A DNA stretch of 64,000 nucleotides from Bacteroidetes bacterium 2013_40CM_41_45. Its GTDB lineage: Bacteria > Bacteroidota > Bacteroidia > AKYH767-A > 2013-40CM-41-45. Below the pieces are notes generated by a model. It ran no database searches. It saw only the letters and a list, made by a program, of their open reading frames with translations, and had not been told where the DNA came from. This document shows positions 1 to 64,000 of this stretch, piece by piece. The stretch is taken from the NCBI GenBank assembly GCA_002215675.1, contig NGFH01000004.1, positions 1 through 64,000 of the forward strand, given 5' to 3'. The position numbers and the translations under genes are program-made. Position 1 is the stretch's first letter, and the number at the start of each line of letters is the position of its first letter.

Positions 1-2
1 CA

Positions 3-3000
3 TTAAGTTCCACAACAGGTTCATCGGTTATTGCTAATCCATCTTCGACAATTTCATATACAGTAATAGGTACGGATGCGAACGGATGTTCGGCTTCAGC
101 GCAAACAACAGTCACGGTGAACCCCATTCCCGTGGTGGCGGTTTCACCAAGCATCACCATCTGTACCGGACAGAATACCACACTTACTGCAAGCGGAGCC
201 AATACATATTCCTGGAGTCCTGCTACATCTCTTAACACTACAACAGGTGCAACCGTGGTTGCCAATCCGTCTTCAACCACAACCTATACGGTAACCGGAG
301 ATGCACTGGGATGTACAGCAACCGCACAAGTCACCGTTACGATTGCCAGCCAGCCGGTTATCAATGTGTCTCCTGCAACGGTTTGTGTCGGACAAAGCAC
401 AACCCTTACAGCCAGCGGAGCGAACACATACACATGGAGTCCTTCAACAGCATTGAGCGCTACAACAGGTTCTTCTGTTTCAGCGAATCCATCTTCAACA
501 ACAACCTACACAGTAGTTGGTGATTTGAATGGATGCACAGGTTCAACGCAAGTAACAGTAACAGTAAATCCGCTTCCTGTAGTGACCGTTACCACGCCTG
601 CCGCGATTTGTGCAGGTCAGTCTGTAGCTCTAACAGCGAGTGGAGCAAGCACGTATTTCTGGAGCCCGGCAACAGCATTAAGTTCCACAACAGGTTCATC
701 GGTTATTGCTAATCCATCTTCAACAACAACATATACTGTGACGGGTGATGCACTGGGATGTACTGCTACTACACAAGTTACCGTCACGGTGAACCCCATT
801 CCCGTGGTGACGGTTTCACCGAATACCGCCATCTGTACGGGGCAGAATACCACACTTACTGCAAGCGGAGCGAACACATATACATGGAGCCCTGCTACAT
901 CTCTTAATACTACTACAGGACCAAGCGTAATTGCCAATCCGTCTTCAACCATAACGTATACGGTAACGGGAGATGCACTGGGATGTACAGCAACCGCTCA
1001 GGTAACTGTTACTATAGCCAGCCAGCCGGTTATCAGCGTTGCCCCGGTTACAATTTGTACAGGTCAAAGCATAACACTTACAGCCGGTGGAGCGAACACT
1101 TACACATGGAGTCCTTCTGCTACCCTTAGCAGCTCGACAGGTTCGTCTGTTGCAGCAAGCCCATCAAGCACTACAACTTACACGGTTGTTGGAGATTTAA
1201 ATGGATGCACAGGTTCAACACAAGTAACAGTAACAGTAAATCCGCTTCCTGTAGTGACAGTCACAACCCCCACCCCGGTTTGTGCAGGACAGTCGGTTAC
1301 TCTAACAGCAGGTGGAGCAAGCACGTATTCCTGGAGCCCGGCAACAGCATTAAGTTCCACAACAGGTTCTTCCGTTACAGCTAATCCATCTTCAACGATA
1401 ACATATACTGTGACGGGTGATGCACTGGGATGTACTGCTACCGCACAAGTTACAGTAACCATCAACCCTATTCCTGTTGTAACGGTTTCACCGAATACCA
1501 CCATCTGTACGGGGCAGAATACTACTCTTACTGCAAGCGGGGCAAATACGTATGCATGGAGCCCATCAACTTCGCTGAGCACTTCCACAGGTTCCAGTGT
1601 TACGGCAAATCCATCTTCTACTTTAACGTATACGGTCACGGGCACTGCGCTCGGATGTACCGCTACGGCACAAATAACGGTAACGGTAAATCCAAACCCC
1701 GTTGTTACGGTAACGACACCACCTGCAATCTGCACGGGACAATCTGCAACGCTGACCGCGGCAGGTGCAAATACATATGCATGGAGTCCGGCAGCAGCAT
1801 TGAGTGCTACTACAGGTTCTTCCGTTACAGCCAATCCTTCAATAAGCACTTTATATACCGTAACCGGAGATGCATCAGGATGTACAGCCACCGCCCAGGT
1901 TACCGTAACCATAAATCCATTGCCCGTTGTGAGTGTAAACACCCCGGCTCCTGTTTGTGCAGGGCAATCGGTGACACTGAATGCAAATGGTGCAAGCACA
2001 TATTCCTGGAGTCCGGCAACAGCATTAAGTTCCACAACAGGTTCTTCCGTTACTGCAAATCCTTCCTCTACAATACTATACACGGTGACCGGTACGGATA
2101 TAAACGGATGTTCAGCTGCAACGCAAACTACAGTTACAGTAAATCCGCTTCCGGCATTGACCGTTTCACCTAATACGGCAATCTGCAATAACCTGCCTAC
2201 AACGCTCACAGCATCGGGAGCAAATACATACACATGGAGTCCTTCAACAGGATTGAGCAGTACAACCGGTTCTTCCGTTCAGGCATTGCCTCCGGCAACG
2301 ACTACCTATACTGTTGTGGGAGATTTGAATGGCTGCACTGCATCTGCCCAGGTAACGGTTTCTATTAACGGAATTACTTTGACCGTTTCTCCAAACCCGA
2401 CCGTTTGCACCGGTCAGTCAGCAATACTTACCGTGAACGGAGCCACGACATACTCCTGGAGCCCTGCAACAGGATTAAGCAGCACTACCGGTTCGTCCGT
2501 TATCGCGAATCCTACAACCACCACTACCTACACTGTTACCGGGACCGTAACAGGATGTTCAGCTTCGGCACAAATTACTGTAACGGTAAATCCCGTTCCT
2601 GTAGTTTCTGTTTCGCCTGCTGTAACTTTATGCGCAGGACAATCAACAACGCTGACAGCGAGCGGTGCAAACACATATTCATGGAGTCCTTCTGCGGCAT
2701 TGAGCGCAAGCACAGGCGCAAGCGTTACTGCAAATCCTGTTATTACAACAACATATACCGTGACCGGTGATGCACTTGGTTGCAGCGCCACAGCACAAGT
2801 TACGGTTACAATTAACCCTGTTCCTGTGGTGACTGTTACTCCGAACAGTACATTATGTACCGGTCAGAATACGATATTGACAGCAGGAGGTGCCAACACA
2901 TACGCATGGAGTCCGGCCACCGGATTAAGCGCAACAACGGGAGCAAGTGTTACCGCAACACCATTAGCAACTTCAACTTATACGGTTACCGGTGATGCAC

Positions 3001-4395
3001 TCGGATGTACAGCCACGGCGCAAGTGACAGTTACGATTACAACTCAGCCTGTAATATCTGTATCTCCCGCCACCGTTTGTACGGGACAGTCAGCAACACT
3101 TACAGCAAACGGAGCGAATACCTATACTTGGAGTCCTTCCGCTACGCTAAGTAGTTCATCAGGCTCTTCTGTTGTATCCACTCCTGCCAATACAACAACA
3201 TACACGGTGGTTGGTGATATAAGCGGATGTACAGGTTCAACGCAGGTGACGCTAACGGTTAATCCTATTCCTTCTGTAACAGTTTCTCCCGCCGTAACTT
3301 TCTGCGCGGGTCAATCAACTGTACTGACTGCCGGCGGTGCAAGCACATATTTCTGGAGCCCGGCAACAGCACTTAGTTCGACAACCGGTGCAAGCGTTAC
3401 AGCTAATCCTCTTGCCACAACAACCTATACGGTTACAGGTAATGCCCTCGGATGCACGGCTACATCACAGGTTACTGTTACTGTTAATCCTGCCCCGGTT
3501 GTTACGGTTTCTCCGGGCGTTTCACTTTGTACAGGACAAAATACAACTCTAACCGCTGGGGGTGCCAATCTATATACATGGTCCCCCTCGACAGGATTAA
3601 GTTCAACAACCGGTGCGAGTGTTGCAGCCAATCCCTCTAATACAACAACGTACACGGTAACCGGTGATGCATTAGGATGTACTGCCACAGCACAAGTTAC
3701 GGTTACGATTAATCCTATTCCGGTTGTAACAGTTTCACCCGGTGTTTCAGTTTGTGCAGGACAAAATACTACGCTGACTGCAGGCGGTGCCAATACCTAT
3801 TCATGGTCTCCTTCAACAGGATTAAGTTCAACAACAGGTGTAAGTGTAACATCAACTCCCGCGTCAACGATTACGTACACGGTTACAGGAGATGCATTGG
3901 GATGTACGGCAACTGCGCAAGCCACTGTCACTACCTTGAATCTGCCTGTTGTTGCGGTTGCCCCTGCAACAGTATGTGCAGGACAAAGTGCAGCGCTCAC
4001 CGCCACCGGTGCAAATACGTATGCCTGGAGCCCGGGGGCAACATTGAGCAACACTTCAGGTTCTACGGTTACAGCTACTCCGCCTTCAACAACAACTTAT
4101 ACGGTGATTGGCGATTTGAGCGGCTGCACTTCTTCAACGCAAGTTACGGTTACTGTGAATCCGCTTCCGGCCATTTCAGTGACGCCGAATATTTCAATTT
4201 GCAACGGTGACAGTGCTACTCTTACTGCAACCGGTGCAATTACATATGCATGGAGCCCTGCAACTTCTCTTAACACCACAACAGGCGCTACGGTGATTTC
4301 ACACAGCACGACTCAAATCACGTATACCGTTACCGGTGATGCTAACGGATGTACGGCAACCTCGCATGTAACGGTATCGATAAATCCATTACCGA
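3..4395 (+). repeat. Tandem array of ~222-225 bp Ig-like coding repeats
   Basis: Nineteen full coding units plus one partial unit at the window edge. Units fall into recurring types distinguished by their tails (ALGCTATAQVTVTI, LNGCTGSTQVTVTV and others). Units 1-3 (about 120-790) are copied in the same order as units 4-6 (about 790-1460) with high nucleotide identity, a higher-order repeat of about 670 bp. The first ~50 bases of the window nearly match 675-724. Later units (7-19) are more divergent, so the 5' part looks recently amplified. Confidence 0.9.
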
Positions 4396-5168
4396 TTGTA
4401 AACTTTACTCCTAACCCAACCACCGGATGCTCACCGCTGCTTGTTCAGTTCCATGATGCGTCCACGGCACTTCCGGGCTCTACGTATTTATGGAACTTCG
4501 GAGACAACACCACGAGCACATTGCAAAACCCAAGTCATACATATATACAGACAGGTACATTTATCATTACACTTACAATAACAACTCCCGACGGCTGTAT
4601 GCATTCATTATCCTCCCCTGCGGTAACAGTTTATCCCAACCCCGTTGCATCTTTCACGGTTAATCCAAATGCAGGAAATACGGGAACTGAATTCACTTTT
4701 TATGACCAGAGCTACAGCAACATCATTTCCTGGAGCTGGAGCTTCGGTGACGGAACCGGCACATCCTCGGTTCAGAATCCTACTTACAAATATGATAAGG
4801 CAGGAAATTATGAAGTCATCCTTGGTGTTTCAAATACATGGGGCTGCACCGATACCGCCAAAATTATGATGGTAGTTTCGGACGAGGAATTTGAAATCTG
4901 GATTCCAAATGTATTTACTCCCAATGGTGACAACGAAAATGAAATATTCACTGCTGTGGGAATAGGAATTCATAAATATGAAATGTCCATCTTCGACCGG
5001 TGGGGCGAAGAGATTTACCACTCCACGGCGCTGGATGCAGGATGGAACGGCAGAGTCTGGAATATGTTAAGAGAATGCCAGATTGATGTGTACGAGTATC
5101 TCATCATTGCGTGGGACGGCAGGGGAGATGCACATAAGTATATTGGTCACGTGACATTGTTACGATAG
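3..5168 (+). CDS. Giant Ig-like-repeat surface protein with PKD domains and T9SS type B sorting domain (5' end outside window)
   Basis: The frame is open to the left edge, so this is the C-terminal part of a longer protein; the GTG at 117 is an internal valine codon inside a repeat, not a start. Visible are 19 complete ~75-residue Ig-like units (CxGQ, TLTASGA, YxWSP, TTYTVTG, GCTATAQVTVTV) plus a partial one at the edge. Two PKD-type domains follow (about 4396-4880; WNFGD and WSFGDG motifs with GC and Y aromatics). The end (about 4885-5165) has IPNVFTPNGD, FDRWGEEIY, GWNG and YEYLI...GHVTLLR, the signature of the gliding-motility-associated (CHU_C, type B) T9SS sorting domain, so the protein is expected on the cell surface or secreted. 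A stalk-like adhesin role is inference; no catalytic domain is seen. It ends just before a strong hairpin terminator. Confidence 0.93.
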   Translation, partial: LSSTTGSSVIANPSSTISYTVIGTDANGCSASAQTTVTVNPIPVVAVSPSITICTGQNTTLTASGANTYSWSPATSLNTTTGATVVANPSSTTTYTVTGDALGCTATAQVTVTIASQPVINVSPATVCVGQSTTLTASGANTYTWSPSTALSATTGSSVSANPSSTTTYTVVGDLNGCTGSTQVTVTVNPLPVVTVTTPAAICAGQSVALTASGASTYFWSPATALSSTTGSSVIANPSSTTTYTVTGDALGCTATTQVTVTVNPIPVVTVSPNTAICTGQNTTLTASGANTYTWSPATSLNTTTGPSVIANPSSTITYTVTGDALGCTATAQVTVTIASQPVISVAPVTICTGQSITLTAGGANTYTWSPSATLSSSTGSSVAASPSSTTTYTVVGDLNGCTGSTQVTVTVNPLPVVTVTTPTPVCAGQSVTLTAGGASTYSWSPATALSSTTGSSVTANPSSTITYTVTGDALGCTATAQVTVTINPIPVVTVSPNTTICTGQNTTLTASGANTYAWSPSTSLSTSTGSSVTANPSSTLTYTVTGTALGCTATAQITVTVNPNPVVTVTTPPAICTGQSATLTAAGANTYAWSPAAALSATTGSSVTANPSISTLYTVTGDASGCTATAQVTVTINPLPVVSVNTPAPVCAGQSVTLNANGASTYSWSPATALSSTTGSSVTANPSSTILYTVTGTDINGCSAATQTTVTVNPLPALTVSPNTAICNNLPTTLTASGANTYTWSPSTGLSSTTGSSVQALPPATTTYTVVGDLNGCTASAQVTVSINGITLTVSPNPTVCTGQSAILTVNGATTYSWSPATGLSSTTGSSVIANPTTTTTYTVTGTVTGCSASAQITVTVNPVPVVSVSPAVTLCAGQSTTLTASGANTYSWSPSAALSASTGASVTANPVITTTYTVTGDALGCSATAQVTVTINPVPVVTVTPNSTLCTGQNTILTAGGANTYAWSPATGLSATTGASVTATPLATSTYTVTGDALGCTATAQVTVTITTQPVISVSPATVCTGQSATLTANGANTYTWSPSATLSSSSGSSVVSTPANTTTYTVVGDISGCTGSTQVTLTVNPIPSVTVSPAVTFCAGQSTVLTAGGASTYFWSPATALSSTTGASVTANPLATTTYTVTGNALGCTATSQVTVTVNPAPVVTVSPGVSLCTGQNTTLTAGGANLYTWSPSTGLSSTTGASVAANPSNTTTYTVTGDALGCTATAQVTVTINPIPVVTVSPGVSVCAGQNTTLTAGGANTYSWSPSTGLSSTTGVSVTSTPASTITYTVTGDALGCTATAQATVTTLNLPVVAVAPATVCAGQSAALTATGANTYAWSPGATLSNTSGSTVTATPPSTTTYTVIGDLSGCTSSTQVTVTVNPLPAISVTPNISICNGDSATLTATGAITYAWSPATSLNTTTGATVISHSTTQITYTVTGDANGCTATSHVTVSINPLPIVNFTPNPTTGCSPLLVQFHDASTALPGSTYLWNFGDNTTSTLQNPSHTYIQTGTFIITLTITTPDGCMHSLSSPAVTVYPNPVASFTVNPNAGNTGTEFTFYDQSYSNIISWSWSFGDGTGTSSVQNPTYKYDKAGNYEVILGVSNTWGCTDTAKIMMVVSDEEFEIWIPNVFTPNGDNENEIFTAVGIGIHKYEMSIFDRWGEEIYHSTALDAGWNGRVWNMLRECQIDVYEYLIIAWDGRGDAHKYIGHVTLLR

Positions 5169-5190
5169 GCATTACCCGAAACTAAAAAAG

Positions 5191-5220
5191 AAAAACTCCC
5201 CGCCCAGGCGGGGAGTTTTT
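5191..5220. terminator. Bidirectional rho-independent terminator
   Basis: Stem CTCCCCGCC (5196-5204) pairs with GGCGGGGAG (5207-5215), extended by an A-run before and a T-run after (to 5222). It lies between two convergent genes and has an A-run on one side and a T-run on the other, so it can serve both strands. Confidence 0.9.
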
Positions 5221-5244
5221 TTATTGGAGTAAAATCAAAATATT

Positions 5245-6429
5245 TTATTTACTCAGCATCTCGTGCTTTTCGTTGCATGTGCCAAAGCGGTATGAAACAG
5301 AAAAGTTAATCAGGTAATCTGCAAATGCAGCGTCACCATGATGGTCAACAGTCGGATCCATTTTATCCTGCTCTATATCGGAATAACTTTTTATACGGTT
5401 CCTGTATAAAGCATACGGCACAAGCAATGAAAAATTCAGATTACCTCTTTGGTACGCCAAGCCCGGCTCAACAGAAATAATATAACCGGGTCTCCTGAAT
5501 CCTTCACTTTTCCCTATGATATCTTTGCTTGGAACGCCTTCAATGCGGGGACCAAGGCTTAAAGAAATTCCCTGCTTTGGCATGGCTATCCAGCTTATGC
5601 CGGTTCTTGCAGCAAACTGGTCTGCAATGGAAAAATATTCGGTAAGCTTTTGTGAAGCAGTAGTAGCATATGTGCCTCGTGAAAGCGTACCGTTCACATT
5701 GTCGGGATTGAATAAATAAAAACCGTTGAAGAAAAATACATTTCTCTTTGACAATTTCCATAACATCTGCGCTTCAAGATTAATACCCCAACCGCCATCG
5801 CCTAATTGAATGGACTGGTCTACAGGCTTCAGCACCAGAGAATCTTTTCCGCTCGAAGTGCGCTTGTGAAAAACATCAGTAACATTATCGTTGCCGGTAG
5901 GCGCTTTAATGCCTAACCCGACCGATATATTTTTGCGCAGGGAATCCTTGGCAGGATTGAACAGCCAATAGTAGCCGGTAACGCGCATATCACCAATGCC
6001 GTTTGCTTCGGTACTGAATCGCACCTGATTAGGATTGCTCGAAATGCTGTTACCGTAATGCTCATATAAAGAGCTGCGGTTGTAAGAAATGAGCGGAAGG
6101 TTTACGGAAAAACTAAGCCGGTCAGTTACTCCGTATGTCAGACTGACGTCAACAGAACGCGATATGTTTCTGACTTCAGTTCCATCTTCGACCCGCTCCT
6201 TTTGTTCGGAGTCGCCCCTGAAATGTTTGTACGATTCAAAGTAGCGGAACGAAGCGGCTTCCTGCCACTGATTTTTTTTGAGAAATGATAAATTTTCGGA
6301 ATGTCCCGAAGCGGAGCAGCTCATGGGACGGACCGCAACGCAGCCCTGGCCGCGAGCCAGAGAAGCAATTAGCATAAAAGATGCGGCCACCACCATTTTC
6401 TGCAGGTTGTTCTGTAATTGTGTTTTCAT
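5245..6429 (-). CDS. Outer-membrane beta-barrel protein, transporter/phenol MetA-like
   Basis: 394 residues with an N-terminal signal peptide (MKTQLQNNL...ASLARGQG). The body alternates polar and hydrophobic/aromatic residues as in a beta-barrel. It carries recognisable pieces of the MetA-like barrel family: SVDVSLTYGVTDRLSFSVNL, GDMRVTGYYW, SVGLGIKAPTGND and GLAYQRGNLNFSLLVPYALYR. The C-terminus FSVSYRFG is typical of a last barrel strand, though about ten residues follow it. Family members are usually annotated 'transporter' or 'phenol degradation MetA', mostly without known substrate. The gene is monocistronic, with a TATTTTTG box 21 bp upstream of the start, and shares its terminator with the giant gene on the other strand. 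I cannot infer a substrate. Confidence 0.75.
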   Translation of the reverse strand: MKTQLQNNLQKMVVAASFMLIASLARGQGCVAVRPMSCSASGHSENLSFLKKNQWQEAASFRYFESYKHFRGDSEQKERVEDGTEVRNISRSVDVSLTYGVTDRLSFSVNLPLISYNRSSLYEHYGNSISSNPNQVRFSTEANGIGDMRVTGYYWLFNPAKDSLRKNISVGLGIKAPTGNDNVTDVFHKRTSSGKDSLVLKPVDQSIQLGDGGWGINLEAQMLWKLSKRNVFFFNGFYLFNPDNVNGTLSRGTYATTASQKLTEYFSIADQFAARTGISWIAMPKQGISLSLGPRIEGVPSKDIIGKSEGFRRPGYIISVEPGLAYQRGNLNFSLLVPYALYRNRIKSYSDIEQDKMDPTVDHHGDAAFADYLINFSVSYRFGTCNEKHEMLSK

Positions 6430-6449
6430 GTTTTTTGTTTTAGTGAGGA

Positions 6450-6457
6450 CAAAAATA
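6450..6457 (-). promoter_or_regulatory. Bacteroidota -7 box (TATTTTTG)
   Basis: Reads TATTTTTG on the minus strand, an exact match to the TAnnTTTG -7 element of the phylum, with the start codon at 6429 downstream. No well-spaced TTG -33 element is present (the nearest is about 26 bp upstream), so this rests on the -7 box alone. Confidence 0.45.
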
Positions 6458-6661
6458 TCCCGGCGGTTATTTTACCACGGACGCAACTATAAGGAAAAGA
6501 TTTTAATTTTTAAAAAAAAATATGGCGGAAGGTTAATTTCGGCATGGGAAAGGCAATTACCGGGGGTTTAAAGTTCCACAATCGCTACAATATTTGCGGG
6601 GTTATCATGGGTTTCAAAAGGCATTTAGTAAAGAGATTTACAGCCATTTTGTTGCACTCCG

Positions 6662-6669
6662 TATCTTCG
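6662..6669 (+). promoter_or_regulatory. Possible -7 box (TATCTTCG)
   Basis: One mismatch to TAnnTTTG, 17 bases before the ATG at 6686. A TTTAC about 21 bp upstream could be a weak -33. Tentative. The rest of 6430-6685 is AT-rich intergenic sequence between divergent genes with no other feature seen. Confidence 0.3.
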
Positions 6670-6685
6670 GTGCAGATTATAAAAT

Positions 6686-8056
6686 ATGAATCGCATTCGT
6701 AGTTGGCTTATGCAGCCGGTGGACGCACTTCCGTTAAGGGTCTTTCGTTCGCTGTTCGGAATTGCCATGATGATGGAGATGATTTACCTGCTCAGCAACG
6801 ATGCAGTGAATAAACTTGTGCTGCTGCCCCAGGTTAGAATTGCATACGATTTTTTCGGGTGGCTTAGTCCGCTGCCTGCTCCGCTCATGCGCATGCTTCC
6901 GGCACTCATGCTGGTTGCTGCATTCCTGCTCACCATTGGCAAGTGGACGCGCGCGGCAGGTATCTCATTTTTTTTCATGCATTTTTATTTTCTTCTTCTC
7001 GACAAGAGCTACTATAATAATCACATGTACCTGTATAGTTTGCTCGGTTTACTTTTTTCTCTTGCAGAAGAAACCAAAAGAAAAGACGGTGTAATTACAG
7101 TTCCTAACTGGGTACTGAGAATTATGCAGTTTCAGATTGTCGTAGTTTATTTTTATGGAGGCCTTGCCAAGATTAATCCCGACTGGATATTCCGTCATGA
7201 ACCTGTTTTATCTATTCTTAAAGCGCCTCAGACCGCATGGATTTTGGAAGGCAGTCTTGGCACAATGGTTACCAACCTGTTGGTGTGGGGAGGTTTATTT
7301 TATGACCTTGGAATTCCTTTTCTTCTGCTGTATCGCAAAACACGGATAGCGGCATTCATATTGTGTTTGGTTTTTCACGTGTCCAATGTTTTCATTTTTA
7401 ATACCGGTGAAAGCGGCACTATAGGAGAATTTCCATTCGTGATGATATCATCCTGCTTCTTGTTTTTTGAGCCGGATGTCATCAGGAAGTGGCTGGGAAA
7501 ATTACCTGTTAAACTTTTCCAGGCGAAGCAACAACCATTAAAGAAAAAAATGCCGGACAAGCAACAACCAATCACCGCGTCGGTTACTATTGTAAACAAT
7601 TATAGTTTTGTTTTATCTTTCATTTGTGTTTATGGTCTTATTCAATTGTTGTTACCGCTCAGGCATTTCTTAATAACCGACAATGTTTTATGGACAGGAG
7701 AAGCAAATAATTTTGCGTGGCGAATGAAAATACGCTCGGCAGATTTCAAAAACACAATGTGGGTTCGCGCAGAACCCGGAGGCCCGAGAACCGAGCTGCA
7801 CCCCATCGGCTTCATAAATGTAATGCAGCATACATTAATTTCGCAGAGCCCGATAGACATGATGAAGTTTGCAAAAGCCATGGTTCCTGTGCTGAGGAAA
7901 AGAGGAATTGCAAATCCTGTTATTGAAGTGGATATGGAACTTGGAATAAACGGGCGCCCCAGGCAATTAGCCATTGACTCTACCCTGAATCTGGCGGCAG
8001 TGCGATATACTCCGTGGAAACATGCCGAATGGATTTTGCCACAGCAAAATAAATAG
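6686..8056 (+). CDS. Vitamin K-dependent gamma-carboxylase-like (HTTM domain) membrane protein
   Basis: 456 residues. The N-terminal ~270 residues are a multi-helix membrane domain (HTTM family) with PLRVFRSLFGIAMM, LLLDKSYYNNHMYLYSLL, QFQIVVVYFYGGLAKINPDW and LVFHVSNVFIF. The DKxxxNNHxYLY motif matches, from memory of the human carboxylase GGCX, the segment holding its catalytic lysine (Lys218); here it is Lys107. After a basic linker (residues ~272-295), the C-terminal third contains FAWRMKIRSADF, resembling the FSWRM segment of bacterial carboxylase homologues. The family converts Glu to Gla in partner proteins using reduced vitamin K. Bacterial members have unknown substrates, so activity here is inference. 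It is followed 48 bp later by two lipoprotein genes, probably one transcript. Confidence 0.82.
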   Translation: MNRIRSWLMQPVDALPLRVFRSLFGIAMMMEMIYLLSNDAVNKLVLLPQVRIAYDFFGWLSPLPAPLMRMLPALMLVAAFLLTIGKWTRAAGISFFFMHFYFLLLDKSYYNNHMYLYSLLGLLFSLAEETKRKDGVITVPNWVLRIMQFQIVVVYFYGGLAKINPDWIFRHEPVLSILKAPQTAWILEGSLGTMVTNLLVWGGLFYDLGIPFLLLYRKTRIAAFILCLVFHVSNVFIFNTGESGTIGEFPFVMISSCFLFFEPDVIRKWLGKLPVKLFQAKQQPLKKKMPDKQQPITASVTIVNNYSFVLSFICVYGLIQLLLPLRHFLITDNVLWTGEANNFAWRMKIRSADFKNTMWVRAEPGGPRTELHPIGFINVMQHTLISQSPIDMMKFAKAMVPVLRKRGIANPVIEVDMELGINGRPRQLAIDSTLNLAAVRYTPWKHAEWILPQQNK

Positions 8057-8104
8057 TCCGGAAGTTCACTGCTTTAAAAATCTGAAACCACCAAACCCAT
8101 CTAT

Positions 8105-9427
8105 ATGAAAAATAAATTACCTCTTTTGTATTTGCTGGTTTTTATCTGTGCTTGCAGCAGCAATAAAAAATTTTCGGGAGATAATTTCGCGAACAACCAA
8201 AACTATTTACGATGGAATAAGATGCTCACCGATGTGATTGTTGAAGACGTTTTTAATCCTCCCATTGCCGGCCGCATCTATGCCTATTCCAACATTGCTG
8301 CTTACGAAGCATTGGTGCCCGGCTCGGCCGGATTTGGTTCGCTTGCCGGGCAGCTGCGCGGACTGAATAAGCTTCCTGCTCCGGCGCAAAAAGATAATAT
8401 CAGCTATGAACTGGCATCGCTCACTGCGTTTACAACGGTTGCCTCCAAGCTGGTGTATAGCTCTTATCTTGTGAATGATTTTTACAAGAAGCAGATTGAT
8501 TCGCTCAGGCACGCGGGATGGGATGAAAGCACAATCAAAAATTCTACAGCATTCGGAGAAGCAATTGGCGACAGCATTTTTTCATGGAGCATGAAAGACG
8601 GCTTCCGCGAAAGCCGTAAAGAAAGATACGTCTTGAAAAGTTTCACCGGCAGCTGGATACCTACACCTCCCGACTACATGCCTGCGGTAGAACCCTATTG
8701 GGGAATGATAAGGCCGTTCACTATGGATTCTGTGGGAATGTTTTGTGCTCCAGAAATTCCCTTGTATTCTGCTGATAAGAAGTCGCCCTATTTTAAATAT
8801 GTGAGTGAAGTTTATGAAACCGGGAATAATTTAACCGAAGAACAAAAAATAATTGCATCGTACTGGGACGATAACCCCAATGTTTCCACCCACCTCGGGC
8901 ACATGACCTACTTTGCGCAAAAGATGACACCGGGCGGCCACTGGATTGCCTTAACGGCACTGGCAGCACGAATGAAAAAATGGACACTCCCGGAAACGGC
9001 AGAAGCATTTACGCTCACCTCCATTGCCATGTCCGATGCATTCAAATGCTGTTGGAAAGAAAAGTACCGTTACAATTCAATACGTCCTGTAACCATAATT
9101 AATGAGACGCTGAACCGGGACTGGAATCCTTACATTCAAACTCCGCCTTTCCCCGAATATCCCAGCGGGCACAGCACAGTAAGCGCTGCTGCCGCCGAAG
9201 TATTGACCAAATTGGCAGGAGACAATTTTTCATTTACCGATTCATCTGAAGTTGAGTATGGATTGCCGGTGCGTTCCTTCAATTCGTTTCGCGAAGCTGC
9301 TGCAGAAGCAAAGCTGAGCAGGATGTATGGTGGCATTCACTTTCGTTTCGCCAACGAAGGCGGAGCTACTATGGGCAAAAAAATTGGCGAGTACGTTGCA
9401 GAGAATATAAAAACAAGAGCCAAATGA
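8105..9427 (+). CDS. Vanadium-dependent haloperoxidase / PAP2-superfamily lipoprotein
   Basis: 440 residues. The N-terminus MKNKLPLLYLLVFICAC is a lipoprotein signal with a lipobox ending at a cysteine, so the protein should be anchored in the envelope. The C-terminal half carries the vanadate/phosphate-binding triad of this superfamily: KYRYNSIRP (K-x6-RP), YPSGHSTVSA and SRMYGGIHFRFANEGG. All expected ligand residues (Lys, two Arg, Ser, Gly, two His) are present, so the site looks intact. Close relatives in Bacteroidota are annotated vanadium-dependent haloperoxidase; an acid phosphatase activity cannot be excluded because the pockets are shared. The stop overlaps the next start by 4 bp (ATGA), implying translational coupling to the FG-GAP lipoprotein. 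Confidence 0.87.
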   Translation: MKNKLPLLYLLVFICACSSNKKFSGDNFANNQNYLRWNKMLTDVIVEDVFNPPIAGRIYAYSNIAAYEALVPGSAGFGSLAGQLRGLNKLPAPAQKDNISYELASLTAFTTVASKLVYSSYLVNDFYKKQIDSLRHAGWDESTIKNSTAFGEAIGDSIFSWSMKDGFRESRKERYVLKSFTGSWIPTPPDYMPAVEPYWGMIRPFTMDSVGMFCAPEIPLYSADKKSPYFKYVSEVYETGNNLTEEQKIIASYWDDNPNVSTHLGHMTYFAQKMTPGGHWIALTALAARMKKWTLPETAEAFTLTSIAMSDAFKCCWKEKYRYNSIRPVTIINETLNRDWNPYIQTPPFPEYPSGHSTVSAAAAEVLTKLAGDNFSFTDSSEVEYGLPVRSFNSFREAAAEAKLSRMYGGIHFRFANEGGATMGKKIGEYVAENIKTRAK

Positions 9428-12400
9428 AAACGGGCGCAATAAATTCGGTATACGCCATCCTGGTTTTTTATTTTATTTTTTCAGGATGCAAAAGCAATAC
9501 CTCAACATCAGAGAAGTCAGCCGCCGATTCGCTCAATCAAAAATTATTCTCTGTTGTTCCTGCCAAGTATTCGGGAGTAACATTTGTGAATACGCTTACC
9601 GAAACCGAGCAAATGAATATTCTTACCAATCAATATTTGTACAACGGTGCAGGTGTTGCAGTCGGGGATTTGGATAATGATGGCTTGCCCGATATTTTTT
9701 TTACCGGTAACATGGTTGAATCGAAGCTGTATCATAACAAAGGCAATTTTCAATTTGAAGACATAACGAAAAAGAGCGGCATCTCAACGCCCGGTTGGTG
9801 CACGGGGGTAACCATGGCTGATGTAAACGGAGACGGGTTTCTCGATATTTATGTTTGCCGTTCTTCACCTTTCATGTCGGAGGACATGCGCTCCAAGCTG
9901 TTATTCATTAATAATGGAGACCTCACGTTCACCGAGCGGGCAAAGGAATATGGAATTGACGACAGGGGCGGGTACACACTGGCTGCTACTTTTTTTGATT
10001 ACGACCGTGATGGGAACCTGGATTTATATCTTGTGAACCATGGTACAGATTTTATTTCAAAGCTCGAGCCGGGTTCGCAGGATATGAAAAAGGTGGACCC
10101 CTTCATTACTCACCGGCTGTATCATAATAACGGGAACGGCACCTTCACGGATGTTTCTGAAAAAGCCGGAGTTCTCACGCACGGACAAACGTTCGGACAG
10201 AGCGCAACAGTTTCTGATGTGAACAATGATAACTGGCCTGACCTATATGTATGCGTTGACTTTGACCAACCTGACCGTCTCCTTATTAATAACAAGGATG
10301 GAACATTTACGAATAAAATTCATGATGCTATTCGCCATACATCTAAGTTTTCTATGGGCTCTGATATTGCTGACATTAATAATGACGGATTAACAGACAT
10401 CATTACTCTTGACATGTTGCCTGAAGATAGTTACAGGGAGAAAATTCTTTTTGGCCCTCTTAACTATGATAAGCAGATGTTCTTTCTTAAATACGGATAT
10501 GGATACCAGTTTATGCAGAACTGCCTGCAGTTAAACAACGGCAACGGCACTTTTAGCGAAGTTGCTGAAATGGCCGGCATTGCCCGTACCGACTGGAGCT
10601 GGGCTGTTCTTGCTGCCGATTTGGATAACAACGGCTGGAAAGACCTTTATATAACAAATGGATTCCTGCGCGACTTCACTAATATGGATTATGTAATGTA
10701 CCGCGCAGAACAGAAGCGGAAAGAAGGCGGTGTTGTAAACAGAAGTTTGAAAATGGTTTTGGGAATGCCCTCCACACGACTTCCGAATTATGCTTACTCC
10801 AATAACGGCAACCTTTCATTTACCAATATGTCTTCTCAATGGGGACTTGACTTTGCCGGTTTTTCCAATGGTGCTGCCTATGCCGACCTGGATAATGACG
10901 GTGACCTGGATTTGGTTGTCAATAATATTAATGATACTGCGCTGGTCTACAAAAATAATTCAGAGCACAAAGGCGGGAATAATTTTATCGCTATGAATTT
11001 TATCGGCTACGCCAAAAACACGTTTGGTATAGGCGCCAAAATAAAATTGAAAGCAGGAGACAACACTCAATACTATGAACATTACACAACGCGTGGATAC
11101 GAATCTTCGGTAGATAACAAAATGATTATAGGTCTTGGCAAGAGCAAGCAGGCCGACACTATTGAAGTCACCTGGCCCGATGATAAAATGCAAACTCTTA
11201 CCAATATTCCAGCCAATCAAACTCTCGCCATCGACCATAAAAATGCAACGGGAAAAAGAACTAATACAGAAGCAAAATCACCTCCCACCCTGTTTGTCGA
11301 GGCAGAATCAAAACATAAAATCAATTACACGCACAAGGAAAACGAGTTTATAGATTTCAAACGCGAGCCGCTTCTCACCCATATGTATTCTAAAAACGGG
11401 CCGGGTATTGCCGTAGGAGATGTGAATAGCGATGGCAGGGACGATTTTTTTATAGGAGGCGCTTCGGAAAGTTCGGGAGTGCTTTATCTTCAGCAGGCGG
11501 ATGAAACATTTATAAAATCTCCTTCGCAACCCTGGGCTGCCGATGCAAAGCAGGAAGATATGGGTGCATTGTTTTTTGATGCTGACGGTGACGGTGATTT
11601 GGATTTATATGTTGTTAGCGGAGGCAGCGAGGAATCAGGGCTTAGCGCTTTTTACCAGGACCGCCTGTACAGGAATGACGGGAAGGGAAATTTTACGAGA
11701 GATTTCAAAGCGCTTCCGCAAACTACAATAAGCGGTTCATGTGTTGTGGCTGCTGATTACGATGGAGACGGAGACCTTGACTTATTCAGAGGGGGCAGAA
11801 TAATTCCCGGTGTTTATCCCTACCAGGCCAAGAGCTATATCCTTCGCAACGATGGAAAATATTTTACAGATGTAACAACTCAGGTTTGCCCTCTGCTTTT
11901 TAATGCAGGTTTGGTAACGTCTGCCCTCTGGACGGACTTTACCGGTGACGGCAAACCGGACTTAATAGTGACGGGTGAATGGATGCCGGTTTATTTTTTG
12001 CGCAACGAAAACGGGAAGTTGATACCGAGTGGCGACAGCGCGGCAACCGAATATACACGCGGCTGGTGGAACAGCATAATAGGTGCGGACTTCGACAATG
12101 ACGGAGACATAGATTACGTGGTTGGAAATTTTGGGCTCAACACCAGGATAAAAGCAACGCTGCAAAAACCGGCAACAGTATACTTTAAAGATTTTGACGG
12201 CAACAATACATTAGATGCCATTACCTGTTATTATTTTAATGATGGAAAAAGTTATCCCATGTGCTCACGCGATGACCTTACCGACCAGGTGCGGATTCTG
12301 AAAAAGCGCTTGCTCCGTTTTTCAGACTACGCGGGAAAAACCATAGACCAGATTTTTACTCCTGAGGAAATGAAAGACGTTGCCAAGCTGAATTGTTATA

Positions 12401-12978
12401 CCATGCAGTCAAGTTATTTCGAGAACCTGGGCAACGGCCGGTTCAGCATGAGGCCTCTTCCTCTGGCAGCGCAGATTTCCCCGGTGTTCGGAATGTGTGC
12501 TGATGATTTTAATGGTGACGGATTCACCGATATTCTCCTTACAGGAAATTCTTATGCTACAGAAATAAATTCAGGAAGAGAAGATGCCGGTAACGGCCTC
12601 TTGCTGCTTGGCGATGGCAAGGGTGAGTTTAAGCCGGTGCCGATGCGGCAAAGCGGATGGTACACCCCCGCAGACGGAAAGGCGCTTGCAACAATTTATC
12701 TTTCGCATTCGGGAAAATGGTTAATGCTTGTTTCTAATAATGACGGGAAGCTGCAGGCGTTTGAAATCCCCGCCAATACTGGAAAGCCCATAGTATCAGA
12801 AATGGGCAGCAACGATTATAAAATCAGCTGGAGCGAAAACGGTGCAAAGCGGGTAAAGGAGCTCTACTATGGCTCAGGTTATCTCTCTTCCTCCTCGAGA
12901 AAATATGTTTTAAAGGGAAAAGCATCATCAATTGAAATTACCGATTTTCAAGGAAAAAGCAGACAAGTAAAAAAGTAA
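9424..12978 (+). CDS. FG-GAP/VCBS-repeat lipoprotein with ASPIC/UnbV domain
   Basis: 1184 residues. The signal ends at a lipobox-like FSGC (Cys22). Many calcium-loop-type FG-GAP repeats are visible (VGDLDNDGLPDIFFTG, ADVNGDGFLDIYVC, DYDGDGDLDLFRGG and DDFNGDGFTDILLTG), consistent with two beta-propellers. Between them (about residues 515-600) is an ASPIC/UnbV segment with GIGAKIKLKAGD, TRGYESSVDNKMIIGLG and VTWPDDKMQTL. Such proteins are surface-exposed or periplasmic and bind Ca2+; roles in adhesion or polymer handling are proposed but unproven. The 4-bp overlap with the haloperoxidase gene suggests the two products work together. No T9SS sorting domain is seen at the C-terminus. Confidence 0.88.
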   Translation: MKTGAINSVYAILVFYFIFSGCKSNTSTSEKSAADSLNQKLFSVVPAKYSGVTFVNTLTETEQMNILTNQYLYNGAGVAVGDLDNDGLPDIFFTGNMVESKLYHNKGNFQFEDITKKSGISTPGWCTGVTMADVNGDGFLDIYVCRSSPFMSEDMRSKLLFINNGDLTFTERAKEYGIDDRGGYTLAATFFDYDRDGNLDLYLVNHGTDFISKLEPGSQDMKKVDPFITHRLYHNNGNGTFTDVSEKAGVLTHGQTFGQSATVSDVNNDNWPDLYVCVDFDQPDRLLINNKDGTFTNKIHDAIRHTSKFSMGSDIADINNDGLTDIITLDMLPEDSYREKILFGPLNYDKQMFFLKYGYGYQFMQNCLQLNNGNGTFSEVAEMAGIARTDWSWAVLAADLDNNGWKDLYITNGFLRDFTNMDYVMYRAEQKRKEGGVVNRSLKMVLGMPSTRLPNYAYSNNGNLSFTNMSSQWGLDFAGFSNGAAYADLDNDGDLDLVVNNINDTALVYKNNSEHKGGNNFIAMNFIGYAKNTFGIGAKIKLKAGDNTQYYEHYTTRGYESSVDNKMIIGLGKSKQADTIEVTWPDDKMQTLTNIPANQTLAIDHKNATGKRTNTEAKSPPTLFVEAESKHKINYTHKENEFIDFKREPLLTHMYSKNGPGIAVGDVNSDGRDDFFIGGASESSGVLYLQQADETFIKSPSQPWAADAKQEDMGALFFDADGDGDLDLYVVSGGSEESGLSAFYQDRLYRNDGKGNFTRDFKALPQTTISGSCVVAADYDGDGDLDLFRGGRIIPGVYPYQAKSYILRNDGKYFTDVTTQVCPLLFNAGLVTSALWTDFTGDGKPDLIVTGEWMPVYFLRNENGKLIPSGDSAATEYTRGWWNSIIGADFDNDGDIDYVVGNFGLNTRIKATLQKPATVYFKDFDGNNTLDAITCYYFNDGKSYPMCSRDDLTDQVRILKKRLLRFSDYAGKTIDQIFTPEEMKDVAKLNCYTMQSSYFENLGNGRFSMRPLPLAAQISPVFGMCADDFNGDGFTDILLTGNSYATEINSGREDAGNGLLLLGDGKGEFKPVPMRQSGWYTPADGKALATIYLSHSGKWLMLVSNNDGKLQAFEIPANTGKPIVSEMGSNDYKISWSENGAKRVKELYYGSGYLSSSSRKYVLKGKASSIEITDFQGKSRQVKK

Positions 12979-13299
12979 TTAACAGCCTGTTGATAAATTT
13001 ATTTTACAAATTCATGTCAAACCCGCGCGGATAGGTACTTTCACGACTTCGTTGTTTGGCAAAATTTCGATGTGAGAATAATTTTACCACTAAAAAGAAG
13101 TAGTTCACCCACAGAAACAAGACATTAATCAAAAAATTTTTATTAATATCAAAAATCATAGTACGTTCACTCCGTAATTTAAAAACAACAGGCCATACGA
13201 ATAGAATTACGACCTGAATTTTTTGCTCACAAATTTTAATAGCATTATCAAATCAACAGAATATTTTTTTAACTCCTAAATTTTAAACCTAAAACCAAC
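12979..13299. other. 321-bp intergenic leader before cassette 1
   Basis: AT-rich and without a coding frame I can support. No hairpin with a T-tract is evident after the lipoprotein gene. A TACTTTCA at about 13037 is near the -7 consensus but poorly spaced from any -33. This leader does not match the repeated leader upstream of cassettes 2 and 3. Confidence 0.4.
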
Positions 13300-13950
13300 A
13301 TGAAAACGAAAAGCAAGCTAAGATTAATTGCGCTGACTGCAGTTGCATTGTACGCAGCTACTTCAGTTTACGCTCAATCGCAGACCAGCTCACAAATTTT
13401 TGTAAGAGAATTGCAAGCGAAACGTGCACTGGTAAATCAGCAAGTTACCGATTTGCAGGACAGGATTACATTGATGAACCAGTCGATTGCTCAGACTCAG
13501 GGATTAATTACCGAGAGGCAAAATGCAATTGCTGATTTAAATACATTGATTGCTGCAACCAATGACCAGAATCTGATTAACACATACAATCAGAAAATAG
13601 CAGGATTGAATGCAGACATTACCAGCAACCTTCAACCTCTGATTACTCAGATGCAATCAAAGATTGCGGCTATCCCCGCTCAGATTGCAGCCGTACAGGC
13701 AGAAGTTGCAGTGATAGACAATAACATTTCAATTGCTCAGCAAACGGTTGTTAAAGAAACAGCTGTTGCACAGCAGCAATCTCTTTCTCCGGCAAATGCT
13801 TCTGCTCAGCCGGCTCCTTCTTATGCTGCTACCACTCCACGCGACCCGAATAATCCTAACAACGTTCCTCTTTTCATGTCAACGGGAGACCCAATGCAGG
13901 ATGCAACTCTTGTTCGCCAGTGGCTCGCTGCTCATCCGATAGTGAAATAG
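13300..13950 (+). CDS. Secreted coiled-coil protein with WLxAH tail (small partner, cassette 1)
   Basis: 216 residues with signal peptide (MKTKSKLRLIALTAVALYAATSVYA-Q). Residues ~28-155 are a long coiled coil rich in Gln, Ala, Ile and Asn with heptad-like spacing (VNQQVTDLQDRITLMNQSI; IAAIPAQIAAVQAEVAVID). A low-complexity Ser/Ala/Pro linker follows, then the tail PLFMSTG..., DATLVRQWLAAHPI. Essentially the same tail closes the otherwise unrelated fibronectin-type protein at 22893-24263. Twenty-eight bp separate the stop from the start of the giant gene at 13979, so they are probably co-transcribed. I do not recognise a family; function is unknown. A structural or docking partner of the giant is inference from position and the shared tail. 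Confidence 0.8.
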   Translation: MKTKSKLRLIALTAVALYAATSVYAQSQTSSQIFVRELQAKRALVNQQVTDLQDRITLMNQSIAQTQGLITERQNAIADLNTLIAATNDQNLINTYNQKIAGLNADITSNLQPLITQMQSKIAAIPAQIAAVQAEVAVIDNNISIAQQTVVKETAVAQQQSLSPANASAQPAPSYAATTPRDPNNPNNVPLFMSTGDPMQDATLVRQWLAAHPIVK

Positions 13951-13978
13951 TCCTAACTAAAACAAAAAATCTACCAAC

Positions 13979-16900
13979 ATGAAAACATTTATTCAAGCAA
14001 AGAATAACTCTGTGATAAAATTCATAGCAGTTATTCTCGTCCTGTTCATTGCTTCAGTGGTGAGCGTTAATGCGCAGACGTTTAATATGACTAACGGAAC
14101 GTTTTCCACCTGTTCCGGTAACTTTTATGACAGCGGTGGTCCGGCTGGCACCTATAATGTTAATGAAAACTTTACCATTACATTTACTCCAAGCACACCG
14201 GGAGCACATCTAAATGTTCTCTTCACTTCTTTCTCTACAGAATTCGGCTGGGATGCATTATACGTATATAATGGCCCAAGTACGGCATCTCCGCTTATCA
14301 GCAGCGGTAACGGCGGAACCAGCGGTGGTTTTCCGGCAGGCGGATGGTGGGGTACTACTCTTCCCGGTGGCGTTGCCGGAATAACTTCTACTGACCCTTC
14401 AGGTGCGTTAACATTCCAGTTCCGCTCCGATGCATCAGTAATATCCACAGGTTGGGCTGCAAACATTTCCTGCATATCTCCTCCCATTGACGTGAATATG
14501 TCTAACACTTCGGTTACTACCTGCAATGCAAACTTTTATGACAGCGGTGGCCCATCGTTAAATTATAATAACAGTGAAAACTTTACGATGACGTTTACGC
14601 CCAGCGCAGGAAATAAAATAAAAGCTTTATTCTCTTCTTTCAGCACTGAGTTTGGCTGGGACGCTTTATACATATACAATGGGCCCAGTACCGCATCTCC
14701 TCTTATCAGCAGCGGAAACGGTTCAACCTCTGGCGGTTTTCCTGCCGGTGGCTGGTGGGGCTCAACACTTCCCGGTGGAGGTGGAGGAATAACCTCTACT
14801 GACGCTTCGGGCGCATTAACATTCCAGTTCCGTTCCGACTTCTCAGTTAATATGGCTGGATGGGCGGCTGTTATTTCGTGTGTTTCTGCTAACCCTGACA
14901 TTAATATGACCAACGGTACTTTCGCGGCTTGCGGTGGAAACTTTTACGATAGCGGTGGTCCGGGAGGAAGTTACAACACTTTCGAAAACTATACTCTGAC
15001 TATTAATCCTAATTCACCCGGTAACAGGGTGCAGGTTTTGTTCAATACATTCAGCACAGAGTCAAACTGGGACGCCTTATATATATATGACGGACCTACT
15101 ACCGGCTCTCCACTTATCAGCAGCGGTAACCCCGGAACGGTTGGCGGTTTCCCGGCTGGTGGCTGGTGGGGCACAACGCTTCCAGGCGGTGGTACAGGTA
15201 TCACCTCCAGCGATGCTTCAGGAGCCCTGACATTTGTATTCAGATCTGACGCAAGCGTGGTTTTACCAGGATGGTCAGCTGCAGTATCATGCGTGCCTGC
15301 TCCAACAGGCCCTCCGGGTGATATATGTACTGATGCAACAGTAATAGCATGCGGTACTCCTGTAACAGCTACAACAGTTGGTTATTCCAACACGGGTGAT
15401 CCTGTGCTTTGCGGAACTGCAGGCGCACCCAGCAGATGGTATAAATTTACAGCGCAATACACAACGGCTACCGCTTCTCTTTGCGGTTCATTATATGACA
15501 CAAGAATTTCAGCCTACAGCGGAAGCTGCGGGTCTCCTACGTGTCTTGCCGACAACGATGACTTCTGCGGACTGGCTTCACAGATATCCTTCCCTACGCT
15601 TGTGGGGCAGGTTTATTACCTCCGTGTTTATGGCTTTGGAAGCGCTTCAGGACAATTTACTCTTAATGTCACCTGCCAGGTTCCGGGCGATGCATGCTCT
15701 GGTGCAGTTCCTATTGCTTTAAGCTGCCCTGGCCCAATGATTATAACGGGAACTACGGTTGGCGCATCAACTGATGCGAGTGATTCCAATCCTTTCTGCC
15801 TTAATTCTGTTGCTCCCAGCGTGTGGTACACATTCACGGGCAATGGACAAAGTATAATAGCAAGTCTGTGCGGAGGCACGTTCTACGATTCTGAGCTTTC
15901 TGCTTATTCAGGAACCTGCGGCTCTTTGACCTGCATAACCAACAATGACGACTTCTGCGGGCTTCAGTCACAGATTCAGTTCCCCACGGTATTAGGACAG
16001 ACCTATTTTATAAGGGTGCATGGATTCGGATTTTCATCCGGTTCATTTACCTTGCATCTGTCATGTGTTGTACCTCCGGTTAATGACCTTTGCTCTGGTG
16101 TTGCCCCTGTAACTCTTACTTCGGGAGTTCCCCAGGTATTTACAGGAACAACAGTAGGTGCATCACCTGACGGCGGATTCTATACGCTTCCTACCGTTTG
16201 GCATGCTGTAACACTTACAGCTCCTTCACAGTTGACCGTTCGTCTTTGCGGAACTTCTCCTGCATTTTTAGATGCATGGATTATTATTGCCAACATTTGT
16301 CCGAGCACTTTCTTCACAGATATTTTTGCGAATAGCTGGTCACAGGATTGCGGTGACGGCAACTGGAGTGTTCGTTATAACTGTTTACCCGCCGGCACCT
16401 ATTATATTCCGGTGTTAGGAAGTGAACCTGGATTTTTCAACCCGGGTCCTTACACTCTTACGGTAACTGCAACAAGCACTCCTGTTATTGGAACGGTTAC
16501 TATAGTTCCTGCAGGCGGTGTAGCATGCGGCCCGACCGGTGTGCTTACCGTTTCTGTAAGTAACTTCAGCGGAGCTTTGCAATGGCAGTTTGAGTCGCCC
16601 GTTGGTTCCGGAATCTGGTTTAATGTAGGAGGCGCTACATTCTCACCGATAACTCTGAATGCCAACCTTGGTGTTGGACAAGAATTCGCTTCCTTTGGAA
16701 TCAGGGCAGTTGCATCGGTTTGTAGTAACCAGGCCATTTCAAACTCGGTAACCTATTCGCTCAATAACCCGAATCAACCAACAGCACCTGTCGGCCTTAA
16801 CGGCTGCGGCAGCGCGGTGGGAAGTATTTCGGCTACTCCAAATCCGTTACCTAATCATAATATCCGATGGTATAGCGCTGCTGTTGGAGGTACGCTGCTC

Positions 16901-19744
16901 GGTACGGGAAGTTCCCTTGCTGTTAACGTAACGTCATCAACGCAATATTATGCAGCGACTATTAATAACACTACCGGCTGCGAAGGCAGCGCTGCCCGCC
17001 TGCAGGTTAATGTTACCGTTTTCCCGGTACCTACTGTAACCGCAGGAAGCAACAGCCCTGTTTGCGCGGGTAGTGCAATCAACCTTACATCGGTTGGCGC
17101 TGTAACGGTAAGCTGCGGAGGAACCTTTACTATCCATGTTTTTGGATCTGGATTTGGTGATGAAACTTCATGGCAATTTAAGAACGCCTCAAACGTTGTC
17201 ATTGCAAGCGGCGGCCCGTATGGATTTGGCTTTAACCAAACCGTGTCGGTGTCTTCTACCAATGCTCCGTTTACGTTCACTATCGAAACGGTTGGTTTCT
17301 TTAATGATAACGTTGCCAGCTATACGGTATCCTGCAGCGGCAACACACTCGTTAATGCAACCATTAGCGGAGGCCAGACCAACAGCGTTCCGAATATTTG
17401 CTGCGGAGCTGCTGCTGAGACTCCTTCAACCAATGTTAATATGACCAACGGTACCGTTTCTACCTGCAGTGCAAATTTCTATGACAGTGGCGGCCCTGCT
17501 GGTAATTATACCAATGCTCAAAACTTTACATTGACATTTACTCCAAGTTCACCGGGAGCATCCATGAGAGCTGTCTTCAATTCATTCAGCACAGAATTTG
17601 GCTGGGATGCATTGTATATCTATAATGGACCTTCAATAGCATCTCCTCTTCTCAGCAGCGGAAACGGCCCAACAGTTGGCGGCTTCCCTGCAGGCGGCTG
17701 GTGGGGTTCTGCTCTGCCCAATGGCGGTGCAGCTATTACATCTACTGACGTTTCAGGTGCGCTGACATTTGTGTTCCGTTCTGATTTCTCTGTTAATTTT
17801 GCCGGATGGGCTGCAACCATGTCATGCGTGGGTGGTCCTCCTCCTCCTCCTCCATACAATTGGACCGGACCTAACGGCTATAGTGTAAATGCTCAGAATC
17901 CTTCGCTTACAGCAACACCTGCTGCACAAGGAAACTATACGGTTACATTTACAACATCGAGCGGATGTACTGCTACTGCTACCACGTTTGTAAAAGTGAA
18001 TGTAGCGCCTGTAATTTCAACGTTACAGAGCGCAACGCTCAACGGCGGAGTGGCAACTACAATTCCTGCACCTCCTACCTTCCTCGATATTCCGGTGTTT
18101 ACAGAAGCACTGACATGCGATAAGGTGGTGAATTATAATGTTGCTATTTCCGGAGACCCGGCCCCGACTGTTGGCTATTCATTCAGCGGAGCTACTACCG
18201 GAAGCGGAAGCGGCACAGGTACCGGTTCTACATTCGGAAGGTTAATACCTACAGGAAGAACTACGGTTACCGTTAACTCATCTAACGTTTGCGGTTCACA
18301 ATCCAAACAATTCCGTGTAACGGTAACAGATAATGTTGCTCCTGTTATTACACCGATACAAGTACCCGCTACTAACACCAACGCAGGCGAATGTGCATCG
18401 TTGGTAATGGTAACACAACCAAGCTTAGGCAACGGGTTGTTTGACAACTGTCCTAATTCAAGCTTGGTTTTTGTAAGCCGTTCAGATGGCAGGTCACAGT
18501 TTGAGCCATATTATGCAGGCACAACCACAGTAACCTGGCAGGCAACGGATGCTTCGGCAAACACGAGCACTGCTACACAGGATGTAGTGGTTAATAACAT
18601 CAAACCGGTTATCACCAATTTCGTTTCTAATTCAGGCAACGTAATATTTGTGAACCAGACACCTACTTTCACAGTAACGTTTACTGATGAAGACGGAGGC
18701 GGCACACACACGGTTAAATTCTATCGTGATAAGAATGATGCCTCACCCGCCAGCACGAAGGTGATAGCTCCCAACTGTACTCAGTCATGCACAGGAGTAA
18801 GAAGTTACAACGTAACCTCAGACCCTATACTGTACTCAACATCAGAAGTAGCAGAACCTAAGGTTGAAGTATTGGACGGATGTAATCTTGCAGCCGACCA
18901 AGATCCGGGCGTAACCACCATTCAATATCTTGCCATAGCAGTAGCGGGCAGTCAGTTCACTACAGCGGGCGGACATTATACTATGCCGGCAGGCGGATAT
19001 CCTTCATCTTATGAGGGCTTCGATGTAAGCATGGGCAATGTGGTGAAACCCGGCACTGGTAGCCAAAGCGGCACGTTCAAAGGTCAGTTGGAAATGAACG
19101 TTCATATTCCTAACGCAGTCGACTGGAGAGTACATACCGACAACGGAACCAACACCGATATTACTTGGGATTATCTGACCATAAGCGGATGTTCACTTGC
19201 AACGTTTAAAGGAACCTGCAGACTCAATGGGGTAACAGGATACAAGGTACTTGTTCAACAGTCAGACAAAGACCGCAATCCTGCCACGAGCAACTTTATC
19301 CGTGTTAAGGTCACGACCACTGCAGGCGCAGTAGTGTTTGACACGCAACCGGGACTTACCGAAGCATTGACATCGGGTAACGGAGGCGCATCAGCTATTA
19401 TCGCAGTGCTAACTGGTGGCAGCGTAAGGGTACACCCCGTCAACAACAACTGTACGCAGAGAGTTGAAGGCACTGGCGCGGAAGGAGAAATGTTGCAGAA
19501 CATTCCTAATCCGTTCACAGGTCAGACGGAAATTCGTTTCAACGTACCGGAAGACGGCTTGTATACTTTGAAGGTTTACAACTATCTTGGACAGGAAGTA
19601 ACAACCTTGTTCAACGAAGAAGCTACAGCCGGAGCGGTGTACAGTGTTACGTTTGACGGCAGCAACCTGGGTGCAGGCATATATACCTACAATCTTAGGA
19701 GCGCTAACGTAAATGAAACACGTAAGATGAACCTGATGAAGTAA
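13979..19744 (+). CDS. Giant CUB-domain T9SS type A protein (cassette 1)
   Basis: 1921 residues with signal peptide (FIASVVSVNA-Q). Domain order by eye: three CUB-like domains (residues ~35-440; repeated NFYDSGG, GWDALYVYNGPS, SGGFPAGGWWG, LTFQFRSD); three PPC-like domains (~445-830; SLCGSLYDTRISAYSG, DNDDFCG, YYLRVYGFG); Ig-like segments (~830-1040); an Ig-like unit split by a ~250-residue insert that contains a fourth CUB domain (~1150-1285); then the ~575-residue C-terminal module shared with the other two giants, including an HYR-like domain (FDNCPNSS, TTTVTWQATDASAN). The end (LQNIPNPFTGQTEIRFNVPE, YNYLGQEVTTL, GIYTYNL, RKMNLMK) is a T9SS type A sorting domain. It should be a secreted, cell-surface multidomain protein; ligand unknown. 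No protease motif is seen. Confidence 0.92.
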   Translation: MKTFIQAKNNSVIKFIAVILVLFIASVVSVNAQTFNMTNGTFSTCSGNFYDSGGPAGTYNVNENFTITFTPSTPGAHLNVLFTSFSTEFGWDALYVYNGPSTASPLISSGNGGTSGGFPAGGWWGTTLPGGVAGITSTDPSGALTFQFRSDASVISTGWAANISCISPPIDVNMSNTSVTTCNANFYDSGGPSLNYNNSENFTMTFTPSAGNKIKALFSSFSTEFGWDALYIYNGPSTASPLISSGNGSTSGGFPAGGWWGSTLPGGGGGITSTDASGALTFQFRSDFSVNMAGWAAVISCVSANPDINMTNGTFAACGGNFYDSGGPGGSYNTFENYTLTINPNSPGNRVQVLFNTFSTESNWDALYIYDGPTTGSPLISSGNPGTVGGFPAGGWWGTTLPGGGTGITSSDASGALTFVFRSDASVVLPGWSAAVSCVPAPTGPPGDICTDATVIACGTPVTATTVGYSNTGDPVLCGTAGAPSRWYKFTAQYTTATASLCGSLYDTRISAYSGSCGSPTCLADNDDFCGLASQISFPTLVGQVYYLRVYGFGSASGQFTLNVTCQVPGDACSGAVPIALSCPGPMIITGTTVGASTDASDSNPFCLNSVAPSVWYTFTGNGQSIIASLCGGTFYDSELSAYSGTCGSLTCITNNDDFCGLQSQIQFPTVLGQTYFIRVHGFGFSSGSFTLHLSCVVPPVNDLCSGVAPVTLTSGVPQVFTGTTVGASPDGGFYTLPTVWHAVTLTAPSQLTVRLCGTSPAFLDAWIIIANICPSTFFTDIFANSWSQDCGDGNWSVRYNCLPAGTYYIPVLGSEPGFFNPGPYTLTVTATSTPVIGTVTIVPAGGVACGPTGVLTVSVSNFSGALQWQFESPVGSGIWFNVGGATFSPITLNANLGVGQEFASFGIRAVASVCSNQAISNSVTYSLNNPNQPTAPVGLNGCGSAVGSISATPNPLPNHNIRWYSAAVGGTLLGTGSSLAVNVTSSTQYYAATINNTTGCEGSAARLQVNVTVFPVPTVTAGSNSPVCAGSAINLTSVGAVTVSCGGTFTIHVFGSGFGDETSWQFKNASNVVIASGGPYGFGFNQTVSVSSTNAPFTFTIETVGFFNDNVASYTVSCSGNTLVNATISGGQTNSVPNICCGAAAETPSTNVNMTNGTVSTCSANFYDSGGPAGNYTNAQNFTLTFTPSSPGASMRAVFNSFSTEFGWDALYIYNGPSIASPLLSSGNGPTVGGFPAGGWWGSALPNGGAAITSTDVSGALTFVFRSDFSVNFAGWAATMSCVGGPPPPPPYNWTGPNGYSVNAQNPSLTATPAAQGNYTVTFTTSSGCTATATTFVKVNVAPVISTLQSATLNGGVATTIPAPPTFLDIPVFTEALTCDKVVNYNVAISGDPAPTVGYSFSGATTGSGSGTGTGSTFGRLIPTGRTTVTVNSSNVCGSQSKQFRVTVTDNVAPVITPIQVPATNTNAGECASLVMVTQPSLGNGLFDNCPNSSLVFVSRSDGRSQFEPYYAGTTTVTWQATDASANTSTATQDVVVNNIKPVITNFVSNSGNVIFVNQTPTFTVTFTDEDGGGTHTVKFYRDKNDASPASTKVIAPNCTQSCTGVRSYNVTSDPILYSTSEVAEPKVEVLDGCNLAADQDPGVTTIQYLAIAVAGSQFTTAGGHYTMPAGGYPSSYEGFDVSMGNVVKPGTGSQSGTFKGQLEMNVHIPNAVDWRVHTDNGTNTDITWDYLTISGCSLATFKGTCRLNGVTGYKVLVQQSDKDRNPATSNFIRVKVTTTAGAVVFDTQPGLTEALTSGNGGASAIIAVLTGGSVRVHPVNNNCTQRVEGTGAEGEMLQNIPNPFTGQTEIRFNVPEDGLYTLKVYNYLGQEVTTLFNEEATAGAVYSVTFDGSNLGAGIYTYNLRSANVNETRKMNLMK
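18010..19744 (+). repeat. Shared C-terminal module, copy 1 (with T9SS signal)
   Basis: Encodes the last ~578 residues of the CUB giant, nearly identical in protein and strongly similar in DNA to 31503-33244 and 42925-44651. Landmarks in order: LQSATLNGGVA, APPTFLDIPVFT, GSGSGTGTGSTFGRLIPTG, FDNCPNSSLVFVSRSDGRSQ, FTDEDGGGTHTVKFYRDKND, GGHYTMPAGGYPSSY, NVHIPNA.DWRVHTDNGT, VLVQQSDK.RNPATSNFIR, then the sorting domain. Confidence 0.93.
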
Positions 19745-19764
19745 TTTTTAGCATCATCAATTAA

Positions 19765-19798
19765 GAAAGGGCGTTCGTCAACTGACGAACGCCCTTTC
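19765..19798 (+). terminator. Rho-independent terminator of cassette 1
   Basis: Sixteen-bp perfect stem (19765-19780 with 19783-19798; GGGCGTTCGTCA / TGACGAACGCCC core) followed by TGTTTTAT. Homologous to the terminators at 33265 and 44669 with paired (compensatory) changes in the stem. Confidence 0.9.
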
Positions 19799-19844
19799 TG
19801 TTTTATGTATTCGCATAAGAACCTTTTAAATATTTTTTTTAAGC

Positions 19845-19852
19845 TAATTTTG
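19845..19852 (+). promoter_or_regulatory. Bacteroidota -7 box (TAATTTTG) for the kinase operon
   Basis: Exact TAnnTTTG match 29 bases before the ATG of the histidine kinase. The -33 region about 19 bp upstream is a T-run (CTTTTAAA) rather than a clear TTTG. Confidence 0.5.
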
Positions 19853-19881
19853 ATTCCTAAGAGTACGCAGAGGAATACGCG

Positions 19882-22098
19882 ATGAAACTAAGTTTTGCAA
19901 AATATATTACTACAGGGAGAATTCTGGTTGTGCTCTACCTGCTTTTGTGCTTTGTAGAAGGTTATAACATATATCCCATTGTTAGCCTTACCAATCAGAG
20001 TATTCAGAGATACGATTCAATAGCTGCAACATCAACCCGCAAGCTGAATTTAATGAACGACCTGCGGAAAAATTTCAACCTTATTCAAAGCGCGGTCTTC
20101 AGGCATGTACATTCTTTTTCTGCTATATTGATGAGCGAAGAGGAAAGACAGATAGATAAAGCATTTGATGAGAACAATTCTATCCTGGATGAATATCAGC
20201 GGATAGTTGATTCAAAAGAAGAGCAAACATTGCTTAATGTGATTTTATCCTTAAGAGAAATTAATATTGAAGCGCGCGATGAGTTAATTGAATTCAGTGC
20301 GGCCGGTAAAAAAAAGGAAGCCATTGATTATTATGCAAGCACACAGGAAAGAAGCCGCCTCAGTTATAGCGATGCAGTTGAAGACCTTACCGATTATGTA
20401 GTGCGGCATACCCATGCTCAGCTGGCGGAAACGGAAAGATATATTAAGAAGGAACGGATATCCATTAACTTGCTATTGGGATTGTCCGTTATGCTTGCAA
20501 TTATAACCGGCATTGTCGTGCTATATGCCAATAAGAAATTAAATGCTGCATACTCTGAAAAGATTAAAGAATACCAACACTTTTTTATCAACAACAATGA
20601 TTTTGCGTGCATTGCCAATGTGCAGGGATATTTCGAAATCATTAACCCTAACTTTGAAAAGCGGCTGGGTTATTCTGAAAAAGAATTGCTCAAAAACCAA
20701 TTTATGCATTTCATCCATCCCGATGATATTGGCCGCACCCTTCAGGAAACTGAAAAACTGAAAACCGGCGCCTTAACGGTGCACTTTGTAAACCGCTACC
20801 GCAAAAAGAAAGGAGATTATTTGTGGCTCGACTGGAACATAACCTCTAATCCGGCTACCGGAAAACTTTATGCCATTGCGCGAGACATTACCGACAGCAA
20901 AAAAGTGGAAGATGAACTGAAAGAGAGTAATTTTTTTCTTAATGCTCTTCTCGAAAATATACCCAATATGATTTTTGTAAAAGATGCTGAAGAATTGAGG
21001 TTTGTTCGATTTAACCGTGCGGGAGAAAAATTATTAGGATATAAGCGCAGCGATTTAATAGGTAAAAACGATTATGATTTCTTCCCCAAAGAACAAGCCG
21101 ACTTTTTTGTAAACAAAGACAGGGAGGTAATTAAGAAAGGAATATTACTCGACATTAAAGAAGAAAAGATAACCACAGCAAGTGGTGAGCGCTGGCTGCA
21201 TACCAAAAAAATTCCTGTTACTGATATAAATGGCTTGCCCTTTTATCTTCTTGGAATTTCGGAAGACATAACCGACCGAAAAAAAGCCGAAGAAGCTTTA
21301 GAGCAACTAAATAAAGAGCTGGAAAAAAAAGTTGAGGAGCGGACAGAAGTATTGAGAGCAACAACAAATGAGCTGTTGGAAAATAATATTGAACTTCAAA
21401 AAATAAATTCCGAACTCGACCGGTTTGTGTACAGCACCTCGCATGATTTGCGCGCGCCGCTGCTGTCGTTAGAAGGACTATTGAATTTATCGCAGGAACA
21501 GATCGATTCAAAACATAAAGTTCAGGAGTATCATGAGGTTATGCGCAAAGTGATAAGCCAGATGGATGAAACGATAAAAGAAATCCTTGATTATTCGCGC
21601 AATGCAAGAATGGATATCAGTACCGAGCAGTTAAACATAAGGCAAATGGCATTGAATATTAAAGACAATGTCAGTCACATTACAGGGAGAAACAACATCA
21701 GGTTTTCTGCTGTGGTAGACGATACGGTTCCTTTTTTTTCTGACAAGAGCAGGGTAAACACGGTAATAAACAACCTTATTTCTAATGCATATAAATATGT
21801 GCGAGAGGACGAAGTAAACCCATATGTAAAATTTTCTTTTCTCTCTGATGCAAACGAAGGAATAATCCGTGTTGAGGATAATGGAGAGGGAATTGCAGAA
21901 GAATATAAAGAGCAGATTTTTGAAATGTTCTTCAGGGCATCGGAACGATATGAAGGTTCGGGGCTTGGTTTATATATTTGCAGGGAAATAGTAACACGGC
22001 TGCAGGGCAGCATAGAAGTGCATTCAACACCATTAAAGGGAAGCACGTTTGTTGTAAAAATCCCTAATGTGCAGAATGGGTCAAAACTCAAATTATGA
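19882..22098 (+). CDS. PAS-domain sensor histidine kinase
   Basis: 738 residues. A first membrane helix (about 12-32) and a second (about 190-212) bracket a ~155-residue helical periplasmic sensor. Two cytoplasmic PAS domains follow (first about 220-345, with FINNNDFACIANVQGYFEI and PAC-type WLDWNITSNP; second about 348-470, with LLENIPNMIFVKDAEELRF and LGISEDITDRKKAEEALE), then a coiled-coil linker. The dimerisation box has the phospho-acceptor His521 in STSHDLRAPLLSLEGLL. The ATPase domain shows the N box NNLISNAYKYV, G1 VEDNGEGIAEEY and G2 GSGLGLYICREIV. There is no receiver domain. It overlaps the response regulator by 4 bp (ATGA). It lies between two giant-gene cassettes, so control of those genes is a tempting guess without direct evidence. 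Confidence 0.95.
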   Translation: MKLSFAKYITTGRILVVLYLLLCFVEGYNIYPIVSLTNQSIQRYDSIAATSTRKLNLMNDLRKNFNLIQSAVFRHVHSFSAILMSEEERQIDKAFDENNSILDEYQRIVDSKEEQTLLNVILSLREINIEARDELIEFSAAGKKKEAIDYYASTQERSRLSYSDAVEDLTDYVVRHTHAQLAETERYIKKERISINLLLGLSVMLAIITGIVVLYANKKLNAAYSEKIKEYQHFFINNNDFACIANVQGYFEIINPNFEKRLGYSEKELLKNQFMHFIHPDDIGRTLQETEKLKTGALTVHFVNRYRKKKGDYLWLDWNITSNPATGKLYAIARDITDSKKVEDELKESNFFLNALLENIPNMIFVKDAEELRFVRFNRAGEKLLGYKRSDLIGKNDYDFFPKEQADFFVNKDREVIKKGILLDIKEEKITTASGERWLHTKKIPVTDINGLPFYLLGISEDITDRKKAEEALEQLNKELEKKVEERTEVLRATTNELLENNIELQKINSELDRFVYSTSHDLRAPLLSLEGLLNLSQEQIDSKHKVQEYHEVMRKVISQMDETIKEILDYSRNARMDISTEQLNIRQMALNIKDNVSHITGRNNIRFSAVVDDTVPFFSDKSRVNTVINNLISNAYKYVREDEVNPYVKFSFLSDANEGIIRVEDNGEGIAEEYKEQIFEMFFRASERYEGSGLGLYICREIVTRLQGSIEVHSTPLKGSTFVVKIPNVQNGSKLKL

Positions 22099-22493
22099 GA
22101 CCGAAAGTGTTTTTAATTGACGACAATAACATCGTTAATTTCATCAACAGGAAGACGATTGAAAGCTGTGGCTTTTCGGATAATATTGTTGAATACACCT
22201 CGGCAAGAAAAGCGCTGAGATATCTTGGCGAAGCGGCAAAAGGCACTCAGGAAATTCCGGACGTTATTTTTCTTGATATCAAAATGCAACTCATGAACGG
22301 GTTCGAATTCCTGGACAATTTCACCAAGCTTCCCCCAAGCGTAAAAGAAAAAGTGAAAATAATTATGCTCACTTCCTCACTTCTTGAATCGGATAAAGAA
22401 CTTGCTATGAAATATGAAAGTGTGATTGCATTTCTTAACAAGCCCATCACACGCGACAAACTGAGCAGCATAAGAAGCAAGCTTCATAACTAA
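22095..22493 (+). CDS. Single-domain (CheY-like) response regulator
   Basis: 132 residues, one receiver domain and nothing else. The acidic pair in FLIDDNN (residues 9-10), the phospho-acceptor Asp61 in FLDIKM, the Thr/Ser in IIMLTSS and the Lys in FLNKPIT are all present. There is no DNA-binding or enzymatic output domain, so it must act through protein partners or a phosphorelay. Its start overlaps the stop of the histidine kinase (ATGA), making the two a translationally coupled cognate pair. Stand-alone regulators of this type paired with PAS kinases are common in Bacteroidota. Confidence 0.94.
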   Translation: MRPKVFLIDDNNIVNFINRKTIESCGFSDNIVEYTSARKALRYLGEAAKGTQEIPDVIFLDIKMQLMNGFEFLDNFTKLPPSVKEKVKIIMLTSSLLESDKELAMKYESVIAFLNKPITRDKLSSIRSKLHN

Positions 22494-22522
22494 AATTTGG
22501 TTATTAGAAAGCTAAAGAAGTA

Positions 22523-22546
22523 AAGGAGACCTCATATCTTCTCCTT
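22523..22546 (+). terminator. Weak hairpin, possible terminator of the kinase/regulator operon
   Basis: AAGGAGA (22523-22529) pairs with TCTCCTT (22540-22546) around a 10-nt loop, 30 bp after the regulator stop. There is no proper T-tract, so termination here is uncertain. Confidence 0.35.
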
Positions 22547-22587
22547 ATTCAGTTCAGGGATAGCGATGGGTTTCATACAAGATGGAT

Positions 22588-22895
22588 AGCCGTTTACCCA
22601 TTGTTTCAGTGGTTTCGCCCATGTGAGCAAATTGTTCATAAAAAACTTTATGAACATCCAAGATTAATTTGATATAATTGCGATGAATTATTTGATGGGT
22701 ACTATTATTTGTTAGTTGCCTACTATTACCTGTTAATTTGTTTAGTTATTTATCAGTTCCAGTCAAGTATTAAGGGCTGGATTATTTTTAATATGTTTTA
22801 CATCTTTCAACATAGACATACGCATAGAGCTTAACAGATTGAAAAAAAATTATCCAATATAATTCTATTAATCCAACCTTAAATCAATTAACATG
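22588..22895 (+). repeat. Duplicated leader region, copy 1 (upstream of cassette 2)
   Basis: About 308 bp of non-coding sequence repeated at 33373-33691 upstream of cassette 3. Conserved blocks include AGCCGTTTACCCATTGTTTC, a palindrome, TAATTTGATATAATTGCGAT, CAGTTCCAGTCAA, ATCTTTC and GAGCTTAACAGATTG followed by an A-run, running into the ATG. It likely carries the promoter and leader of both cassettes, possibly with the CATCTTTC block as a weak -7 element (inference). Confidence 0.85.
22634..22655. promoter_or_regulatory. Perfect palindrome in the duplicated leader, copy 1
   Basis: GTTCATAAA (22634-22642), 4-base spacer AAAC, TTTATGAAC (22647-22655). All 18 arm bases are retained in the second copy. 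It could be an operator for a dimeric regulator or an RNA hairpin; it lies about 240 bp before the start codon. Confidence 0.55.
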
Positions 22896-24263
22896 AAAAC
22901 AAAAATCAAATCAATGAAAGTTTTATTTCTTCTCGCAACAATCATTGGCTGCTGCGTTACATTAAATTCTTCCGGACAAACTCCGTGCGACCCTGCTTCA
23001 GGATTAAGCTCAACAGGAATCACAACATCAGCAGCAACACTTAGCTGGACGGCAGTTTCCGGGGCTGTTGGTTATAATGTAATGTATCAGGAGGTGGGCA
23101 GTCCTTCAGCTATTACCGTATCTACTGCAACCGAATCAGTAACTGTTAATTCACTGAATGCTTCTTCCAATTATGAGTGGCAGGTTCAGACCGATTGCGG
23201 AAATTCCAGCCTCTCTGCTTTTGCTGCTTCGGCAACGTTCAGCACGCCTGCTTCTGTGTGCAGTGTTCCGGCTGGATTGAATACCACAGGCATCACTTTA
23301 ACGGATGTCACAATGAACTGGACGATTGTTTCGGGGGCTGCGGGTTATAATATTCAGTACAGAATAGTTGGCGCACCTTCCTGGACTTCATCGTCCTCGT
23401 GGGCTTTGTCGTCTGCAACCACTGCTTCACTGACTGTTTCTTCACTCGCTCCTGGCAATTATGAATGGCAGGTGCAAACCGATTGCGGAAGTTCGAGTGT
23501 GTCGGGGTTTAGCGCTTTGGACAATTTCAGCCCATTGGCGCAGCCGGTATGCGATATGCCGGCCGGGTTAAATGTTACCGGTGTTACTTTGACTGATGCT
23601 ATATTGAGTTGGACGGCTGTTGCGGGGGTACAGGGCTATAATGTTCGGTACCGTTTTTCCGGAAATGCAACATGGACCGAAGTGTATTCAACAACTCCAT
23701 CATTAACGGTTTCTTCCCTTACACCTGTTACGACTTATGAAGTACAGGTTCAGACAGTTTGCGCAGGTGGCGGTAAATCTTACTTCTGCAAACCAGGTTC
23801 TTTTAATACTCTTTCTGCTTCGGGGTGCAACGTTATTCCTACTGCGTTAAGCGCGGTGAGTTCCTCTGCAACTTCTTCCTTGTTAAGCTGGGTTGGCGGT
23901 GTTGATGACGGAACAGCTTATACAACTTATAGTTACGTTATTCAATACAGAGTAGCGGGAACACAAGCATGGAGCGTAACGAATTCGTCAGTGCCGTCTG
24001 TAACACTTTCAGGGCTTTCGCCATCTGCGAATTATGAATGGAGGGTTTCAACCGATTGCGGGAATTCTAACAACCGCTCGGCATTCAGCGCTATAGCTAC
24101 ATTCTCCATGCTTAGTTCAGGGCAAGGGGCAAGTCAGTATATAACGACTATTCCTAATGCGAGTAACCCATCCACACAGAGTGCAATGTTCCTTTCAACG
24201 GGCAGCTCTGCAACAGACGCTCAGATTGTTCACGACTGGTTAGTGGCTCATGGAATTTATTAA
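22893..24263 (+). CDS. Secreted fibronectin type III protein with WLxAH tail (small partner, cassette 2)
   Basis: 456 residues with signal peptide (MKVLFLLATIIGCCVTLNSSG; MKT-type start at 22893). Four fibronectin-III-like domains of ~95 residues follow (about 30-120, 125-215, 222-310, 318-405), each with LSW or MNW, GYNVxYR or GYNIQYR, and NYEWQVQTDCG-type strands. The last ~46 residues are a linker and the tail AMFLSTG..., DAQIVHDWLVAHGI, matching the end of the coiled-coil protein of cassette 1. No T9SS sorting domain is present, so export beyond the periplasm would need another route or a partner. The start of the next giant is 26 bp downstream. Function unknown; binding of glycan or protein through the Fn3 domains is inference. 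Confidence 0.85.
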   Translation: MKTKIKSMKVLFLLATIIGCCVTLNSSGQTPCDPASGLSSTGITTSAATLSWTAVSGAVGYNVMYQEVGSPSAITVSTATESVTVNSLNASSNYEWQVQTDCGNSSLSAFAASATFSTPASVCSVPAGLNTTGITLTDVTMNWTIVSGAAGYNIQYRIVGAPSWTSSSSWALSSATTASLTVSSLAPGNYEWQVQTDCGSSSVSGFSALDNFSPLAQPVCDMPAGLNVTGVTLTDAILSWTAVAGVQGYNVRYRFSGNATWTEVYSTTPSLTVSSLTPVTTYEVQVQTVCAGGGKSYFCKPGSFNTLSASGCNVIPTALSAVSSSATSSLLSWVGGVDDGTAYTTYSYVIQYRVAGTQAWSVTNSSVPSVTLSGLSPSANYEWRVSTDCGNSNNRSAFSAIATFSMLSSGQGASQYITTIPNASNPSTQSAMFLSTGSSATDAQIVHDWLVAHGIY

Positions 24264-24289
24264 TAGACAATAAACAAACCGAACTAACC

Positions 24290-27200
24290 ATGAAATCAAT
24301 TACTAAAAACTCAATAAACATGAAAACTATAAATTACTCACGTTTTGTATGTTCCGTCCTGCTGATACTGGGATTGTGGACAACAAATTCCTTTGCTCAG
24401 ACAACTCTTATTAACCCTGCGGGGGACGGTGGTTTTAGCAACGGGTCTACCTTTGCAGCTAATGGATGGACGGTTGCCAATTACGGCAGCTCGGTTAACC
24501 AATGGGTTGTAGGAACTGCTATCTCGACTGCGCCATTCTCAGGAAACAGCGCTTATATTTCCTTAGACGCAGGCGTCAGCAATACTTACAATATTACCTC
24601 AAGTACTTCAGTTTACTTTTACAGAGACGTAAACGTACCTGCGGGTGAACTGACTATGATGCTGACCTTTAACTGGAATGGATTTGGAGAAAGTTCCTGG
24701 GATATGATTGAGGTTTGGTCTGCTCCAACTTCGGTTATTCCGACAGGTGAGGCACATCCCGGAAGTGGTTTATGTACTCCTATTCCAGCCAGCTTAACAG
24801 GATCTACGTGCCTGGGTACTTTCCAATTAGTGAGCACTATTCAAACAGCCACTATAACATTTACTGTTCCGGCAAGTGGTCCAAGAAGAATTATTTTCAA
24901 TTGGAAGAGCGATACATCCGTTGGCACTCAGCCGGCAGGTTCGGTTGATAATATTTCACTCGTTACTATTCCCCCTTGCTCGACTCCCACAGCGCAGCCA
25001 ACCGGTCTTGCATTGACATCTTCCCCCTCTCAAATCAACGGCACTTTCACGGCAGCTTCCCCAGCTTCTGACGGATATCTTGTAGTGAGATACCCAACCG
25101 GTTCGGCTGTAACCAACCCGTTCAACGGAACAACGTATACTGTTGGCGGTGCGTTAGGACTTGGAACAGTCGTCCAAGCCGGAGCCGGTACATCTTTCAG
25201 CACCGCCGGATTGCTGAACAACACTTCCTATGATTTTTATGTTTACTCCATGAACAATGTATGTACGGGAGGTCCGTTATACATAACTGCCAGTCCGCTC
25301 ACAGGCACAGCTTCCACACCTGTCTGCTTAACTCCGACAGCGCAGGGGGCAGGTCTTGCACTGACACCTATTTCCATTTCACAAATCAATGGAACTTTCA
25401 CGGCTGCTTCTCCTGCTGCTGACGGATATCTTGTTGTAGGTTATATCAGCGGCAGCACAGAAGTCCCTCCGGTTGACGGAACAGTATATGCCGCAGGCGG
25501 TGCATTAGGATTTGGCAAGGTGGTTCAATCCAGCAATGCCACTTCTTTCAGCGCTACCGGATTGATAGCCGGCACTTCGTATGATGTTTATGTTTACGCT
25601 TATAATATATGTTCCTCAGTCAGGAAATACTTAATAGCCGGACGTCTTACAGGAACCGCTTCCACTCTTGCTGCTACCGCATACACGGCTACCGCACAAG
25701 GCGGTCTATGGTCGAATGCTCAAACATGGGCTGGTGGTGTCGTACCCGTTACAGGAAATGATGTATCCATTCCCGCCGGTTCAATTGTTACCGTTGACGT
25801 GGCAGTTACCATGCATAATTTAGACATCAGCGGTTTGCTTCAATGGAATACCGTTGCCAATGCAATGACGTTGCAAGGCAACCTGACCGTTAACAGCGGC
25901 GGTGTGTTTTTACCTTATACTTCCGCTCTTACGCCATTAGGGGTAACGGTAAACATATTCGGCAACTTCACAAACAACGGTTATGCAAACTGCGCTTTAG
26001 GCACAGGAACACAAACCTTAATTGCCTTTAACGGCATCGGTTCTATATTAGGTGGCACGGGTACTTTTCAACCCGGCATTGACGGAAGAGGTATTATCCG
26101 CCAGTTGTTTTTCCAATCCCTGGGAAGTTCAACTATAAATACCTCACAGAACTTAACTACTTTTAACCTGGCTCATGGAGCCGGCTCTTTAAATACGAAC
26201 GGCAAATTAAAAATAGATAATACGTCACAACTTTATGGCATGGCATTAAACACGCAGGTTGCCAGTGTGGCTGTAACCACTATGGGTACTTACAGCGTGG
26301 CTCCCGTAGTGTTTGGAGTTGCAGTTACTCAATATGCTAATGCCCTGGCGGCAACCCTGAATTCAAGATATGTATCCGGTACGCACGTATACTTATGTAC
26401 TGTGGCAGGAACATTTAATGCCACTGCCCCTACATGGACTACAACAATACCGGATGCTACCAGCGGACCCACTTTACTATATATCGGTGAAACGGGCACA
26501 CTTGGAAACCCTTATCAAATTACACTCACAGCACTTGGCACTCAATACTTTTTCAATGGTAGTTTGTATACATGTACCACCGCAGGTACTCCAACAGATG
26601 CAGGCGCTGCTTCCTTGGGAACAACGCCTAATGTCCTATATACTTCGGGCACTGCAGTATTCCGTTATGCAGGTACTCCTGCTATGGTTTCAGTTAATTT
26701 TAACGGAGCGGCAACTTTAAACGTGAGAAGCTTAAACCTCATCAATGGCGGAAGCGGTTATTCTTCTTCCACCGCGCCTACGCTTGTATTCAGCGTTGGT
26801 GTTGCCGGTGGTACGGTCACAACAACAGCCTTTGCCACTCCTGTTATCTTGTATAGTATTTTTGGCTCAGCAAGCTGCCAGGTTCAAAGGTCAGGTGTTG
26901 CTACTTTTTCAGGCGGCTTAATCATCAACAGCGACCAGGGAGCATCTGCTTCCGGCAATATTCAGTCATCATCGGGTGTGGGTAATATTTCAACGCTCAG
27001 CGGTGGTGTGAATTATACTGTTGCCCCGCAGATTGCTTTTGCCGGTCCATTAGCTCTTAACCTTATTACTAACCCTGGCTCGGGTTATAGCGCGGCTCCA
27101 ACCATCACCGTTTCCGGTGGAACTATTATTGCCGGTGTCGCTTACGCTTCAGCGAACTTTACAATTACCGTTAACCAGGGAACCGTACAATCAGTTTACC

Positions 27201-30200
27201 TGACTTCCACATCGGCTATCTATTCTGTTCCCCCCACCCTTACGATGTCAGCGCCCGGAGGAGCAGGCACAACAGCAACCCTGGAATTCCCTGCCACCTG
27301 CTGGCCTGCAGCAACTGCTAATATTGGAACCAATGGACAGATTCTTAGCTTTACAATGACTAACAACGGGTTCGGTTATACGAATGTTCCGTTAGTGGCA
27401 TTCGGTCCTACAAGCGGTACACCGCAAGGCGGCACATTTACAACAGCAGCTACAGCTCCAACAGCACGGGTTGCTTTGTATAATGTGGTATTAAACTTCT
27501 TTGCTCCTGCAACATCGGCTGTGGCTGCTCCCGATGATGCTATGATACCTTCAAACAGAAAAATAAATAACCTTGCCTTAAATGGTAATGGCAATGGTTT
27601 TAATTTATCCAGTAATCTTACGATTTTTGCTAACAGCGGCTTTTTTACTCCCTTGATTTTTGTAGCCAGTTTATCCAGTCCTGGTAATATATTAAATTTA
27701 AATGGCAATAACCTGCTGTTTACCTGGAATGGTTATGCAGGTGCATTCAGCACCTTTAACAGTGGCGGTGCCAATGTGTATATAAAAAATGGCTCCATGA
27801 CCTTGACAGGCAGGGGCGGTGCGGGCACCTTTAATTATCCGTTTGCAGGCACTACAACTTCAGGTGTTTTTACCTGGTTTGTCGGCACTACTCCAACAGC
27901 TATAACAACCGGTTGTAATGCAACAAAATATACAGTAACTGAATTGGGCGCCCCAAGCAACGGAACACTCGGAAACGGGAGCGCCATTGGCAACAGGGCT
28001 TACAGAGCGCAGTTTAATTCAGGCGCTGTGTCGGGTACCAATCCAACGATTACGATGCACTTTAATTCGCTGGACGGATTATCTACAACTCAAGACCTGT
28101 TGTTTCTTGGCGATGCCCCTGCTTTGTCAGGCCCATGGACGGTGAGAAGCACTGCCTTTGGCCCTTCGGGCGCATTACCTGCAGTCGGCTCTAAGATAAC
28201 GGCAACCGTGGCTCCCGGTCCCATAACCATTAACCCAGATAATTATTATGCATGGTTAATGGCGCTGCCTTGCACAGGTCCACCGGATGTGGCAGTTGTT
28301 ACCGGTCCTTCAACTGCTTGCAGCGCAGCAAACATGACACTTACTGCTGCGGGCATATCCACTAATTTAGGCATTACCAGACAATGGCAGTCAGCTTCGT
28401 CTTGTGGGGGTCCATGGACTAATATTGCAGCTGCTACCGGCCCAACCCTTACTACAACTCAAACGGCTACCACTTCATATAGAATGTTAGTGACATGTAC
28501 GTTTACCAGTCAAAGCACTCCCAGCAATTGTATTACAGTAACCGGTGCAAGCGGAGTTATTCTTCCTGTTATTACTTCAGTTACAGCAAATCCAACACCG
28601 GTATGTTTTAACGGATCCACCACGTTGACTGCGAATACTGCGGCAATTGCGGGCAATTATACTTTGAGTTCAATTCCGTATGCCCCAATTAGTCCGCCGG
28701 GAAGTACGATTGCCGGACCTATAGGAGATGATGTCTTAAGCGGCATCATTCCAATAGGATTCAATTTTACTTTCTACGGAAACACCTATACAAATGCATA
28801 TATTTCTACAAATGGCTATTTAACGTTCAATACTCTTTCCGGTGCTGGTTGCTGTTCAAGCCCGTTATTACCAAGTGCGGGTACTCTGCCGGATAACTTA
28901 GTGGCATTAGATTGGGTAGATTTAAATACTTCCTCTGGAGGAAATATTGATTATTTCAACTTAACGAGCCCCAACCGGTTTGTTGTTAGATATAATGCCG
29001 TCTCTGTTTATCTTGCCGGAGGCGGCACAGGTCAGGTCTCGGGTCAGATAATACTTTACCAAGACGGTACAATTGAAGTGCACAGTACTTCCGTTACAAC
29101 TAATTATGCTGCACATCCTCAAAGTCAGGGAATTGAAAACGCCGGAGGTACTTTAGCTACAACTGTTCCCGGACGAAATTCAGTTGTAGGTTGGACAGCC
29201 ACAAATGATGCCTACCGTTTCAGCCCGCCAACAGGAACATTTGCTTATACATGGTCCACAAGTGGTCCGGGCGTTTTATCCAGTACGACAACCAACCCGA
29301 CAACCGGTACATCCATTACGGGAAATACTACCTATAACGTAATAGTTACCAATGGGGCCTGCATTGCAACAGGCAGTGTAGCAGTCGCTCCGGGCGGACC
29401 TCTTGGTACTGCAGTAACAGCAACGCCTCCCTCATCAGCATCTGCTTATTGTACTCCGATATATACCAGCTATGACGGAACTGATTATATTTCCAACGTA
29501 ACCTTAAACGGAAGCCCTGCTATAAATAATACTTCCGGCGCAACTGTTTTGCCTGGGTATTCTCCTTTCCTTGGTATAAGCACAACCCTGGCAGCAGGTG
29601 GTACCTTTACTATTTCCGTAACGGATGGTTCATTCGGTTCCAATGAAAATCTGACTGCTTTTATTGATTATAATCAGGATGGTGTATTTAACGTAGCGAC
29701 AGAGCAAATATTGCCGAATTTTATTACAACAGCTGCCTTTCAAACAACTACCGCATCCTTTACAGTACCTGCAAATGCTATCAACGGAACTACAAGGTTA
29801 AGGGTAGTTGACAATTATTTCACTACTCCTGCTCCGCCTTGTCCGACAGCGGGATTTGGAGAGACGGAAGATTATACAATTAATATCACAGGTGGTATAA
29901 CACCTTCAGCTCTTGTCTGCCCAGGTCTTCCCTGGACATTGTCAGCTGTTATAACAGGCGGTGGCGCTCCTTATACTATCCTTTGGAGTGGTGATCCGGC
30001 AGCAACGGCAGGATTGATTACGAATAATACAGCTACGGTTACAGCTATACCACTTGCGCCCACAACTTATAGTGTTTTAATTACAGATAATTGCGGTATT
30101 ACCGCAACACAAAGTGTATTTGTAAATGTAAGGGTAACCACGCCTACGATAGGCACTGTCACTGCAAGTTCAGCTTCGGGTTGCGGAGTAACACCGGCTC

Positions 30201-33200
30201 CTCCGAACATTTCAGGGGCGCCTGTTACTTTCGCAGTTGATGCATTTACCGGCGATAATCTTATCTGGCAATTTAATGTTAACGGTGGTGCCTGGACAAC
30301 GATTCCCGGAGCGTTAACATCTCCAATATCACTTGTTCCGACCATTCCTCAAGGTGGCGGTCCTGTAACATTTGGATTGCGTGCTCAAAGTTATTTCTGT
30401 GCAATAAATCCTGCTACTTCAAATGCGGTGACATTCATTATGGATGACCCGGCTGCTCCCACTGCTGTTACTGGGGGAGCTCGCTGCGGCCCTGGTATCG
30501 TACCGGTTACGGCAAGCGTACCTGCCGGGCAGACAGTGGAATGGTACACTGCAGCCACAGGCGGCACTCTTCTTGCCACAGGAAGTTCGTATAATTATCC
30601 TGCAACCGCAAGCACAACCATTTACGCGGCAGACCGCAATCCTTCTTCAGGATGCCTTGGTTCTTTGCGTAGGGGTTCGAGCATAACGGTCAATAACATA
30701 CCGACTGTGACGGCAAGCAGCAACAGTCCTGTTTGCGTGCCGAACGCTATAAATCTTACCGGCACTTCCGGTTCTATCCCTGTAGCGGGAGGTACCTTCA
30801 ATAATGGCGTTCCTCCTATAGGAGGTTCCAATGCTTACCCGTTCAATACAGGTACGGCAACACCCAAGTTGATTCAGTGGTTTGTCGCCCCGGGCGAGTT
30901 TAACAGTCCCGCCCCGGCCACTCCTGGTACAATAAATTCCATAAGCTTCTTTGCTTTAACAACTGGCTCTGCGACCTTCACCAACTTTACCATAAGGTTA
31001 GGGCAAGCGAGTAGTCCGTTTGCAGGCGGTTCGATCTATGCTGGTCCAATGACCGCTGTTGTTGGTCCCGCAAACATGTTAGTTTCTGCACCTACTGCTC
31101 TTGGATGGACCAGTACAATAACCCTTACAACACCTTTTTTATATGACCCATCTCAGTGGCTTGTTGTTGAGGTTTCGCATTGCGGATATATCGGGACGGG
31201 ATGGCAAACACCTCAGAATACCCTAAGTGGTGTAAGGAGAACTTATAATAACGGTGGTTTCAGTTGTTCACCAGTTTGGGTGGGAAATGATGCCACCATG
31301 GCTGGTATCACTATCCAAATGGCATCTCAAACATTCGGCTACTCTTGGACGGGTCCAAACACTTTCTCAAGTTTTGATCAGAACCCGGTTAGAACACCAA
31401 GTATTCTTGCCCAGGAAGGTGTATATACAGTTACAATTACTGATAATGGCACCGGCTGTAATTCGTCTTCTACAACTTCAGTTATAGTTAATGCGGCACC
31501 TCAGATTGTATCGCTTCAGAGTGCTACTTTGAATGGCGGAGTTGCTGCATCATTCCCCGCACCTCCTACCTTCCTGGATATTCCCGTGTTTACAACAGCC
31601 ACAACCTGTGATAAGGCGGTTAATTATAATGTGGTTATTACGGGTAAGCCCAACCCGGCCGAAGCGGTGAGCGGAATTACCCACACCTTCAGCGGAGCAA
31701 CCGTTGGCAGCGGAAGTGGTACGGGTACCGGTTCGACCTTCGGAAGGTTGATTCCAACCGGCAGAACCACGGTGATTGTTGCTGCAAACAATGTGTGCGG
31801 TAATCAGAGCAAGACGTTCCGTGTAACGGTAACGGATAATGTTCCTCCTGTCATCACACCGATACAGGTATCTGCCACCAATGCCAATGGAGGCGAATGT
31901 TCTTCTTTAGTACAGGTAACACAGCCCAGTATAGGCAACGGGTTGTTTGACAACTGCCCCAATTCAAGCTTGGTTTTTGTAAGCCGTTCCGACGGCAGGT
32001 CACAATTTGAGCCGTATTATGCAGGCACAACCACGGTAACCTGGCAGGCAACAGATGCTTCGGCAAATACAAGTTCTGCTACGCAGAATGTAGTGGTTAA
32101 TAACATCAAACCGATCATCACCAGTTTCGTTTCTAATTCAGGCAACCTGATATTTGTGGGTCAGACTCCTACGTTCACAGTAACGTTTACTGATGAAGAC
32201 GGAGGCGGCACGCACACGGTTAAATTCTACCGTGATAAGAATGATGCTGTCCCTGCTAATGTGAAGACACTCAGCCCCAGCTGCACCCAATCATGTTTGG
32301 GAGTAAGGAGTTACAGTGTAACGTCAGACCCGGTATTGTATTCTAATTCAGAAGTAGCCGAGCCCAAGGTTGAAATTCTGGACGGATGTAATCTTGCAGC
32401 CGACCAGAATCCTGGAGTAACCACGGTGCAGTATCTTGCCATAGCAGTAGCAGGCACCCAGTTCACCACGGCAGGTGGCCACTACACTATGCCGGCAGGC
32501 GGATATCCGTCCTCATATGTGGGCATGGATATAAGCATGGGTAATGTTGTAAAACCGGCAAGTAGCGGCAACAGCTTTAAGGGACAATTGGAAATGAACG
32601 TTCATATTCCAAATGCGCCTGACTGGAGAGTGCACACCGACAATGGAACCAACACCGATATTACCTGGGATTATCTGACCATAAGCGGATGTTCTTTGGC
32701 AACATTTAAGGGAGCCATACTGGTTAACGGAGTGAGTGGCTATAAGGTGCTGGTACAACAGTCAGACAAGACGCGTAACCCTGCCACGAGCAACTTTATT
32801 CGTGTTAAGGTAACGACCAACTCGGGAACCTTGGTGTTTGACACCCAACCGGGCCTTACCGAAGCATTAACATCGGGCAACGGAGGAGCAGCAGCTATCA
32901 TCGCAGCGCTGACAGCAGGTACTATCAAGGTACAACCGTCTAACAGCAGCAGTTGTACGCAGAGAGTCGAGGGTGGTATGGATGGAGAGATGTTACAGAA
33001 CATCCCCAATCCATTTACCGGTCAGACAGAAATCCGTTTCAGCGTACCGGAAGACGGGCTGTATATACTGAAGGTGTACAATTATCTTGGACAGGAAGTA
33101 ACAACGTTGTTCAACGAGGAAGCTACAACCGGAACAGTGTACAGTGTTACTTTTGATGGCAGCGATCTTGGTGCAGGAATATATACCTATACTCTTAGAA

Positions 33201-33244
33201 GCGGTAACGTAAATGAAACACGCAGGATGAACCTGATGAAGTAA
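24290..33244 (+). CDS. Giant multidomain T9SS type A protein (cassette 2)
   Basis: 2984 residues; the true start may be the internal ATG at 24320 (MKTINYSRF...), which gives a normal signal peptide (FAQ cleavage) and matches the MKT starts of its neighbours. Order by eye: a jelly-roll 'choice-of-anchor J'-like domain (~38-230), two Fn3-like repeats (~235-455), a long beta-rich region that may be a beta-helix (~460-1330), Ig-like units, an Ig-like unit split by a NIDO-like insert (IPIGFNFTFYGNTY, STNGYLTF; ~1450-1650), a GEVED domain (~1717-1868; FIDYNQDGVF, GETEDYTI), more Ig-like units, a second split Ig unit, then the shared ~580-residue C-terminal module ending in a type A sorting domain (LQNIPNPFTGQTEIRFSVPE). 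Surface-exposed by inference; no catalytic motif was recognised. Confidence 0.92.
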   Translation: MKSITKNSINMKTINYSRFVCSVLLILGLWTTNSFAQTTLINPAGDGGFSNGSTFAANGWTVANYGSSVNQWVVGTAISTAPFSGNSAYISLDAGVSNTYNITSSTSVYFYRDVNVPAGELTMMLTFNWNGFGESSWDMIEVWSAPTSVIPTGEAHPGSGLCTPIPASLTGSTCLGTFQLVSTIQTATITFTVPASGPRRIIFNWKSDTSVGTQPAGSVDNISLVTIPPCSTPTAQPTGLALTSSPSQINGTFTAASPASDGYLVVRYPTGSAVTNPFNGTTYTVGGALGLGTVVQAGAGTSFSTAGLLNNTSYDFYVYSMNNVCTGGPLYITASPLTGTASTPVCLTPTAQGAGLALTPISISQINGTFTAASPAADGYLVVGYISGSTEVPPVDGTVYAAGGALGFGKVVQSSNATSFSATGLIAGTSYDVYVYAYNICSSVRKYLIAGRLTGTASTLAATAYTATAQGGLWSNAQTWAGGVVPVTGNDVSIPAGSIVTVDVAVTMHNLDISGLLQWNTVANAMTLQGNLTVNSGGVFLPYTSALTPLGVTVNIFGNFTNNGYANCALGTGTQTLIAFNGIGSILGGTGTFQPGIDGRGIIRQLFFQSLGSSTINTSQNLTTFNLAHGAGSLNTNGKLKIDNTSQLYGMALNTQVASVAVTTMGTYSVAPVVFGVAVTQYANALAATLNSRYVSGTHVYLCTVAGTFNATAPTWTTTIPDATSGPTLLYIGETGTLGNPYQITLTALGTQYFFNGSLYTCTTAGTPTDAGAASLGTTPNVLYTSGTAVFRYAGTPAMVSVNFNGAATLNVRSLNLINGGSGYSSSTAPTLVFSVGVAGGTVTTTAFATPVILYSIFGSASCQVQRSGVATFSGGLIINSDQGASASGNIQSSSGVGNISTLSGGVNYTVAPQIAFAGPLALNLITNPGSGYSAAPTITVSGGTIIAGVAYASANFTITVNQGTVQSVYLTSTSAIYSVPPTLTMSAPGGAGTTATLEFPATCWPAATANIGTNGQILSFTMTNNGFGYTNVPLVAFGPTSGTPQGGTFTTAATAPTARVALYNVVLNFFAPATSAVAAPDDAMIPSNRKINNLALNGNGNGFNLSSNLTIFANSGFFTPLIFVASLSSPGNILNLNGNNLLFTWNGYAGAFSTFNSGGANVYIKNGSMTLTGRGGAGTFNYPFAGTTTSGVFTWFVGTTPTAITTGCNATKYTVTELGAPSNGTLGNGSAIGNRAYRAQFNSGAVSGTNPTITMHFNSLDGLSTTQDLLFLGDAPALSGPWTVRSTAFGPSGALPAVGSKITATVAPGPITINPDNYYAWLMALPCTGPPDVAVVTGPSTACSAANMTLTAAGISTNLGITRQWQSASSCGGPWTNIAAATGPTLTTTQTATTSYRMLVTCTFTSQSTPSNCITVTGASGVILPVITSVTANPTPVCFNGSTTLTANTAAIAGNYTLSSIPYAPISPPGSTIAGPIGDDVLSGIIPIGFNFTFYGNTYTNAYISTNGYLTFNTLSGAGCCSSPLLPSAGTLPDNLVALDWVDLNTSSGGNIDYFNLTSPNRFVVRYNAVSVYLAGGGTGQVSGQIILYQDGTIEVHSTSVTTNYAAHPQSQGIENAGGTLATTVPGRNSVVGWTATNDAYRFSPPTGTFAYTWSTSGPGVLSSTTTNPTTGTSITGNTTYNVIVTNGACIATGSVAVAPGGPLGTAVTATPPSSASAYCTPIYTSYDGTDYISNVTLNGSPAINNTSGATVLPGYSPFLGISTTLAAGGTFTISVTDGSFGSNENLTAFIDYNQDGVFNVATEQILPNFITTAAFQTTTASFTVPANAINGTTRLRVVDNYFTTPAPPCPTAGFGETEDYTINITGGITPSALVCPGLPWTLSAVITGGGAPYTILWSGDPAATAGLITNNTATVTAIPLAPTTYSVLITDNCGITATQSVFVNVRVTTPTIGTVTASSASGCGVTPAPPNISGAPVTFAVDAFTGDNLIWQFNVNGGAWTTIPGALTSPISLVPTIPQGGGPVTFGLRAQSYFCAINPATSNAVTFIMDDPAAPTAVTGGARCGPGIVPVTASVPAGQTVEWYTAATGGTLLATGSSYNYPATASTTIYAADRNPSSGCLGSLRRGSSITVNNIPTVTASSNSPVCVPNAINLTGTSGSIPVAGGTFNNGVPPIGGSNAYPFNTGTATPKLIQWFVAPGEFNSPAPATPGTINSISFFALTTGSATFTNFTIRLGQASSPFAGGSIYAGPMTAVVGPANMLVSAPTALGWTSTITLTTPFLYDPSQWLVVEVSHCGYIGTGWQTPQNTLSGVRRTYNNGGFSCSPVWVGNDATMAGITIQMASQTFGYSWTGPNTFSSFDQNPVRTPSILAQEGVYTVTITDNGTGCNSSSTTSVIVNAAPQIVSLQSATLNGGVAASFPAPPTFLDIPVFTTATTCDKAVNYNVVITGKPNPAEAVSGITHTFSGATVGSGSGTGTGSTFGRLIPTGRTTVIVAANNVCGNQSKTFRVTVTDNVPPVITPIQVSATNANGGECSSLVQVTQPSIGNGLFDNCPNSSLVFVSRSDGRSQFEPYYAGTTTVTWQATDASANTSSATQNVVVNNIKPIITSFVSNSGNLIFVGQTPTFTVTFTDEDGGGTHTVKFYRDKNDAVPANVKTLSPSCTQSCLGVRSYSVTSDPVLYSNSEVAEPKVEILDGCNLAADQNPGVTTVQYLAIAVAGTQFTTAGGHYTMPAGGYPSSYVGMDISMGNVVKPASSGNSFKGQLEMNVHIPNAPDWRVHTDNGTNTDITWDYLTISGCSLATFKGAILVNGVSGYKVLVQQSDKTRNPATSNFIRVKVTTNSGTLVFDTQPGLTEALTSGNGGAAAIIAALTAGTIKVQPSNSSSCTQRVEGGMDGEMLQNIPNPFTGQTEIRFSVPEDGLYILKVYNYLGQEVTTLFNEEATTGTVYSVTFDGSDLGAGIYTYTLRSGNVNETRRMNLMK
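31503..33244 (+). repeat. Shared C-terminal module, copy 2
   Basis: Encodes about residues 2405-2984 of this giant. Same landmarks and order as copies 1 and 3; small differences include an extra NPAEAVSG loop near its start. Nucleotide similarity extends through the stop codon and into the terminator. Confidence 0.93.
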
Positions 33245-33264
33245 TTTTTAGCATCAGCAATTAA

Positions 33265-33298
33265 GAAAGGGCATCCGTCAGTTGACGGATGCCCTTTT
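33265..33298 (+). terminator. Rho-independent terminator of cassette 2
   Basis: Sixteen-bp stem (33265-33280 with 33283-33298; GGGCATCCGTCA / TGACGGATGCCC) followed by TTGCTTTGTG and a T-rich stretch. The preceding bases TAATTTTTAGCATCA are identical to those after the cassette 1 gene. Confidence 0.88.
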
Positions 33299-33321
33299 TG
33301 CTTTGTGTCTTTTTCGAAATG

Positions 33322-33345
33322 GGTGTCCGTCAACTGACGGATGCC
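33322..33345. terminator. Orphan terminator-like hairpin
   Basis: GGTGTCCGTCA pairs with TGACGGATGCC (11 bp, two G-T pairs), followed by TCACTTTTCTTTTC. It is a fourth relative of the cassette terminators but follows no gene, so it may be a leftover of a deleted or duplicated cassette end. Confidence 0.5.
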
Positions 33346-33372
33346 TCACTTTTCTTTTCACTTGTAGAAATA

Positions 33373-33691
33373 AGCCGTTTACCCATTGTTTCAGGGGTTT
33401 TGCCCATGTGAATAAATTGTTCATAAAAAACTTTATGAACATCCAAAATTAATTTGATATAATTGCGATGAATTATACGATGAATCCTGTTATTTATTAG
33501 TTGCTTACCATTATCAGTTGATTTGTTTAGTTAGTTATCAGTTCCAGTCAAATATTAAGTGCTGGATTAATTTTAATGTGTTTTTCATCTTTCGACAGAG
33601 CCATGCACGCAGAGCTTAACAGATTGAAAAAAAAATTATCGAATAGCACACAATAATTCTTATTACTCAAACTTCAAACTAAATTAACATG
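33373..33691 (+). repeat. Duplicated leader region, copy 2 (upstream of cassette 3)
   Basis: About 319 bp matching 22588-22895, with the palindrome, the GATATAATTGCGATGAATTA block, CAGTTCCAGTCAA and the GAGCTTAACAGATTG A-run block in the same order. The adjacent genes (Fn3 protein versus a 182-residue protein) are unrelated, so the leader was duplicated or retained independently of what it drives. Confidence 0.85.
33419..33440. promoter_or_regulatory. Perfect palindrome in the duplicated leader, copy 2
   Basis: GTTCATAAA (33419-33427), spacer AAAC, TTTATGAAC (33432-33440), identical to copy 1 while flanking bases have drifted. Confidence 0.55.
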
Positions 33692-34237
33692 AAAACAAAA
33701 ACAGACACGAAGTCAAAAATTTTAATTGTGTTCGCAGCAATTTTGTGTTGCGCAATTTCAGCTTTCTCACAAAATCAAATCATTCCTTCTATGCAGGATT
33801 TTCAGGGAACCTGGATCGGCAACAATATTGACGGAAGAGTTGTTAGTGTTACTCTTACATCTGACTGGAAGTCCACTTTCACTGTAAGCGGAGTGCCTCT
33901 GATTTCGAGCAACCCGGTGATAGCATACCGCTTGCCGCAATATTTAAGTGCCAGCCCCATTACGAGCCCGGAAATAACAATTAAATTCTATACGCAGGGT
34001 GCAATTGATGGAGTGAGGATAGCTGCAAACAATAATGCTTCTGCTACACTGAGCGACAATTCAGTTTCTGTAAATACCATTGAACAGATTTATACAGGTT
34101 TGGCAATGATTTCATTTAATAGTTCAGGACAGTTGGAAATGGCGCTGTACATGGACGCGCAAAATTTCACTACTGTACCTCCTGCGCTGGACGTGGATGC
34201 AAGCAATAAACTCTACTGCACACTTACAAAGCAATAA
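33689..34237 (+). CDS. Small secreted protein of unknown function (small partner, cassette 3)
   Basis: 182 residues with signal peptide (ILIVFAAILCCAISAFS-Q). The mature part is beta-rich and starts MQDFQGTWIGNNIDGRVVSVTL, reminiscent of lipocalin-like or other small beta-barrel folds with a GTW motif, but I cannot assign a family. It occupies the same position as the coiled-coil and Fn3 proteins of cassettes 1 and 2 (43 bp before a giant gene) yet lacks their WLxAH tail, ending DASNKLYCTLTKQ. Co-transcription with the giant is likely. Confidence 0.78.
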   Translation: MKTKTDTKSKILIVFAAILCCAISAFSQNQIIPSMQDFQGTWIGNNIDGRVVSVTLTSDWKSTFTVSGVPLISSNPVIAYRLPQYLSASPITSPEITIKFYTQGAIDGVRIAANNNASATLSDNSVSVNTIEQIYTGLAMISFNSSGQLEMALYMDAQNFTTVPPALDVDASNKLYCTLTKQ

Positions 34238-34280
34238 ATCTATATGACGAAATAAATACCCAACTAAAAAAACTAATCAC

Positions 34281-37200
34281 ATGAAAACAAATAATTACAC
34301 CATAAAAAATTTTGTAATGACTTTCAGGAGAGTTAATGTACTTGTCATTACAACTATGTTGCTTTTGGTAAACATAATTGCTTTGGCGCAAGTACCTCAA
34401 TTTTATAATAATGCAGGGGGAGCGGGTTCTAATACTTATCCGCTCGGTCAAACGGTAGGACAAGTAGTACAATGGGGAGTTGCCCCGGGAGGATTTAATT
34501 TACCTTCTGCCGCACCGGCAGGCAATAACATAACGGCTCTTTGGCTGTATGTTCCTTCTGCCTGCAATGCCAACTATTCAAGCTTTAAAATTAGGCTCGC
34601 TCAGGTTTCATCGTTAGCTGACCCGTTATGGACAGCAGCAGCTTTTTACAGCTCCATGACTACGGTATTTGGTCCGTCCTCCATAAACATCACCGCTTCG
34701 GCTGGCACCTGGACCAGTTTGACTCTTAACACACCTTTTTTGTATGATCCTTCAATGGCGCTTCTCGTTGAGGTATCTCAATGTGGCTATACAGGAACAG
34801 GTATCAATGTATTTACCTTTTCAGCTGCAAGTCCCAGTAGAAAATTTGATGCTACACCCAATTGCGTTTTAGGCGCGGAAAGTCAGGATGCTCTCTTGAG
34901 TCCCATAGGACTTACTCTTGTTCCTTCCGGACCGTGTACCGATCCGCCTACTCCCGGAACCGCAACAGCATCCGCATCCTCGGTTTGCGCCAGTTCAGCA
35001 GTTTCGCTTAATCTTACAGGAGCATCTTTAGGTATCGGACAGACGTATCAGTGGAAAAGTGACCCGTCAAGTGGAGGAAGCTTTTCAACCAACGTAGGCG
35101 GATTGCTTACCAGTCCTTTCCTAACTATTAATCCTACCTCAGCTTTATTTTATCGCTGCGCTGTAACCTGCGGCACCACTACATTGAATTCAACCGCGGT
35201 TCAGGTTACCGTCATACCAGGCTTTCCGGGGGGAACCTATACCATTGATAATACAATTCCAACGGGCGGTACAAATTTCCAATCCTTTACAGCTGCCGTA
35301 AATGCAATGCTGACGTGCGGAGTATCGGGCTCGGTCGTCTTCAATGTTACAGCAGGGCAAACATTTAATGAAAACGTTCCGCTGATAACGGTTAACAGTG
35401 ATAACCTTCGAACCATCATCTTTCAGCGGAGTGGCTTTGGAGCTAATCCTGTAATTGTTCCCACAGGAAGCACTCTTACAACGGATGCAGGTATTGCAAT
35501 TAACGGAAGTGACTTCATAACTTTTAACGGAATAGATATTACTGCTTCGGGAACTGCAGTTGAAACCGGGTATAGGATTATCCAGCAATCTGCCACGAAT
35601 GGCGCTCAAAACAATACGATTAAAAATTGCACCATAACATTAAACAGAACCAACACAAATTCGCGCGGCATTTTTCAAACGGCAACGTTAACACCAACTT
35701 CTGCTGCGGGTGCAAACAGTAATAACGTATATCAGAATTTAACCATTAAAAATGTTTATGCCGGAATACAATTGACCGGTATTCAAGTTGCAACTTTTCC
35801 TGACCGCAATAATGTGATTAATACTTCCGGATGCGGAACCAATAATATAATTGGCGACCCGCTTACCTCATTTGACATAGGCGGTGGAATTACTGCAATT
35901 CAAACCTGGGGTATCCGCCTCACCAACCAGGCAGGATTTACGGTAAGCAATAATATTGTGAATAATGTTTCAGGCAACACGACTACAGATGGTATATTGA
36001 TTGAAACATATATTGGAATAGCCGGTAGTCTTGTAAGCACTCTTTCGAACAACGTGGTAAAAAGTGTAAGAATTAATGCAAGTGTTTCAACACAGGTAAA
36101 CGGTATCCGGCTGTCTCATACAACTCTTGTTGTGCCGGCAGGTACAGTATTGCGCGTATTTAATAATGCTGTGTCGGGAATTACTTCAGCTTATGCCGGC
36201 GCCGCTTTGACATTGGCAACTACTACCGGTATTAAAGGCATTGTCATTTCGGGAACAGGTGGTTCAACGATTAATCAAACCTATGAAATCTATAACAACA
36301 GTGTGAGCCTTGATGGTTCAGGCTCATTGAATTTATCGAATGCCTGTTTCCAGATAACATCAACTGCAGGTTTAGGCCCCATTAATATAGTGAGGAATAA
36401 CATATTTTCAAACTTTACAGGAGCTCAGGGGATTACTTCAAAACACGCAGGTGTCTTCACAGCGAGCCTGGGCAGTGCAACTGCCATGGGCCCGGCCGGA
36501 AGCTCTGTAGCTAATAATGATGTATTTATTAATGCTGATGCAGGCATATCGGGATTTGTAGGCATGGGCTCAACTACGGGATACAACCCGGTAGCAACAT
36601 GGCAGACAACCTATACCCAGGCAACGGCAAATCAAAGTCTTGCTCCGCTATTCTTAAATAACATTACTGATTTGCATGCGAACAATGGCGCATTAGATGC
36701 ATTAGGGTTTGCATATCCTGCTTATCTGACTATAGACCTTGATTGCGCAACCCGCACCGGAACACCGGATATGGGAGCGTATTTGATTACCCCTTGTACA
36801 GGTGTGCCTTCTGCCGGTACAGTTACTGCAACTCCCTCTTCTATTTGCCCCGGGGGTTCTTCTCTTTTGACCGCAACGGGATTTTCTACGGGTGTTACAT
36901 TTCAATGGGAATCTTCGGCTGTTACGGGCGGCCCCTATAGTCCTATTGGTGGTGCGAACTCACCGACTTTTAATACCGGCCCTCTTCTGAGTAATACTTA
37001 TTACAGGCTTACGGTTACCTGCGTACTTTCTTCACTTCCCAGTTCAAGTTCTGAAGTTGCAGTTAGTATTATAGCTGCCCCTTCTGCAAGTATAACTCCT
37101 GCCGGGCCCATTTCAGGATGCCAGGGAACCATTACTCCATTGAGTGCATCCACGAACGCTGTTAGTCCTATATACCAATGGAAACGTGATGGCGTTAATA

Positions 37201-40200
37201 TTCCGGGAGCTACAAATTCAACGTATACACCTGTTCTGACAGGGGTGCATACCGTTAGCATTACAGATATTGCCTCACCTGCTTCGTGCCCCGGTTTATC
37301 CGCCGGTGTTACTGTAACGGTGCTTCCTGTACCCGCAATTACAGTTTCTGCAACAAATGCGTCAATATGTTTTGGTAGTTCAACCACATTGTCTGCCGTG
37401 CAAGGAGGCGCTCCCGTTATTTTTAGTGACTCCTACATTGCAAATACGGCTCCTACCTTAGCTCAATGCAATGCCTATGCAGCTTTTCGGGCTTCGTTGC
37501 AGCCGTTAACTTACACTCAGCTGAAGCTAAGCGGCTCACTTGACCCTATTGGAAAAACGGCTATCAATCCTGCCGTTGTTCAGGCAATTGCTAATGCAAT
37601 GAAAAATAATACAGCCCTTTTGAATATGATAGATGGTGCCAATGCCTGGGGTGTAGGAGTATGCGGAGCCGGTTGTGGCGCTGCGCAGTCGAATGAATTA
37701 ACAGTTGTGCCGGGAGCAGCATCTTCAAATTGTGCGTGCAATACGGTAGGAGCAATTACTATCCGACCCGAAATAAATAATCTTAATTGGGGTGGTGTTA
37801 ACGGGTTAACCTGTGCAGCTCCTTCTCAAACGCTCACGGTCATGTTCACCGGCCAGGGACCACTGCCTAATTATTCATGGTCGCCGGCTACAGGTTTAAG
37901 TTGCACCAATTGCCCGAGCCCGATAGCATCTCCAACTGTAACTACGACTTATACGGTTACTACTACCAATCCCAATGGTTGCACCGGAACAGGTACCATA
38001 ACCATCAATCTAATTCCTAGTCCTCCATCGCCAACAGCTTCGGCAGCCAACCAGGTTTGCGGATTTGGCACCGTTACTCTTAACGCAACCGGTACGGGCA
38101 ATCCCGGAACCTCGCTGCGTTGGTATAGTGCTCCCTCAGGTGGTTCCATTTTGGCAACCGGCGGCACGTTTACAACTCCGGAAATCGGTACAACAACAAC
38201 TTTTTATGTTGCCGAGTTTGACGGTACGTGCGAAGGTATCCGGACAGGAGTAAACGCGGTTTCCATAACTCCGACTCCTGTCGTGGTCACCAACAGCATT
38301 CCTGCTATCTGCAATGGCGTAAACACACCTTCTACGTTGACTGCAAGCAGCAGCAATTCCAATTACGTATACCAGTGGACCCCTACAACGGGACTGACAC
38401 CGGGCAGCGGCCTTGGCGCCAGCGTGCAGGCATTTCCTTCCTCTACAGTTAATTACCTGCTCACCGCTACGGATAATACAGTTTCACCTGCATGCGTAGT
38501 AAAAATTAATACTACTGTTGGCATAGGACAAACTCCGGTAATGTCGAGCATAAGCGCAACTCCTTCTGCCGTTTGTACAGGGGAGCCTTCTGCGCTGAAT
38601 GCTTTAGCAATATTTGAAGGATTCCCGACCACTCAAAATGGATTCCAGGGATTTTTTGCTCCGCTTTCATGGACTACCCAGCATTCAACGGGTGACTTGG
38701 GAACAGTTAATATATTTAATTCAACAACGTTGCAAATGACATCGAGTGACGGAGGAAGCGGTGCGACGGATATTGATGTTATACATAACATTACAGCCAA
38801 TGGCAACGTAACGTTTAGCTGGGACTACAATACTCCGGATGGCCCCGCTTTTGACCAGCCTCAGTATTATAAGAATGGTGTCAGAACGAATGTGCCCGGG
38901 TTTAATACCGCAGGTACCGTTTCGCAGAGTGGCACTGCATCAATTCCTGTTGTTGTCGGTGATATATTTGGATTTTCAATGCACTCTGTTGACAACATAG
39001 TAGGAGGCGCTACTTCTAATTTTACAAATGTTGTATTCCCATTACCTGCCGGCACCGGTGTTATTGCCTATTCATGGACTCCGGCAGCTACCCTGAATAC
39101 TTCAACAGGTGCTACAGTTCTGGCAACACCTCTTGTTGGCGGAACACAGGTTTACACCGTTACAGCATCCAACGAGGGTTGCAATGTTACGGCAACAGTT
39201 ACTCTTAATGCAACACTAACACCGCCTGCTCCGGTTGCGACAGGAACATCTGTATGCGGACAAGGAATGGCAACGGTATCTGCTACCGGCACCGGTGGAA
39301 CTTTGCTTTGGACTGATGGTACCGGAGGAAAAATTATTGGTACCGGAACGTCTTATAGCGAGTACATTTCTGCAACCAAACAGTTCATGGTTAGAGAAAA
39401 TCCGGGCGGAGTTAATCAAAACGTAGGATTAATGGCCAATGCCCCGGGTGTAGTTGCTTATGCAAGTGCATCATTCAATTACCAGACATTTAATGTATTG
39501 TCTGCGCACGGAATTATTATCAACACGGTGGATGTCGTTCCGAATTTTGCTACACCGCTCGGTACACCTATTGAAATTGTACTTGAAAATAATCTTGGTG
39601 TGCAAATTGGACCTGCGTTATCTTTTGTTACAACAACTCAAGGTTCAGTCCAGACTTTGACTCTGAATATGTTTGTACCGCAGGGCAACATATATCGCTT
39701 ACGCGCGAGCAAGAATCCCAATCTTCAGTACCATCAAAGCGGATTCGTGAACCCCTATACCATACCGGGCCAGGTATCTATAACCGGATGGGATGGTGGC
39801 GCAACATTGTATGTATTCTTCTATCACTGGAATGTGACTACAGCATGTTTGGGAGCTTCATCCACTGCTACAGCCTTGGTTACACCGGCTCCTCCATTAA
39901 CCGTAACGCCTCCAAGCGGAGCATATTGTAATAGTGGCTCTGTAGCCCTTACAGCAGGAGGACCGTCCTATGTTAATTTCAGTTGGTCTCCTTCTGCAGG
40001 TTTAAGTTCAACAACGGGTGCATCTGTTACTGCCTCTCCCTCCGTTACTACTTCCTATATTGTTATGGCTAATGACGGCTTACCCGGAGGTTGTGTTGAT
40101 TCTCAAACCGTAGTCATCAATGTCAATACCGGACCTAACTTGGCAATAACCCAGACGGCTCCGTATCCGACAGTATGCCTTGGATACTCATTCCCCTTAA

Positions 40201-43200
40201 ATGCAGTAGGGTCATCAAACAGCTTTAAGCAGTTTGGAAGCAGTCATCTCTCTGCAAATAACCAGGCTGCTGTTCTTTACAATGGCGGCAATGCAAGCGT
40301 AAGGTCGCAAGTTCTCTATACCGCTGCCGAACTAAATGCTGCAGGCCTTGTGCCGGGTAATATATCGGCCATTGGATGGGAGGTTGCTACCAAATTAAGT
40401 ACAGGAACGTATTCAAACTTTACTATTAAGATGGCCAACGTGCCCGATGTAGCATTAACGCTTAATTATCTTAACCCCACATTTACCACGGTATTTAATG
40501 GAAGTGTGGTAACGTCTCTTGGATGGAACGTCCATAACTTTACAACTCCTTTTGCATGGAATGGCACTTCGAGCATTCTTGTAGATGTATGTAACGGCAC
40601 GGGACCTCCGTTTGGTTTTGACCAGGTTTACACTTCGGCAACTTCCGCCACTTTAACCATTAACATTACAACGCTTGGTTGCACTTCAGTTTCGGGCGCT
40701 GCGGTTGCCTTCAGGCCCAATACCCGGCTTTATGGCGGTGGAGTAAATTATTCATGGGCCCCTGCGGTTGATTTATCGTCAACTACAATTTCTAATCCTG
40801 TTTATACTTCTACCAGTACCGGAGTTAAAACATATACAGTTACCGCTACAGACCCTGCCAATTTATGCACGTCAACTGCTGTTACAACGTGGGAAGTAAG
40901 CACAACACCAAGGCCGGCAATAGCGGTAGCAACGGGTGATGCTATATTCTGTTTTAGCGGAGTACCTCAGATGGCTATAACAAACACCACAGGAAGCTAT
41001 CAGTGGGAAAGTTCTACAGATGGAATTAACTTTAATCCAGTTGGAAGCGCAACCGGCAGCACTTTCACTGCAGCAACTATTTCCAGCACTTCGTATTACC
41101 GGGTTTCAGTTCAGTGCAGCGGGCCGGTTGTTTACTCTAATGTATTGCAATTTACAGTGAACAACCCTGCTGTTGCAAGCACCACTCCAAGCACTCCCAT
41201 ATGTGGCTTTGGAAATGTGTGCATGAGCGCTACGGCTAACAATCCTAGTTATGATATTAAGTGGTATGCTGCGCCTTCTGGCGGAACATCATTGTTCACA
41301 GGCAATACATTCTGTCCTACTATTAACGCAACAACTACTTTCTATGCGGAAGCATCTACTGTAGGCAGCCAGATTGTTTCGCAAACGCCATTGACCACCA
41401 CTTTTGTCGGAGGTAATGGATTTAACGGTAACATGTTCGACATAACAGCAATTAATTCAGTTAGAATAGACAGCTTTGCGATGAACATTAATGGCCCGGC
41501 CACCGGCATAGGTGAAATTTGGTATCGCGCAGGTTCCTGGGTAGGGTTTAATACAAGCAATGCCGGATGGACACTTGCTGGTACAGCGCCATATACTTCA
41601 CTGGTTACAGGTGCGCCCGGAACAATAATTCCTGTATTTATTAATGTTGTAGTTCCTGCCGGACAGACCTATGCATTTTATGTTCATGCTTCAACTTCCA
41701 ACACGTATACAAACGGAACATTAGCCGGTAATATATTTTCTTCCGATGCTAACATCCAGTTTAAGGAAGGTGCCGGAGGAGGATATTTTACAGTGACGAA
41801 TATACCAAGGGTATTTAATGGCAGAATATTCTATTCACTTGGCGGAGGCGCATGTACCTCTCCTCGTGTTCCGGTTCTTGCCGTGTCTAACCCGGCGCCC
41901 CCCATTACGGTTACACCTCCGCAGAACATGTGCTTTGGTTTTGGAACAACGATTTCTGCAAGCAGCCTTAACAGCGGTTACACTTATTTATGGAATCCGG
42001 GTAGCTTGAGCGGTGCATCACAATCTGTGAATCCCCCTGCTAATACTACCTATACTGTTGTAGCAAGTGATAACAGTGCAGGCCCCAATAACGGTTGCAA
42101 TATTTCAGCTTCAACCACAATAACTGTTAAACCGGTTCCGAATATTACTTCTATCGGAAACAATTCCCCGATTTGTGCGGGAGGTACTCTTAATTTAACC
42201 TCCTCTTCTAATTTGTCCTCATCAGGTGGTAATTTCTTTAACATCATACCTTCGGGAACCACAAATATTTTCCCGTTCAATACCGGCCCTAAAACAATAC
42301 AATGGTTCGTTGCACCGGGAGAATTCATAAATCCCACCGCGGCACCTGCCGGCTTAATAAGCACGTTAGGCTTTTATGCAGCTAATGCAAGTGCAGGCGC
42401 TACCTATACTAACTTAACAGTTAAGTTAGGGCAGCTAAGCAGTCCTTTCGCAGGTGGTTCGTTGTATACAGGCCCTATGACTACTGTCCTTGGTCCTGCT
42501 ACAACCACTATTACAGCTACAGCCAATGCCACGTTTAATTTAACCCTTACAACTCCATTCACCTATAACCCTTCACAGTGGCTTGTGGTTGAAGTTTCGC
42601 AGTGCGGTTTAAGCGGTGTAGGAATTTCTCTTATTCAGAGTACACTTGCGGGCGTAAGGAGAACTTATAATGATAACGGGGCAAGTTGCATGCCTATAAA
42701 CTTTATTGGAAATGACGGAGCTATGGCAGGTATCACTATCGGAATGATAGCTTCTGCAGGCTATAATTGGATCGGGCCAAACAGCTTTGTCAGCAGTGTT
42801 CAGAATCCTTCTATATCCAGTGTTACAGCTGCAGCTACGGGCAACTACACCGTTATTGTTACAGACGGTACCAATGGTTGTACTACAACTGCAACTACAA
42901 GTGTCCTCATTCATACTCCCTCTCAGATTGTATCGCTGCAAAGCGCTACTTTGAATGGTGGAGTTGCTACGGTATTCCCGGCACCTCCTACTTTCCTCGA
43001 TATTCCGGTGTTTACAACCGCACTGACATGCGATAAGGTAGTGAGTTATAATGTTGGAATTACAGGCATACCTGCACCTTCACTTAATTACACATTTACC
43101 GGTGCAACGGTTGGCAGTGGAAGCGGCACAGGTACCGGTTCGACCTTCGGAAGGTTGATACCTACCGGAAGAACTACAATTACAGTTGCTGCAAGCAATG

Positions 43201-44651
43201 TGTGCGGTAATCAGAGCAAGACGTTCCGTGTAACGGTAACGGATAATGTTCCTCCTGTCATCACACCCATTCAGGTTGCTCCAAGCAATACGAATGGAGG
43301 CGAATGCGCTTCAACGGTGCAGGTAACACAGCCGAGCATAGGTAACGGGTTGTTTGACAACTGCCCCAATTCAAGCTTGGTTTTTGTAAGCCGTTCCGAT
43401 GGCAGGTCACAGTTTGAGCCGTATTATGCAGGCACAACCACGGTAACCTGGCAGGCAACAGATGCTTCGGCAAATACAAGTTCTGCTACGCAGAATGTGG
43501 TGGTTAATAACATCAAACCGATCATCACCAACTTCGTTTCATCATCGGGCAACCTGATATTTGTGAACCAGACAACAACGTTCACAGTAACGTTTACTGA
43601 TGAAGACGGAGGCGGCACACACACGGTTAAATTCTATCGTGATAAGAATGATGCCTCACCCGCCAACACGAAAGTGATAGCTCCCAACTGCACCCAGTCA
43701 TGCGCAGGAGTAAGGAGTTACAATGTAACCTCAGACCCTGTGCTGTACACAATATCGGAAGTAGCAGAACCTAAAGTTGAAGTTTTGGACGGATGTAACC
43801 TTGCAGCCGACCAGGAACCGGGCGTAAGCACGCTTCAATATCTTGCCATAGCAGTAGCGGGCACTCAGTTCACTACAGAAGGCGGACACTATACTATGCC
43901 GGCAGGCGGATATCCTTCTTCTTATGAGGGCTTCGATGTAAGCATGGGAGATGTTGTAAAACCGGCAAGCAGCGGCCCCAGCTTCAAGGGACAATTGGAA
44001 ATGAATGTTCATATTCCTAATGCGCCCGACTGGAGAGTGCACACCGACAATGGAACCAACACCGATATTACCTGGGATTATCTGACCATAAGCGGATGTT
44101 CACTTGCAACGTTTAAAGGCGCAGTTCGCCTTAATGGAGTAACAGGATATAAAGTATTGGTGCAACAGTCAGACAAGACACGCAATCCTGCCACGAGCAA
44201 CTTTATCCGTGTTAAGGTAACGACCAATGCAGGCGCAGTAGTGTTTGACACACAGCCGGGACTTACCGAAGCATTGACATCGGGTAACGGAGGAGCGTCA
44301 GCCATCATCGCAGCGCTAAGCAGTGGTACTATCAAGGTACAGCCATCCAACAGCAGCAGCTGTACGCAGAGAATTGAAGGCAGCGTAGAGAATGGATTGT
44401 CGCAGAACATTCCGAATCCGTTTAACGGAGAAACAGAAATCCGTTTCAGCGTACCGGAAGACGGACTGTATATACTGAAGGTGTACAATTATCTTGGACA
44501 GGAAGTAACAACGTTGTTCAACGAGGAAGCTGCAACCGGAACAGTGTATTCTGTGACATTTGATGGTTCCAGTATGCAAGATGGTATCTACACGTACACA
44601 TTAACAGGTGCCGGCATGAATGAAACAAGAAGGATGAACGTCATCAAGTAA
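34281..44651 (+). CDS. Giant multidomain T9SS type A protein (cassette 3)
   Basis: 3456 residues with signal peptide (LLLVNIIALA-Q). Order by eye: a ~180-residue beta-rich domain (QWGVAPGGFNLP, FLYDPSMALLVEVSQCGYTG), an Ig-like unit, a right-handed beta-helix region (~312-840; NTIKNCTITLNRTNTNSRG, VSNNIVNNVSG), then a long chain of Ig-like units of two types. At least six units are interrupted by an inserted domain (about 37400-37870, 38608-39060, 39405-39840, 40212-40740, 41345-41848, 42200-42760). The last ~575 residues are the shared module with HYR-like domain and type A sorting signal (SQNIPNPFNGETEIRFSVPE, RRMNVIK). Predicted to be on the cell surface or released by T9SS. Beta-helix regions in such proteins often bind or cleave polysaccharide, but no active site was recognised. 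Confidence 0.92.
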   Translation: MKTNNYTIKNFVMTFRRVNVLVITTMLLLVNIIALAQVPQFYNNAGGAGSNTYPLGQTVGQVVQWGVAPGGFNLPSAAPAGNNITALWLYVPSACNANYSSFKIRLAQVSSLADPLWTAAAFYSSMTTVFGPSSINITASAGTWTSLTLNTPFLYDPSMALLVEVSQCGYTGTGINVFTFSAASPSRKFDATPNCVLGAESQDALLSPIGLTLVPSGPCTDPPTPGTATASASSVCASSAVSLNLTGASLGIGQTYQWKSDPSSGGSFSTNVGGLLTSPFLTINPTSALFYRCAVTCGTTTLNSTAVQVTVIPGFPGGTYTIDNTIPTGGTNFQSFTAAVNAMLTCGVSGSVVFNVTAGQTFNENVPLITVNSDNLRTIIFQRSGFGANPVIVPTGSTLTTDAGIAINGSDFITFNGIDITASGTAVETGYRIIQQSATNGAQNNTIKNCTITLNRTNTNSRGIFQTATLTPTSAAGANSNNVYQNLTIKNVYAGIQLTGIQVATFPDRNNVINTSGCGTNNIIGDPLTSFDIGGGITAIQTWGIRLTNQAGFTVSNNIVNNVSGNTTTDGILIETYIGIAGSLVSTLSNNVVKSVRINASVSTQVNGIRLSHTTLVVPAGTVLRVFNNAVSGITSAYAGAALTLATTTGIKGIVISGTGGSTINQTYEIYNNSVSLDGSGSLNLSNACFQITSTAGLGPINIVRNNIFSNFTGAQGITSKHAGVFTASLGSATAMGPAGSSVANNDVFINADAGISGFVGMGSTTGYNPVATWQTTYTQATANQSLAPLFLNNITDLHANNGALDALGFAYPAYLTIDLDCATRTGTPDMGAYLITPCTGVPSAGTVTATPSSICPGGSSLLTATGFSTGVTFQWESSAVTGGPYSPIGGANSPTFNTGPLLSNTYYRLTVTCVLSSLPSSSSEVAVSIIAAPSASITPAGPISGCQGTITPLSASTNAVSPIYQWKRDGVNIPGATNSTYTPVLTGVHTVSITDIASPASCPGLSAGVTVTVLPVPAITVSATNASICFGSSTTLSAVQGGAPVIFSDSYIANTAPTLAQCNAYAAFRASLQPLTYTQLKLSGSLDPIGKTAINPAVVQAIANAMKNNTALLNMIDGANAWGVGVCGAGCGAAQSNELTVVPGAASSNCACNTVGAITIRPEINNLNWGGVNGLTCAAPSQTLTVMFTGQGPLPNYSWSPATGLSCTNCPSPIASPTVTTTYTVTTTNPNGCTGTGTITINLIPSPPSPTASAANQVCGFGTVTLNATGTGNPGTSLRWYSAPSGGSILATGGTFTTPEIGTTTTFYVAEFDGTCEGIRTGVNAVSITPTPVVVTNSIPAICNGVNTPSTLTASSSNSNYVYQWTPTTGLTPGSGLGASVQAFPSSTVNYLLTATDNTVSPACVVKINTTVGIGQTPVMSSISATPSAVCTGEPSALNALAIFEGFPTTQNGFQGFFAPLSWTTQHSTGDLGTVNIFNSTTLQMTSSDGGSGATDIDVIHNITANGNVTFSWDYNTPDGPAFDQPQYYKNGVRTNVPGFNTAGTVSQSGTASIPVVVGDIFGFSMHSVDNIVGGATSNFTNVVFPLPAGTGVIAYSWTPAATLNTSTGATVLATPLVGGTQVYTVTASNEGCNVTATVTLNATLTPPAPVATGTSVCGQGMATVSATGTGGTLLWTDGTGGKIIGTGTSYSEYISATKQFMVRENPGGVNQNVGLMANAPGVVAYASASFNYQTFNVLSAHGIIINTVDVVPNFATPLGTPIEIVLENNLGVQIGPALSFVTTTQGSVQTLTLNMFVPQGNIYRLRASKNPNLQYHQSGFVNPYTIPGQVSITGWDGGATLYVFFYHWNVTTACLGASSTATALVTPAPPLTVTPPSGAYCNSGSVALTAGGPSYVNFSWSPSAGLSSTTGASVTASPSVTTSYIVMANDGLPGGCVDSQTVVINVNTGPNLAITQTAPYPTVCLGYSFPLNAVGSSNSFKQFGSSHLSANNQAAVLYNGGNASVRSQVLYTAAELNAAGLVPGNISAIGWEVATKLSTGTYSNFTIKMANVPDVALTLNYLNPTFTTVFNGSVVTSLGWNVHNFTTPFAWNGTSSILVDVCNGTGPPFGFDQVYTSATSATLTINITTLGCTSVSGAAVAFRPNTRLYGGGVNYSWAPAVDLSSTTISNPVYTSTSTGVKTYTVTATDPANLCTSTAVTTWEVSTTPRPAIAVATGDAIFCFSGVPQMAITNTTGSYQWESSTDGINFNPVGSATGSTFTAATISSTSYYRVSVQCSGPVVYSNVLQFTVNNPAVASTTPSTPICGFGNVCMSATANNPSYDIKWYAAPSGGTSLFTGNTFCPTINATTTFYAEASTVGSQIVSQTPLTTTFVGGNGFNGNMFDITAINSVRIDSFAMNINGPATGIGEIWYRAGSWVGFNTSNAGWTLAGTAPYTSLVTGAPGTIIPVFINVVVPAGQTYAFYVHASTSNTYTNGTLAGNIFSSDANIQFKEGAGGGYFTVTNIPRVFNGRIFYSLGGGACTSPRVPVLAVSNPAPPITVTPPQNMCFGFGTTISASSLNSGYTYLWNPGSLSGASQSVNPPANTTYTVVASDNSAGPNNGCNISASTTITVKPVPNITSIGNNSPICAGGTLNLTSSSNLSSSGGNFFNIIPSGTTNIFPFNTGPKTIQWFVAPGEFINPTAAPAGLISTLGFYAANASAGATYTNLTVKLGQLSSPFAGGSLYTGPMTTVLGPATTTITATANATFNLTLTTPFTYNPSQWLVVEVSQCGLSGVGISLIQSTLAGVRRTYNDNGASCMPINFIGNDGAMAGITIGMIASAGYNWIGPNSFVSSVQNPSISSVTAAATGNYTVIVTDGTNGCTTTATTSVLIHTPSQIVSLQSATLNGGVATVFPAPPTFLDIPVFTTALTCDKVVSYNVGITGIPAPSLNYTFTGATVGSGSGTGTGSTFGRLIPTGRTTITVAASNVCGNQSKTFRVTVTDNVPPVITPIQVAPSNTNGGECASTVQVTQPSIGNGLFDNCPNSSLVFVSRSDGRSQFEPYYAGTTTVTWQATDASANTSSATQNVVVNNIKPIITNFVSSSGNLIFVNQTTTFTVTFTDEDGGGTHTVKFYRDKNDASPANTKVIAPNCTQSCAGVRSYNVTSDPVLYTISEVAEPKVEVLDGCNLAADQEPGVSTLQYLAIAVAGTQFTTEGGHYTMPAGGYPSSYEGFDVSMGDVVKPASSGPSFKGQLEMNVHIPNAPDWRVHTDNGTNTDITWDYLTISGCSLATFKGAVRLNGVTGYKVLVQQSDKTRNPATSNFIRVKVTTNAGAVVFDTQPGLTEALTSGNGGASAIIAALSSGTIKVQPSNSSSCTQRIEGSVENGLSQNIPNPFNGETEIRFSVPEDGLYILKVYNYLGQEVTTLFNEEAATGTVYSVTFDGSSMQDGIYTYTLTGAGMNETRRMNVIK
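42925..44651 (+). repeat. Shared C-terminal module, copy 3
   Basis: Encodes about residues 2882-3456. It follows copies 1 and 2 closely until the last ~50 codons, where the DNA and protein diverge more (SSMQDGIYTYTLTGAGMNE), suggesting that homogenisation stops short of the 3' end here. Confidence 0.92.
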
Positions 44652-44668
44652 CCTTACGGACGTTTGCA

Positions 44669-44704
44669 AGAAAGGGTATCCGTCAACCGGCGGATGCCCT
44701 TTCT
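44669..44704 (+). terminator. Rho-independent terminator of cassette 3
   Basis: AGAAAGGGTATCCG pairs with CGGATGCCCTTTCT around an 8-base loop, followed by TATTAT. Same family as the terminators at 19765 and 33265 but with a shorter stem and a G-T pair. Confidence 0.85.
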
Positions 44705-44765
44705 TATTATAAAGAAATTGTAATAACCCTGTTCCGAAAAAAAAGAGTCGAGCTTTTAAAAAAAG

Positions 44766-44838
44766 TTGTCCCGCCAGGGCTCGAACCTGGACTTTCTTGA
44801 ATCAAAATCAAGCGTGTTGCCAGTTACACCACGGGACA
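44766..44838 (-). tRNA. tRNA-Gln (anticodon TTG)
   Basis: On the minus strand: acceptor TGTCCCG pairs with CGGGACA, anticodon arm CTTGA-TTTTGAT-TCAAG with anticodon TTG, T arm CCAGG-TTCGAGC-CCTGG. 73 nt, with CCA not encoded in the DNA. Confidence 0.95.
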
Positions 44839-44840
44839 AT

Positions 44841-44890
44841 GTTGGTTATTGGTCATTGGTCAGTAGTCATTGGTCATTAGTAATTAGTAA
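44841..44890. repeat. Short tandem intergenic repeat (GGTCATTAGT-type)
   Basis: Imperfect direct repeats of GGTCATTGGTCA, AGTCATTGGTCATTAGT and AATTAGTAAC between the tRNA and its likely promoter. It belongs to the family of short AT-rich direct repeats also seen at 45746, 50673, 53357 and 54649. Confidence 0.6.
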
Positions 44891-44927
44891 CGCATTGACT
44901 ATGAATAACACATAACTAATAGGGCTG

Positions 44928-44935
44928 CAAATTTA
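44928..44935 (-). promoter_or_regulatory. Bacteroidota -7 box (TAAATTTG), probably for tRNA-Gln
   Basis: Exact TAnnTTTG on the minus strand, about 90 bp upstream of the tRNA 5' end, with the tandem repeat between. The -33 element is weak. Confidence 0.4.
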
Positions 44936-44958
44936 ATCTTTGTCCCCGATACTTAATA

Positions 44959-45738
44959 CTAAATATTCTTTTTCGCCAAAACATAAATATCCCATCCCTC
45001 ATTGAGCGCTGAAGTTTCAAGAAAAAAATCGGCAGTTGAAATGGCGATGGTCTCAGTCACATTTTTCTTCAGGGTTTTTCTCATTAGTGTTGTAATTAAA
45101 TTATAGGGTTTCATCAGCAATGACGCCGGTATAATACGGTGAAGCTTCAGGACATCCCATTGCATAATTTTTCGCACCATTTTTTCATTTTGCCTGTAAT
45201 ATTCGTTCACTCTTTCATCGCCCTTTAATGCTTTCAGCTCACCGGAAGAAAAAATATTCTGCAGCTCTGTTTTCATTTCATCAAAAGTGTATTCATGAAT
45301 ATGAAAAGGATTACGGGCAAAAGATTTTAATGCATTAGGAGTAGTGATAATAAGAATTCCGTCACTGGTCAAAACCCTTTTGCATTCTTCAAGCAATTTT
45401 TTCCGGTCGCGGATATGTTCGATAAACTGGAACATGGTTACAACTTGAAACGAACCGGCTTCGAACGGAAGAGGTGGAACGGAAGCCCGCATGAACTTAA
45501 GGTTTGGTAGATGTTTGTAGTGCTGCTGGTTTTCTGAAATCGTTTTCGCATCATAATCTACTCCAATTATTTCTGATGCTTCCTTAGCCATCTGCGAAGT
45601 TCCGTAAGCAAGCCCGCAGCCCAGGTCGAGCACTTTTTTTCCCTTTACAAAGTCCAAAGCATATTCATACGCATACTGGCAGCGTTGATAGGTAACATTA
45701 TTAATTTCATCGCGCCTGGCGCGTTCGTGGCTGCTCAT
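44959..45738 (-). CDS. Class I SAM-dependent methyltransferase
   Basis: 259 residues. Methyltransferase motif I is VLDLGCGLAYGT (residues ~36-47), the acidic SAM-ribose contact lies in IIGVDYD, and the later motifs are FQVVTMFQFIEHI and LTSDGILIITTPN. This is the type 11/ubiE-like fold used by many O-, N- and C-methyltransferases, and the C-terminal part (LHRIIPASLLMKPYNL) does not narrow the substrate. It lies 44 bp downstream of the SPOR-protein gene on the same strand with a GTTATA repeat between; the two are probably co-transcribed. Substrate unknown. Confidence 0.88.
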   Translation of the reverse strand: MSSHERARRDEINNVTYQRCQYAYEYALDFVKGKKVLDLGCGLAYGTSQMAKEASEIIGVDYDAKTISENQQHYKHLPNLKFMRASVPPLPFEAGSFQVVTMFQFIEHIRDRKKLLEECKRVLTSDGILIITTPNALKSFARNPFHIHEYTFDEMKTELQNIFSSGELKALKGDERVNEYYRQNEKMVRKIMQWDVLKLHRIIPASLLMKPYNLITTLMRKTLKKNVTETIAISTADFFLETSALNEGWDIYVLAKKNI

Positions 45739-45745
45739 TGAAACC

Positions 45746-45778
45746 GTTATAAGTTATTAGTTATACGTTATACGAAAA
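45746..45778. repeat. GTTATA-type intergenic repeat
   Basis: Consecutive GTTATAAGTTATTAGTTATACGTTATACG followed by AAAA. The same wording recurs at 50673-50707, 53359-53380 and 54649-54674, and inverted at 53421-53451 and 54694-54722. Confidence 0.75.
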
Positions 45779-45782
45779 GGCG

Positions 45783-46184
45783 CTACTTCAACGGGGGTAA
45801 ACGGATTTCATCGGGAACAACAAATGCTCCGGGAAATTCTTTTTCAATGATCTCGAGCTTGCTTTGCGCTTCCATGCGAGAGCGAAAATCACCGGCTCTT
45901 ACTTTAAAATTCGGCTGATGGTATGAAACAACGGCATTGATATCGGGAAAATGACCGGCAAACTTTGCACGCAGCTCGCTGGCTTTACTTCGCTGGGGGC
46001 CAAAATAAATCTGTATCCGGTAACCGGGCATGGTTTGCTTGCCGGCATTATCTTCTTTTAGCTTGGCCACCGCAGCATTTAATTTCGGATTGCTTGTAAC
46101 CCAGCTTAGAGTATCAGCGCTTGTCTGCGCCATGAGCAATGCCGGCCACATCCACATCAACAAAAAAATTCGTTGCCTTATCAT
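45783..46184 (-). CDS. Secreted SPOR-domain protein
   Basis: 133 residues with a signal peptide (LLMWMWPALLMAQ). After a short linker, residues ~52-125 form a SPOR domain: MPGYRIQIYFGP, ASELRAKFAGHFPDI, NFKVRAGDFRSRMEAQSKL. SPOR domains bind denuded peptidoglycan glycan strands at division or remodelling sites; this small free-standing form is common in Bacteroidota. It is the first gene of a two-gene minus-strand unit with the methyltransferase. A TACTTTTG box lies 11 bases before its start codon, implying a very short leader. Confidence 0.88.
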   Translation of the reverse strand: MIRQRIFLLMWMWPALLMAQTSADTLSWVTSNPKLNAAVAKLKEDNAGKQTMPGYRIQIYFGPQRSKASELRAKFAGHFPDINAVVSYHQPNFKVRAGDFRSRMEAQSKLEIIEKEFPGAFVVPDEIRLPPLK

Positions 46185-46194
46185 ACAATTTCGG

Positions 46195-46202
46195 CAAAAG
46201 TA
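46195..46202 (-). promoter_or_regulatory. Bacteroidota -7 box (TACTTTTG)
   Basis: Exact TAnnTTTG on the minus strand, 11 bases upstream of the SPOR-protein ATG; no clear -33 element. Confidence 0.45.
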
Positions 46203-46307
46203 TGCGAAAGTTTTGGCTGTGCCGCCGTAAATATTTATTCAACTGATAAAACAGGAAAGGTAACAAATTCTTTGAACATTTTTTTTAATAATTTTTTTGT
46301 TTTTTAT

Positions 46308-46337
46308 TTTGAAGAAATCATTCAAATAATACATTTG
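46308..46337 (+). promoter_or_regulatory. Promoter of the act-cox operon
   Basis: TTTG (46308-46311), an 18-bp spacer and TACATTTG (46330-46337) match the Bacteroidota vegetative consensus TTTG-N~19-TAnnTTTG at both elements. The predicted transcript start near 46344 leaves a ~30-nt leader before actA. Confidence 0.7.
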
Positions 46338-46372
46338 CACCGCAACCGATAAAACGCCAAGCAGGTTTTTGT

Positions 46373-47608
46373 ATGAAGACATTTTCCTTACCGATTTTCT
46401 CCCTGAGGTTTTTTGTCGCCACTCTTTTCTGTTTTCTTTCTATAAATAATGGTTTTGCCCAGCCCGATGGTGAGGCATTATTTAAGACTAACTGCACTCA
46501 ATGCCATAGTGTAGGCAAGGGTGTGGTCATAGGCCCTGACCTGAAAGATGTGCATAAAAGGCGTCCCCAGGATTGGATAATAAAGTGGGTTCACAATTCT
46601 CAAACAGTAGTTAAAAGCGGTGATAAATATGCCGTTGACTTGTTCAACAAGTTTAACAAGACGGTGATGACGCCTTTCAATTTGAAAGACGAGGAGATAA
46701 AATCAATTGTTGCTTATATAAAGACAGAAAGTGAAAAGGCTCCGGTTGCGGCAAAGGGGCCTGCAGCGGGTGCAGAAGAAAAAAAAGGAGGAAATACTTT
46801 CTTGTACCTTCTTATTGCTGCAGTAGTTCTCTATGTGGTTATCAGGATGGTGAGCAGAGTTCAGCGCGCCATGGAAAAAGTGCTCCGCCACAGGCATGGA
46901 CTGCCCGAACCCGTTCCTGTTAAAGCAACTAAGAGATTTGTTACCTGGGCCAGGAACAATAAAAAACTGGTTGCAGTTATTTTAATTGTGCTATTTGTTT
47001 TGGGAAATGTTAAAGGATGGTACTTGCTTGCCGGCATCGGCATTTCGCAGGGGTACCAGCCCGACCAGCCCATTGCGTTCTCTCATAAAATTCACGCAGG
47101 CGATAATGGTATCAATTGCAAGTATTGTCATTTTGGTGCCGAGAAGGGAAAAACTGCCGGAGTGCCTCCTGCCAATGTTTGCATGAATTGTCATAAGTTT
47201 ATAAAGGAAGGTTCGATAACAGGTAAAGAGGAGATTGCAAAAATTTATAAGGCGCTCGATTACAATCCTGAAACGCAAACGTACGGCCCGAATAAGAAAC
47301 CGATACAATGGGTGCGCGTTCATAATCTTCCTGACCTTAGCTACTTCAACCATTCCCAACATGTGAAAGTGGCGGGTGTTGAATGTGAAACCTGTCACGG
47401 CAATATGGCTGAAGAGGGAGTTGCAAATCAATATGCCCCGCTAACTATGGGATGGTGCATAGACTGTCATCGCAGGACACCGGTTAAAATGGAAGGCAAT
47501 CATTATTATGACGAATATCACAAAAAGCTGCTGGCAAAATTCGGCTCCGATTCTTTGATTACGGTTGAACGTATCGGAGGAACAGAATGCGCCCGTTGTC
47601 ATTATTAA
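46373..47608 (+). CDS. actA: Alternative complex III subunit ActA: monohaem c domain fused to pentahaem cytochrome
   Basis: 411 residues. Signal peptide, then a class I cytochrome c domain (CTQCH at 41-45; distal segment KTVMTPFNLKDEEI with the likely Met ligand), two membrane segments (about FLYLLIAAVVLYVVIRMV and KLVAVILIVLFVLGNV), then a pentahaem part with CKYCH, CMNCH, CETCH, CIDCH and CARCH. ActA is the multihaem subunit that passes electrons out of the ACIII quinol:electron-acceptor oxidoreductase. The minimal ActA is pentahaem, so the N-terminal sixth haem is an extra domain, known from memory in related Bacteroidota. First gene of the operon; 6 bp before actB. Confidence 0.92.
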   Translation: MKTFSLPIFSLRFFVATLFCFLSINNGFAQPDGEALFKTNCTQCHSVGKGVVIGPDLKDVHKRRPQDWIIKWVHNSQTVVKSGDKYAVDLFNKFNKTVMTPFNLKDEEIKSIVAYIKTESEKAPVAAKGPAAGAEEKKGGNTFLYLLIAAVVLYVVIRMVSRVQRAMEKVLRHRHGLPEPVPVKATKRFVTWARNNKKLVAVILIVLFVLGNVKGWYLLAGIGISQGYQPDQPIAFSHKIHAGDNGINCKYCHFGAEKGKTAGVPPANVCMNCHKFIKEGSITGKEEIAKIYKALDYNPETQTYGPNKKPIQWVRVHNLPDLSYFNHSQHVKVAGVECETCHGNMAEEGVANQYAPLTMGWCIDCHRRTPVKMEGNHYYDEYHKKLLAKFGSDSLITVERIGGTECARCHY

Positions 47609-47614
47609 AAAAAT

Positions 47615-50600
47615 ATGTCTGATAAAAAATACTGGAAAGGAATAGAAGAGCTTCACAACGATGCGGAATTTGTTCGCTTAAAGAACAATGAATTCTTTGA
47701 GCATCTTCCGGTAAGTGAGCAGCTGGAAAAAAAGGCGCAGGCGAATGATGTTACTCCGCGCAGGGACTTTCTTAAGTTCATGGGATTTAGTGTTGCCGCT
47801 GCAACGCTTGCTGCATGCGAAGCGCCTGTTGTAAAGTCTATTCCGTATGTTGTTAAGCCGGAAGAAATTTACCCGGGCATTGCAAATTATTATGCTTCTA
47901 CATTCTGGGATGGATATGATTACTGCCCTGTGGTTGTAAAAACCCGTGAAGGAAGGCCCATTAAAATTGAAGGCAATGAATTATCAGCAATCACCCGTGG
48001 CGGCACCAATGCCCGCACTCAGGCATCGGTTCTTTCGTTGTATGACAGTGCGCGGTTAAAAAGTCCGATGGTGAACGGAGCGCCTTCAAGCTGGGGCACT
48101 ATTGACTCAACAGTCACGGCCAAGCTATCAGAAATTGCAGGGAAGAATGGTAACATCCGCATTTTGTCTTCTACTATCATCAGCCCCACCACTAAAAAAA
48201 TAATTGAAGAGTTTTCAAAAAAATATCCGGGCACGAAGCATGTAACGTACGATTCCATTTCCTATTCGGGAATGATTAAAGCTAACAGCGAAAGCTTTGG
48301 CATTGCTGCTCTTCCATCGTATCGTTTCGATAATGCCGAAGTCATTGTAAGCTTTGGCGCTGACTTCCTTACCAACTGGATTTCGCCTATTGAATTTGCG
48401 CGACAGTATGGCGAGGGCAGAAAGCTGAATGACGGAAAGAAAAAAATGTCAAAGCATATTCAGTTTGAACCTACACTTTCGGTAACGGGTTCAAATGCTG
48501 ATAAGCGAATTCCGGTAAAGCCAACACAACAGCCTGTTGCCATTGCAAATCTTTATAATGAAGTTGCCAGACAAACGGGGGGAATGGCTATTGCCGCTCC
48601 TGATGCCGGTGAATTGAAAAACGAAATTATGGAAGCGGCACGGCACCTTGTTGCTGCTAAAGGCAAGGCGCTTGTTGTGGCACGAAGCAATAGTTCTGCG
48701 GTTCAGAATTTGGTAAACGGAATTAATGTGCTTCTCGAAAGCTACGGCAATACCATCAATCTTAATGAGGCAAATCTTACAAAGCAGGGTGATGATGCGG
48801 GCTTGAAAAATTTACTGGCAGAATTAAAAGAAGGCAAAGTTTCGGCTCTTTTTATTTACGGATGCAACCCATCTTATACGCTGCCGAATGCTGAAGAATT
48901 TAATACTGCACTCAAGAGAGTTGAGCTCACCGTTTCATTCTCAGACCGCAATGATGAGACAGCATCCAATTGCAAATTTATTTGCTCCGACCATCATTAC
49001 CTGGAATCCTGGGGAGATGCAGAGGCAAGAAGCGGTCATATTTCTTTTATGCAGCCCACCATTGCACCTTTATTTGGTACAAGACAGTTCCAGGAAAGCA
49101 TGATGACATGGGCAGGTATCGGAAATAATTATCACGAATACCTTCAACAAAATTATGCAGACGGATGGCAGGCAAAGCTGAAAGACGGAGTGTATCAAAA
49201 ACAGGCGGATGGAGCTTCATCATCAATAAAATTTTCTTCTGGAGTTTTAACTGCCGCGGCAACAGGAATTTCTTCAATGCAGCCGGTAGGAGGGATGGAA
49301 TTGGTTCTTTATGAAAAAACAGGGCTTGGAAACGGCAACCAGGCAAACAACCCATGGCTGCAGGAATTGCCGGACCCTATATCAAGAGTTACTTGGGATA
49401 ATTACTTATGTGTTTCGCCAAAAGATGCGCGCGAAAAAGGATGGAATAATAACAATGTTGTTACCCTTAAAGCCAACGGAGTAAGTAAAGATGTTCCCGT
49501 GTACATTCAACCGGGGCAGACGCCGGGAGTTGTTGCCCTTGCATTCGGTTATGGAAGGACCAATTGTGGCAAAGTTGCCGATAACGTGGGAGTAAACGCT
49601 TTTGCTTTTGCACGATTGACCGACAACGGAATGACCTATTGGAGCCCTTGCGAGATTCAGAAATCAACCAAGGATGATTACATGCTTGCTGCTACTCAAA
49701 TGCATCATACCATGATGGGCAGAGCCATTGTCAAAGAGACAACACTTGAAGAATATATACGCAAACCCAATGCCGGCAATCCGCCTGTGGTTATTCCTGT
49801 TCATAAAGGTCATGAAGAAGAAATATTGCCTCCCAATAAAGTAAACCTGTGGGACAGCTTTGAAACTCCCAATCATCATTGGGGAATGTCCATAGATTTA
49901 AATTCCTGTATCGGGTGTGGAGCATGTGTTGTTGCATGTACGGCAGAAAATAATGTGCATACCGTGGGCAAGGCAGAAATTGGGCGAAGCCGCGAAATGC
50001 ATTGGATACGGATTGACCGTTACTATTCAAGCGATGCAGACCCGAAAGAGGGAGTGAAACCCGATACCGGACAATTGAAAAAAATGGAGGAACCGTCGGA
50101 CAATCCGAAAGTTGTTTTCCAGCCGGTAATGTGCCAGCATTGCAATCATGCTCCGTGCGAAACAGTTTGCCCCGTAGTTGCAACCAATCACAGCAGCGAA
50201 GGATTAAACCAGATGGCATACAATCGCTGTATCGGTACAAGATATTGCGCTAACAATTGTCCTTATAAAGTAAGAAGGTTCAACTGGTTCCAGTATGACG
50301 GCAACGAAAAATTTGCAAATGTGAACCCGGCATTTCATACTAATGAGTTGAGCAGAATGGTGTTGAACCCTGATGTGGTGGTGCGCGCACGCGGTGTTAT
50401 GGAAAAATGTTCACTGTGTGTTCAGCGCATACAGGAAGGAAAGCTTACTGCTAAAAAAGAATCGCGTAAGCTTAAAGACGGAGAAATTAAAACAGCATGC
50501 ATGCAGGCATGTCCCACGCATGCCATTGTATTCGGTGATTACAATAACACGGAAAGCGAACTGAATAAAATGTGGAAACCGGAAGAGCGCTCCTATCATC

Positions 50601-50677
50601 TTCTCGAAGAACTGGATGTTCAACCGAATGTTTTCTACCAGACTAAAGTGAGAAACGTAGAACCGAAGGAAAGTTAA
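47615..50677 (+). CDS. actB: Alternative complex III subunit ActB (molybdopterin-oxidoreductase-like plus iron-sulfur domain)
   Basis: 1020 residues. A displaced twin-arginine signal TPRRDFLKFMGFSVAAATLAAC lies ~47 residues in, with a lipobox cysteine, as in the 'TAT-variant-translocated' family. Residues ~80-740 resemble the catalytic chain of complex iron-sulfur molybdoenzymes, which in ACIII lacks the cofactor. Residues ~760-1000 hold four cysteine groups: CIGCGACVVAC, CQHCNHAPCETVCP, CIGTRYCANNCP, and CSLC with CMQACP. These are expected to ligate three 4Fe-4S and one 3Fe-4S cluster that wire quinol oxidation to the haems of ActA. It is one fused chain here, and its stop lies inside a GTTATA repeat. 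Confidence 0.94.
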   Translation: MSDKKYWKGIEELHNDAEFVRLKNNEFFEHLPVSEQLEKKAQANDVTPRRDFLKFMGFSVAAATLAACEAPVVKSIPYVVKPEEIYPGIANYYASTFWDGYDYCPVVVKTREGRPIKIEGNELSAITRGGTNARTQASVLSLYDSARLKSPMVNGAPSSWGTIDSTVTAKLSEIAGKNGNIRILSSTIISPTTKKIIEEFSKKYPGTKHVTYDSISYSGMIKANSESFGIAALPSYRFDNAEVIVSFGADFLTNWISPIEFARQYGEGRKLNDGKKKMSKHIQFEPTLSVTGSNADKRIPVKPTQQPVAIANLYNEVARQTGGMAIAAPDAGELKNEIMEAARHLVAAKGKALVVARSNSSAVQNLVNGINVLLESYGNTINLNEANLTKQGDDAGLKNLLAELKEGKVSALFIYGCNPSYTLPNAEEFNTALKRVELTVSFSDRNDETASNCKFICSDHHYLESWGDAEARSGHISFMQPTIAPLFGTRQFQESMMTWAGIGNNYHEYLQQNYADGWQAKLKDGVYQKQADGASSSIKFSSGVLTAAATGISSMQPVGGMELVLYEKTGLGNGNQANNPWLQELPDPISRVTWDNYLCVSPKDAREKGWNNNNVVTLKANGVSKDVPVYIQPGQTPGVVALAFGYGRTNCGKVADNVGVNAFAFARLTDNGMTYWSPCEIQKSTKDDYMLAATQMHHTMMGRAIVKETTLEEYIRKPNAGNPPVVIPVHKGHEEEILPPNKVNLWDSFETPNHHWGMSIDLNSCIGCGACVVACTAENNVHTVGKAEIGRSREMHWIRIDRYYSSDADPKEGVKPDTGQLKKMEEPSDNPKVVFQPVMCQHCNHAPCETVCPVVATNHSSEGLNQMAYNRCIGTRYCANNCPYKVRRFNWFQYDGNEKFANVNPAFHTNELSRMVLNPDVVVRARGVMEKCSLCVQRIQEGKLTAKKESRKLKDGEIKTACMQACPTHAIVFGDYNNTESELNKMWKPEERSYHLLEELDVQPNVFYQTKVRNVEPKES

Positions 50678-50780
50678 TAGTTATATGTTATTAGTTATAC
50701 GGAAAAAGCCAGCAGCCAAAATCTAATAGCCAAGAGCAATATTTAAAATCGTACATCGTAAATTGTAAATCGTAAATCCT
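50673..50780. repeat. Intergenic repeats between actB and actC
   Basis: GTTAATAGTTATATGTTATTAGTTATACGG (50673-50702) overlaps the actB stop, and a second direct-repeat family (CGTACATCGTAAATTGTAAATCGTAAATC) occupies about 50749-50780, just before the actC ATG. Confidence 0.7.
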
Positions 50781-50783
50781 GAA

Positions 50784-52163
50784 ATGTCGCAGTTACACGA
50801 AGCAGTAGTAAGAGACCCCCTGGTGTTGGGTGAAAAGACCTATCACCAGATTACAGAAGATGTCTGCCGTCCTGTCGAAGGAAAAGCAAACAAATTCTGG
50901 TGGATGGCTTTTACTATTTCACTTACCGCTTTCCTATGGGGATTCTGCTGCTTTGCTTACACGGTGGGAACCGGAATTGGAGCGTGGGGGTTGAACAGAA
51001 CCGTCGGCTGGGCATGGGACATTACAAATTTTGTTTGGTGGATCGGTATCGGCCATGCCGGAACGCTTATCTCGGCAATTCTTTTGCTGTTCCGTCAAAG
51101 ATGGAGGATGTCTATTAACCGCTCGGCAGAGGCGATGACCATTTTTGCTGTGATGTGCGCAGGTTTGTTTCCTGCATTGCACACCGGCCGTCCGTGGCTT
51201 GATTATTTTATGTTCCCGCTGCCAAATCAGTTTGGTTCGCTGTGGGTTAATTTCAATTCACCATTGCTGTGGGACGTATTTGCAGTATCAACATACTTCT
51301 CTGTATCACTCGTATTCTGGTATCTCGGGTTGATTCCTGATTTAGCAACCATCCGCGACAGAGCTATAACACCCGCAAGGAAATTTATTTACGGTGTACT
51401 TGCTTTCGGATGGAAAGGAACAGCGCGTGACTGGGGACGTTTTGAAGAGGTAGCGCTGGTGCTTGCAGGAATTTCGACACCACTTGTATTGTCGGTTCAC
51501 ACAATTGTAAGTTTTGACTTCGCTACCTCTATAGTTCCCGGCTGGCACACCACTATTTTCCCGCCATACTTTGTTGCTGGCGCCATCTTCTCCGGCTTCG
51601 CAATGGTGATGACACTGCTTGTGATTACAAGAAAAGTTCTCGGGCTTGAAGAATACATAACCGTTCAGCATATCGAGTCCATGAATAAGATTATTATTCT
51701 CACCGGTTCTATTGTGGGCATTGCATACATAACGGAATTCTTTATTGCATGGTACAGCGGTGTGGAGTATGAATCATACGCATTTATCAACCGCGCTACC
51801 GGCCCTTATTGGTGGGCATACTGGATGATGATGACATGCAACGTAATTACACCACAGCTTTTCTGGATTCGTAAAATCCGCAGAAGTATAGTCGCATCGT
51901 TTATCATTTCAATTTTTATTAATATCGGAATGTGGTTCGAGCGGTTTGTCATCATTGCTGTTTCTCTGACGAGGGATTATATCCCTTCGGCCTGGGCCAT
52001 GTATCATCCCACTTTTGTAGAAGTGGGAATTTTTATCGGCACCATAGGATTCTTCTTTACCTGCTTCCTGATTTTTGCAAGAGTATTTCCTGTAATCGCA
52101 CTGAACGAATTAAAAACTATTTTGAAACGAACCGGTGACCAGTTTCTGAAACGCCATGAGTAA
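50784..52163 (+). CDS. actC: Alternative complex III subunit ActC (NrfD-like integral membrane)
   Basis: 459 residues with roughly ten hydrophobic helices. NrfD/PsrC-type features include FVWWIGIGHAGTLISAILLLFRQ, a loop with FPLPNQFGSLWVNFNSPLLWD, and SVHTIVSFDFATSIVPGWH. ActC is one of two large membrane subunits and carries the quinol-binding site facing the iron-sulfur subunit. Its last 8 bases overlap actD, which ties their expression. Length and motifs are normal for the family. Confidence 0.94.
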   Translation: MSQLHEAVVRDPLVLGEKTYHQITEDVCRPVEGKANKFWWMAFTISLTAFLWGFCCFAYTVGTGIGAWGLNRTVGWAWDITNFVWWIGIGHAGTLISAILLLFRQRWRMSINRSAEAMTIFAVMCAGLFPALHTGRPWLDYFMFPLPNQFGSLWVNFNSPLLWDVFAVSTYFSVSLVFWYLGLIPDLATIRDRAITPARKFIYGVLAFGWKGTARDWGRFEEVALVLAGISTPLVLSVHTIVSFDFATSIVPGWHTTIFPPYFVAGAIFSGFAMVMTLLVITRKVLGLEEYITVQHIESMNKIIILTGSIVGIAYITEFFIAWYSGVEYESYAFINRATGPYWWAYWMMMTCNVITPQLFWIRKIRRSIVASFIISIFINIGMWFERFVIIAVSLTRDYIPSAWAMYHPTFVEVGIFIGTIGFFFTCFLIFARVFPVIALNELKTILKRTGDQFLKRHE

Positions 52164-52668
52164 AACCATATATGCAGTTTATAATGACGAAGAGCAGTTG
52201 TTCACTGCTATTCCGTCATTGAAGAGCAGCGGGCTAAAGGTTACCAACCTGCAGAGCCCTTTCCCGGTGCACGGCATTGATGATTTGCTGGGCATTCCGC
52301 ATACGCGCATGGGAGTGGTTTCTTTTTTGCTTGGATGCACCGGCTTTTCTCTCGGTGTGCTGATGATATGGTACATGATGATTCATGATTGGCCCATTAA
52401 CATTGGCGGAAAACCAAACGGAGCGTTGTATCTGAACTTGCCGGCATTCATCCCGGTATTGTTTGAATGCACCGTCCTGGGAGCAGCTCACGGAATGTTT
52501 ATCGTATTCCTGCTTCGCAGTAAAATTCTTCCCGGCGTTACAGCGCCCATTCCGTATCTGAGAGTTACGGACGATAAATTCGTGGTGCATGTGCAGGTAA
52601 AAGATGAGAGTAAAATTGCTGAAGCAAAAAATATTATCCGTTCAAGCGGAGCGAGTGAAGTGATTTAG
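52156..52668 (+). CDS. actD: Alternative complex III subunit ActD (DUF3341)
   Basis: 170 residues. A soluble N-terminal ~55 residues (MSKTIYAVYNDEEQLFTAI; PFPVHGIDDLLGI), two membrane helices (VSFLLGCTGFSLGVLMIWYM and AFIPVLFECTVLGAAHGMFI), and a C-terminal ferredoxin-like piece ending SSGASEVI. The HGIDDLLG and FELTVL-like signatures define DUF3341, the ActD subunit. It is a structural membrane subunit without cofactors. Overlaps actC by 8 bp; actE follows 5 bp later. Confidence 0.93.
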   Translation: MSKTIYAVYNDEEQLFTAIPSLKSSGLKVTNLQSPFPVHGIDDLLGIPHTRMGVVSFLLGCTGFSLGVLMIWYMMIHDWPINIGGKPNGALYLNLPAFIPVLFECTVLGAAHGMFIVFLLRSKILPGVTAPIPYLRVTDDKFVVHVQVKDESKIAEAKNIIRSSGASEVI

Positions 52669-52673
52669 GAGCT

Positions 52674-53354
52674 ATGAAAGGAAAATTCAATTCATACATG
52701 GGCAATTTCGGATTTCGGATTTCGGATTTCGGATTTATTTCAATTCGCAATTTACAATCCGCACTCCGCAATCGGTTATTAATGGTTGTTTCGTTTACAG
52801 TAATTTTAATTTCCTCCTGCAACACGGACCCAAAAAAGCCCGGCTATGAATTTATGCCTGATATGTACCGTTCTACTTCGTATGAAACCAATTCGGTGAA
52901 CCCTCTCTTTTCTGACAGCATGACTGAGCGTTTGCCTGTAGCCGGAACAATTCCGCGCGGAGATTTTGTTCCGTATCCTTATCCGAATACAACGGAAGGG
53001 TACGAGGCGGCTGGTAAAGAATGGAAAAATCCTCTTGAAAAAACAGATGCGAATTTGGCAGAAGGAAAACGGCTGTTCGAAATATTCTGCATCCATTGTC
53101 ACGGGCCGGAAGGGCAAGGCAATGGTTCTATCGTTGCCAACGGAAAATTTCCTCCGCCTCCCGCTTATAACGGGCAGCTCAAGGACTTGCCGGAGGGAAA
53201 AATGTTTCATACGCTCGAATACGGAAAGAATATGATGGGTTCGCATGCATCGCAGCTTACGCAGAAAGAGCGCTGGAAAATTATCATGTATGTTCAAACG
53301 CTGCAGAAACTTGCCGGAGCGCCGGCGCCTGCAGACACAACGAAAAAGGGATAA
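52674..53354 (+). CDS. actE: Alternative complex III subunit ActE, monohaem cytochrome c lipoprotein (start uncertain)
   Basis: 226 residues from the first ATG. The mature domain has one haem motif CIHCHGPEGQGNG and a likely axial Met in GKNMMGSHASQL; the lipobox is VILISSC. The first 36 residues (GNFGFRISDFGFISIRN...) are a translation of an interspersed intergenic repeat, not a normal signal peptide n-region. An alternative ATG at 52782 gives MVVSFTVILISSC, a short lipoprotein signal without basic residues, while the repeat contributes RNRLL just before it. An AGGAG lies before 52674, so both starts are possible. ActE is a peripheral haem subunit of ACIII, anchored by lipid. Confidence 0.88.
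   Translation: MKGKFNSYMGNFGFRISDFGFISIRNLQSALRNRLLMVVSFTVILISSCNTDPKKPGYEFMPDMYRSTSYETNSVNPLFSDSMTERLPVAGTIPRGDFVPYPYPNTTEGYEAAGKEWKNPLEKTDANLAEGKRLFEIFCIHCHGPEGQGNGSIVANGKFPPPPAYNGQLKDLPEGKMFHTLEYGKNMMGSHASQLTQKERWKIIMYVQTLQKLAGAPAPADTTKKG
52699..52775. repeat. GGATTTC-type interspersed repeat inside actE 5' end
   Basis: Direct copies of CGGATTT(C) at about 52708-52738 followed by TCGCAATTTACAATCCGCAC-type sequence. In the coding frame this reads FGFRISDFGF; on the other strand SEIRNPKSEI-like. Such strings are common as non-coding repeats in Bacteroidota genomes. Confidence 0.7.
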
Positions 53355-53356
53355 AA

Positions 53357-53452
53357 AATTATACGTTATAAGTTACACGAAAAAAAATTAAACTGCAAAA
53401 ATTACATTGACCATAAAATCGTATAACATTCAACTAATAACATATAACTTAG
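53357..53452. repeat. Inverted GTTATA repeats between actE and actF
   Basis: TTATACGTTATAAGTTACACG (53359-53379) and its relative in opposite orientation GTATAACATTCAACTAATAA... (53421-53451) face each other across ~40 bp, allowing an intercistronic hairpin just before the actF ATG. Confidence 0.75.
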
Positions 53453-53456
53453 ATTA

Positions 53457-54626
53457 ATGTTCACTTTCAGTTCTAAAACCCGCAACATCATCTTCGCCCT
53501 CATGGCGATTGGCGTTATTGCTATTGCTTACGGGTTTATTACCAACCCCGCAAGAGCATGGTCATCGCTGCTGCATAATGCTTTTTATTTTAATGCCATT
53601 GCGCTGTGCGGATTGTTTTTTGTGGCCTTCAATTACGTTGCACAGGCAGGGTGGGCAGTCGGTTTTATTCGCGTGCCCCAGGCAATGGCAGAATTTCTCA
53701 AATATGGATGCGCGGCATTGTTGCTTATCTTTTTATTCGGGCATCATGATTTATATCACTGGACGCATAAAGAATTATACGACCCTGCTTCACCTGAGTA
53801 CGATGCAATCATGGCGGGCAAAACAGGATTTCTGAACATGCCTTTCTTCATCATCCGCATTGTGCTGTATGGTTTAATCTGGGCCGGCTTCGCTTATATG
53901 ATTCGCAAGAATTCTTTACAGGAAGATATGGAAGGCGGATTGGAGCATTACAATAAAAATTTCAAGCTGGCAGCAATATTTTTGGTTTTATTCGGAATCA
54001 CTTCCTCGACTTCCGCATGGGATATTCTTATGTCCATCGATGCACACTGGTTCAGCACACTTTTTGGCTGGTATACTTTTGCAGGATTGTTTGTAAGCGG
54101 ACTTGCCATGATGTGCCTGCTCGTAATCTGGCTTCAGTCGCAAGGGTATTATGACAACGTAAATAATAATCACCTTCATGATGTCGGCAAATTCATGTTT
54201 GCGTTCAGCATCTTCTGGACGTATCTTTGGTTCTCGCAGTTCATGCTTATCTGGTATGCCAATCTTCCCGAAGAAGCGGCATACTTCCAGGTGCGCTGGG
54301 AGAATTACAAACTGCTGTGGATACTGAACCTGTTTATTAATTTCCTTGCACCCATTCTTGTGCTCATGTCGCGCGATGCAAAGAGGCAAAAACAGATACT
54401 TGTGGTTGCAGGGCTAATTATTTTGTGCGGTCACTGGCTCGATGTGTTCCTGATGGTAATGCCCGGAACACTCGGTTCGCATGCGCATATTGGTTTGGTT
54501 GAAATAGGAACAATGCTCGGATTCCTTGGACTGTTCTTGTTTGTGACATTCAGCGAACTTGCCAAAGCCGCACTGGTGCCTAAAAATCACCCGATGCTGC
54601 CGGAGTCGTTACATCATCACATATGA
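53457..54626 (+). CDS. actF: Alternative complex III subunit ActF (membrane subunit)
   Basis: 389 residues with about nine to ten hydrophobic helices. Recognisable segments: FNYVAQAGWAVGFIRVPQAM, LLIFLFGHHDLYHWTHKE, STSAWDILMSIDAHWFSTLFGWYTFAGLFVSG (family hallmark) and HDVGKFMFAFSIFWTYLWFSQ. ActF is the second NrfD-related integral membrane subunit and may support proton movement. Usual family length. It is separated from actE and coxB by inverted GTTATA repeats, so the reading order is maintained but the mRNA could be processed here (inference). Confidence 0.93.
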   Translation: MFTFSSKTRNIIFALMAIGVIAIAYGFITNPARAWSSLLHNAFYFNAIALCGLFFVAFNYVAQAGWAVGFIRVPQAMAEFLKYGCAALLLIFLFGHHDLYHWTHKELYDPASPEYDAIMAGKTGFLNMPFFIIRIVLYGLIWAGFAYMIRKNSLQEDMEGGLEHYNKNFKLAAIFLVLFGITSSTSAWDILMSIDAHWFSTLFGWYTFAGLFVSGLAMMCLLVIWLQSQGYYDNVNNNHLHDVGKFMFAFSIFWTYLWFSQFMLIWYANLPEEAAYFQVRWENYKLLWILNLFINFLAPILVLMSRDAKRQKQILVVAGLIILCGHWLDVFLMVMPGTLGSHAHIGLVEIGTMLGFLGLFLFVTFSELAKAALVPKNHPMLPESLHHHI

Positions 54627-54648
54627 AATGAAAAAAAGAGTAAAAAAA

Positions 54649-54722
54649 GTTATATGTTATATGTTATGCGAAAAGTGAAAGTGAATATAATGCCTTATAA
54701 CATATAACTTATAACGTATAAC
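54649..54722. repeat. Inverted GTTATA repeats between actF and coxB
   Basis: GTTATATGTTATATGTTATGCGAAAA (54649-54674) faces TTATAACATATAACTTATAACGTATAAC (about 54695-54722), giving a potential long AT stem just upstream of coxB. Confidence 0.78.
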
Positions 54723-54734
54723 AATTTAATAGAA

Positions 54735-55754
54735 ATGATAAACCTGTTGATATTCGTTGTTGTTGTTCTTGTAATCATAGTAGTGGTGCGGGTTGTGAGG
54801 GTGATGGAGCTTGCAACAGAACTGAGTGGAGAGGATGATTCAATCATCAATCGAAAAGACAACCGCTTTAACGGTGCGATGATGATAATTTTTCTTGTGC
54901 TTGGTGTAGGCGCTATGGTTTATTTTACCCTGGATGCAAAGAAGTATCTGCTTCCGTTATCGGCTTCAAAACATGGAGTTATTATTGACAAGCTGCTCGA
55001 TGTAAACTGGGTTCTTCTTGTAGTTGTTTTCCTCGTTACGCAATTTCTTCTTTTCTATTATGCATTCCGGTACCATCACAGGAAAGAATCCAAGGCGTAT
55101 TTCTATCCCATCAACCATACCCTTGAAGTAGTGTGGACTATAATTCCCACTATAGTTTTAGGAGGAATGATAGTTTACGGCCTCAATGTTTGGAATAATA
55201 TCACCAAGCCGGCACCAAAGGGAGCTATGCTTATTGAAATATACGGAAAGCAATTTGACTGGACGGTGCGCTATGCGGGGGCGGACAACATATTGGGAAA
55301 ATCCAACTTCCGTTTAATCACAGATGATAATCCGCTGGGGGTTGATTCCACAGACAAAGCATCCAAAGACGATATTATTGCTAAAGAGCTGCATCTGCCC
55401 GTGGGTGCAAAAATTTTGCTCAAGCTCCATTCACGCGATGTGATACACAGCGCCTATCTCCCGCATTTCCGAACGCAGATGAATTGTGTTCCGGGTATGA
55501 CAACAGAATTTTTCTTTGAACCTACCATCACCACCCGGCAAATGCGCGAGTACACCAAAAATGACAAGTTCGATTATGTGCTGCTCTGCAACAAGATTTG
55601 CGGTGTGGCGCATTATACTATGAAGATGAATGTAGTTGCCGAAGAACCGGAGCAGTTTAATAAGTGGGTTACCGGGCAAAGCCTGGTGTTTCCTAAACCG
55701 GCTGCACCGGCTCCTGCCCCTGAAAAAGCTACAGCTTCAATCACAAAACCCTGA
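54735..55754 (+). CDS. coxB: Cytochrome c oxidase subunit II
   Basis: 339 residues. Four hydrophobic segments precede the cupredoxin domain (about 1-22, 50-72, 92-115 and 133-152), two more than in the minimal subunit II; an N-terminal extension is usual in Bacteroidota. The CuA site is complete: RDVIHSAYLPHF supplies the first His, and CNKICGVAHYTMKM supplies Cys-x3-Cys-x3-His-x2-Met. No fused cytochrome c domain is present (so not caa3 type). A Pro/Ala-rich tail (PKPAAPAPAPEKAT) ends the protein. It accepts electrons from ACIII, directly or through a small cytochrome. Twenty-one bp before coxA. Confidence 0.95.
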   Translation: MINLLIFVVVVLVIIVVVRVVRVMELATELSGEDDSIINRKDNRFNGAMMIIFLVLGVGAMVYFTLDAKKYLLPLSASKHGVIIDKLLDVNWVLLVVVFLVTQFLLFYYAFRYHHRKESKAYFYPINHTLEVVWTIIPTIVLGGMIVYGLNVWNNITKPAPKGAMLIEIYGKQFDWTVRYAGADNILGKSNFRLITDDNPLGVDSTDKASKDDIIAKELHLPVGAKILLKLHSRDVIHSAYLPHFRTQMNCVPGMTTEFFFEPTITTRQMREYTKNDKFDYVLLCNKICGVAHYTMKMNVVAEEPEQFNKWVTGQSLVFPKPAAPAPAPEKATASITKP

Positions 55755-55775
55755 GTATTTTTGTAAGAGAAAACA

Positions 55776-57602
55776 ATGCCGAACGAAATAATAAAACGAA
55801 GCCACGATGCGCATGTAAGCGGAAACGGACATGGGCACGATGAGCATGAACATCATCAGACCTTCTGGACGAAATACGTTTTCAGCCAGGACCATAAGAT
55901 GATTTCAAAGCAGTTCCTGATTACCGCCATTCTTATGGCGCTGCTTGCTATGAGCATGTCAACCATTTTCCGTTTGCAGCTTGCATGGCCCGATAAGCAT
56001 TTTCCGTTTTTAGAAACAGTTCTCGGCAAATGGGCAAAAGACGGGCGTCTTGACCCAAGCATGTATCTTGCCCTCATTACAATACACGGCACCATCATGG
56101 TGTTCTTTGTTCTTACGGGTGGACTAAGCGGCACCTTCAGCAACCTGCTGATTCCTTTCCAGTGTGGTGCGCGCGATATGGCATCGGGTTTTCTCAACAT
56201 GCTTTCATACTGGTTCTTTTTTGCATCATGTACTGTAATGTGCGCTTCGCTTTTTCTAACGACCGGTCCCGCATCAGCGGGATGGACGGTTTATCCGCCA
56301 CTAAGCGCGCTGCCTCAGGCGATTCCCGGTTCGGGTGCAGGAATGACGCTATGGCTGGTGAGCATGGTTTTATTTATTGGCTCGGCATTGCTGGGCGGTA
56401 TTAATTATGTGGTGACCGTGATAAATCTTCGCACAAAAGGTATGAAGATGACGCGCCTGCCTCTTACCATCTGGGCATTTACTATCACGGCAATTCTCGG
56501 TATTCTTTCTTTTCCTGTTTTATTTGCTGCAGCGCTGCTGCTTTTGTTCGACAGAAGTTTCGGCACAAGTTTCTATCTCTCCGATATTCATATTGGCGGA
56601 GTACCGCTTGAACATGTTGGCGGAAGCCCTATCCTGTATCAGCACTTGTTCTGGTTCCTTGGGCACCCGGAAGTTTACATTGTGCTGCTGCCTGCGCTTG
56701 GACTGGCGTCAGAGGTGATTTCTACCATGTCGCGTAAACCGATTTTCGGTTACAAAGCCATGATTGGTTCCATGCTGGTTATTGCATTTCTTTCATTCGT
56801 AGTTTGGGGGCACCATATGTTTATCACGGGAATGAATCCATTCCTCGGTTCGGTTTTCGTTTTCACTACGTTGCTGGTTGCTATTCCATCGGCGGTGAAG
56901 GTGTTTAACTACATCGCAACGTTGTGGAAAGCGAACATTGTAATGTCTCCTGCTATATTGTTTGCCATCGGGTTGGTTTCATTTTTTATTTCGGGTGGAT
57001 TGACCGGAATTATCCTGGGTGATTCAGCGCTCGACATCAACATTCACGACACATATTTTGTGGTGGCTCATTTCCATATCGTAATGGGAAGTTCTGCCAT
57101 CTTCGGGATGTTTGCCGGAATCTATCACTGGTTCCCGCGGATGTACGGAAGAATGATGAATAAAAAAGCAGGTTACCTGCATTTCTGGTTAACGTTCCTT
57201 TCGGTGTACGGTGTGTTTTTCCCGATGCACTTTATTGGCCTTGCCGGTGTTCCGCGCAGGTATTATGCAAACACTTCGTACGAGGGTTTTTCGGGTATTA
57301 TAAACATCAATGAGCTGATTACCATGTTTGCTCTTCTCGGAGCATTTGCACAGTTAATTTTTATTGCAAACTTTTTCTACAGCATCTGGCGGGGTAAACG
57401 CGCCGTGCAAAATCCTTGGAAGTCAAACACTATTGAGTGGACGGCTCCTGTTGAACATTTGCATGGCAACTGGCCGGGAGAAATTCCAACCGTGCACCGC
57501 TGGGCTTATGATTATAGCAAGCCGGGACATTCTGACGATTTTATTCCTCAGACCACGCCTTACAGCGAAACGGTCTCCTCTAATTTACCGGGAGAGGAAT
57601 AG
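55776..57602 (+). CDS. coxA: Cytochrome c oxidase subunit I (haem-copper oxidase, A family)
   Basis: 608 residues. Starts with a His-rich cytoplasmic stretch (HDAHVSGNGHGHDEHEHH). Haem-copper signatures: ITIHGTIMVFF (low-spin haem His), GHPEVYIVLLPALG (CuB His with the cross-linked Tyr, and the Glu of A1-type oxidases), VWGHHMFITGMNP (two CuB His) and HDTYFVVAHFHIVMG (high- and low-spin haem His). It reduces O2 to water and pumps protons in the inner membrane. It is the last gene of the operon; no subunit III or IV gene follows within the window, so these must be elsewhere or absent. Confidence 0.96.
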   Translation: MPNEIIKRSHDAHVSGNGHGHDEHEHHQTFWTKYVFSQDHKMISKQFLITAILMALLAMSMSTIFRLQLAWPDKHFPFLETVLGKWAKDGRLDPSMYLALITIHGTIMVFFVLTGGLSGTFSNLLIPFQCGARDMASGFLNMLSYWFFFASCTVMCASLFLTTGPASAGWTVYPPLSALPQAIPGSGAGMTLWLVSMVLFIGSALLGGINYVVTVINLRTKGMKMTRLPLTIWAFTITAILGILSFPVLFAAALLLLFDRSFGTSFYLSDIHIGGVPLEHVGGSPILYQHLFWFLGHPEVYIVLLPALGLASEVISTMSRKPIFGYKAMIGSMLVIAFLSFVVWGHHMFITGMNPFLGSVFVFTTLLVAIPSAVKVFNYIATLWKANIVMSPAILFAIGLVSFFISGGLTGIILGDSALDINIHDTYFVVAHFHIVMGSSAIFGMFAGIYHWFPRMYGRMMNKKAGYLHFWLTFLSVYGVFFPMHFIGLAGVPRRYYANTSYEGFSGIININELITMFALLGAFAQLIFIANFFYSIWRGKRAVQNPWKSNTIEWTAPVEHLHGNWPGEIPTVHRWAYDYSKPGHSDDFIPQTTPYSETVSSNLPGEE

Positions 57603-57858
57603 AGTTTGCCAGCAGAATAAAAAAGTTTACGGAGTTACAGCGCCCGCTAAGCTAAACCTGATTGAATCCGCCATAGGCGGATGAAAGCAGGACTAGTAGT
57701 TGTGAGAATTCGCAACGGTTGTTTCCAAAATTTTAACCCCTGACCCCTAAAGGGGTACCTGGTAATTCGGTGTGGGTTCTTAAAACAATCTTTGTTAGTG
57801 CTGAGTCCTCTGTAGGGGATTAGGGGTCAAATTATCTTAACCAGAAACCCGAAACCGA
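57603..57858. other. Intergenic region with hairpins between convergent coxA and aminotransferase genes
   Basis: Contains a 7-bp hairpin ATCCGCC-ATA-GGCGGAT (57666-57682), ACCCCT-AA-AGGGGT (57743-57756) within a repeat that recurs inverted at 59446-59462, and a further AGGGGATTAGGGGTC at about 57817. None has a strong T-tract, so no classical terminator can be called. No coding frame supported. Confidence 0.55.
57735..57751. repeat. Inverted repeat arm 1 (AACCCCTGACCCCTAAA)
   Basis: Seventeen bases that recur as the exact reverse complement at 59446-59462, the two copies flanking the aminotransferase gene. Confidence 0.7.
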
Positions 57859-59151
57859 TTACTGACTCGTAAGCTTTAACAACGCTGCACGCAGAGCATT
57901 CATCACGTTGTCTGCTTCGGAATGATTGCACGTTCCAACACTGAGGCGATACCACGATGAATCCTCTGAAGAACCAAAAGCATAAAAAGGAACAAGAGCC
58001 AACCCGGCTTCATCAAGCAGGTAGCGGGTTACATCGGCTTGTGTGGAAAGCTGTTTGCCATTTTGAGTAACGCTGCCGCAGAGGTCGAGCTTGACGGTGA
58101 GATATATTGCTGCCTGTGGTGCAATGACATCTACTTTAAAACCGGCTTCGCGCAGCTTGCGGAATCCTTTGTAGAAATGTTCGAGGCGCTGGCTGATTTC
58201 AGACCTTATGTTGCTCATGTAACCATTAAGTTCGGTTTCCATGCCCAGATATTTTGCCGTGGCTACCTGTTCTGCTTTAGGCGCCCATGCACCAATATGA
58301 GATAGAATAGCTTTCATCTTTTCGATTACATGGGCGGGACCGAACGCCCAGCCCACACGCACGCCTGTAGCTGCGAGCGATTTTGAAATGCCATCAATAA
58401 AAATGGTGTAGTCTTTCATAGCGGGGCGCAGCGACACAGGATTATAGTGCCGCGTTTCTCCGAAGGTGAGCATCCAGTAAATCTGGTCATACATAATATA
58501 GAGCGGCTTGCGGTTTCCCTCTCTGCGTTTGTTTTCTTCAAGCACCAGGTCGCAGATGCTTTCAAGCTGGCTGCGTGTGAATACAGTTCCCGATGGATTG
58601 AGCGGTGAGCACAAAGCGATGAGCGATGCGTCTTTTATGTAGGGTTCAAGTTCGTCTGCAGAAGGCATGAAAAAATTTTCAGGGCTTGTCTCCACTAACA
58701 CAGGCTTTGCACCGGACATGTGACAGTAATGATTATTGTTCCATGAGGGCACCGGAAAAAGTACTGTATCACCCGCATCGAGCAATGTAATGTAGGTTGC
58801 ATAGATGAGCGGGCGTGCACCGGCCGAAATCAGGATTTCATCAGAGTTGTAATCGAGTCCTTCGTATTTGTTCAGGAATGTTGAAACAGCTTTCCGCAAC
58901 TCGATAATTCCGGGTGCTGCAGGATAGTTGGTTTGCTTATCATGATATGCAGCAACAATTTCATTTTCGAGTTCCTGCGGGATGGGAAAAATCTTCGGGT
59001 CGAAATCACCGATGGTGAAATTGTAAATTTTTTCTCCCTTTTTTATTTTTTCGTTTACCTCAGCGGCAATCTTGATAATCTCCGAGCCGATGAGTGTTTC
59101 AGCCATAAGTGAAACCTTTAGGTTTTCTGTTGCGAGCATAGTGTCTTGCAT
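57859..59151 (-). CDS. PLP-dependent class I/II aminotransferase (aspartate aminotransferase family)
   Basis: 430 residues. Fold type I features: NFTIGDFDPKIFPIP, YPAAPGIIELRKAV (substrate-side loop), ISAGARPLIYATYITLLDAGD, PSWNNNHY, CSPLNPSGTVF, YDQIYWMLTF (Asp and Tyr contacting PLP), DGISKSLAATGVRVGW with the Schiff-base lysine, and YRLSVGTCNHSE with the carboxylate-binding Arg. Amino-donor specificity cannot be read from sequence, though aspartate is the likeliest. ATGs at codons 5 and 17 (MAETLIGSEI) are alternative starts; the latter matches the usual N-terminus best. Monocistronic, flanked by an inverted pair of 17-bp repeats, with a TACCTTTG box upstream. Confidence 0.88.
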   Translation of the reverse strand: MQDTMLATENLKVSLMAETLIGSEIIKIAAEVNEKIKKGEKIYNFTIGDFDPKIFPIPQELENEIVAAYHDKQTNYPAAPGIIELRKAVSTFLNKYEGLDYNSDEILISAGARPLIYATYITLLDAGDTVLFPVPSWNNNHYCHMSGAKPVLVETSPENFFMPSADELEPYIKDASLIALCSPLNPSGTVFTRSQLESICDLVLEENKRREGNRKPLYIMYDQIYWMLTFGETRHYNPVSLRPAMKDYTIFIDGISKSLAATGVRVGWAFGPAHVIEKMKAILSHIGAWAPKAEQVATAKYLGMETELNGYMSNIRSEISQRLEHFYKGFRKLREAGFKVDVIAPQAAIYLTVKLDLCGSVTQNGKQLSTQADVTRYLLDEAGLALVPFYAFGSSEDSSWYRLSVGTCNHSEADNVMNALRAALLKLTSQ

Positions 59152-59204
59152 GAAACGGTTTGAAGTTTAAAGTTTGAGAAGAGGGGATAGGGCGTTTCGA
59201 TGTT

Positions 59205-59212
59205 CAAAGGTA
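59205..59212 (-). promoter_or_regulatory. Bacteroidota -7 box (TACCTTTG)
   Basis: Exact TAnnTTTG on the minus strand, 54 bases upstream of the aminotransferase ATG; -33 element not evident. Confidence 0.45.
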
Positions 59213-59337
59213 GGAAAGAAATCAGAGCTAAAGAATATACCCCTGACCTAGGGGGGACTTGGTGCTGGTAAAGATTTTACCAAAAACAAGGCCAAATAGG
59301 AGGCCCCCTTTATGTACTGTATCAATTCACTTAGCGA

Positions 59338-59419
59338 GCTTTGCGTTTATTTTTTCTCTGCGAACTTCGCGTGAACCATTTTAAAATTTCACGCAAAGAG
59401 CGCAAAGTGTTTCGCAGAG
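59338..59419. repeat. Nested palindromic (REP-like) element
   Basis: GCGTGAA (59369-59375) pairs with TTCACGC (59388-59394) and, outside it, CTCTGCGAA (59356-59364) pairs with TTCGCAGAG (59411-59419). GCTTTGCG/CGCAAAG wording recurs on both sides. Lies between the convergently read-through sprT-like gene and the aminotransferase promoter. Confidence 0.65.
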
Positions 59420-59445
59420 TTCACCAAGAAAATCAAAGTGAGACA

Positions 59446-59462
59446 TTTAGGGGTCAGGGGTT
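59446..59462. repeat. Inverted repeat arm 2 (TTTAGGGGTCAGGGGTT)
   Basis: Exact reverse complement of 57735-57751. It touches the stop codon of the SprT-like gene. A degenerate relative (ACCCCTGACCTAGGGG) is at about 59240. Confidence 0.7.
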
Positions 59463-60136
59463 TAAAACACCGTAAGCTGCACAACTTTTTTCTGTTCGGT
59501 TTTCGGCATTTCAATCAATTCCACTTCCGCAACGGGGCTTACGAGGTATTCATTTCCTGAACGGATTTCCATGCAGCGAAATCTTTTTCTAAGCTTCTCT
59601 CCCTTGCGGTAATGCCTTCTTTTTTTTTCATCCGCCAAACCGAAGACGGAATGTTCAGGTAAATCTTCAAGGTGATATATGTTTTTCTTTTCACCCTCAT
59701 CATATTTTTTCAATGCACGCATCAGGTTAATATCAGAGCAACTTGACGCGGCAGGATTATTCATATAGCGGCTGATGGCATGCACCAGGTCGGGAGGAAA
59801 AAATTTCCGTTCCGATACAGGGTCAAGCAGGCGGATGAATTCATTTTTCCATTGCATGCCGTGAGGAGAAATAGCCCGATGATATTTTTCGTGGCAGAGC
59901 AAGTGCGCCAGCTCATGAATCAATGTGAGCAGAAAAAAATATTTATTCAGGTTGTGATTAATGGTGATGAGATGCCCGGAATTATGCGTTGGAGAAGTAT
60001 AATCGCCATAGCGCGATGCCCGGCTCCGGGTAATTTTCAGTTTAACTTTATACCCGATGAGCCAGTCAGCGCATGTCTCCACGGCATTGTGCGGGAGATA
60101 TTTTGCAAGAACGTTCTGAATATCTTCTCTTCTCAT
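59462..60136 (-). CDS. SprT-like zinc metalloprotein
   Basis: 224 residues. The zinc-binding HELAH motif (LIHELAHLLCHEKYH) lies near residue 80, followed by SPHGMQWKNEFIRLLDP, the arrangement of SprT-like proteases. In this fold the third ligand is a downstream His, here probably His in HEKYH or SPHG. The C-terminal part is basic (KKRRHYRKGEKLRKRF) and may bind nucleic acid. Family roles range from DNA-protein crosslink repair (Spartan) to unknown in bacteria. It starts 3 bp after feoB ends, so it is probably transcribed with the iron-uptake genes; a functional link to iron is not shown. Confidence 0.85.
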   Translation of the reverse strand: MRREDIQNVLAKYLPHNAVETCADWLIGYKVKLKITRSRASRYGDYTSPTHNSGHLITINHNLNKYFFLLTLIHELAHLLCHEKYHRAISPHGMQWKNEFIRLLDPVSERKFFPPDLVHAISRYMNNPAASSCSDINLMRALKKYDEGEKKNIYHLEDLPEHSVFGLADEKKRRHYRKGEKLRKRFRCMEIRSGNEYLVSPVAEVELIEMPKTEQKKVVQLTVF

Positions 60137-60139
60137 TAA

Positions 60140-62281
60140 CTATTTCAACAACTGGTATGCCGTTAAGCTCGCCACATACGCCAGCGCACCCATGTAAGCA
60201 AACTGGATAAGAGGCCATTTCCATCCGCGCATTTCGCGTTTCACAACGGCAAGCGTGCTCATACACTGCATGGCAAAAGCATAAAACAACATCAGCGAAA
60301 ATCCTGTCGCAAAATCGTAACGCGGCTTCAGCGTTTCAGGGTTTATTTCTGACTGCATTTTTTCGCGCACCGTAGAGCGTGTGCCTTTATCGCCCGCACT
60401 GTAAATGGTTGACATAGTTCCGACAAAAACTTCGCGTGCGGCAAAAGAAGTGATAAGTGCAATTCCTATTTTCCAGTCAAACCCCATTGGTTTAATGGCA
60501 GGTTCTATCCACTGGCCGAGAATTCCTGCGTAGGACGATTCAAGTTTTTCTGATTTTATCTTATAAATAATTTCGTCATGGTTTATGCCGGAATTTTGCG
60601 AAGCGGTATTGTACTTCTTTTCAATCGTTTCAAATTTATTTCCCGGGGCGTTTGAAGACAGGAGCCACAGCACAATAGAAATCGCCATAATTACTTTTCC
60701 CGCATCAAATAAAAACACTTTCACTTTTTCAATAATCATCATGCCAATGTTGGAGAAGCGCGGCAGGCGGTATAGCGGAAGTTCCATAATGAAGTAACTT
60801 TTTTCTTTGACGCGGATAATAAATTTCATCAGCCATGCTGCAGCAATAGCAGCAATAAAACCTATAAGATACATGCCGAACAATACAAGCCCCTGCACAT
60901 TTACCCCGTAAAAGTATCCGGCCGGAATGATGAGAGAAATAAGAAGCGTATAAACGGGCAGCCGTGCCGAACAGCTCATAAGCGGAGTCACCATGATAGT
61001 GATGATTCTTTCCTTGCGGTTTTGTATGGTACGTGCCGACATGATTGCCGGCACAGCGCAAGCTACTCCGCTGATAAGCGGAATCACCGATTTGCCATTC
61101 AGCCCGAAACCGCGCAGCAGCTTATCCATCATAAAACTTACGCGCGACATATAGCCCGTGTCTTCGAGCACAGCGATAAAAGCAAAGAGCAATGCAATTT
61201 GCGGGACAAAAATTACTACGCCATTCAGCCCTGCAATAATGCCGTTTACTACAAGGTCGTTCAGCAATCCCTGGGGCATAGCCGCAGCAACCATTTGCTT
61301 TGACCACGCAAAAAACCTGTCCACCAAATCCATCGGGTATGCAGCCCACGCAAAAATGGACTGGAAGACCAGGAAAAGTATGACTAAGAAAATTACATAA
61401 CCAAAAACGCGATGCGTAAGAATGCTGTCAATTTTTTTGGAGCGAACGTGTGTGCCCTGCATGATTCCTTTTTCATGAACTACTTCTTTTATAAGAACGG
61501 TAATCACTCCATATCGTTCCAACGTCTCTTTTGCTTTTATTGCGTCTGAATCAAAATTTCTGTCTGAAATTATTTTTTTCAGCTTCCCTGTTTTTTCAGG
61601 CGTCAGGTGAAAAGCTGAAATCCATTCAAAGTTATTGGCAACCTGGAATGCCGCATAATCGCTGCTGACATGAATTATATTTTTAATTTCTTCTGTAATA
61701 CCCGGAGAATATTTTTGGACATCGGTAAAATCTTTTTCAGGAGGAGAAAAAGAATGAAGCAAAGATTTTTTCAGTTCGGCAATACCCTGTTTCTTCAGCG
61801 CATTCATAGGAATGACCGGAACTCCGAGCTTTTCCGAAAGTTTGCCTGAATCAATTCCGAGCCCTTTCCTTTCTGCAAGGTCCATCATGTTAAGGGCAAG
61901 CAGTGCAGGAATTTTCAGGTCGATAATCTGCGAACAGAGAAATAAACTTCGTTTTAAATTAGATGCATCGGCAATGACAATCACAAAATCAGGATAGGAT
62001 TCATCATCCGGGTCGCACAGTACCTGGAAAGGAATTCGCTCGTCAATAGATTTCGGATACAGAGAATAGCAGCCGGGTAAGTCAATAATTTCAGCAGAAA
62101 TTTTCTGACCCGACTCATTTTCCAGGTTGAAAAAACCAATACGTTTTTCAACGGTAACACCGGGGAAGTTTGCAATCTTTTGGTTTAATCCTGTCAGCGC
62201 ATTAAACACAGTTGACTTGCCGCTGTTGGGATTTCCTACAATGGCAATTTTAATTTTGCTTTTATTCTGAACGTTGGACAC
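60140..62281 (-). CDS. feoB: Ferrous iron transport protein B (non-ATG start)
   Basis: About 713 residues from a GTG at 62281 (VSNVQNKSKIKIAIVGNPN); a TTG at 62320 would add 13 residues but lies at the edge of a tandem repeat, and no in-frame ATG exists upstream. The G domain shows G1 GNPNSGKST, G2-region NFPGVTVEKR, G3 DLPGCYSL and G4 LNMMD. Two Gate/core membrane halves follow (GLNGVVIFVPQIALLFAFIAVLEDTGYMSR; RKERIITIMVTPLMSCSARLPVYTLL) and the late SFAAREVFVGTMSTIY. FeoB is the GTP-regulated Fe2+ channel of the inner membrane. Operon order lipoprotein-feoA-feoB-sprT-like. Confidence 0.94.
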   Translation of the reverse strand: MSNVQNKSKIKIAIVGNPNSGKSTVFNALTGLNQKIANFPGVTVEKRIGFFNLENESGQKISAEIIDLPGCYSLYPKSIDERIPFQVLCDPDDESYPDFVIVIADASNLKRSLFLCSQIIDLKIPALLALNMMDLAERKGLGIDSGKLSEKLGVPVIPMNALKKQGIAELKKSLLHSFSPPEKDFTDVQKYSPGITEEIKNIIHVSSDYAAFQVANNFEWISAFHLTPEKTGKLKKIISDRNFDSDAIKAKETLERYGVITVLIKEVVHEKGIMQGTHVRSKKIDSILTHRVFGYVIFLVILFLVFQSIFAWAAYPMDLVDRFFAWSKQMVAAAMPQGLLNDLVVNGIIAGLNGVVIFVPQIALLFAFIAVLEDTGYMSRVSFMMDKLLRGFGLNGKSVIPLISGVACAVPAIMSARTIQNRKERIITIMVTPLMSCSARLPVYTLLISLIIPAGYFYGVNVQGLVLFGMYLIGFIAAIAAAWLMKFIIRVKEKSYFIMELPLYRLPRFSNIGMMIIEKVKVFLFDAGKVIMAISIVLWLLSSNAPGNKFETIEKKYNTASQNSGINHDEIIYKIKSEKLESSYAGILGQWIEPAIKPMGFDWKIGIALITSFAAREVFVGTMSTIYSAGDKGTRSTVREKMQSEINPETLKPRYDFATGFSLMLFYAFAMQCMSTLAVVKREMRGWKWPLIQFAYMGALAYVASLTAYQLLK

Positions 62282-62320
62282 GTATAATAAAATTTTTGAG
62301 AGCGCCCATGAACGGGACAA

Positions 62321-62353
62321 CTCTAATCTCTAATCTCTAAACTCTAAACTCTT
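62321..62353. repeat. Short tandem repeat (CTCTAAT/A) between feoA and feoB
   Basis: Five or so 7-bp copies CTCTAAT, CTCTAAA across the feoA stop codon (62344-62346) and upstream of feoB. Another short direct-repeat family placed exactly at a gene junction. Confidence 0.65.
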
Positions 62354-62583
62354 CTGACTTCAACAGCAGCGGCTTCGGCTTTCCGCATGCTTAGGAGATA
62401 ACCGGATATGTTAACAGCAATCGGGTCGCCTAGCGGAGCAATCCGTTCAACGGAAATTGTTTCTCCCGGAATACATCCCATTTCAAGCAGAATCAGCTTG
62501 ACAGCGTCATTGGTAAACGACATTACAACGGCTTGCTCGCCCACTGGAAGTTTGTCGAGCGTCAGCATTTTATTTTTATTCAT
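62344..62583 (-). CDS. feoA: Ferrous iron transport protein A
   Basis: 79 residues, SH3-like FeoA domain: LDKLPVGEQAVV, LLEMGCIPGETISVERIAPLGDPIAVNISGYLLSMRKAEAAAV. The PLGDPIAV and LSMRKAEA segments are the hallmark of FeoA. It is a cytosolic accessory of FeoB thought to interact with its G domain. Normal length. It is preceded 9 bp upstream by a tiny lipoprotein gene and followed by feoB across a tandem repeat. Confidence 0.94.
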   Translation of the reverse strand: MNKNKMLTLDKLPVGEQAVVMSFTNDAVKLILLEMGCIPGETISVERIAPLGDPIAVNISGYLLSMRKAEAAAVEVRRV

Positions 62584-62592
62584 TATCTGGTG

Positions 62593-62745
62593 TCAGGATG
62601 ATTTCTGTAAACCGGCATTCTTATTAATTTCTTTACCCCACGAGGGACAATGGCAGTTTGATTTTTTTCGGGTAACACACCCCGATGTGAGAAGAAAAAG
62701 AGCGGTTCCTGCGGCAATAATTACGAGGCGAAATCTTTTTTTCAT
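62593..62745 (-). CDS. 50-residue lipoprotein with CHCPSWG motif, first gene of the feo operon
   Basis: Minus-strand frame from an ATG at 62745 to TGA at 62593-62595. The protein begins MKKRFRLVIIAAGTALFLLT with lipobox TSGC, so residue 23 would be the lipidated cysteine, leaving a 28-residue mature peptide containing KKSNCHCPSWGKE and ending GLQKSS. Supporting evidence that it is real: a perfect lipoprotein signal, a TATCTTTG box immediately upstream, and only 9 bp to feoA. The Cys-His-Cys cluster could bind metal or haem, which would suit an Fe2+ uptake operon, but I recognise no named family. It is small enough to be missed by automated gene calling. Confidence 0.75.
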   Translation of the reverse strand: MKKRFRLVIIAAGTALFLLTSGCVTRKKSNCHCPSWGKEINKNAGLQKSS

Positions 62746-62751
62746 CGGAAA

Positions 62752-62759
62752 CAAAGATA
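62752..62759 (-). promoter_or_regulatory. Bacteroidota -7 box (TATCTTTG) of the feo operon
   Basis: Exact TAnnTTTG on the minus strand, only 7 bases before the ATG of the small lipoprotein, implying an almost leaderless transcript. No clear -33 and no obvious Fur-type palindrome nearby. Confidence 0.5.
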
Positions 62760-62818
62760 AATCAATTTAGAGCCTGCAGTCTACCTAATAATGGGTATAT
62801 CATGCTTAATAATTCCTG

Positions 62819-62850
62819 TTGCAGACTTTTTCATAATTCCTTTATATTTA
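62819..62850 (+). promoter_or_regulatory. Possible promoter of the metalloprotease gene
   Basis: TTG (62819-62821), 21-bp spacer, TATATTTA (62843-62850), one base off TAnnTTTG. The ATG is at 62875. Confidence 0.4.
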
Positions 62851-62874
62851 CCCCGCCAAGCGAATTTTGAACCG

Positions 62875-64000
62875 ATGAAAAAACTGCTTTTTACCTCTTG
62901 CTGCATTGCAGCATTTGCAATGAATTCTTTTACACAAAATATTACAACCGGTTCTCAAAATCAAAGCGCTCAGTTTGTTCCACAAAGTTTTGAGGATAAT
63001 TTTTGCCTCATTCATACAAACTGCCTTACATTAAAAGAAGCAAATCAAACAGCAGAAAAAATTCATGAAGCGGGAGGAAGGATTGCTGTAATTGGTTCTC
63101 CTGAATTTATGGTTGGATGGATACCCGCCGGAATAAGAGAGACATTAACCCAAGAGAAAAATATTCAGGCGATTTTTAGCGGAAGTTATGATTTGAAAAA
63201 TATAAATCAAAGCTCCGCTTCAACTGCGATAATCAATTATTTCAATTCTGTGTTATCAGGTGAGCTTTTTCAGAATGAGCAAGAGGCAAGTCAGAATTAT
63301 TTTTCTCATGGAAATGGCTGTATGTTCATTGAGAAGAAAAATTCCACACATGATAACAATGAACTTTCTTCCAGAAGTATTTGCGAGAAAGATAAAAACA
63401 GTGAATATCTTAAGGGCTCGGTTTCGTGCGGAGTATTTTTTGTTGAAAGTAATGGCGCGGTTGACCCCAATACCTATACTTGGACATCTTTAAATATTAC
63501 CAATCTGAAAAACCAGATCATAGATGCATTTTCTATATGGGCATATACGGCAAGCCAGAACGGAATCAGTGTTACGTTTACACCGGTTTGGTACGAGGCC
63601 CCTTCAACAATTATAAACCAGCCCTATGAGCCGATTCTGCATCCTGCCTCTGATGACGGGCTTTGGGTGAGTTCTATTCTCGGCAATCTCGGATATAATA
63701 CCGGAGATAAATTTACCGACACGCATAGCTATAACTGGGACTTGAGAAATACCAACGGCACCAACTGGGCCTATTCTGCCTTTGTGATAAACAATCCATC
63801 TCCCGCTCCTACAGGGTTTACAGATGGACCAACATCCTACGCCTATAAGGGCGGACCATATTGCATGATGCTTCTAAGAGCAAGTGGGTGGCCTACCAAC
63901 ACATTTTTCAGAGCCTTTGGTCATGAGAGCACGCATATATTTAATGCATTTGACGAATACTCTTCTTCTGATCCCAACAATTGCTTTGTTTCCTTCAACG
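62875..64000 (+). CDS. Secreted zinc metalloprotease (3' end outside window)
   Basis: Open from ATG 62875 to the window edge (375 codons). Signal peptide MKKLLFTSCCIAAFAMNSFTQ. A propeptide-like region (~25-190) is followed by a domain rich in Trp/Tyr/Asn (NTYTWTSLNITNLKNQI; FAVWAYTASQNG-like), then near residue 350 the catalytic motif AFGHESTHIFNAFDEYSS. HExxH followed by DEY resembles the zinc site of M64-type (IgA peptidase-like) and related metallopeptidases; the spacing is one residue shorter than the M64 pattern I recall, so the family is tentative. The missing C-terminus probably holds a T9SS sorting domain, as in similar secreted enzymes. Monocistronic in what can be seen, divergent from the feo operon. 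Confidence 0.8.
   Translation, partial: MKKLLFTSCCIAAFAMNSFTQNITTGSQNQSAQFVPQSFEDNFCLIHTNCLTLKEANQTAEKIHEAGGRIAVIGSPEFMVGWIPAGIRETLTQEKNIQAIFSGSYDLKNINQSSASTAIINYFNSVLSGELFQNEQEASQNYFSHGNGCMFIEKKNSTHDNNELSSRSICEKDKNSEYLKGSVSCGVFFVESNGAVDPNTYTWTSLNITNLKNQIIDAFSIWAYTASQNGISVTFTPVWYEAPSTIINQPYEPILHPASDDGLWVSSILGNLGYNTGDKFTDTHSYNWDLRNTNGTNWAYSAFVINNPSPAPTGFTDGPTSYAYKGGPYCMMLLRASGWPTNTFFRAFGHESTHIFNAFDEYSSSDPNNCFVSFN

Follow-up and report, generated by a model that had tools for sequence, protein, structure and literature searches.

A predicted helical motif on small proteins encoded beside long T9SS cargo genes in Bacteroidota, with a putative short form in two tails before giant genes

To our knowledge, the handling by the T9SS of cargo proteins of several thousand residues is poorly understood. 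Short regions found on otherwise unrelated proteins are already known. In dockerin-cohesin docking, diverse proteins bear a short module at one end by which they attach to a large scaffold. The T9SS C-terminal sorting domains of types A, B and C (TIGR04183, TIGR04131 and NF033708) are short C-terminal regions on unrelated exported proteins. Helper proteins have been described for T9SS export as well. According to the available text of PMC12618676, a dedicated PorP/SprF shuttle is frequently encoded immediately downstream of type B cargo, and type A cargo is considered to depend on shared components, PorV among them. The extended T9SS translocon contains a Skp homologue, SkpA, which the available parts of PMC10994853 present as a small periplasmic helical protein tied to T9SS export.

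We analysed a stretch of 64,000 nucleotides (the window) in which three small genes each precede a giant gene on the forward strand. P1 (13300..13950, +) is an ORF for a small, coiled-coil-like protein of 216 aa, predicted to be exported, whose domain matches were weak and of the coiled-coil type only. It ends 28 bp before g1 (13979..19744, +), a giant of 1921 aa with PPC-like domains and a T9SS type A sorting domain. P2 (22893..24263, +), a small protein of 456 aa with FN3 domains and also predicted to be exported, ends 26 bp before g2 (24290..33244, +; 2984 aa), whose type A sorting domain was above the NCBIfam cut-off and scored 26.6 against a cut-off of 27 in Pfam. P3 (33689..34237, +), a third small protein of the predicted exported kind (182 aa) for which domain scans found no family match, precedes the third giant, g3 (34281..44651, +; 3456 aa). 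P1 and P2 end in similar tails, NVPLFMSTGDPMQDATLVRQWLAAHPIVK (13861..13947, +) and AMFLSTGSSATDAQIVHDWLVAHGIY (24183..24260, +), both followed directly by the stop codon. The tail is absent from P3, and is thus present in two of the three partner-giant pairs of the window. The interval from g1 to P2 also encodes, at 19882-22493 and likewise on the forward strand, a 738-aa PAS-sensor-kinase-like and a 132-aa response-regulator-like protein (labels given by eye).

No dockerin match was found in P1 or P2, and dockerin-cohesin serves here as a works-like comparison only, docking by the tails being a proposal. The domain scans reported no PorP/SprF family match for P1-P3, and the cargo class of g1 and g2 is type A, not type B as for PorP/SprF cargo. 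No Skp family match was reported for P1; P1 may resemble SkpA, a small, periplasmic, helical protein, but SkpA is a general part of the translocon, encoded in its own operon and not beside cargo genes, as far as the available parts of PMC10994853 describe it.

The sequence-only reading of this DNA had described a tail of about 30 residues shared by small partner proteins that differ in their bodies, lie directly before giants and lack a T9SS sorting domain. This description was confirmed. In blastp, the similarity between P1 and P2 was confined to the last ~48 residues (19/48 identical, 40% identity, E 1e-7), and neither protein matched TIGR04183, TIGR04131, NF033708 or PF18962, the models of the T9SS sorting domain. 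The likeness also extends about 15 residues upstream of the 30-residue tail, into a P/N/T-rich stretch. Identical residues occupy 16 of the 46 columns of the tail alignment, including F.STG....DA..V..WL.AH.I. AlphaFold2 placed helices at the P2 tail, at a mean pLDDT of 44 that is not reliable.

A profile of the two tails recovered the P1 and P2 places in the 3.38-Mb window genome (G000) at E 2e-30 or better, with no further clear copy there (the next match, at E 0.47, is internal to a 382-residue frame, near its middle). The tail profile search proposed in the sequence-only reading was productive to that extent only: used alone as query, the window tails gave nothing credible in 99 relatives or in 41 other genomes of the order. 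With the full P1 as query, the matches besides the P2 tail were coiled-coil-like and partial, in three genomes. Candidates set aside were 21 loci of other genomes that, read in frame, had the look of chance (an endonuclease III-like protein, for example), and a lookalike in L016, NNPDNPNNPPLYM, which sits mid-protein.

The same codon is used at 8 of the 16 identical tail residues, where codon usage predicts 6.5, so the two tails are not a recent DNA copy of each other. A DNA-level cause of the similarity was rejected, the DNA likeness between the tails being weak and the codon agreement near expectation. On this codon evidence the tails are old relative to synonymous change. The stretch upstream of P2 (22588-22892) aligns with that upstream of P3 (33373-33688) at 316 positions with 85% identity, as far as the start codon; these stretches are duplicated promoter regions, though P2 and P3 are unrelated. 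The three giants have a common C-terminal module (18023-19741, 31514-33241 and 42936-44648) with 83-86% identity. It follows from these two sets of identities that units have been duplicated here, the small proteins changing meanwhile.

The sequence-only reading had tentatively connected the tail with this 575-residue module, a connection that was not supported. Among the 395 genomes searched, the module was near-complete in G000 only, and the partner of the third module-bearing giant has no tail. Nearly all matches outside G000 comprised the first ~230-250 residues, and one (G134) comprised residues 46-470; being mostly partial, they could not serve to find partners.

Hypothetical proteins of Bacteroidota often hold a segment like "TGNPExDxxxYxxAKxxWIxxNPExY". 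A consensus of this segment was our starting query, and short ORFs from other genomes matched it over its full length. Eleven rows from those matches, and zero rows from the window, made up the A4 profile, which at E 0.1 or better matched 52 of the 395 genomes of the class, the weakest matches probably by chance. Nearly all of the 61 aligned segments share the motif pattern P-x-[FY]-x-x-[ST]G-[ND]-x3-D ... W-x3-[NH]P. The distance from D to W is usually 11 residues; it is 7 in both window tails, and shorter spacing also occurs in G086, G050 and G019.

The in-depth motif search covered one class sample. Fifty-two motif genes were called including P1 (51 without it), in 41 genomes and 16 families; L150, L157, L165, L174 and a third place in L158, dropped by the ORF caller or having E >0.05, are not among the 51. 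In the phylum sample the motif was found in 0 of 395 genomes at E 0.001, and so either its distribution is patchy or that sample held no carriers. A profile scan of genome contigs gave five loci, four of them on contigs already sampled. L195, in an Armatimonadetes record, was rejected as a chance match inside an 890-residue frame. No family for the motif was found in Pfam or NCBIfam, in agreement with the earlier expectation that the tail is not part of a larger known domain, and searches of open-access full texts returned nothing about this motif or about small proteins that accompany type A cargo.

In a passive account of the tails, whole partner-giant units would have been duplicated, and each small gene's 3' end would have travelled with the giant as a relic with no function of its own. 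The duplication itself fits such an account, given the 85% identity of the 316 bp before P2 and P3 and the 83-86% identity of the giants' 3' module. It is nevertheless very improbable: the tail codons agree no more than usage predicts, yet the residues have been kept; the motif recurs on unrelated bodies in 16 families; and the duplicated unit of P3 is the very one that has no tail.

The motif proteins are short (103-329 aa, median 149). By a crude rule of our own, 48 of 52 carry a signal peptide or lipoprotein signal, compared with 77 of 163 controls. The last motif copy lies a median of 20 residues from the protein end, and the motif is often internal or repeated, some proteins having two or more copies; the strictly C-terminal position seen in the window, which the sequence-only reading had made part of its definition, is therefore not general. 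No Pfam or NCBIfam family matched more than one of the 29 motif proteins scanned, and a PDB search returned one weak match (E 0.04). AlphaFold2 predicted helices at the motif in three sequences (mean pLDDT 62); the models are weak, which ruled out a fold search. The motif proteins of L132, L135 and L162, three genomes of one family, have lipoprotein-like N-termini.

A sorting peptide had been one of the roles first proposed for the tail, and its near-C-terminal position and T9SS context are what might be expected if it directed the small proteins' own sorting as a T9SS signal not yet recognised. We give this hardly any credence. The models of types A, B and C gave zero matches, a T9SS sorting domain was found in 0 of the 29 motif proteins scanned, and the motif is often internal or repeated. 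Type A sorting domains are beta-sandwiches of ~100 residues according to the available text of PMC12618676, whereas the motif is a predicted short helix that is not strictly terminal.

We then compared the window tails with the wider motif. The best match of A4, which contains no window rows, in the whole window genome was the P1 tail (E 0.93), and the P1 tail was again the best match there with the 37-row A5 profile (E 0.25). Neither value is significant alone; what counts is that both fall on a place named beforehand. In profile-profile comparison, the tail pair scored 27.2 against A5 (E 2.3e-6 for a single comparison), compared with a maximum of 14.2 among 200 column shuffles of the pair. 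The P1 tail alone scored 30.9, above 359 of 360 other C-termini, and the single C-terminus that outscored it belongs to L150, a motif-type protein under the calling threshold. The alignment of the P1 tail to the motif requires a four-residue gap between D and W, about one helical turn. With those gap columns removed, the profile matched the P1 tail over its whole length (20.8 bits, E 5e-5 among 4122 ORFs), the columns having been picked after the alignment was seen. The P2 tail alone scored 13.1 against the motif profile, which is background; P2 is included only because its tail resembles that of P1, and the motif profile alone does not recognise it. A mixed profile finds both tails, a recovery that is circular because window rows are included.

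These comparisons are good evidence that the P1 tail is a member of the motif, a variant with one helical turn less. It is improbable, by comparison, that the window tails stand outside the wider motif, resembling each other by descent within their lineage and the motif, in the case of P1, by convergence. Convergence would explain the background score of the P2 tail, the need for a four-residue gap, which in the gap-built profile was picked post hoc, and whole-genome E-values of 0.25-0.93. It sits badly with the shuffle and C-terminus controls for P1, with the best whole-genome match falling on P1 with two profiles, with the alike genomic setting and with the shorter-spacing members in G086, G050 and G019.

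The setting of the motif genes was assessed by asking whether the next gene lay on the same strand, within 150 bp downstream, and encoded at least 1000 aa. This was so for 26 of the 51 motif genes; 12 were undecided, the downstream gene being cut by a contig or region end, and 13 failed. Among control genes of 80-350 aa from the same loci, 1 of 158 passed (Fisher p 6e-18, in a test that ignores relatedness). The median gap to the downstream gene was 18 bp, with five four-base overlaps, and 8 of the 13 failures still have a same-strand gene for 268-818 aa within 25 bp. The order is reversed in G205 and G404, where the motif gene follows that of a protein whose end was judged T9SS-like by eye; this protein is 2777 aa long in one case and truncated in the other.

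In a later set, obtained with another profile, 8 of 12 places had, within 39 bp, a gene on the same strand that encoded 650 aa or more, and five of these genes encoded at least 1000 aa. The four misses were two places outside called genes, one unrelated 534-aa host with an opposite-strand neighbour, and one place with only an overlapping opposite-strand ORF. In G019, from the order of the window genome, two motif-type genes are followed by a giant that shares 34% identity with g2 across the N-terminal 215 residues, and in G004 and G008, from its family, a motif gene is followed by the gene of a T9SS-like protein of ~500 aa. In several genomes of one genus, g31 (L240, L245 and L158), motif-type genes occur in runs of two or three, and after each of them comes the gene of a T9SS-like protein.

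Motif genes are coupled to long T9SS cargo genes. The arrangement before giants noted in the window therefore recurs for the wider motif, and its carriers are not mostly cytoplasmic proteins lacking such a neighbour, being mostly exported by prediction and linked to long cargo genes. This gene coupling strongly suggests that each small protein is a partner of its giant.

Scanning the last 110 residues of the downstream proteins (28 of 29 C-termini, the masked L147 protein being left out) identified T9SS sorting domains in 22 of 28 complete proteins, 21 of type A and one of type B; Pfam likewise gave 21. The downstream proteins of L243, L167 and L183 have a W..NW-type end in place of a recognised sorting domain, possibly reflecting a frame-shift or a different type of terminus. 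With g1 as the seed, a PPC-like domain was found in 38 of 49 motif-downstream proteins (g1 included) but in just 11 of the 185 remaining proteins with 300 aa or more; the PPC label is based on a single sub-threshold Pfam match, in the giant of L140. The domain was not found in g2, g3 and several other downstream proteins, and so it cannot be the only ligand.

The giants are of T9SS surface type, with Ig, PKD, FN3, CUB and lectin-like domains, which, together with the one-to-one gene pairing and the close spacing, raises the alternative that the giant is the base of a surface layer or fibre to which the partners contribute structural subunits. The motif would then be a tag for subunit-subunit assembly that acts extracellularly and has no part in export. 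We consider this unlikely, though a contender to be taken seriously: the 29 partners scanned have no T9SS sorting domain, which leaves their crossing of the outer membrane unexplained, and three partners of one family are lipoprotein-like. We favour a periplasmic or outer-membrane site of action, since the partners carry Sec-type signals but lack a sorting domain.

The reading that we prefer, and hold to be about evenly balanced between right and wrong, is that the motif is a docking element on partners of T9SS giants and that the window tails are its shortened local form. One conserved short helix on varying bodies is most simply read as docking on something constant. P1 and P2 would be small Sec-exported partners, one for each giant T9SS cargo protein, encoded directly before it. 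Their motif would consist of an extended P-x-[FY]-x-x-[ST]G-[ND]-x3-D cap, a short helix with the conserved Trp and the [NH]P. The bodies may vary (coiled coil, FN3 or disordered) while the motif binds a constant target, which may be part of the T9SS apparatus or an element that recurs among the giants. In this way each partner would stay next to its giant, whether in the periplasm or at the outer membrane, and might aid its export competence, its handover or its surface assembly. Export of the partners, docking, ligand and benefit are all steps that we infer. Counting against docking, P3 precedes a giant and has no tail, and 13 of the 51 motif genes fail the neighbour test.

Seen in this way, the motif genes resemble PorP/SprF shuttle genes, which, in the source text available, are dedicated genes beside a large T9SS cargo gene that give cargo-specific help in export or placement. 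They differ in protein type, and also in that the shuttle genes lie downstream of type B cargo, whereas motif genes are usually upstream and their neighbours mostly of type A (21/28). Tentatively, and short of an even chance, many Bacteroidota may have a cargo-specific escort or assembly system for mostly type A giants, apart from PorV and the PorP/SprF shuttles, in which each giant has its own small exported partner and the partners have in common one short helical motif on unrelated bodies; the window would hold a divergent short form of it. In 41 genomes of 16 families the motif marks genes beside T9SS cargo, which makes it a concrete candidate for a factor that helps particular cargo to be exported or assembled on the surface. 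It also offers a means to recognise such partners among proteins without a Pfam or NCBIfam model.

Follow-up and report, generated by a model that had tools for sequence, protein, structure and literature searches.

Split or discontinuous Ig-like domains have been described in RTX adhesins (e.g. FrhA, MpIBP and AhLap), where they project ligand-binding domains from the axis of the protein (PMC10865825, PMC12077191). In FrhA, 12 residues of the split Ig-like domain precede the insert and 106 come after it, and the break follows the single first strand (PMC10865825). The first-pass annotation of the locus studied here proposed the display of inserted domains from a stalk as an undescribed construction rule; the split Ig-like domains of the RTX adhesins already embody it (PMC10865825, PMC12077191). 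For type IX proteins, no description of such nesting was found in the open-licence literature. The LAIR1 inserts of LAIR1-containing antibodies are mentioned in PMC8270905. The grappling hook protein GhpA of Aureispira (PDB 9flp and others) is, like the proteins studied here, a giant of Bacteroidota with tandem homologues of their plain Ig unit. It differs in that profile matches follow one another at ~83-residue spacing along the visible stalk, with no comparable insert there. The structure of GhpA has reportedly been solved by cryo-EM. In the integrin beta hybrid domain and the pilus adhesin RrgA, as in the LAIR1 antibodies, a domain is inserted in an Ig-like or related fold. To our knowledge, these two and the LAIR1 antibodies are single cases, without an exchangeable cargo family on a repeated bacterial stalk unit.

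In this study, we analysed a window of 64,000 nucleotides of Bacteroidota DNA, which encodes three giant proteins with split Ig units: P0001 (1921 aa, 13979..19744), P0002 (2984 aa, 24290..33244) and P0003 (3456 aa, 34281..44651). These and all features below lie on the + strand. Very probably, a whole second domain has been inserted in the B-C or F-G loop of an Ig_7-type stalk unit that retains its fold, and the cargo can be exchanged. The evidence for nesting is good, and sequence comparison supports the exchangeability of the cargo for several families. This is a widespread variant of the known split-Ig principle and, as far as we found, new for the Ig_7/type IX family. Shared with the RTX adhesins are the giant fibrillar form, the tandem Ig-like units and a discontinuous Ig-like domain, probably with the ends of the insert close together. 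RTX adhesins break after the first strand, are exported by type I secretion and carry RTX repeats, whereas the window giants break after strand B or F, have Ig_7-type hosts and probable type IX tails, and hold several cargo-bearing units within one protein. No RTX families are among the Pfam matches of the three giants, and phmmer returned no solved relative of P0003.

The type IX secretion (T9SS) tail, Por_Secre_tail, is of type A in P0001 and clears both cut-offs there (30.5 bits vs 27 and 27.2 vs 23). In P0002 it clears the NCBIfam cut-off (29.9 bits vs 23) and stays below that of Pfam (26.6 vs 27); in P0003 it is below the Pfam cut-off (23.3 bits vs 27), without a match to TIGR04183. The last ~570 residues of the three giants are paralogous, 84-86% identical, and belong to no known family except for the sorting tail. 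In every giant, this common C-terminus is preceded by the final split Ig.

The uninterrupted unit is repeated in P0004, the first gene of the window (3..5168), which consists of an array of Ig units followed by two PKD domains and a CHU_C T9SS domain. The 19 uncut copies reported earlier for this gene were counted as 19 complete units and one partial unit at the window edge, and the unit, which served as our reference, is Pfam Ig_7 (PF19081). As whole proteins, P0001, P0002, P0003 and P0004 all exceed the curated Ig_7 cut-off of 27.3 bits. The plain unit is homologous in sequence to GhpA of Aureispira (E 1.8e-21).

Seven places in the giants are Ig_7-type units cut between strands B and C by ~150-250 foreign residues. 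P0001 holds one of them, with an N-half of strands A and B at 17027..17098, a cargo at 17099..17851 and a C-half of strands C to G at 17852..18001 (case 1). In P0002, N-half, cargo and C-half lie at 28562..28636, 28643..29233 and 29234..29386 (case 2) and at 30698..30769, 30776..31333 and 31334..31495 (case 3). The B-C splits of P0003 are found at 37329..37403, 37413..37868 and 37869..38018 (case 4); at 38535..38603, 38604..39047 and 39048..39209 (case 5); at 40140..40211, 40212..40733 and 40734..40892 (case 6); and at 42135..42221, 42222..42761 and 42762..42920 (case 7). With a profile built from the 19 units of P0004, the N-half ended at profile positions 22-28 in six of the seven places, a weak first half continuing into the insert in case 6 (40212-40740), and a matching C-half was present downstream of the insert in every one. 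We then used a one-jump Viterbi split-profile alignment, in which one long jump is allowed inside the unit and intact units are masked. Cases 1 to 7 scored 88.8, 66.5, 65.4, 108.9, 63.2, 70.9 and 68.8 bits, two of the seven on the cut-out region only, with jumps of 248, 197, 186, 152, 148, 174 and 180 residues and breaks at columns 21-27 of 77. The seven split units of the first-pass annotation are thus upheld, all seven scoring 63-109 bits with halves that match the uninterrupted unit, against no call of at least 50 bits in reversed sequences; the ranges it gave for them are the inserts, correct within a few residues. When each case was aligned to the 19 units by unguided MAFFT, the gap fell at B-C in no more than four of the seven.

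All seven breaks fall in B-C as first noticed, and this loop is not the sole acceptor as had been supposed, since the F-G loop is also used. P0003 contains two further split units, absent from the earlier annotation, at ~39222-39893 and 41166-41888. In the first (f1), strands A to F (39222..39395) are followed by a cargo of a family named FGa (39396..39830) and by strand G with its conserved Cys (39831..39893); in the second (f2), strands A to F (41166..41354) are followed by a cargo of the family FGb (41355..41840) and by strand G (41841..41888). In the alignment of uninterrupted units to f2, one gap opens, exactly at F-G, and an intact F-G loop is visible in an uninterrupted Ig_7 unit of P0003 that belongs to the WY subtype (38022..38258). 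With a profile of this subtype, most calls of at least 50 bits break at columns 57-65 of 79, i.e. after strand F, and reversed sequences gave no call at 40 bits. The FGa family is present in 164 of 295 genomes of the class. By inspection of 30 fetched loci, it lies between the F strand and the G strand in all 43 copies, 42 of which passed the first half-profile threshold and 28 both. In many genomes (L091-L096, L100, L103, L105, L106, L108, L110, L111) a pair of FGa composites stands in tandem, ~213 residues apart.

Structure prediction, proposed at the outset as a check, favours a single fold in case 6 and leaves the hinges of f2 uncertain. The composite model of case 6, based on an alignment of 42 relatives, is confident (pLDDT ~70-96) and has the strand order A, B, cargo, C, C', F, G, which is the order in the adjoining plain unit (39894..40130). 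It is this order and the confidence of the model that suggest that the two halves form one Ig. The alignment behind the f2 model contained uninterrupted units; host and strand G are confident, and the hinges and part of the cargo have low confidence. The F-G half of our first structure model was effectively single-sequence and was left out of use. Whole-model Foldseek scores are low (for case 6, TM <=0.16 vs query length) and serve as hints only. At this level, the f2 cargo weakly resembles CBM35-type modules (E 0.002).

The B-C and F-G loops both lie at the N-terminal pole of the Ig sandwich. By analogy with the RTX split Ig-like domains, the giants would likely hold binding domains sideways of a stalk secreted by the type IX system, the two ends of each cargo lying near each other and away from the main direction of pulling. 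Sideways display from the stalk is plausible on this analogy; ligand binding by the cargo and bypass of the load may go with it. Nesting might also be mainly mechanical, a cargo outside the load path staying folded while the stalk is pulled and display being secondary. From established Ig topology, a host broken at either loop still has its A and G termini in line, and the hosts are set in rows of tandem Ig units that resemble those of GhpA (E 1.8e-21), which fits such a role. The mechanical role is compatible with display, and as the main reason for nesting we consider it possible but rather doubtful.

For a nested arrangement with exchangeable cargo, which we prefer, the strongest evidence is internal to the window, namely the exchange between the paralogues P0001 and P0002. 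The halves of their last split Ig units (cases 1 and 3) are 67% and 52% identical (z ~12.5 each), and the adjoining C-termini are 84% identical. The inserts of these two units are unrelated (z -0.7). Matching halves and a common C-terminus, yet unrelated inserts, indicate the same socket with different cargo. The inserts of cases 1 and 7 compare at z 1.9, and those of case 3 in P0002 and case 7 in P0003 are 56% identical.

Compared all against all, the inserts of the window fall into a jelly-roll-like (JR) family, a NIDO-like, a CUB-like, the FGa and the FGb families and two singletons. Case 1 carries a beta domain related to an insert of another locus (L180), followed by a CUB-like domain; case 2 is NIDO-like; cases 3, 6 and 7 are JR; and cases 4 and 5 belong to unnamed families. 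The inserts had been taken for CUB, NIDO-like, jelly-roll-like and further domains. They are indeed unrelated kinds of whole domain, and the names are weakly supported. For CUB (PF00431) the best E-value is 0.0093, three of four copies match at E up to 1 and the nested copy itself has no match; for NIDO (PF06119) the best E-value is 0.0046, and two of five copies match at E up to 0.1. No Pfam match was obtained for 43 members of the JR family, nor for the FGa and FGb families. A weak match of the JR profile to IcmE proved to be repeat-like noise, and IcmE was rejected as a JR relative.

Several of these families also occur free-standing. P0001 has three free CUB-like copies (14078..15316), and P0003 begins with a free JR domain (34377..34925), the fourth JR copy of the window. 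Relatives carry JR either inside the B-C loop or as a free domain close to the start of the protein, and in the case 4 family eight relatives have the domain free, following the protein start, and two have it nested (L229, L230). Cargo also appears in either loop: JR occupies B-C in most loci and F-G in locus L216, and FGb occupies F-G here as well as in L031 and L192, with relatives in B-C in L154 and L198. Weak matches suggest that the case 5 family may likewise use both loops. Alternatively, the composite might be one ancestral multi-sheet domain, with no socket and no exchangeable cargo. No free-standing FGa was seen among 43 sampled copies, so nesting may be obligatory for FGa rather than exchangeable, and the NIDO-in-Ig composite recurs in other genomes of the same class, with marginal half scores in some, as such an origin would allow. 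Against it stand the free-standing CUB-like, JR and case 4 domains, the unrelated cargo in the same socket and the presence of JR and FGb in both loops, which make a single ancestral domain unlikely.

The search with a split profile proposed by the first-pass annotation was extended to 140 proteins. Pairing of partial hits to the plain profile yielded 59 pairs vs 42 in reversed sequences and was therefore dropped for the one-jump alignment. The latter made 145 calls of at least 50 bits, several of the short-jump ones looking like cross-talk between neighbouring units and not genuine, and none in reversed sequences. The break fell in columns 19-30 (B-C) in 110 calls and elsewhere in 35; the sample is biased in that many loci had been fetched with a JR composite, and 83 of the 110 B-C inserts belong to the JR cluster. 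A Cys is kept in each half in 96 of the 110 B-C calls and is invariant in the JR and F-G alignments. Other B-C cargo in Bacteroidota includes full or nearly full Pfam domains (GEVED, Reelin_subrepeat-B and the lamin-tail domain LTD). Taken alone, the split hosts are recognised by Pfam Ig_7 in one of 43 composites. This near invisibility and the shortness of the N-halves would suit halves that are remnants of decayed Ig domains beside ordinary tandem domains; such an arrangement is nevertheless very improbable, for the two halves complement each other, break off and continue at one and the same column, retain the Cys pair and show joint conservation around inserts that differ.

In the nested reading, which we hold to be very probable, a complete cargo domain is spliced into the B-C or F-G loop with the Ig_7 host fold retained, and the cargo is swappable, as unrelated domains in the equivalent socket of paralogues and families found in both loops or free indicate. 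We lean, with no great confidence, towards a more general view, in which the Ig_7-type units of Bacteroidota are a two-socket display chassis whose loops B-C and F-G can take many unrelated domains as cargo, mobile between proteins and loops, and provide type IX giants with a mix-and-match binding repertoire missed by current annotation. Because split hosts are nearly invisible to Pfam and three cargo families (JR, FGa and FGb) have no match, annotation takes a large part of such giants for unknown linker. The two-loop cargo rule could serve to find candidate binding domains in surface proteins of Bacteroidota, as the split-domain criterion already serves for RTX adhesins. Exchange can be tested directly in the paralogues, where an equivalent socket holds different cargo.

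Viral contigs were searched and yielded no relatives of the B-C or F-G composite. A record labelled Glaciecola amylolytica (Gammaproteobacteria; L157, 4451-13207) encodes an Ig_7 giant of 2918 aa that has B-C splits of the JR type and carries a T9SS tail, with two more T9SS-tailed proteins nearby; this giant reflects either horizontal transfer or a record that is mixed or wrongly labelled. In the window itself, a protein with several cytochrome c family matches is encoded close downstream of the giants (46373-47608).
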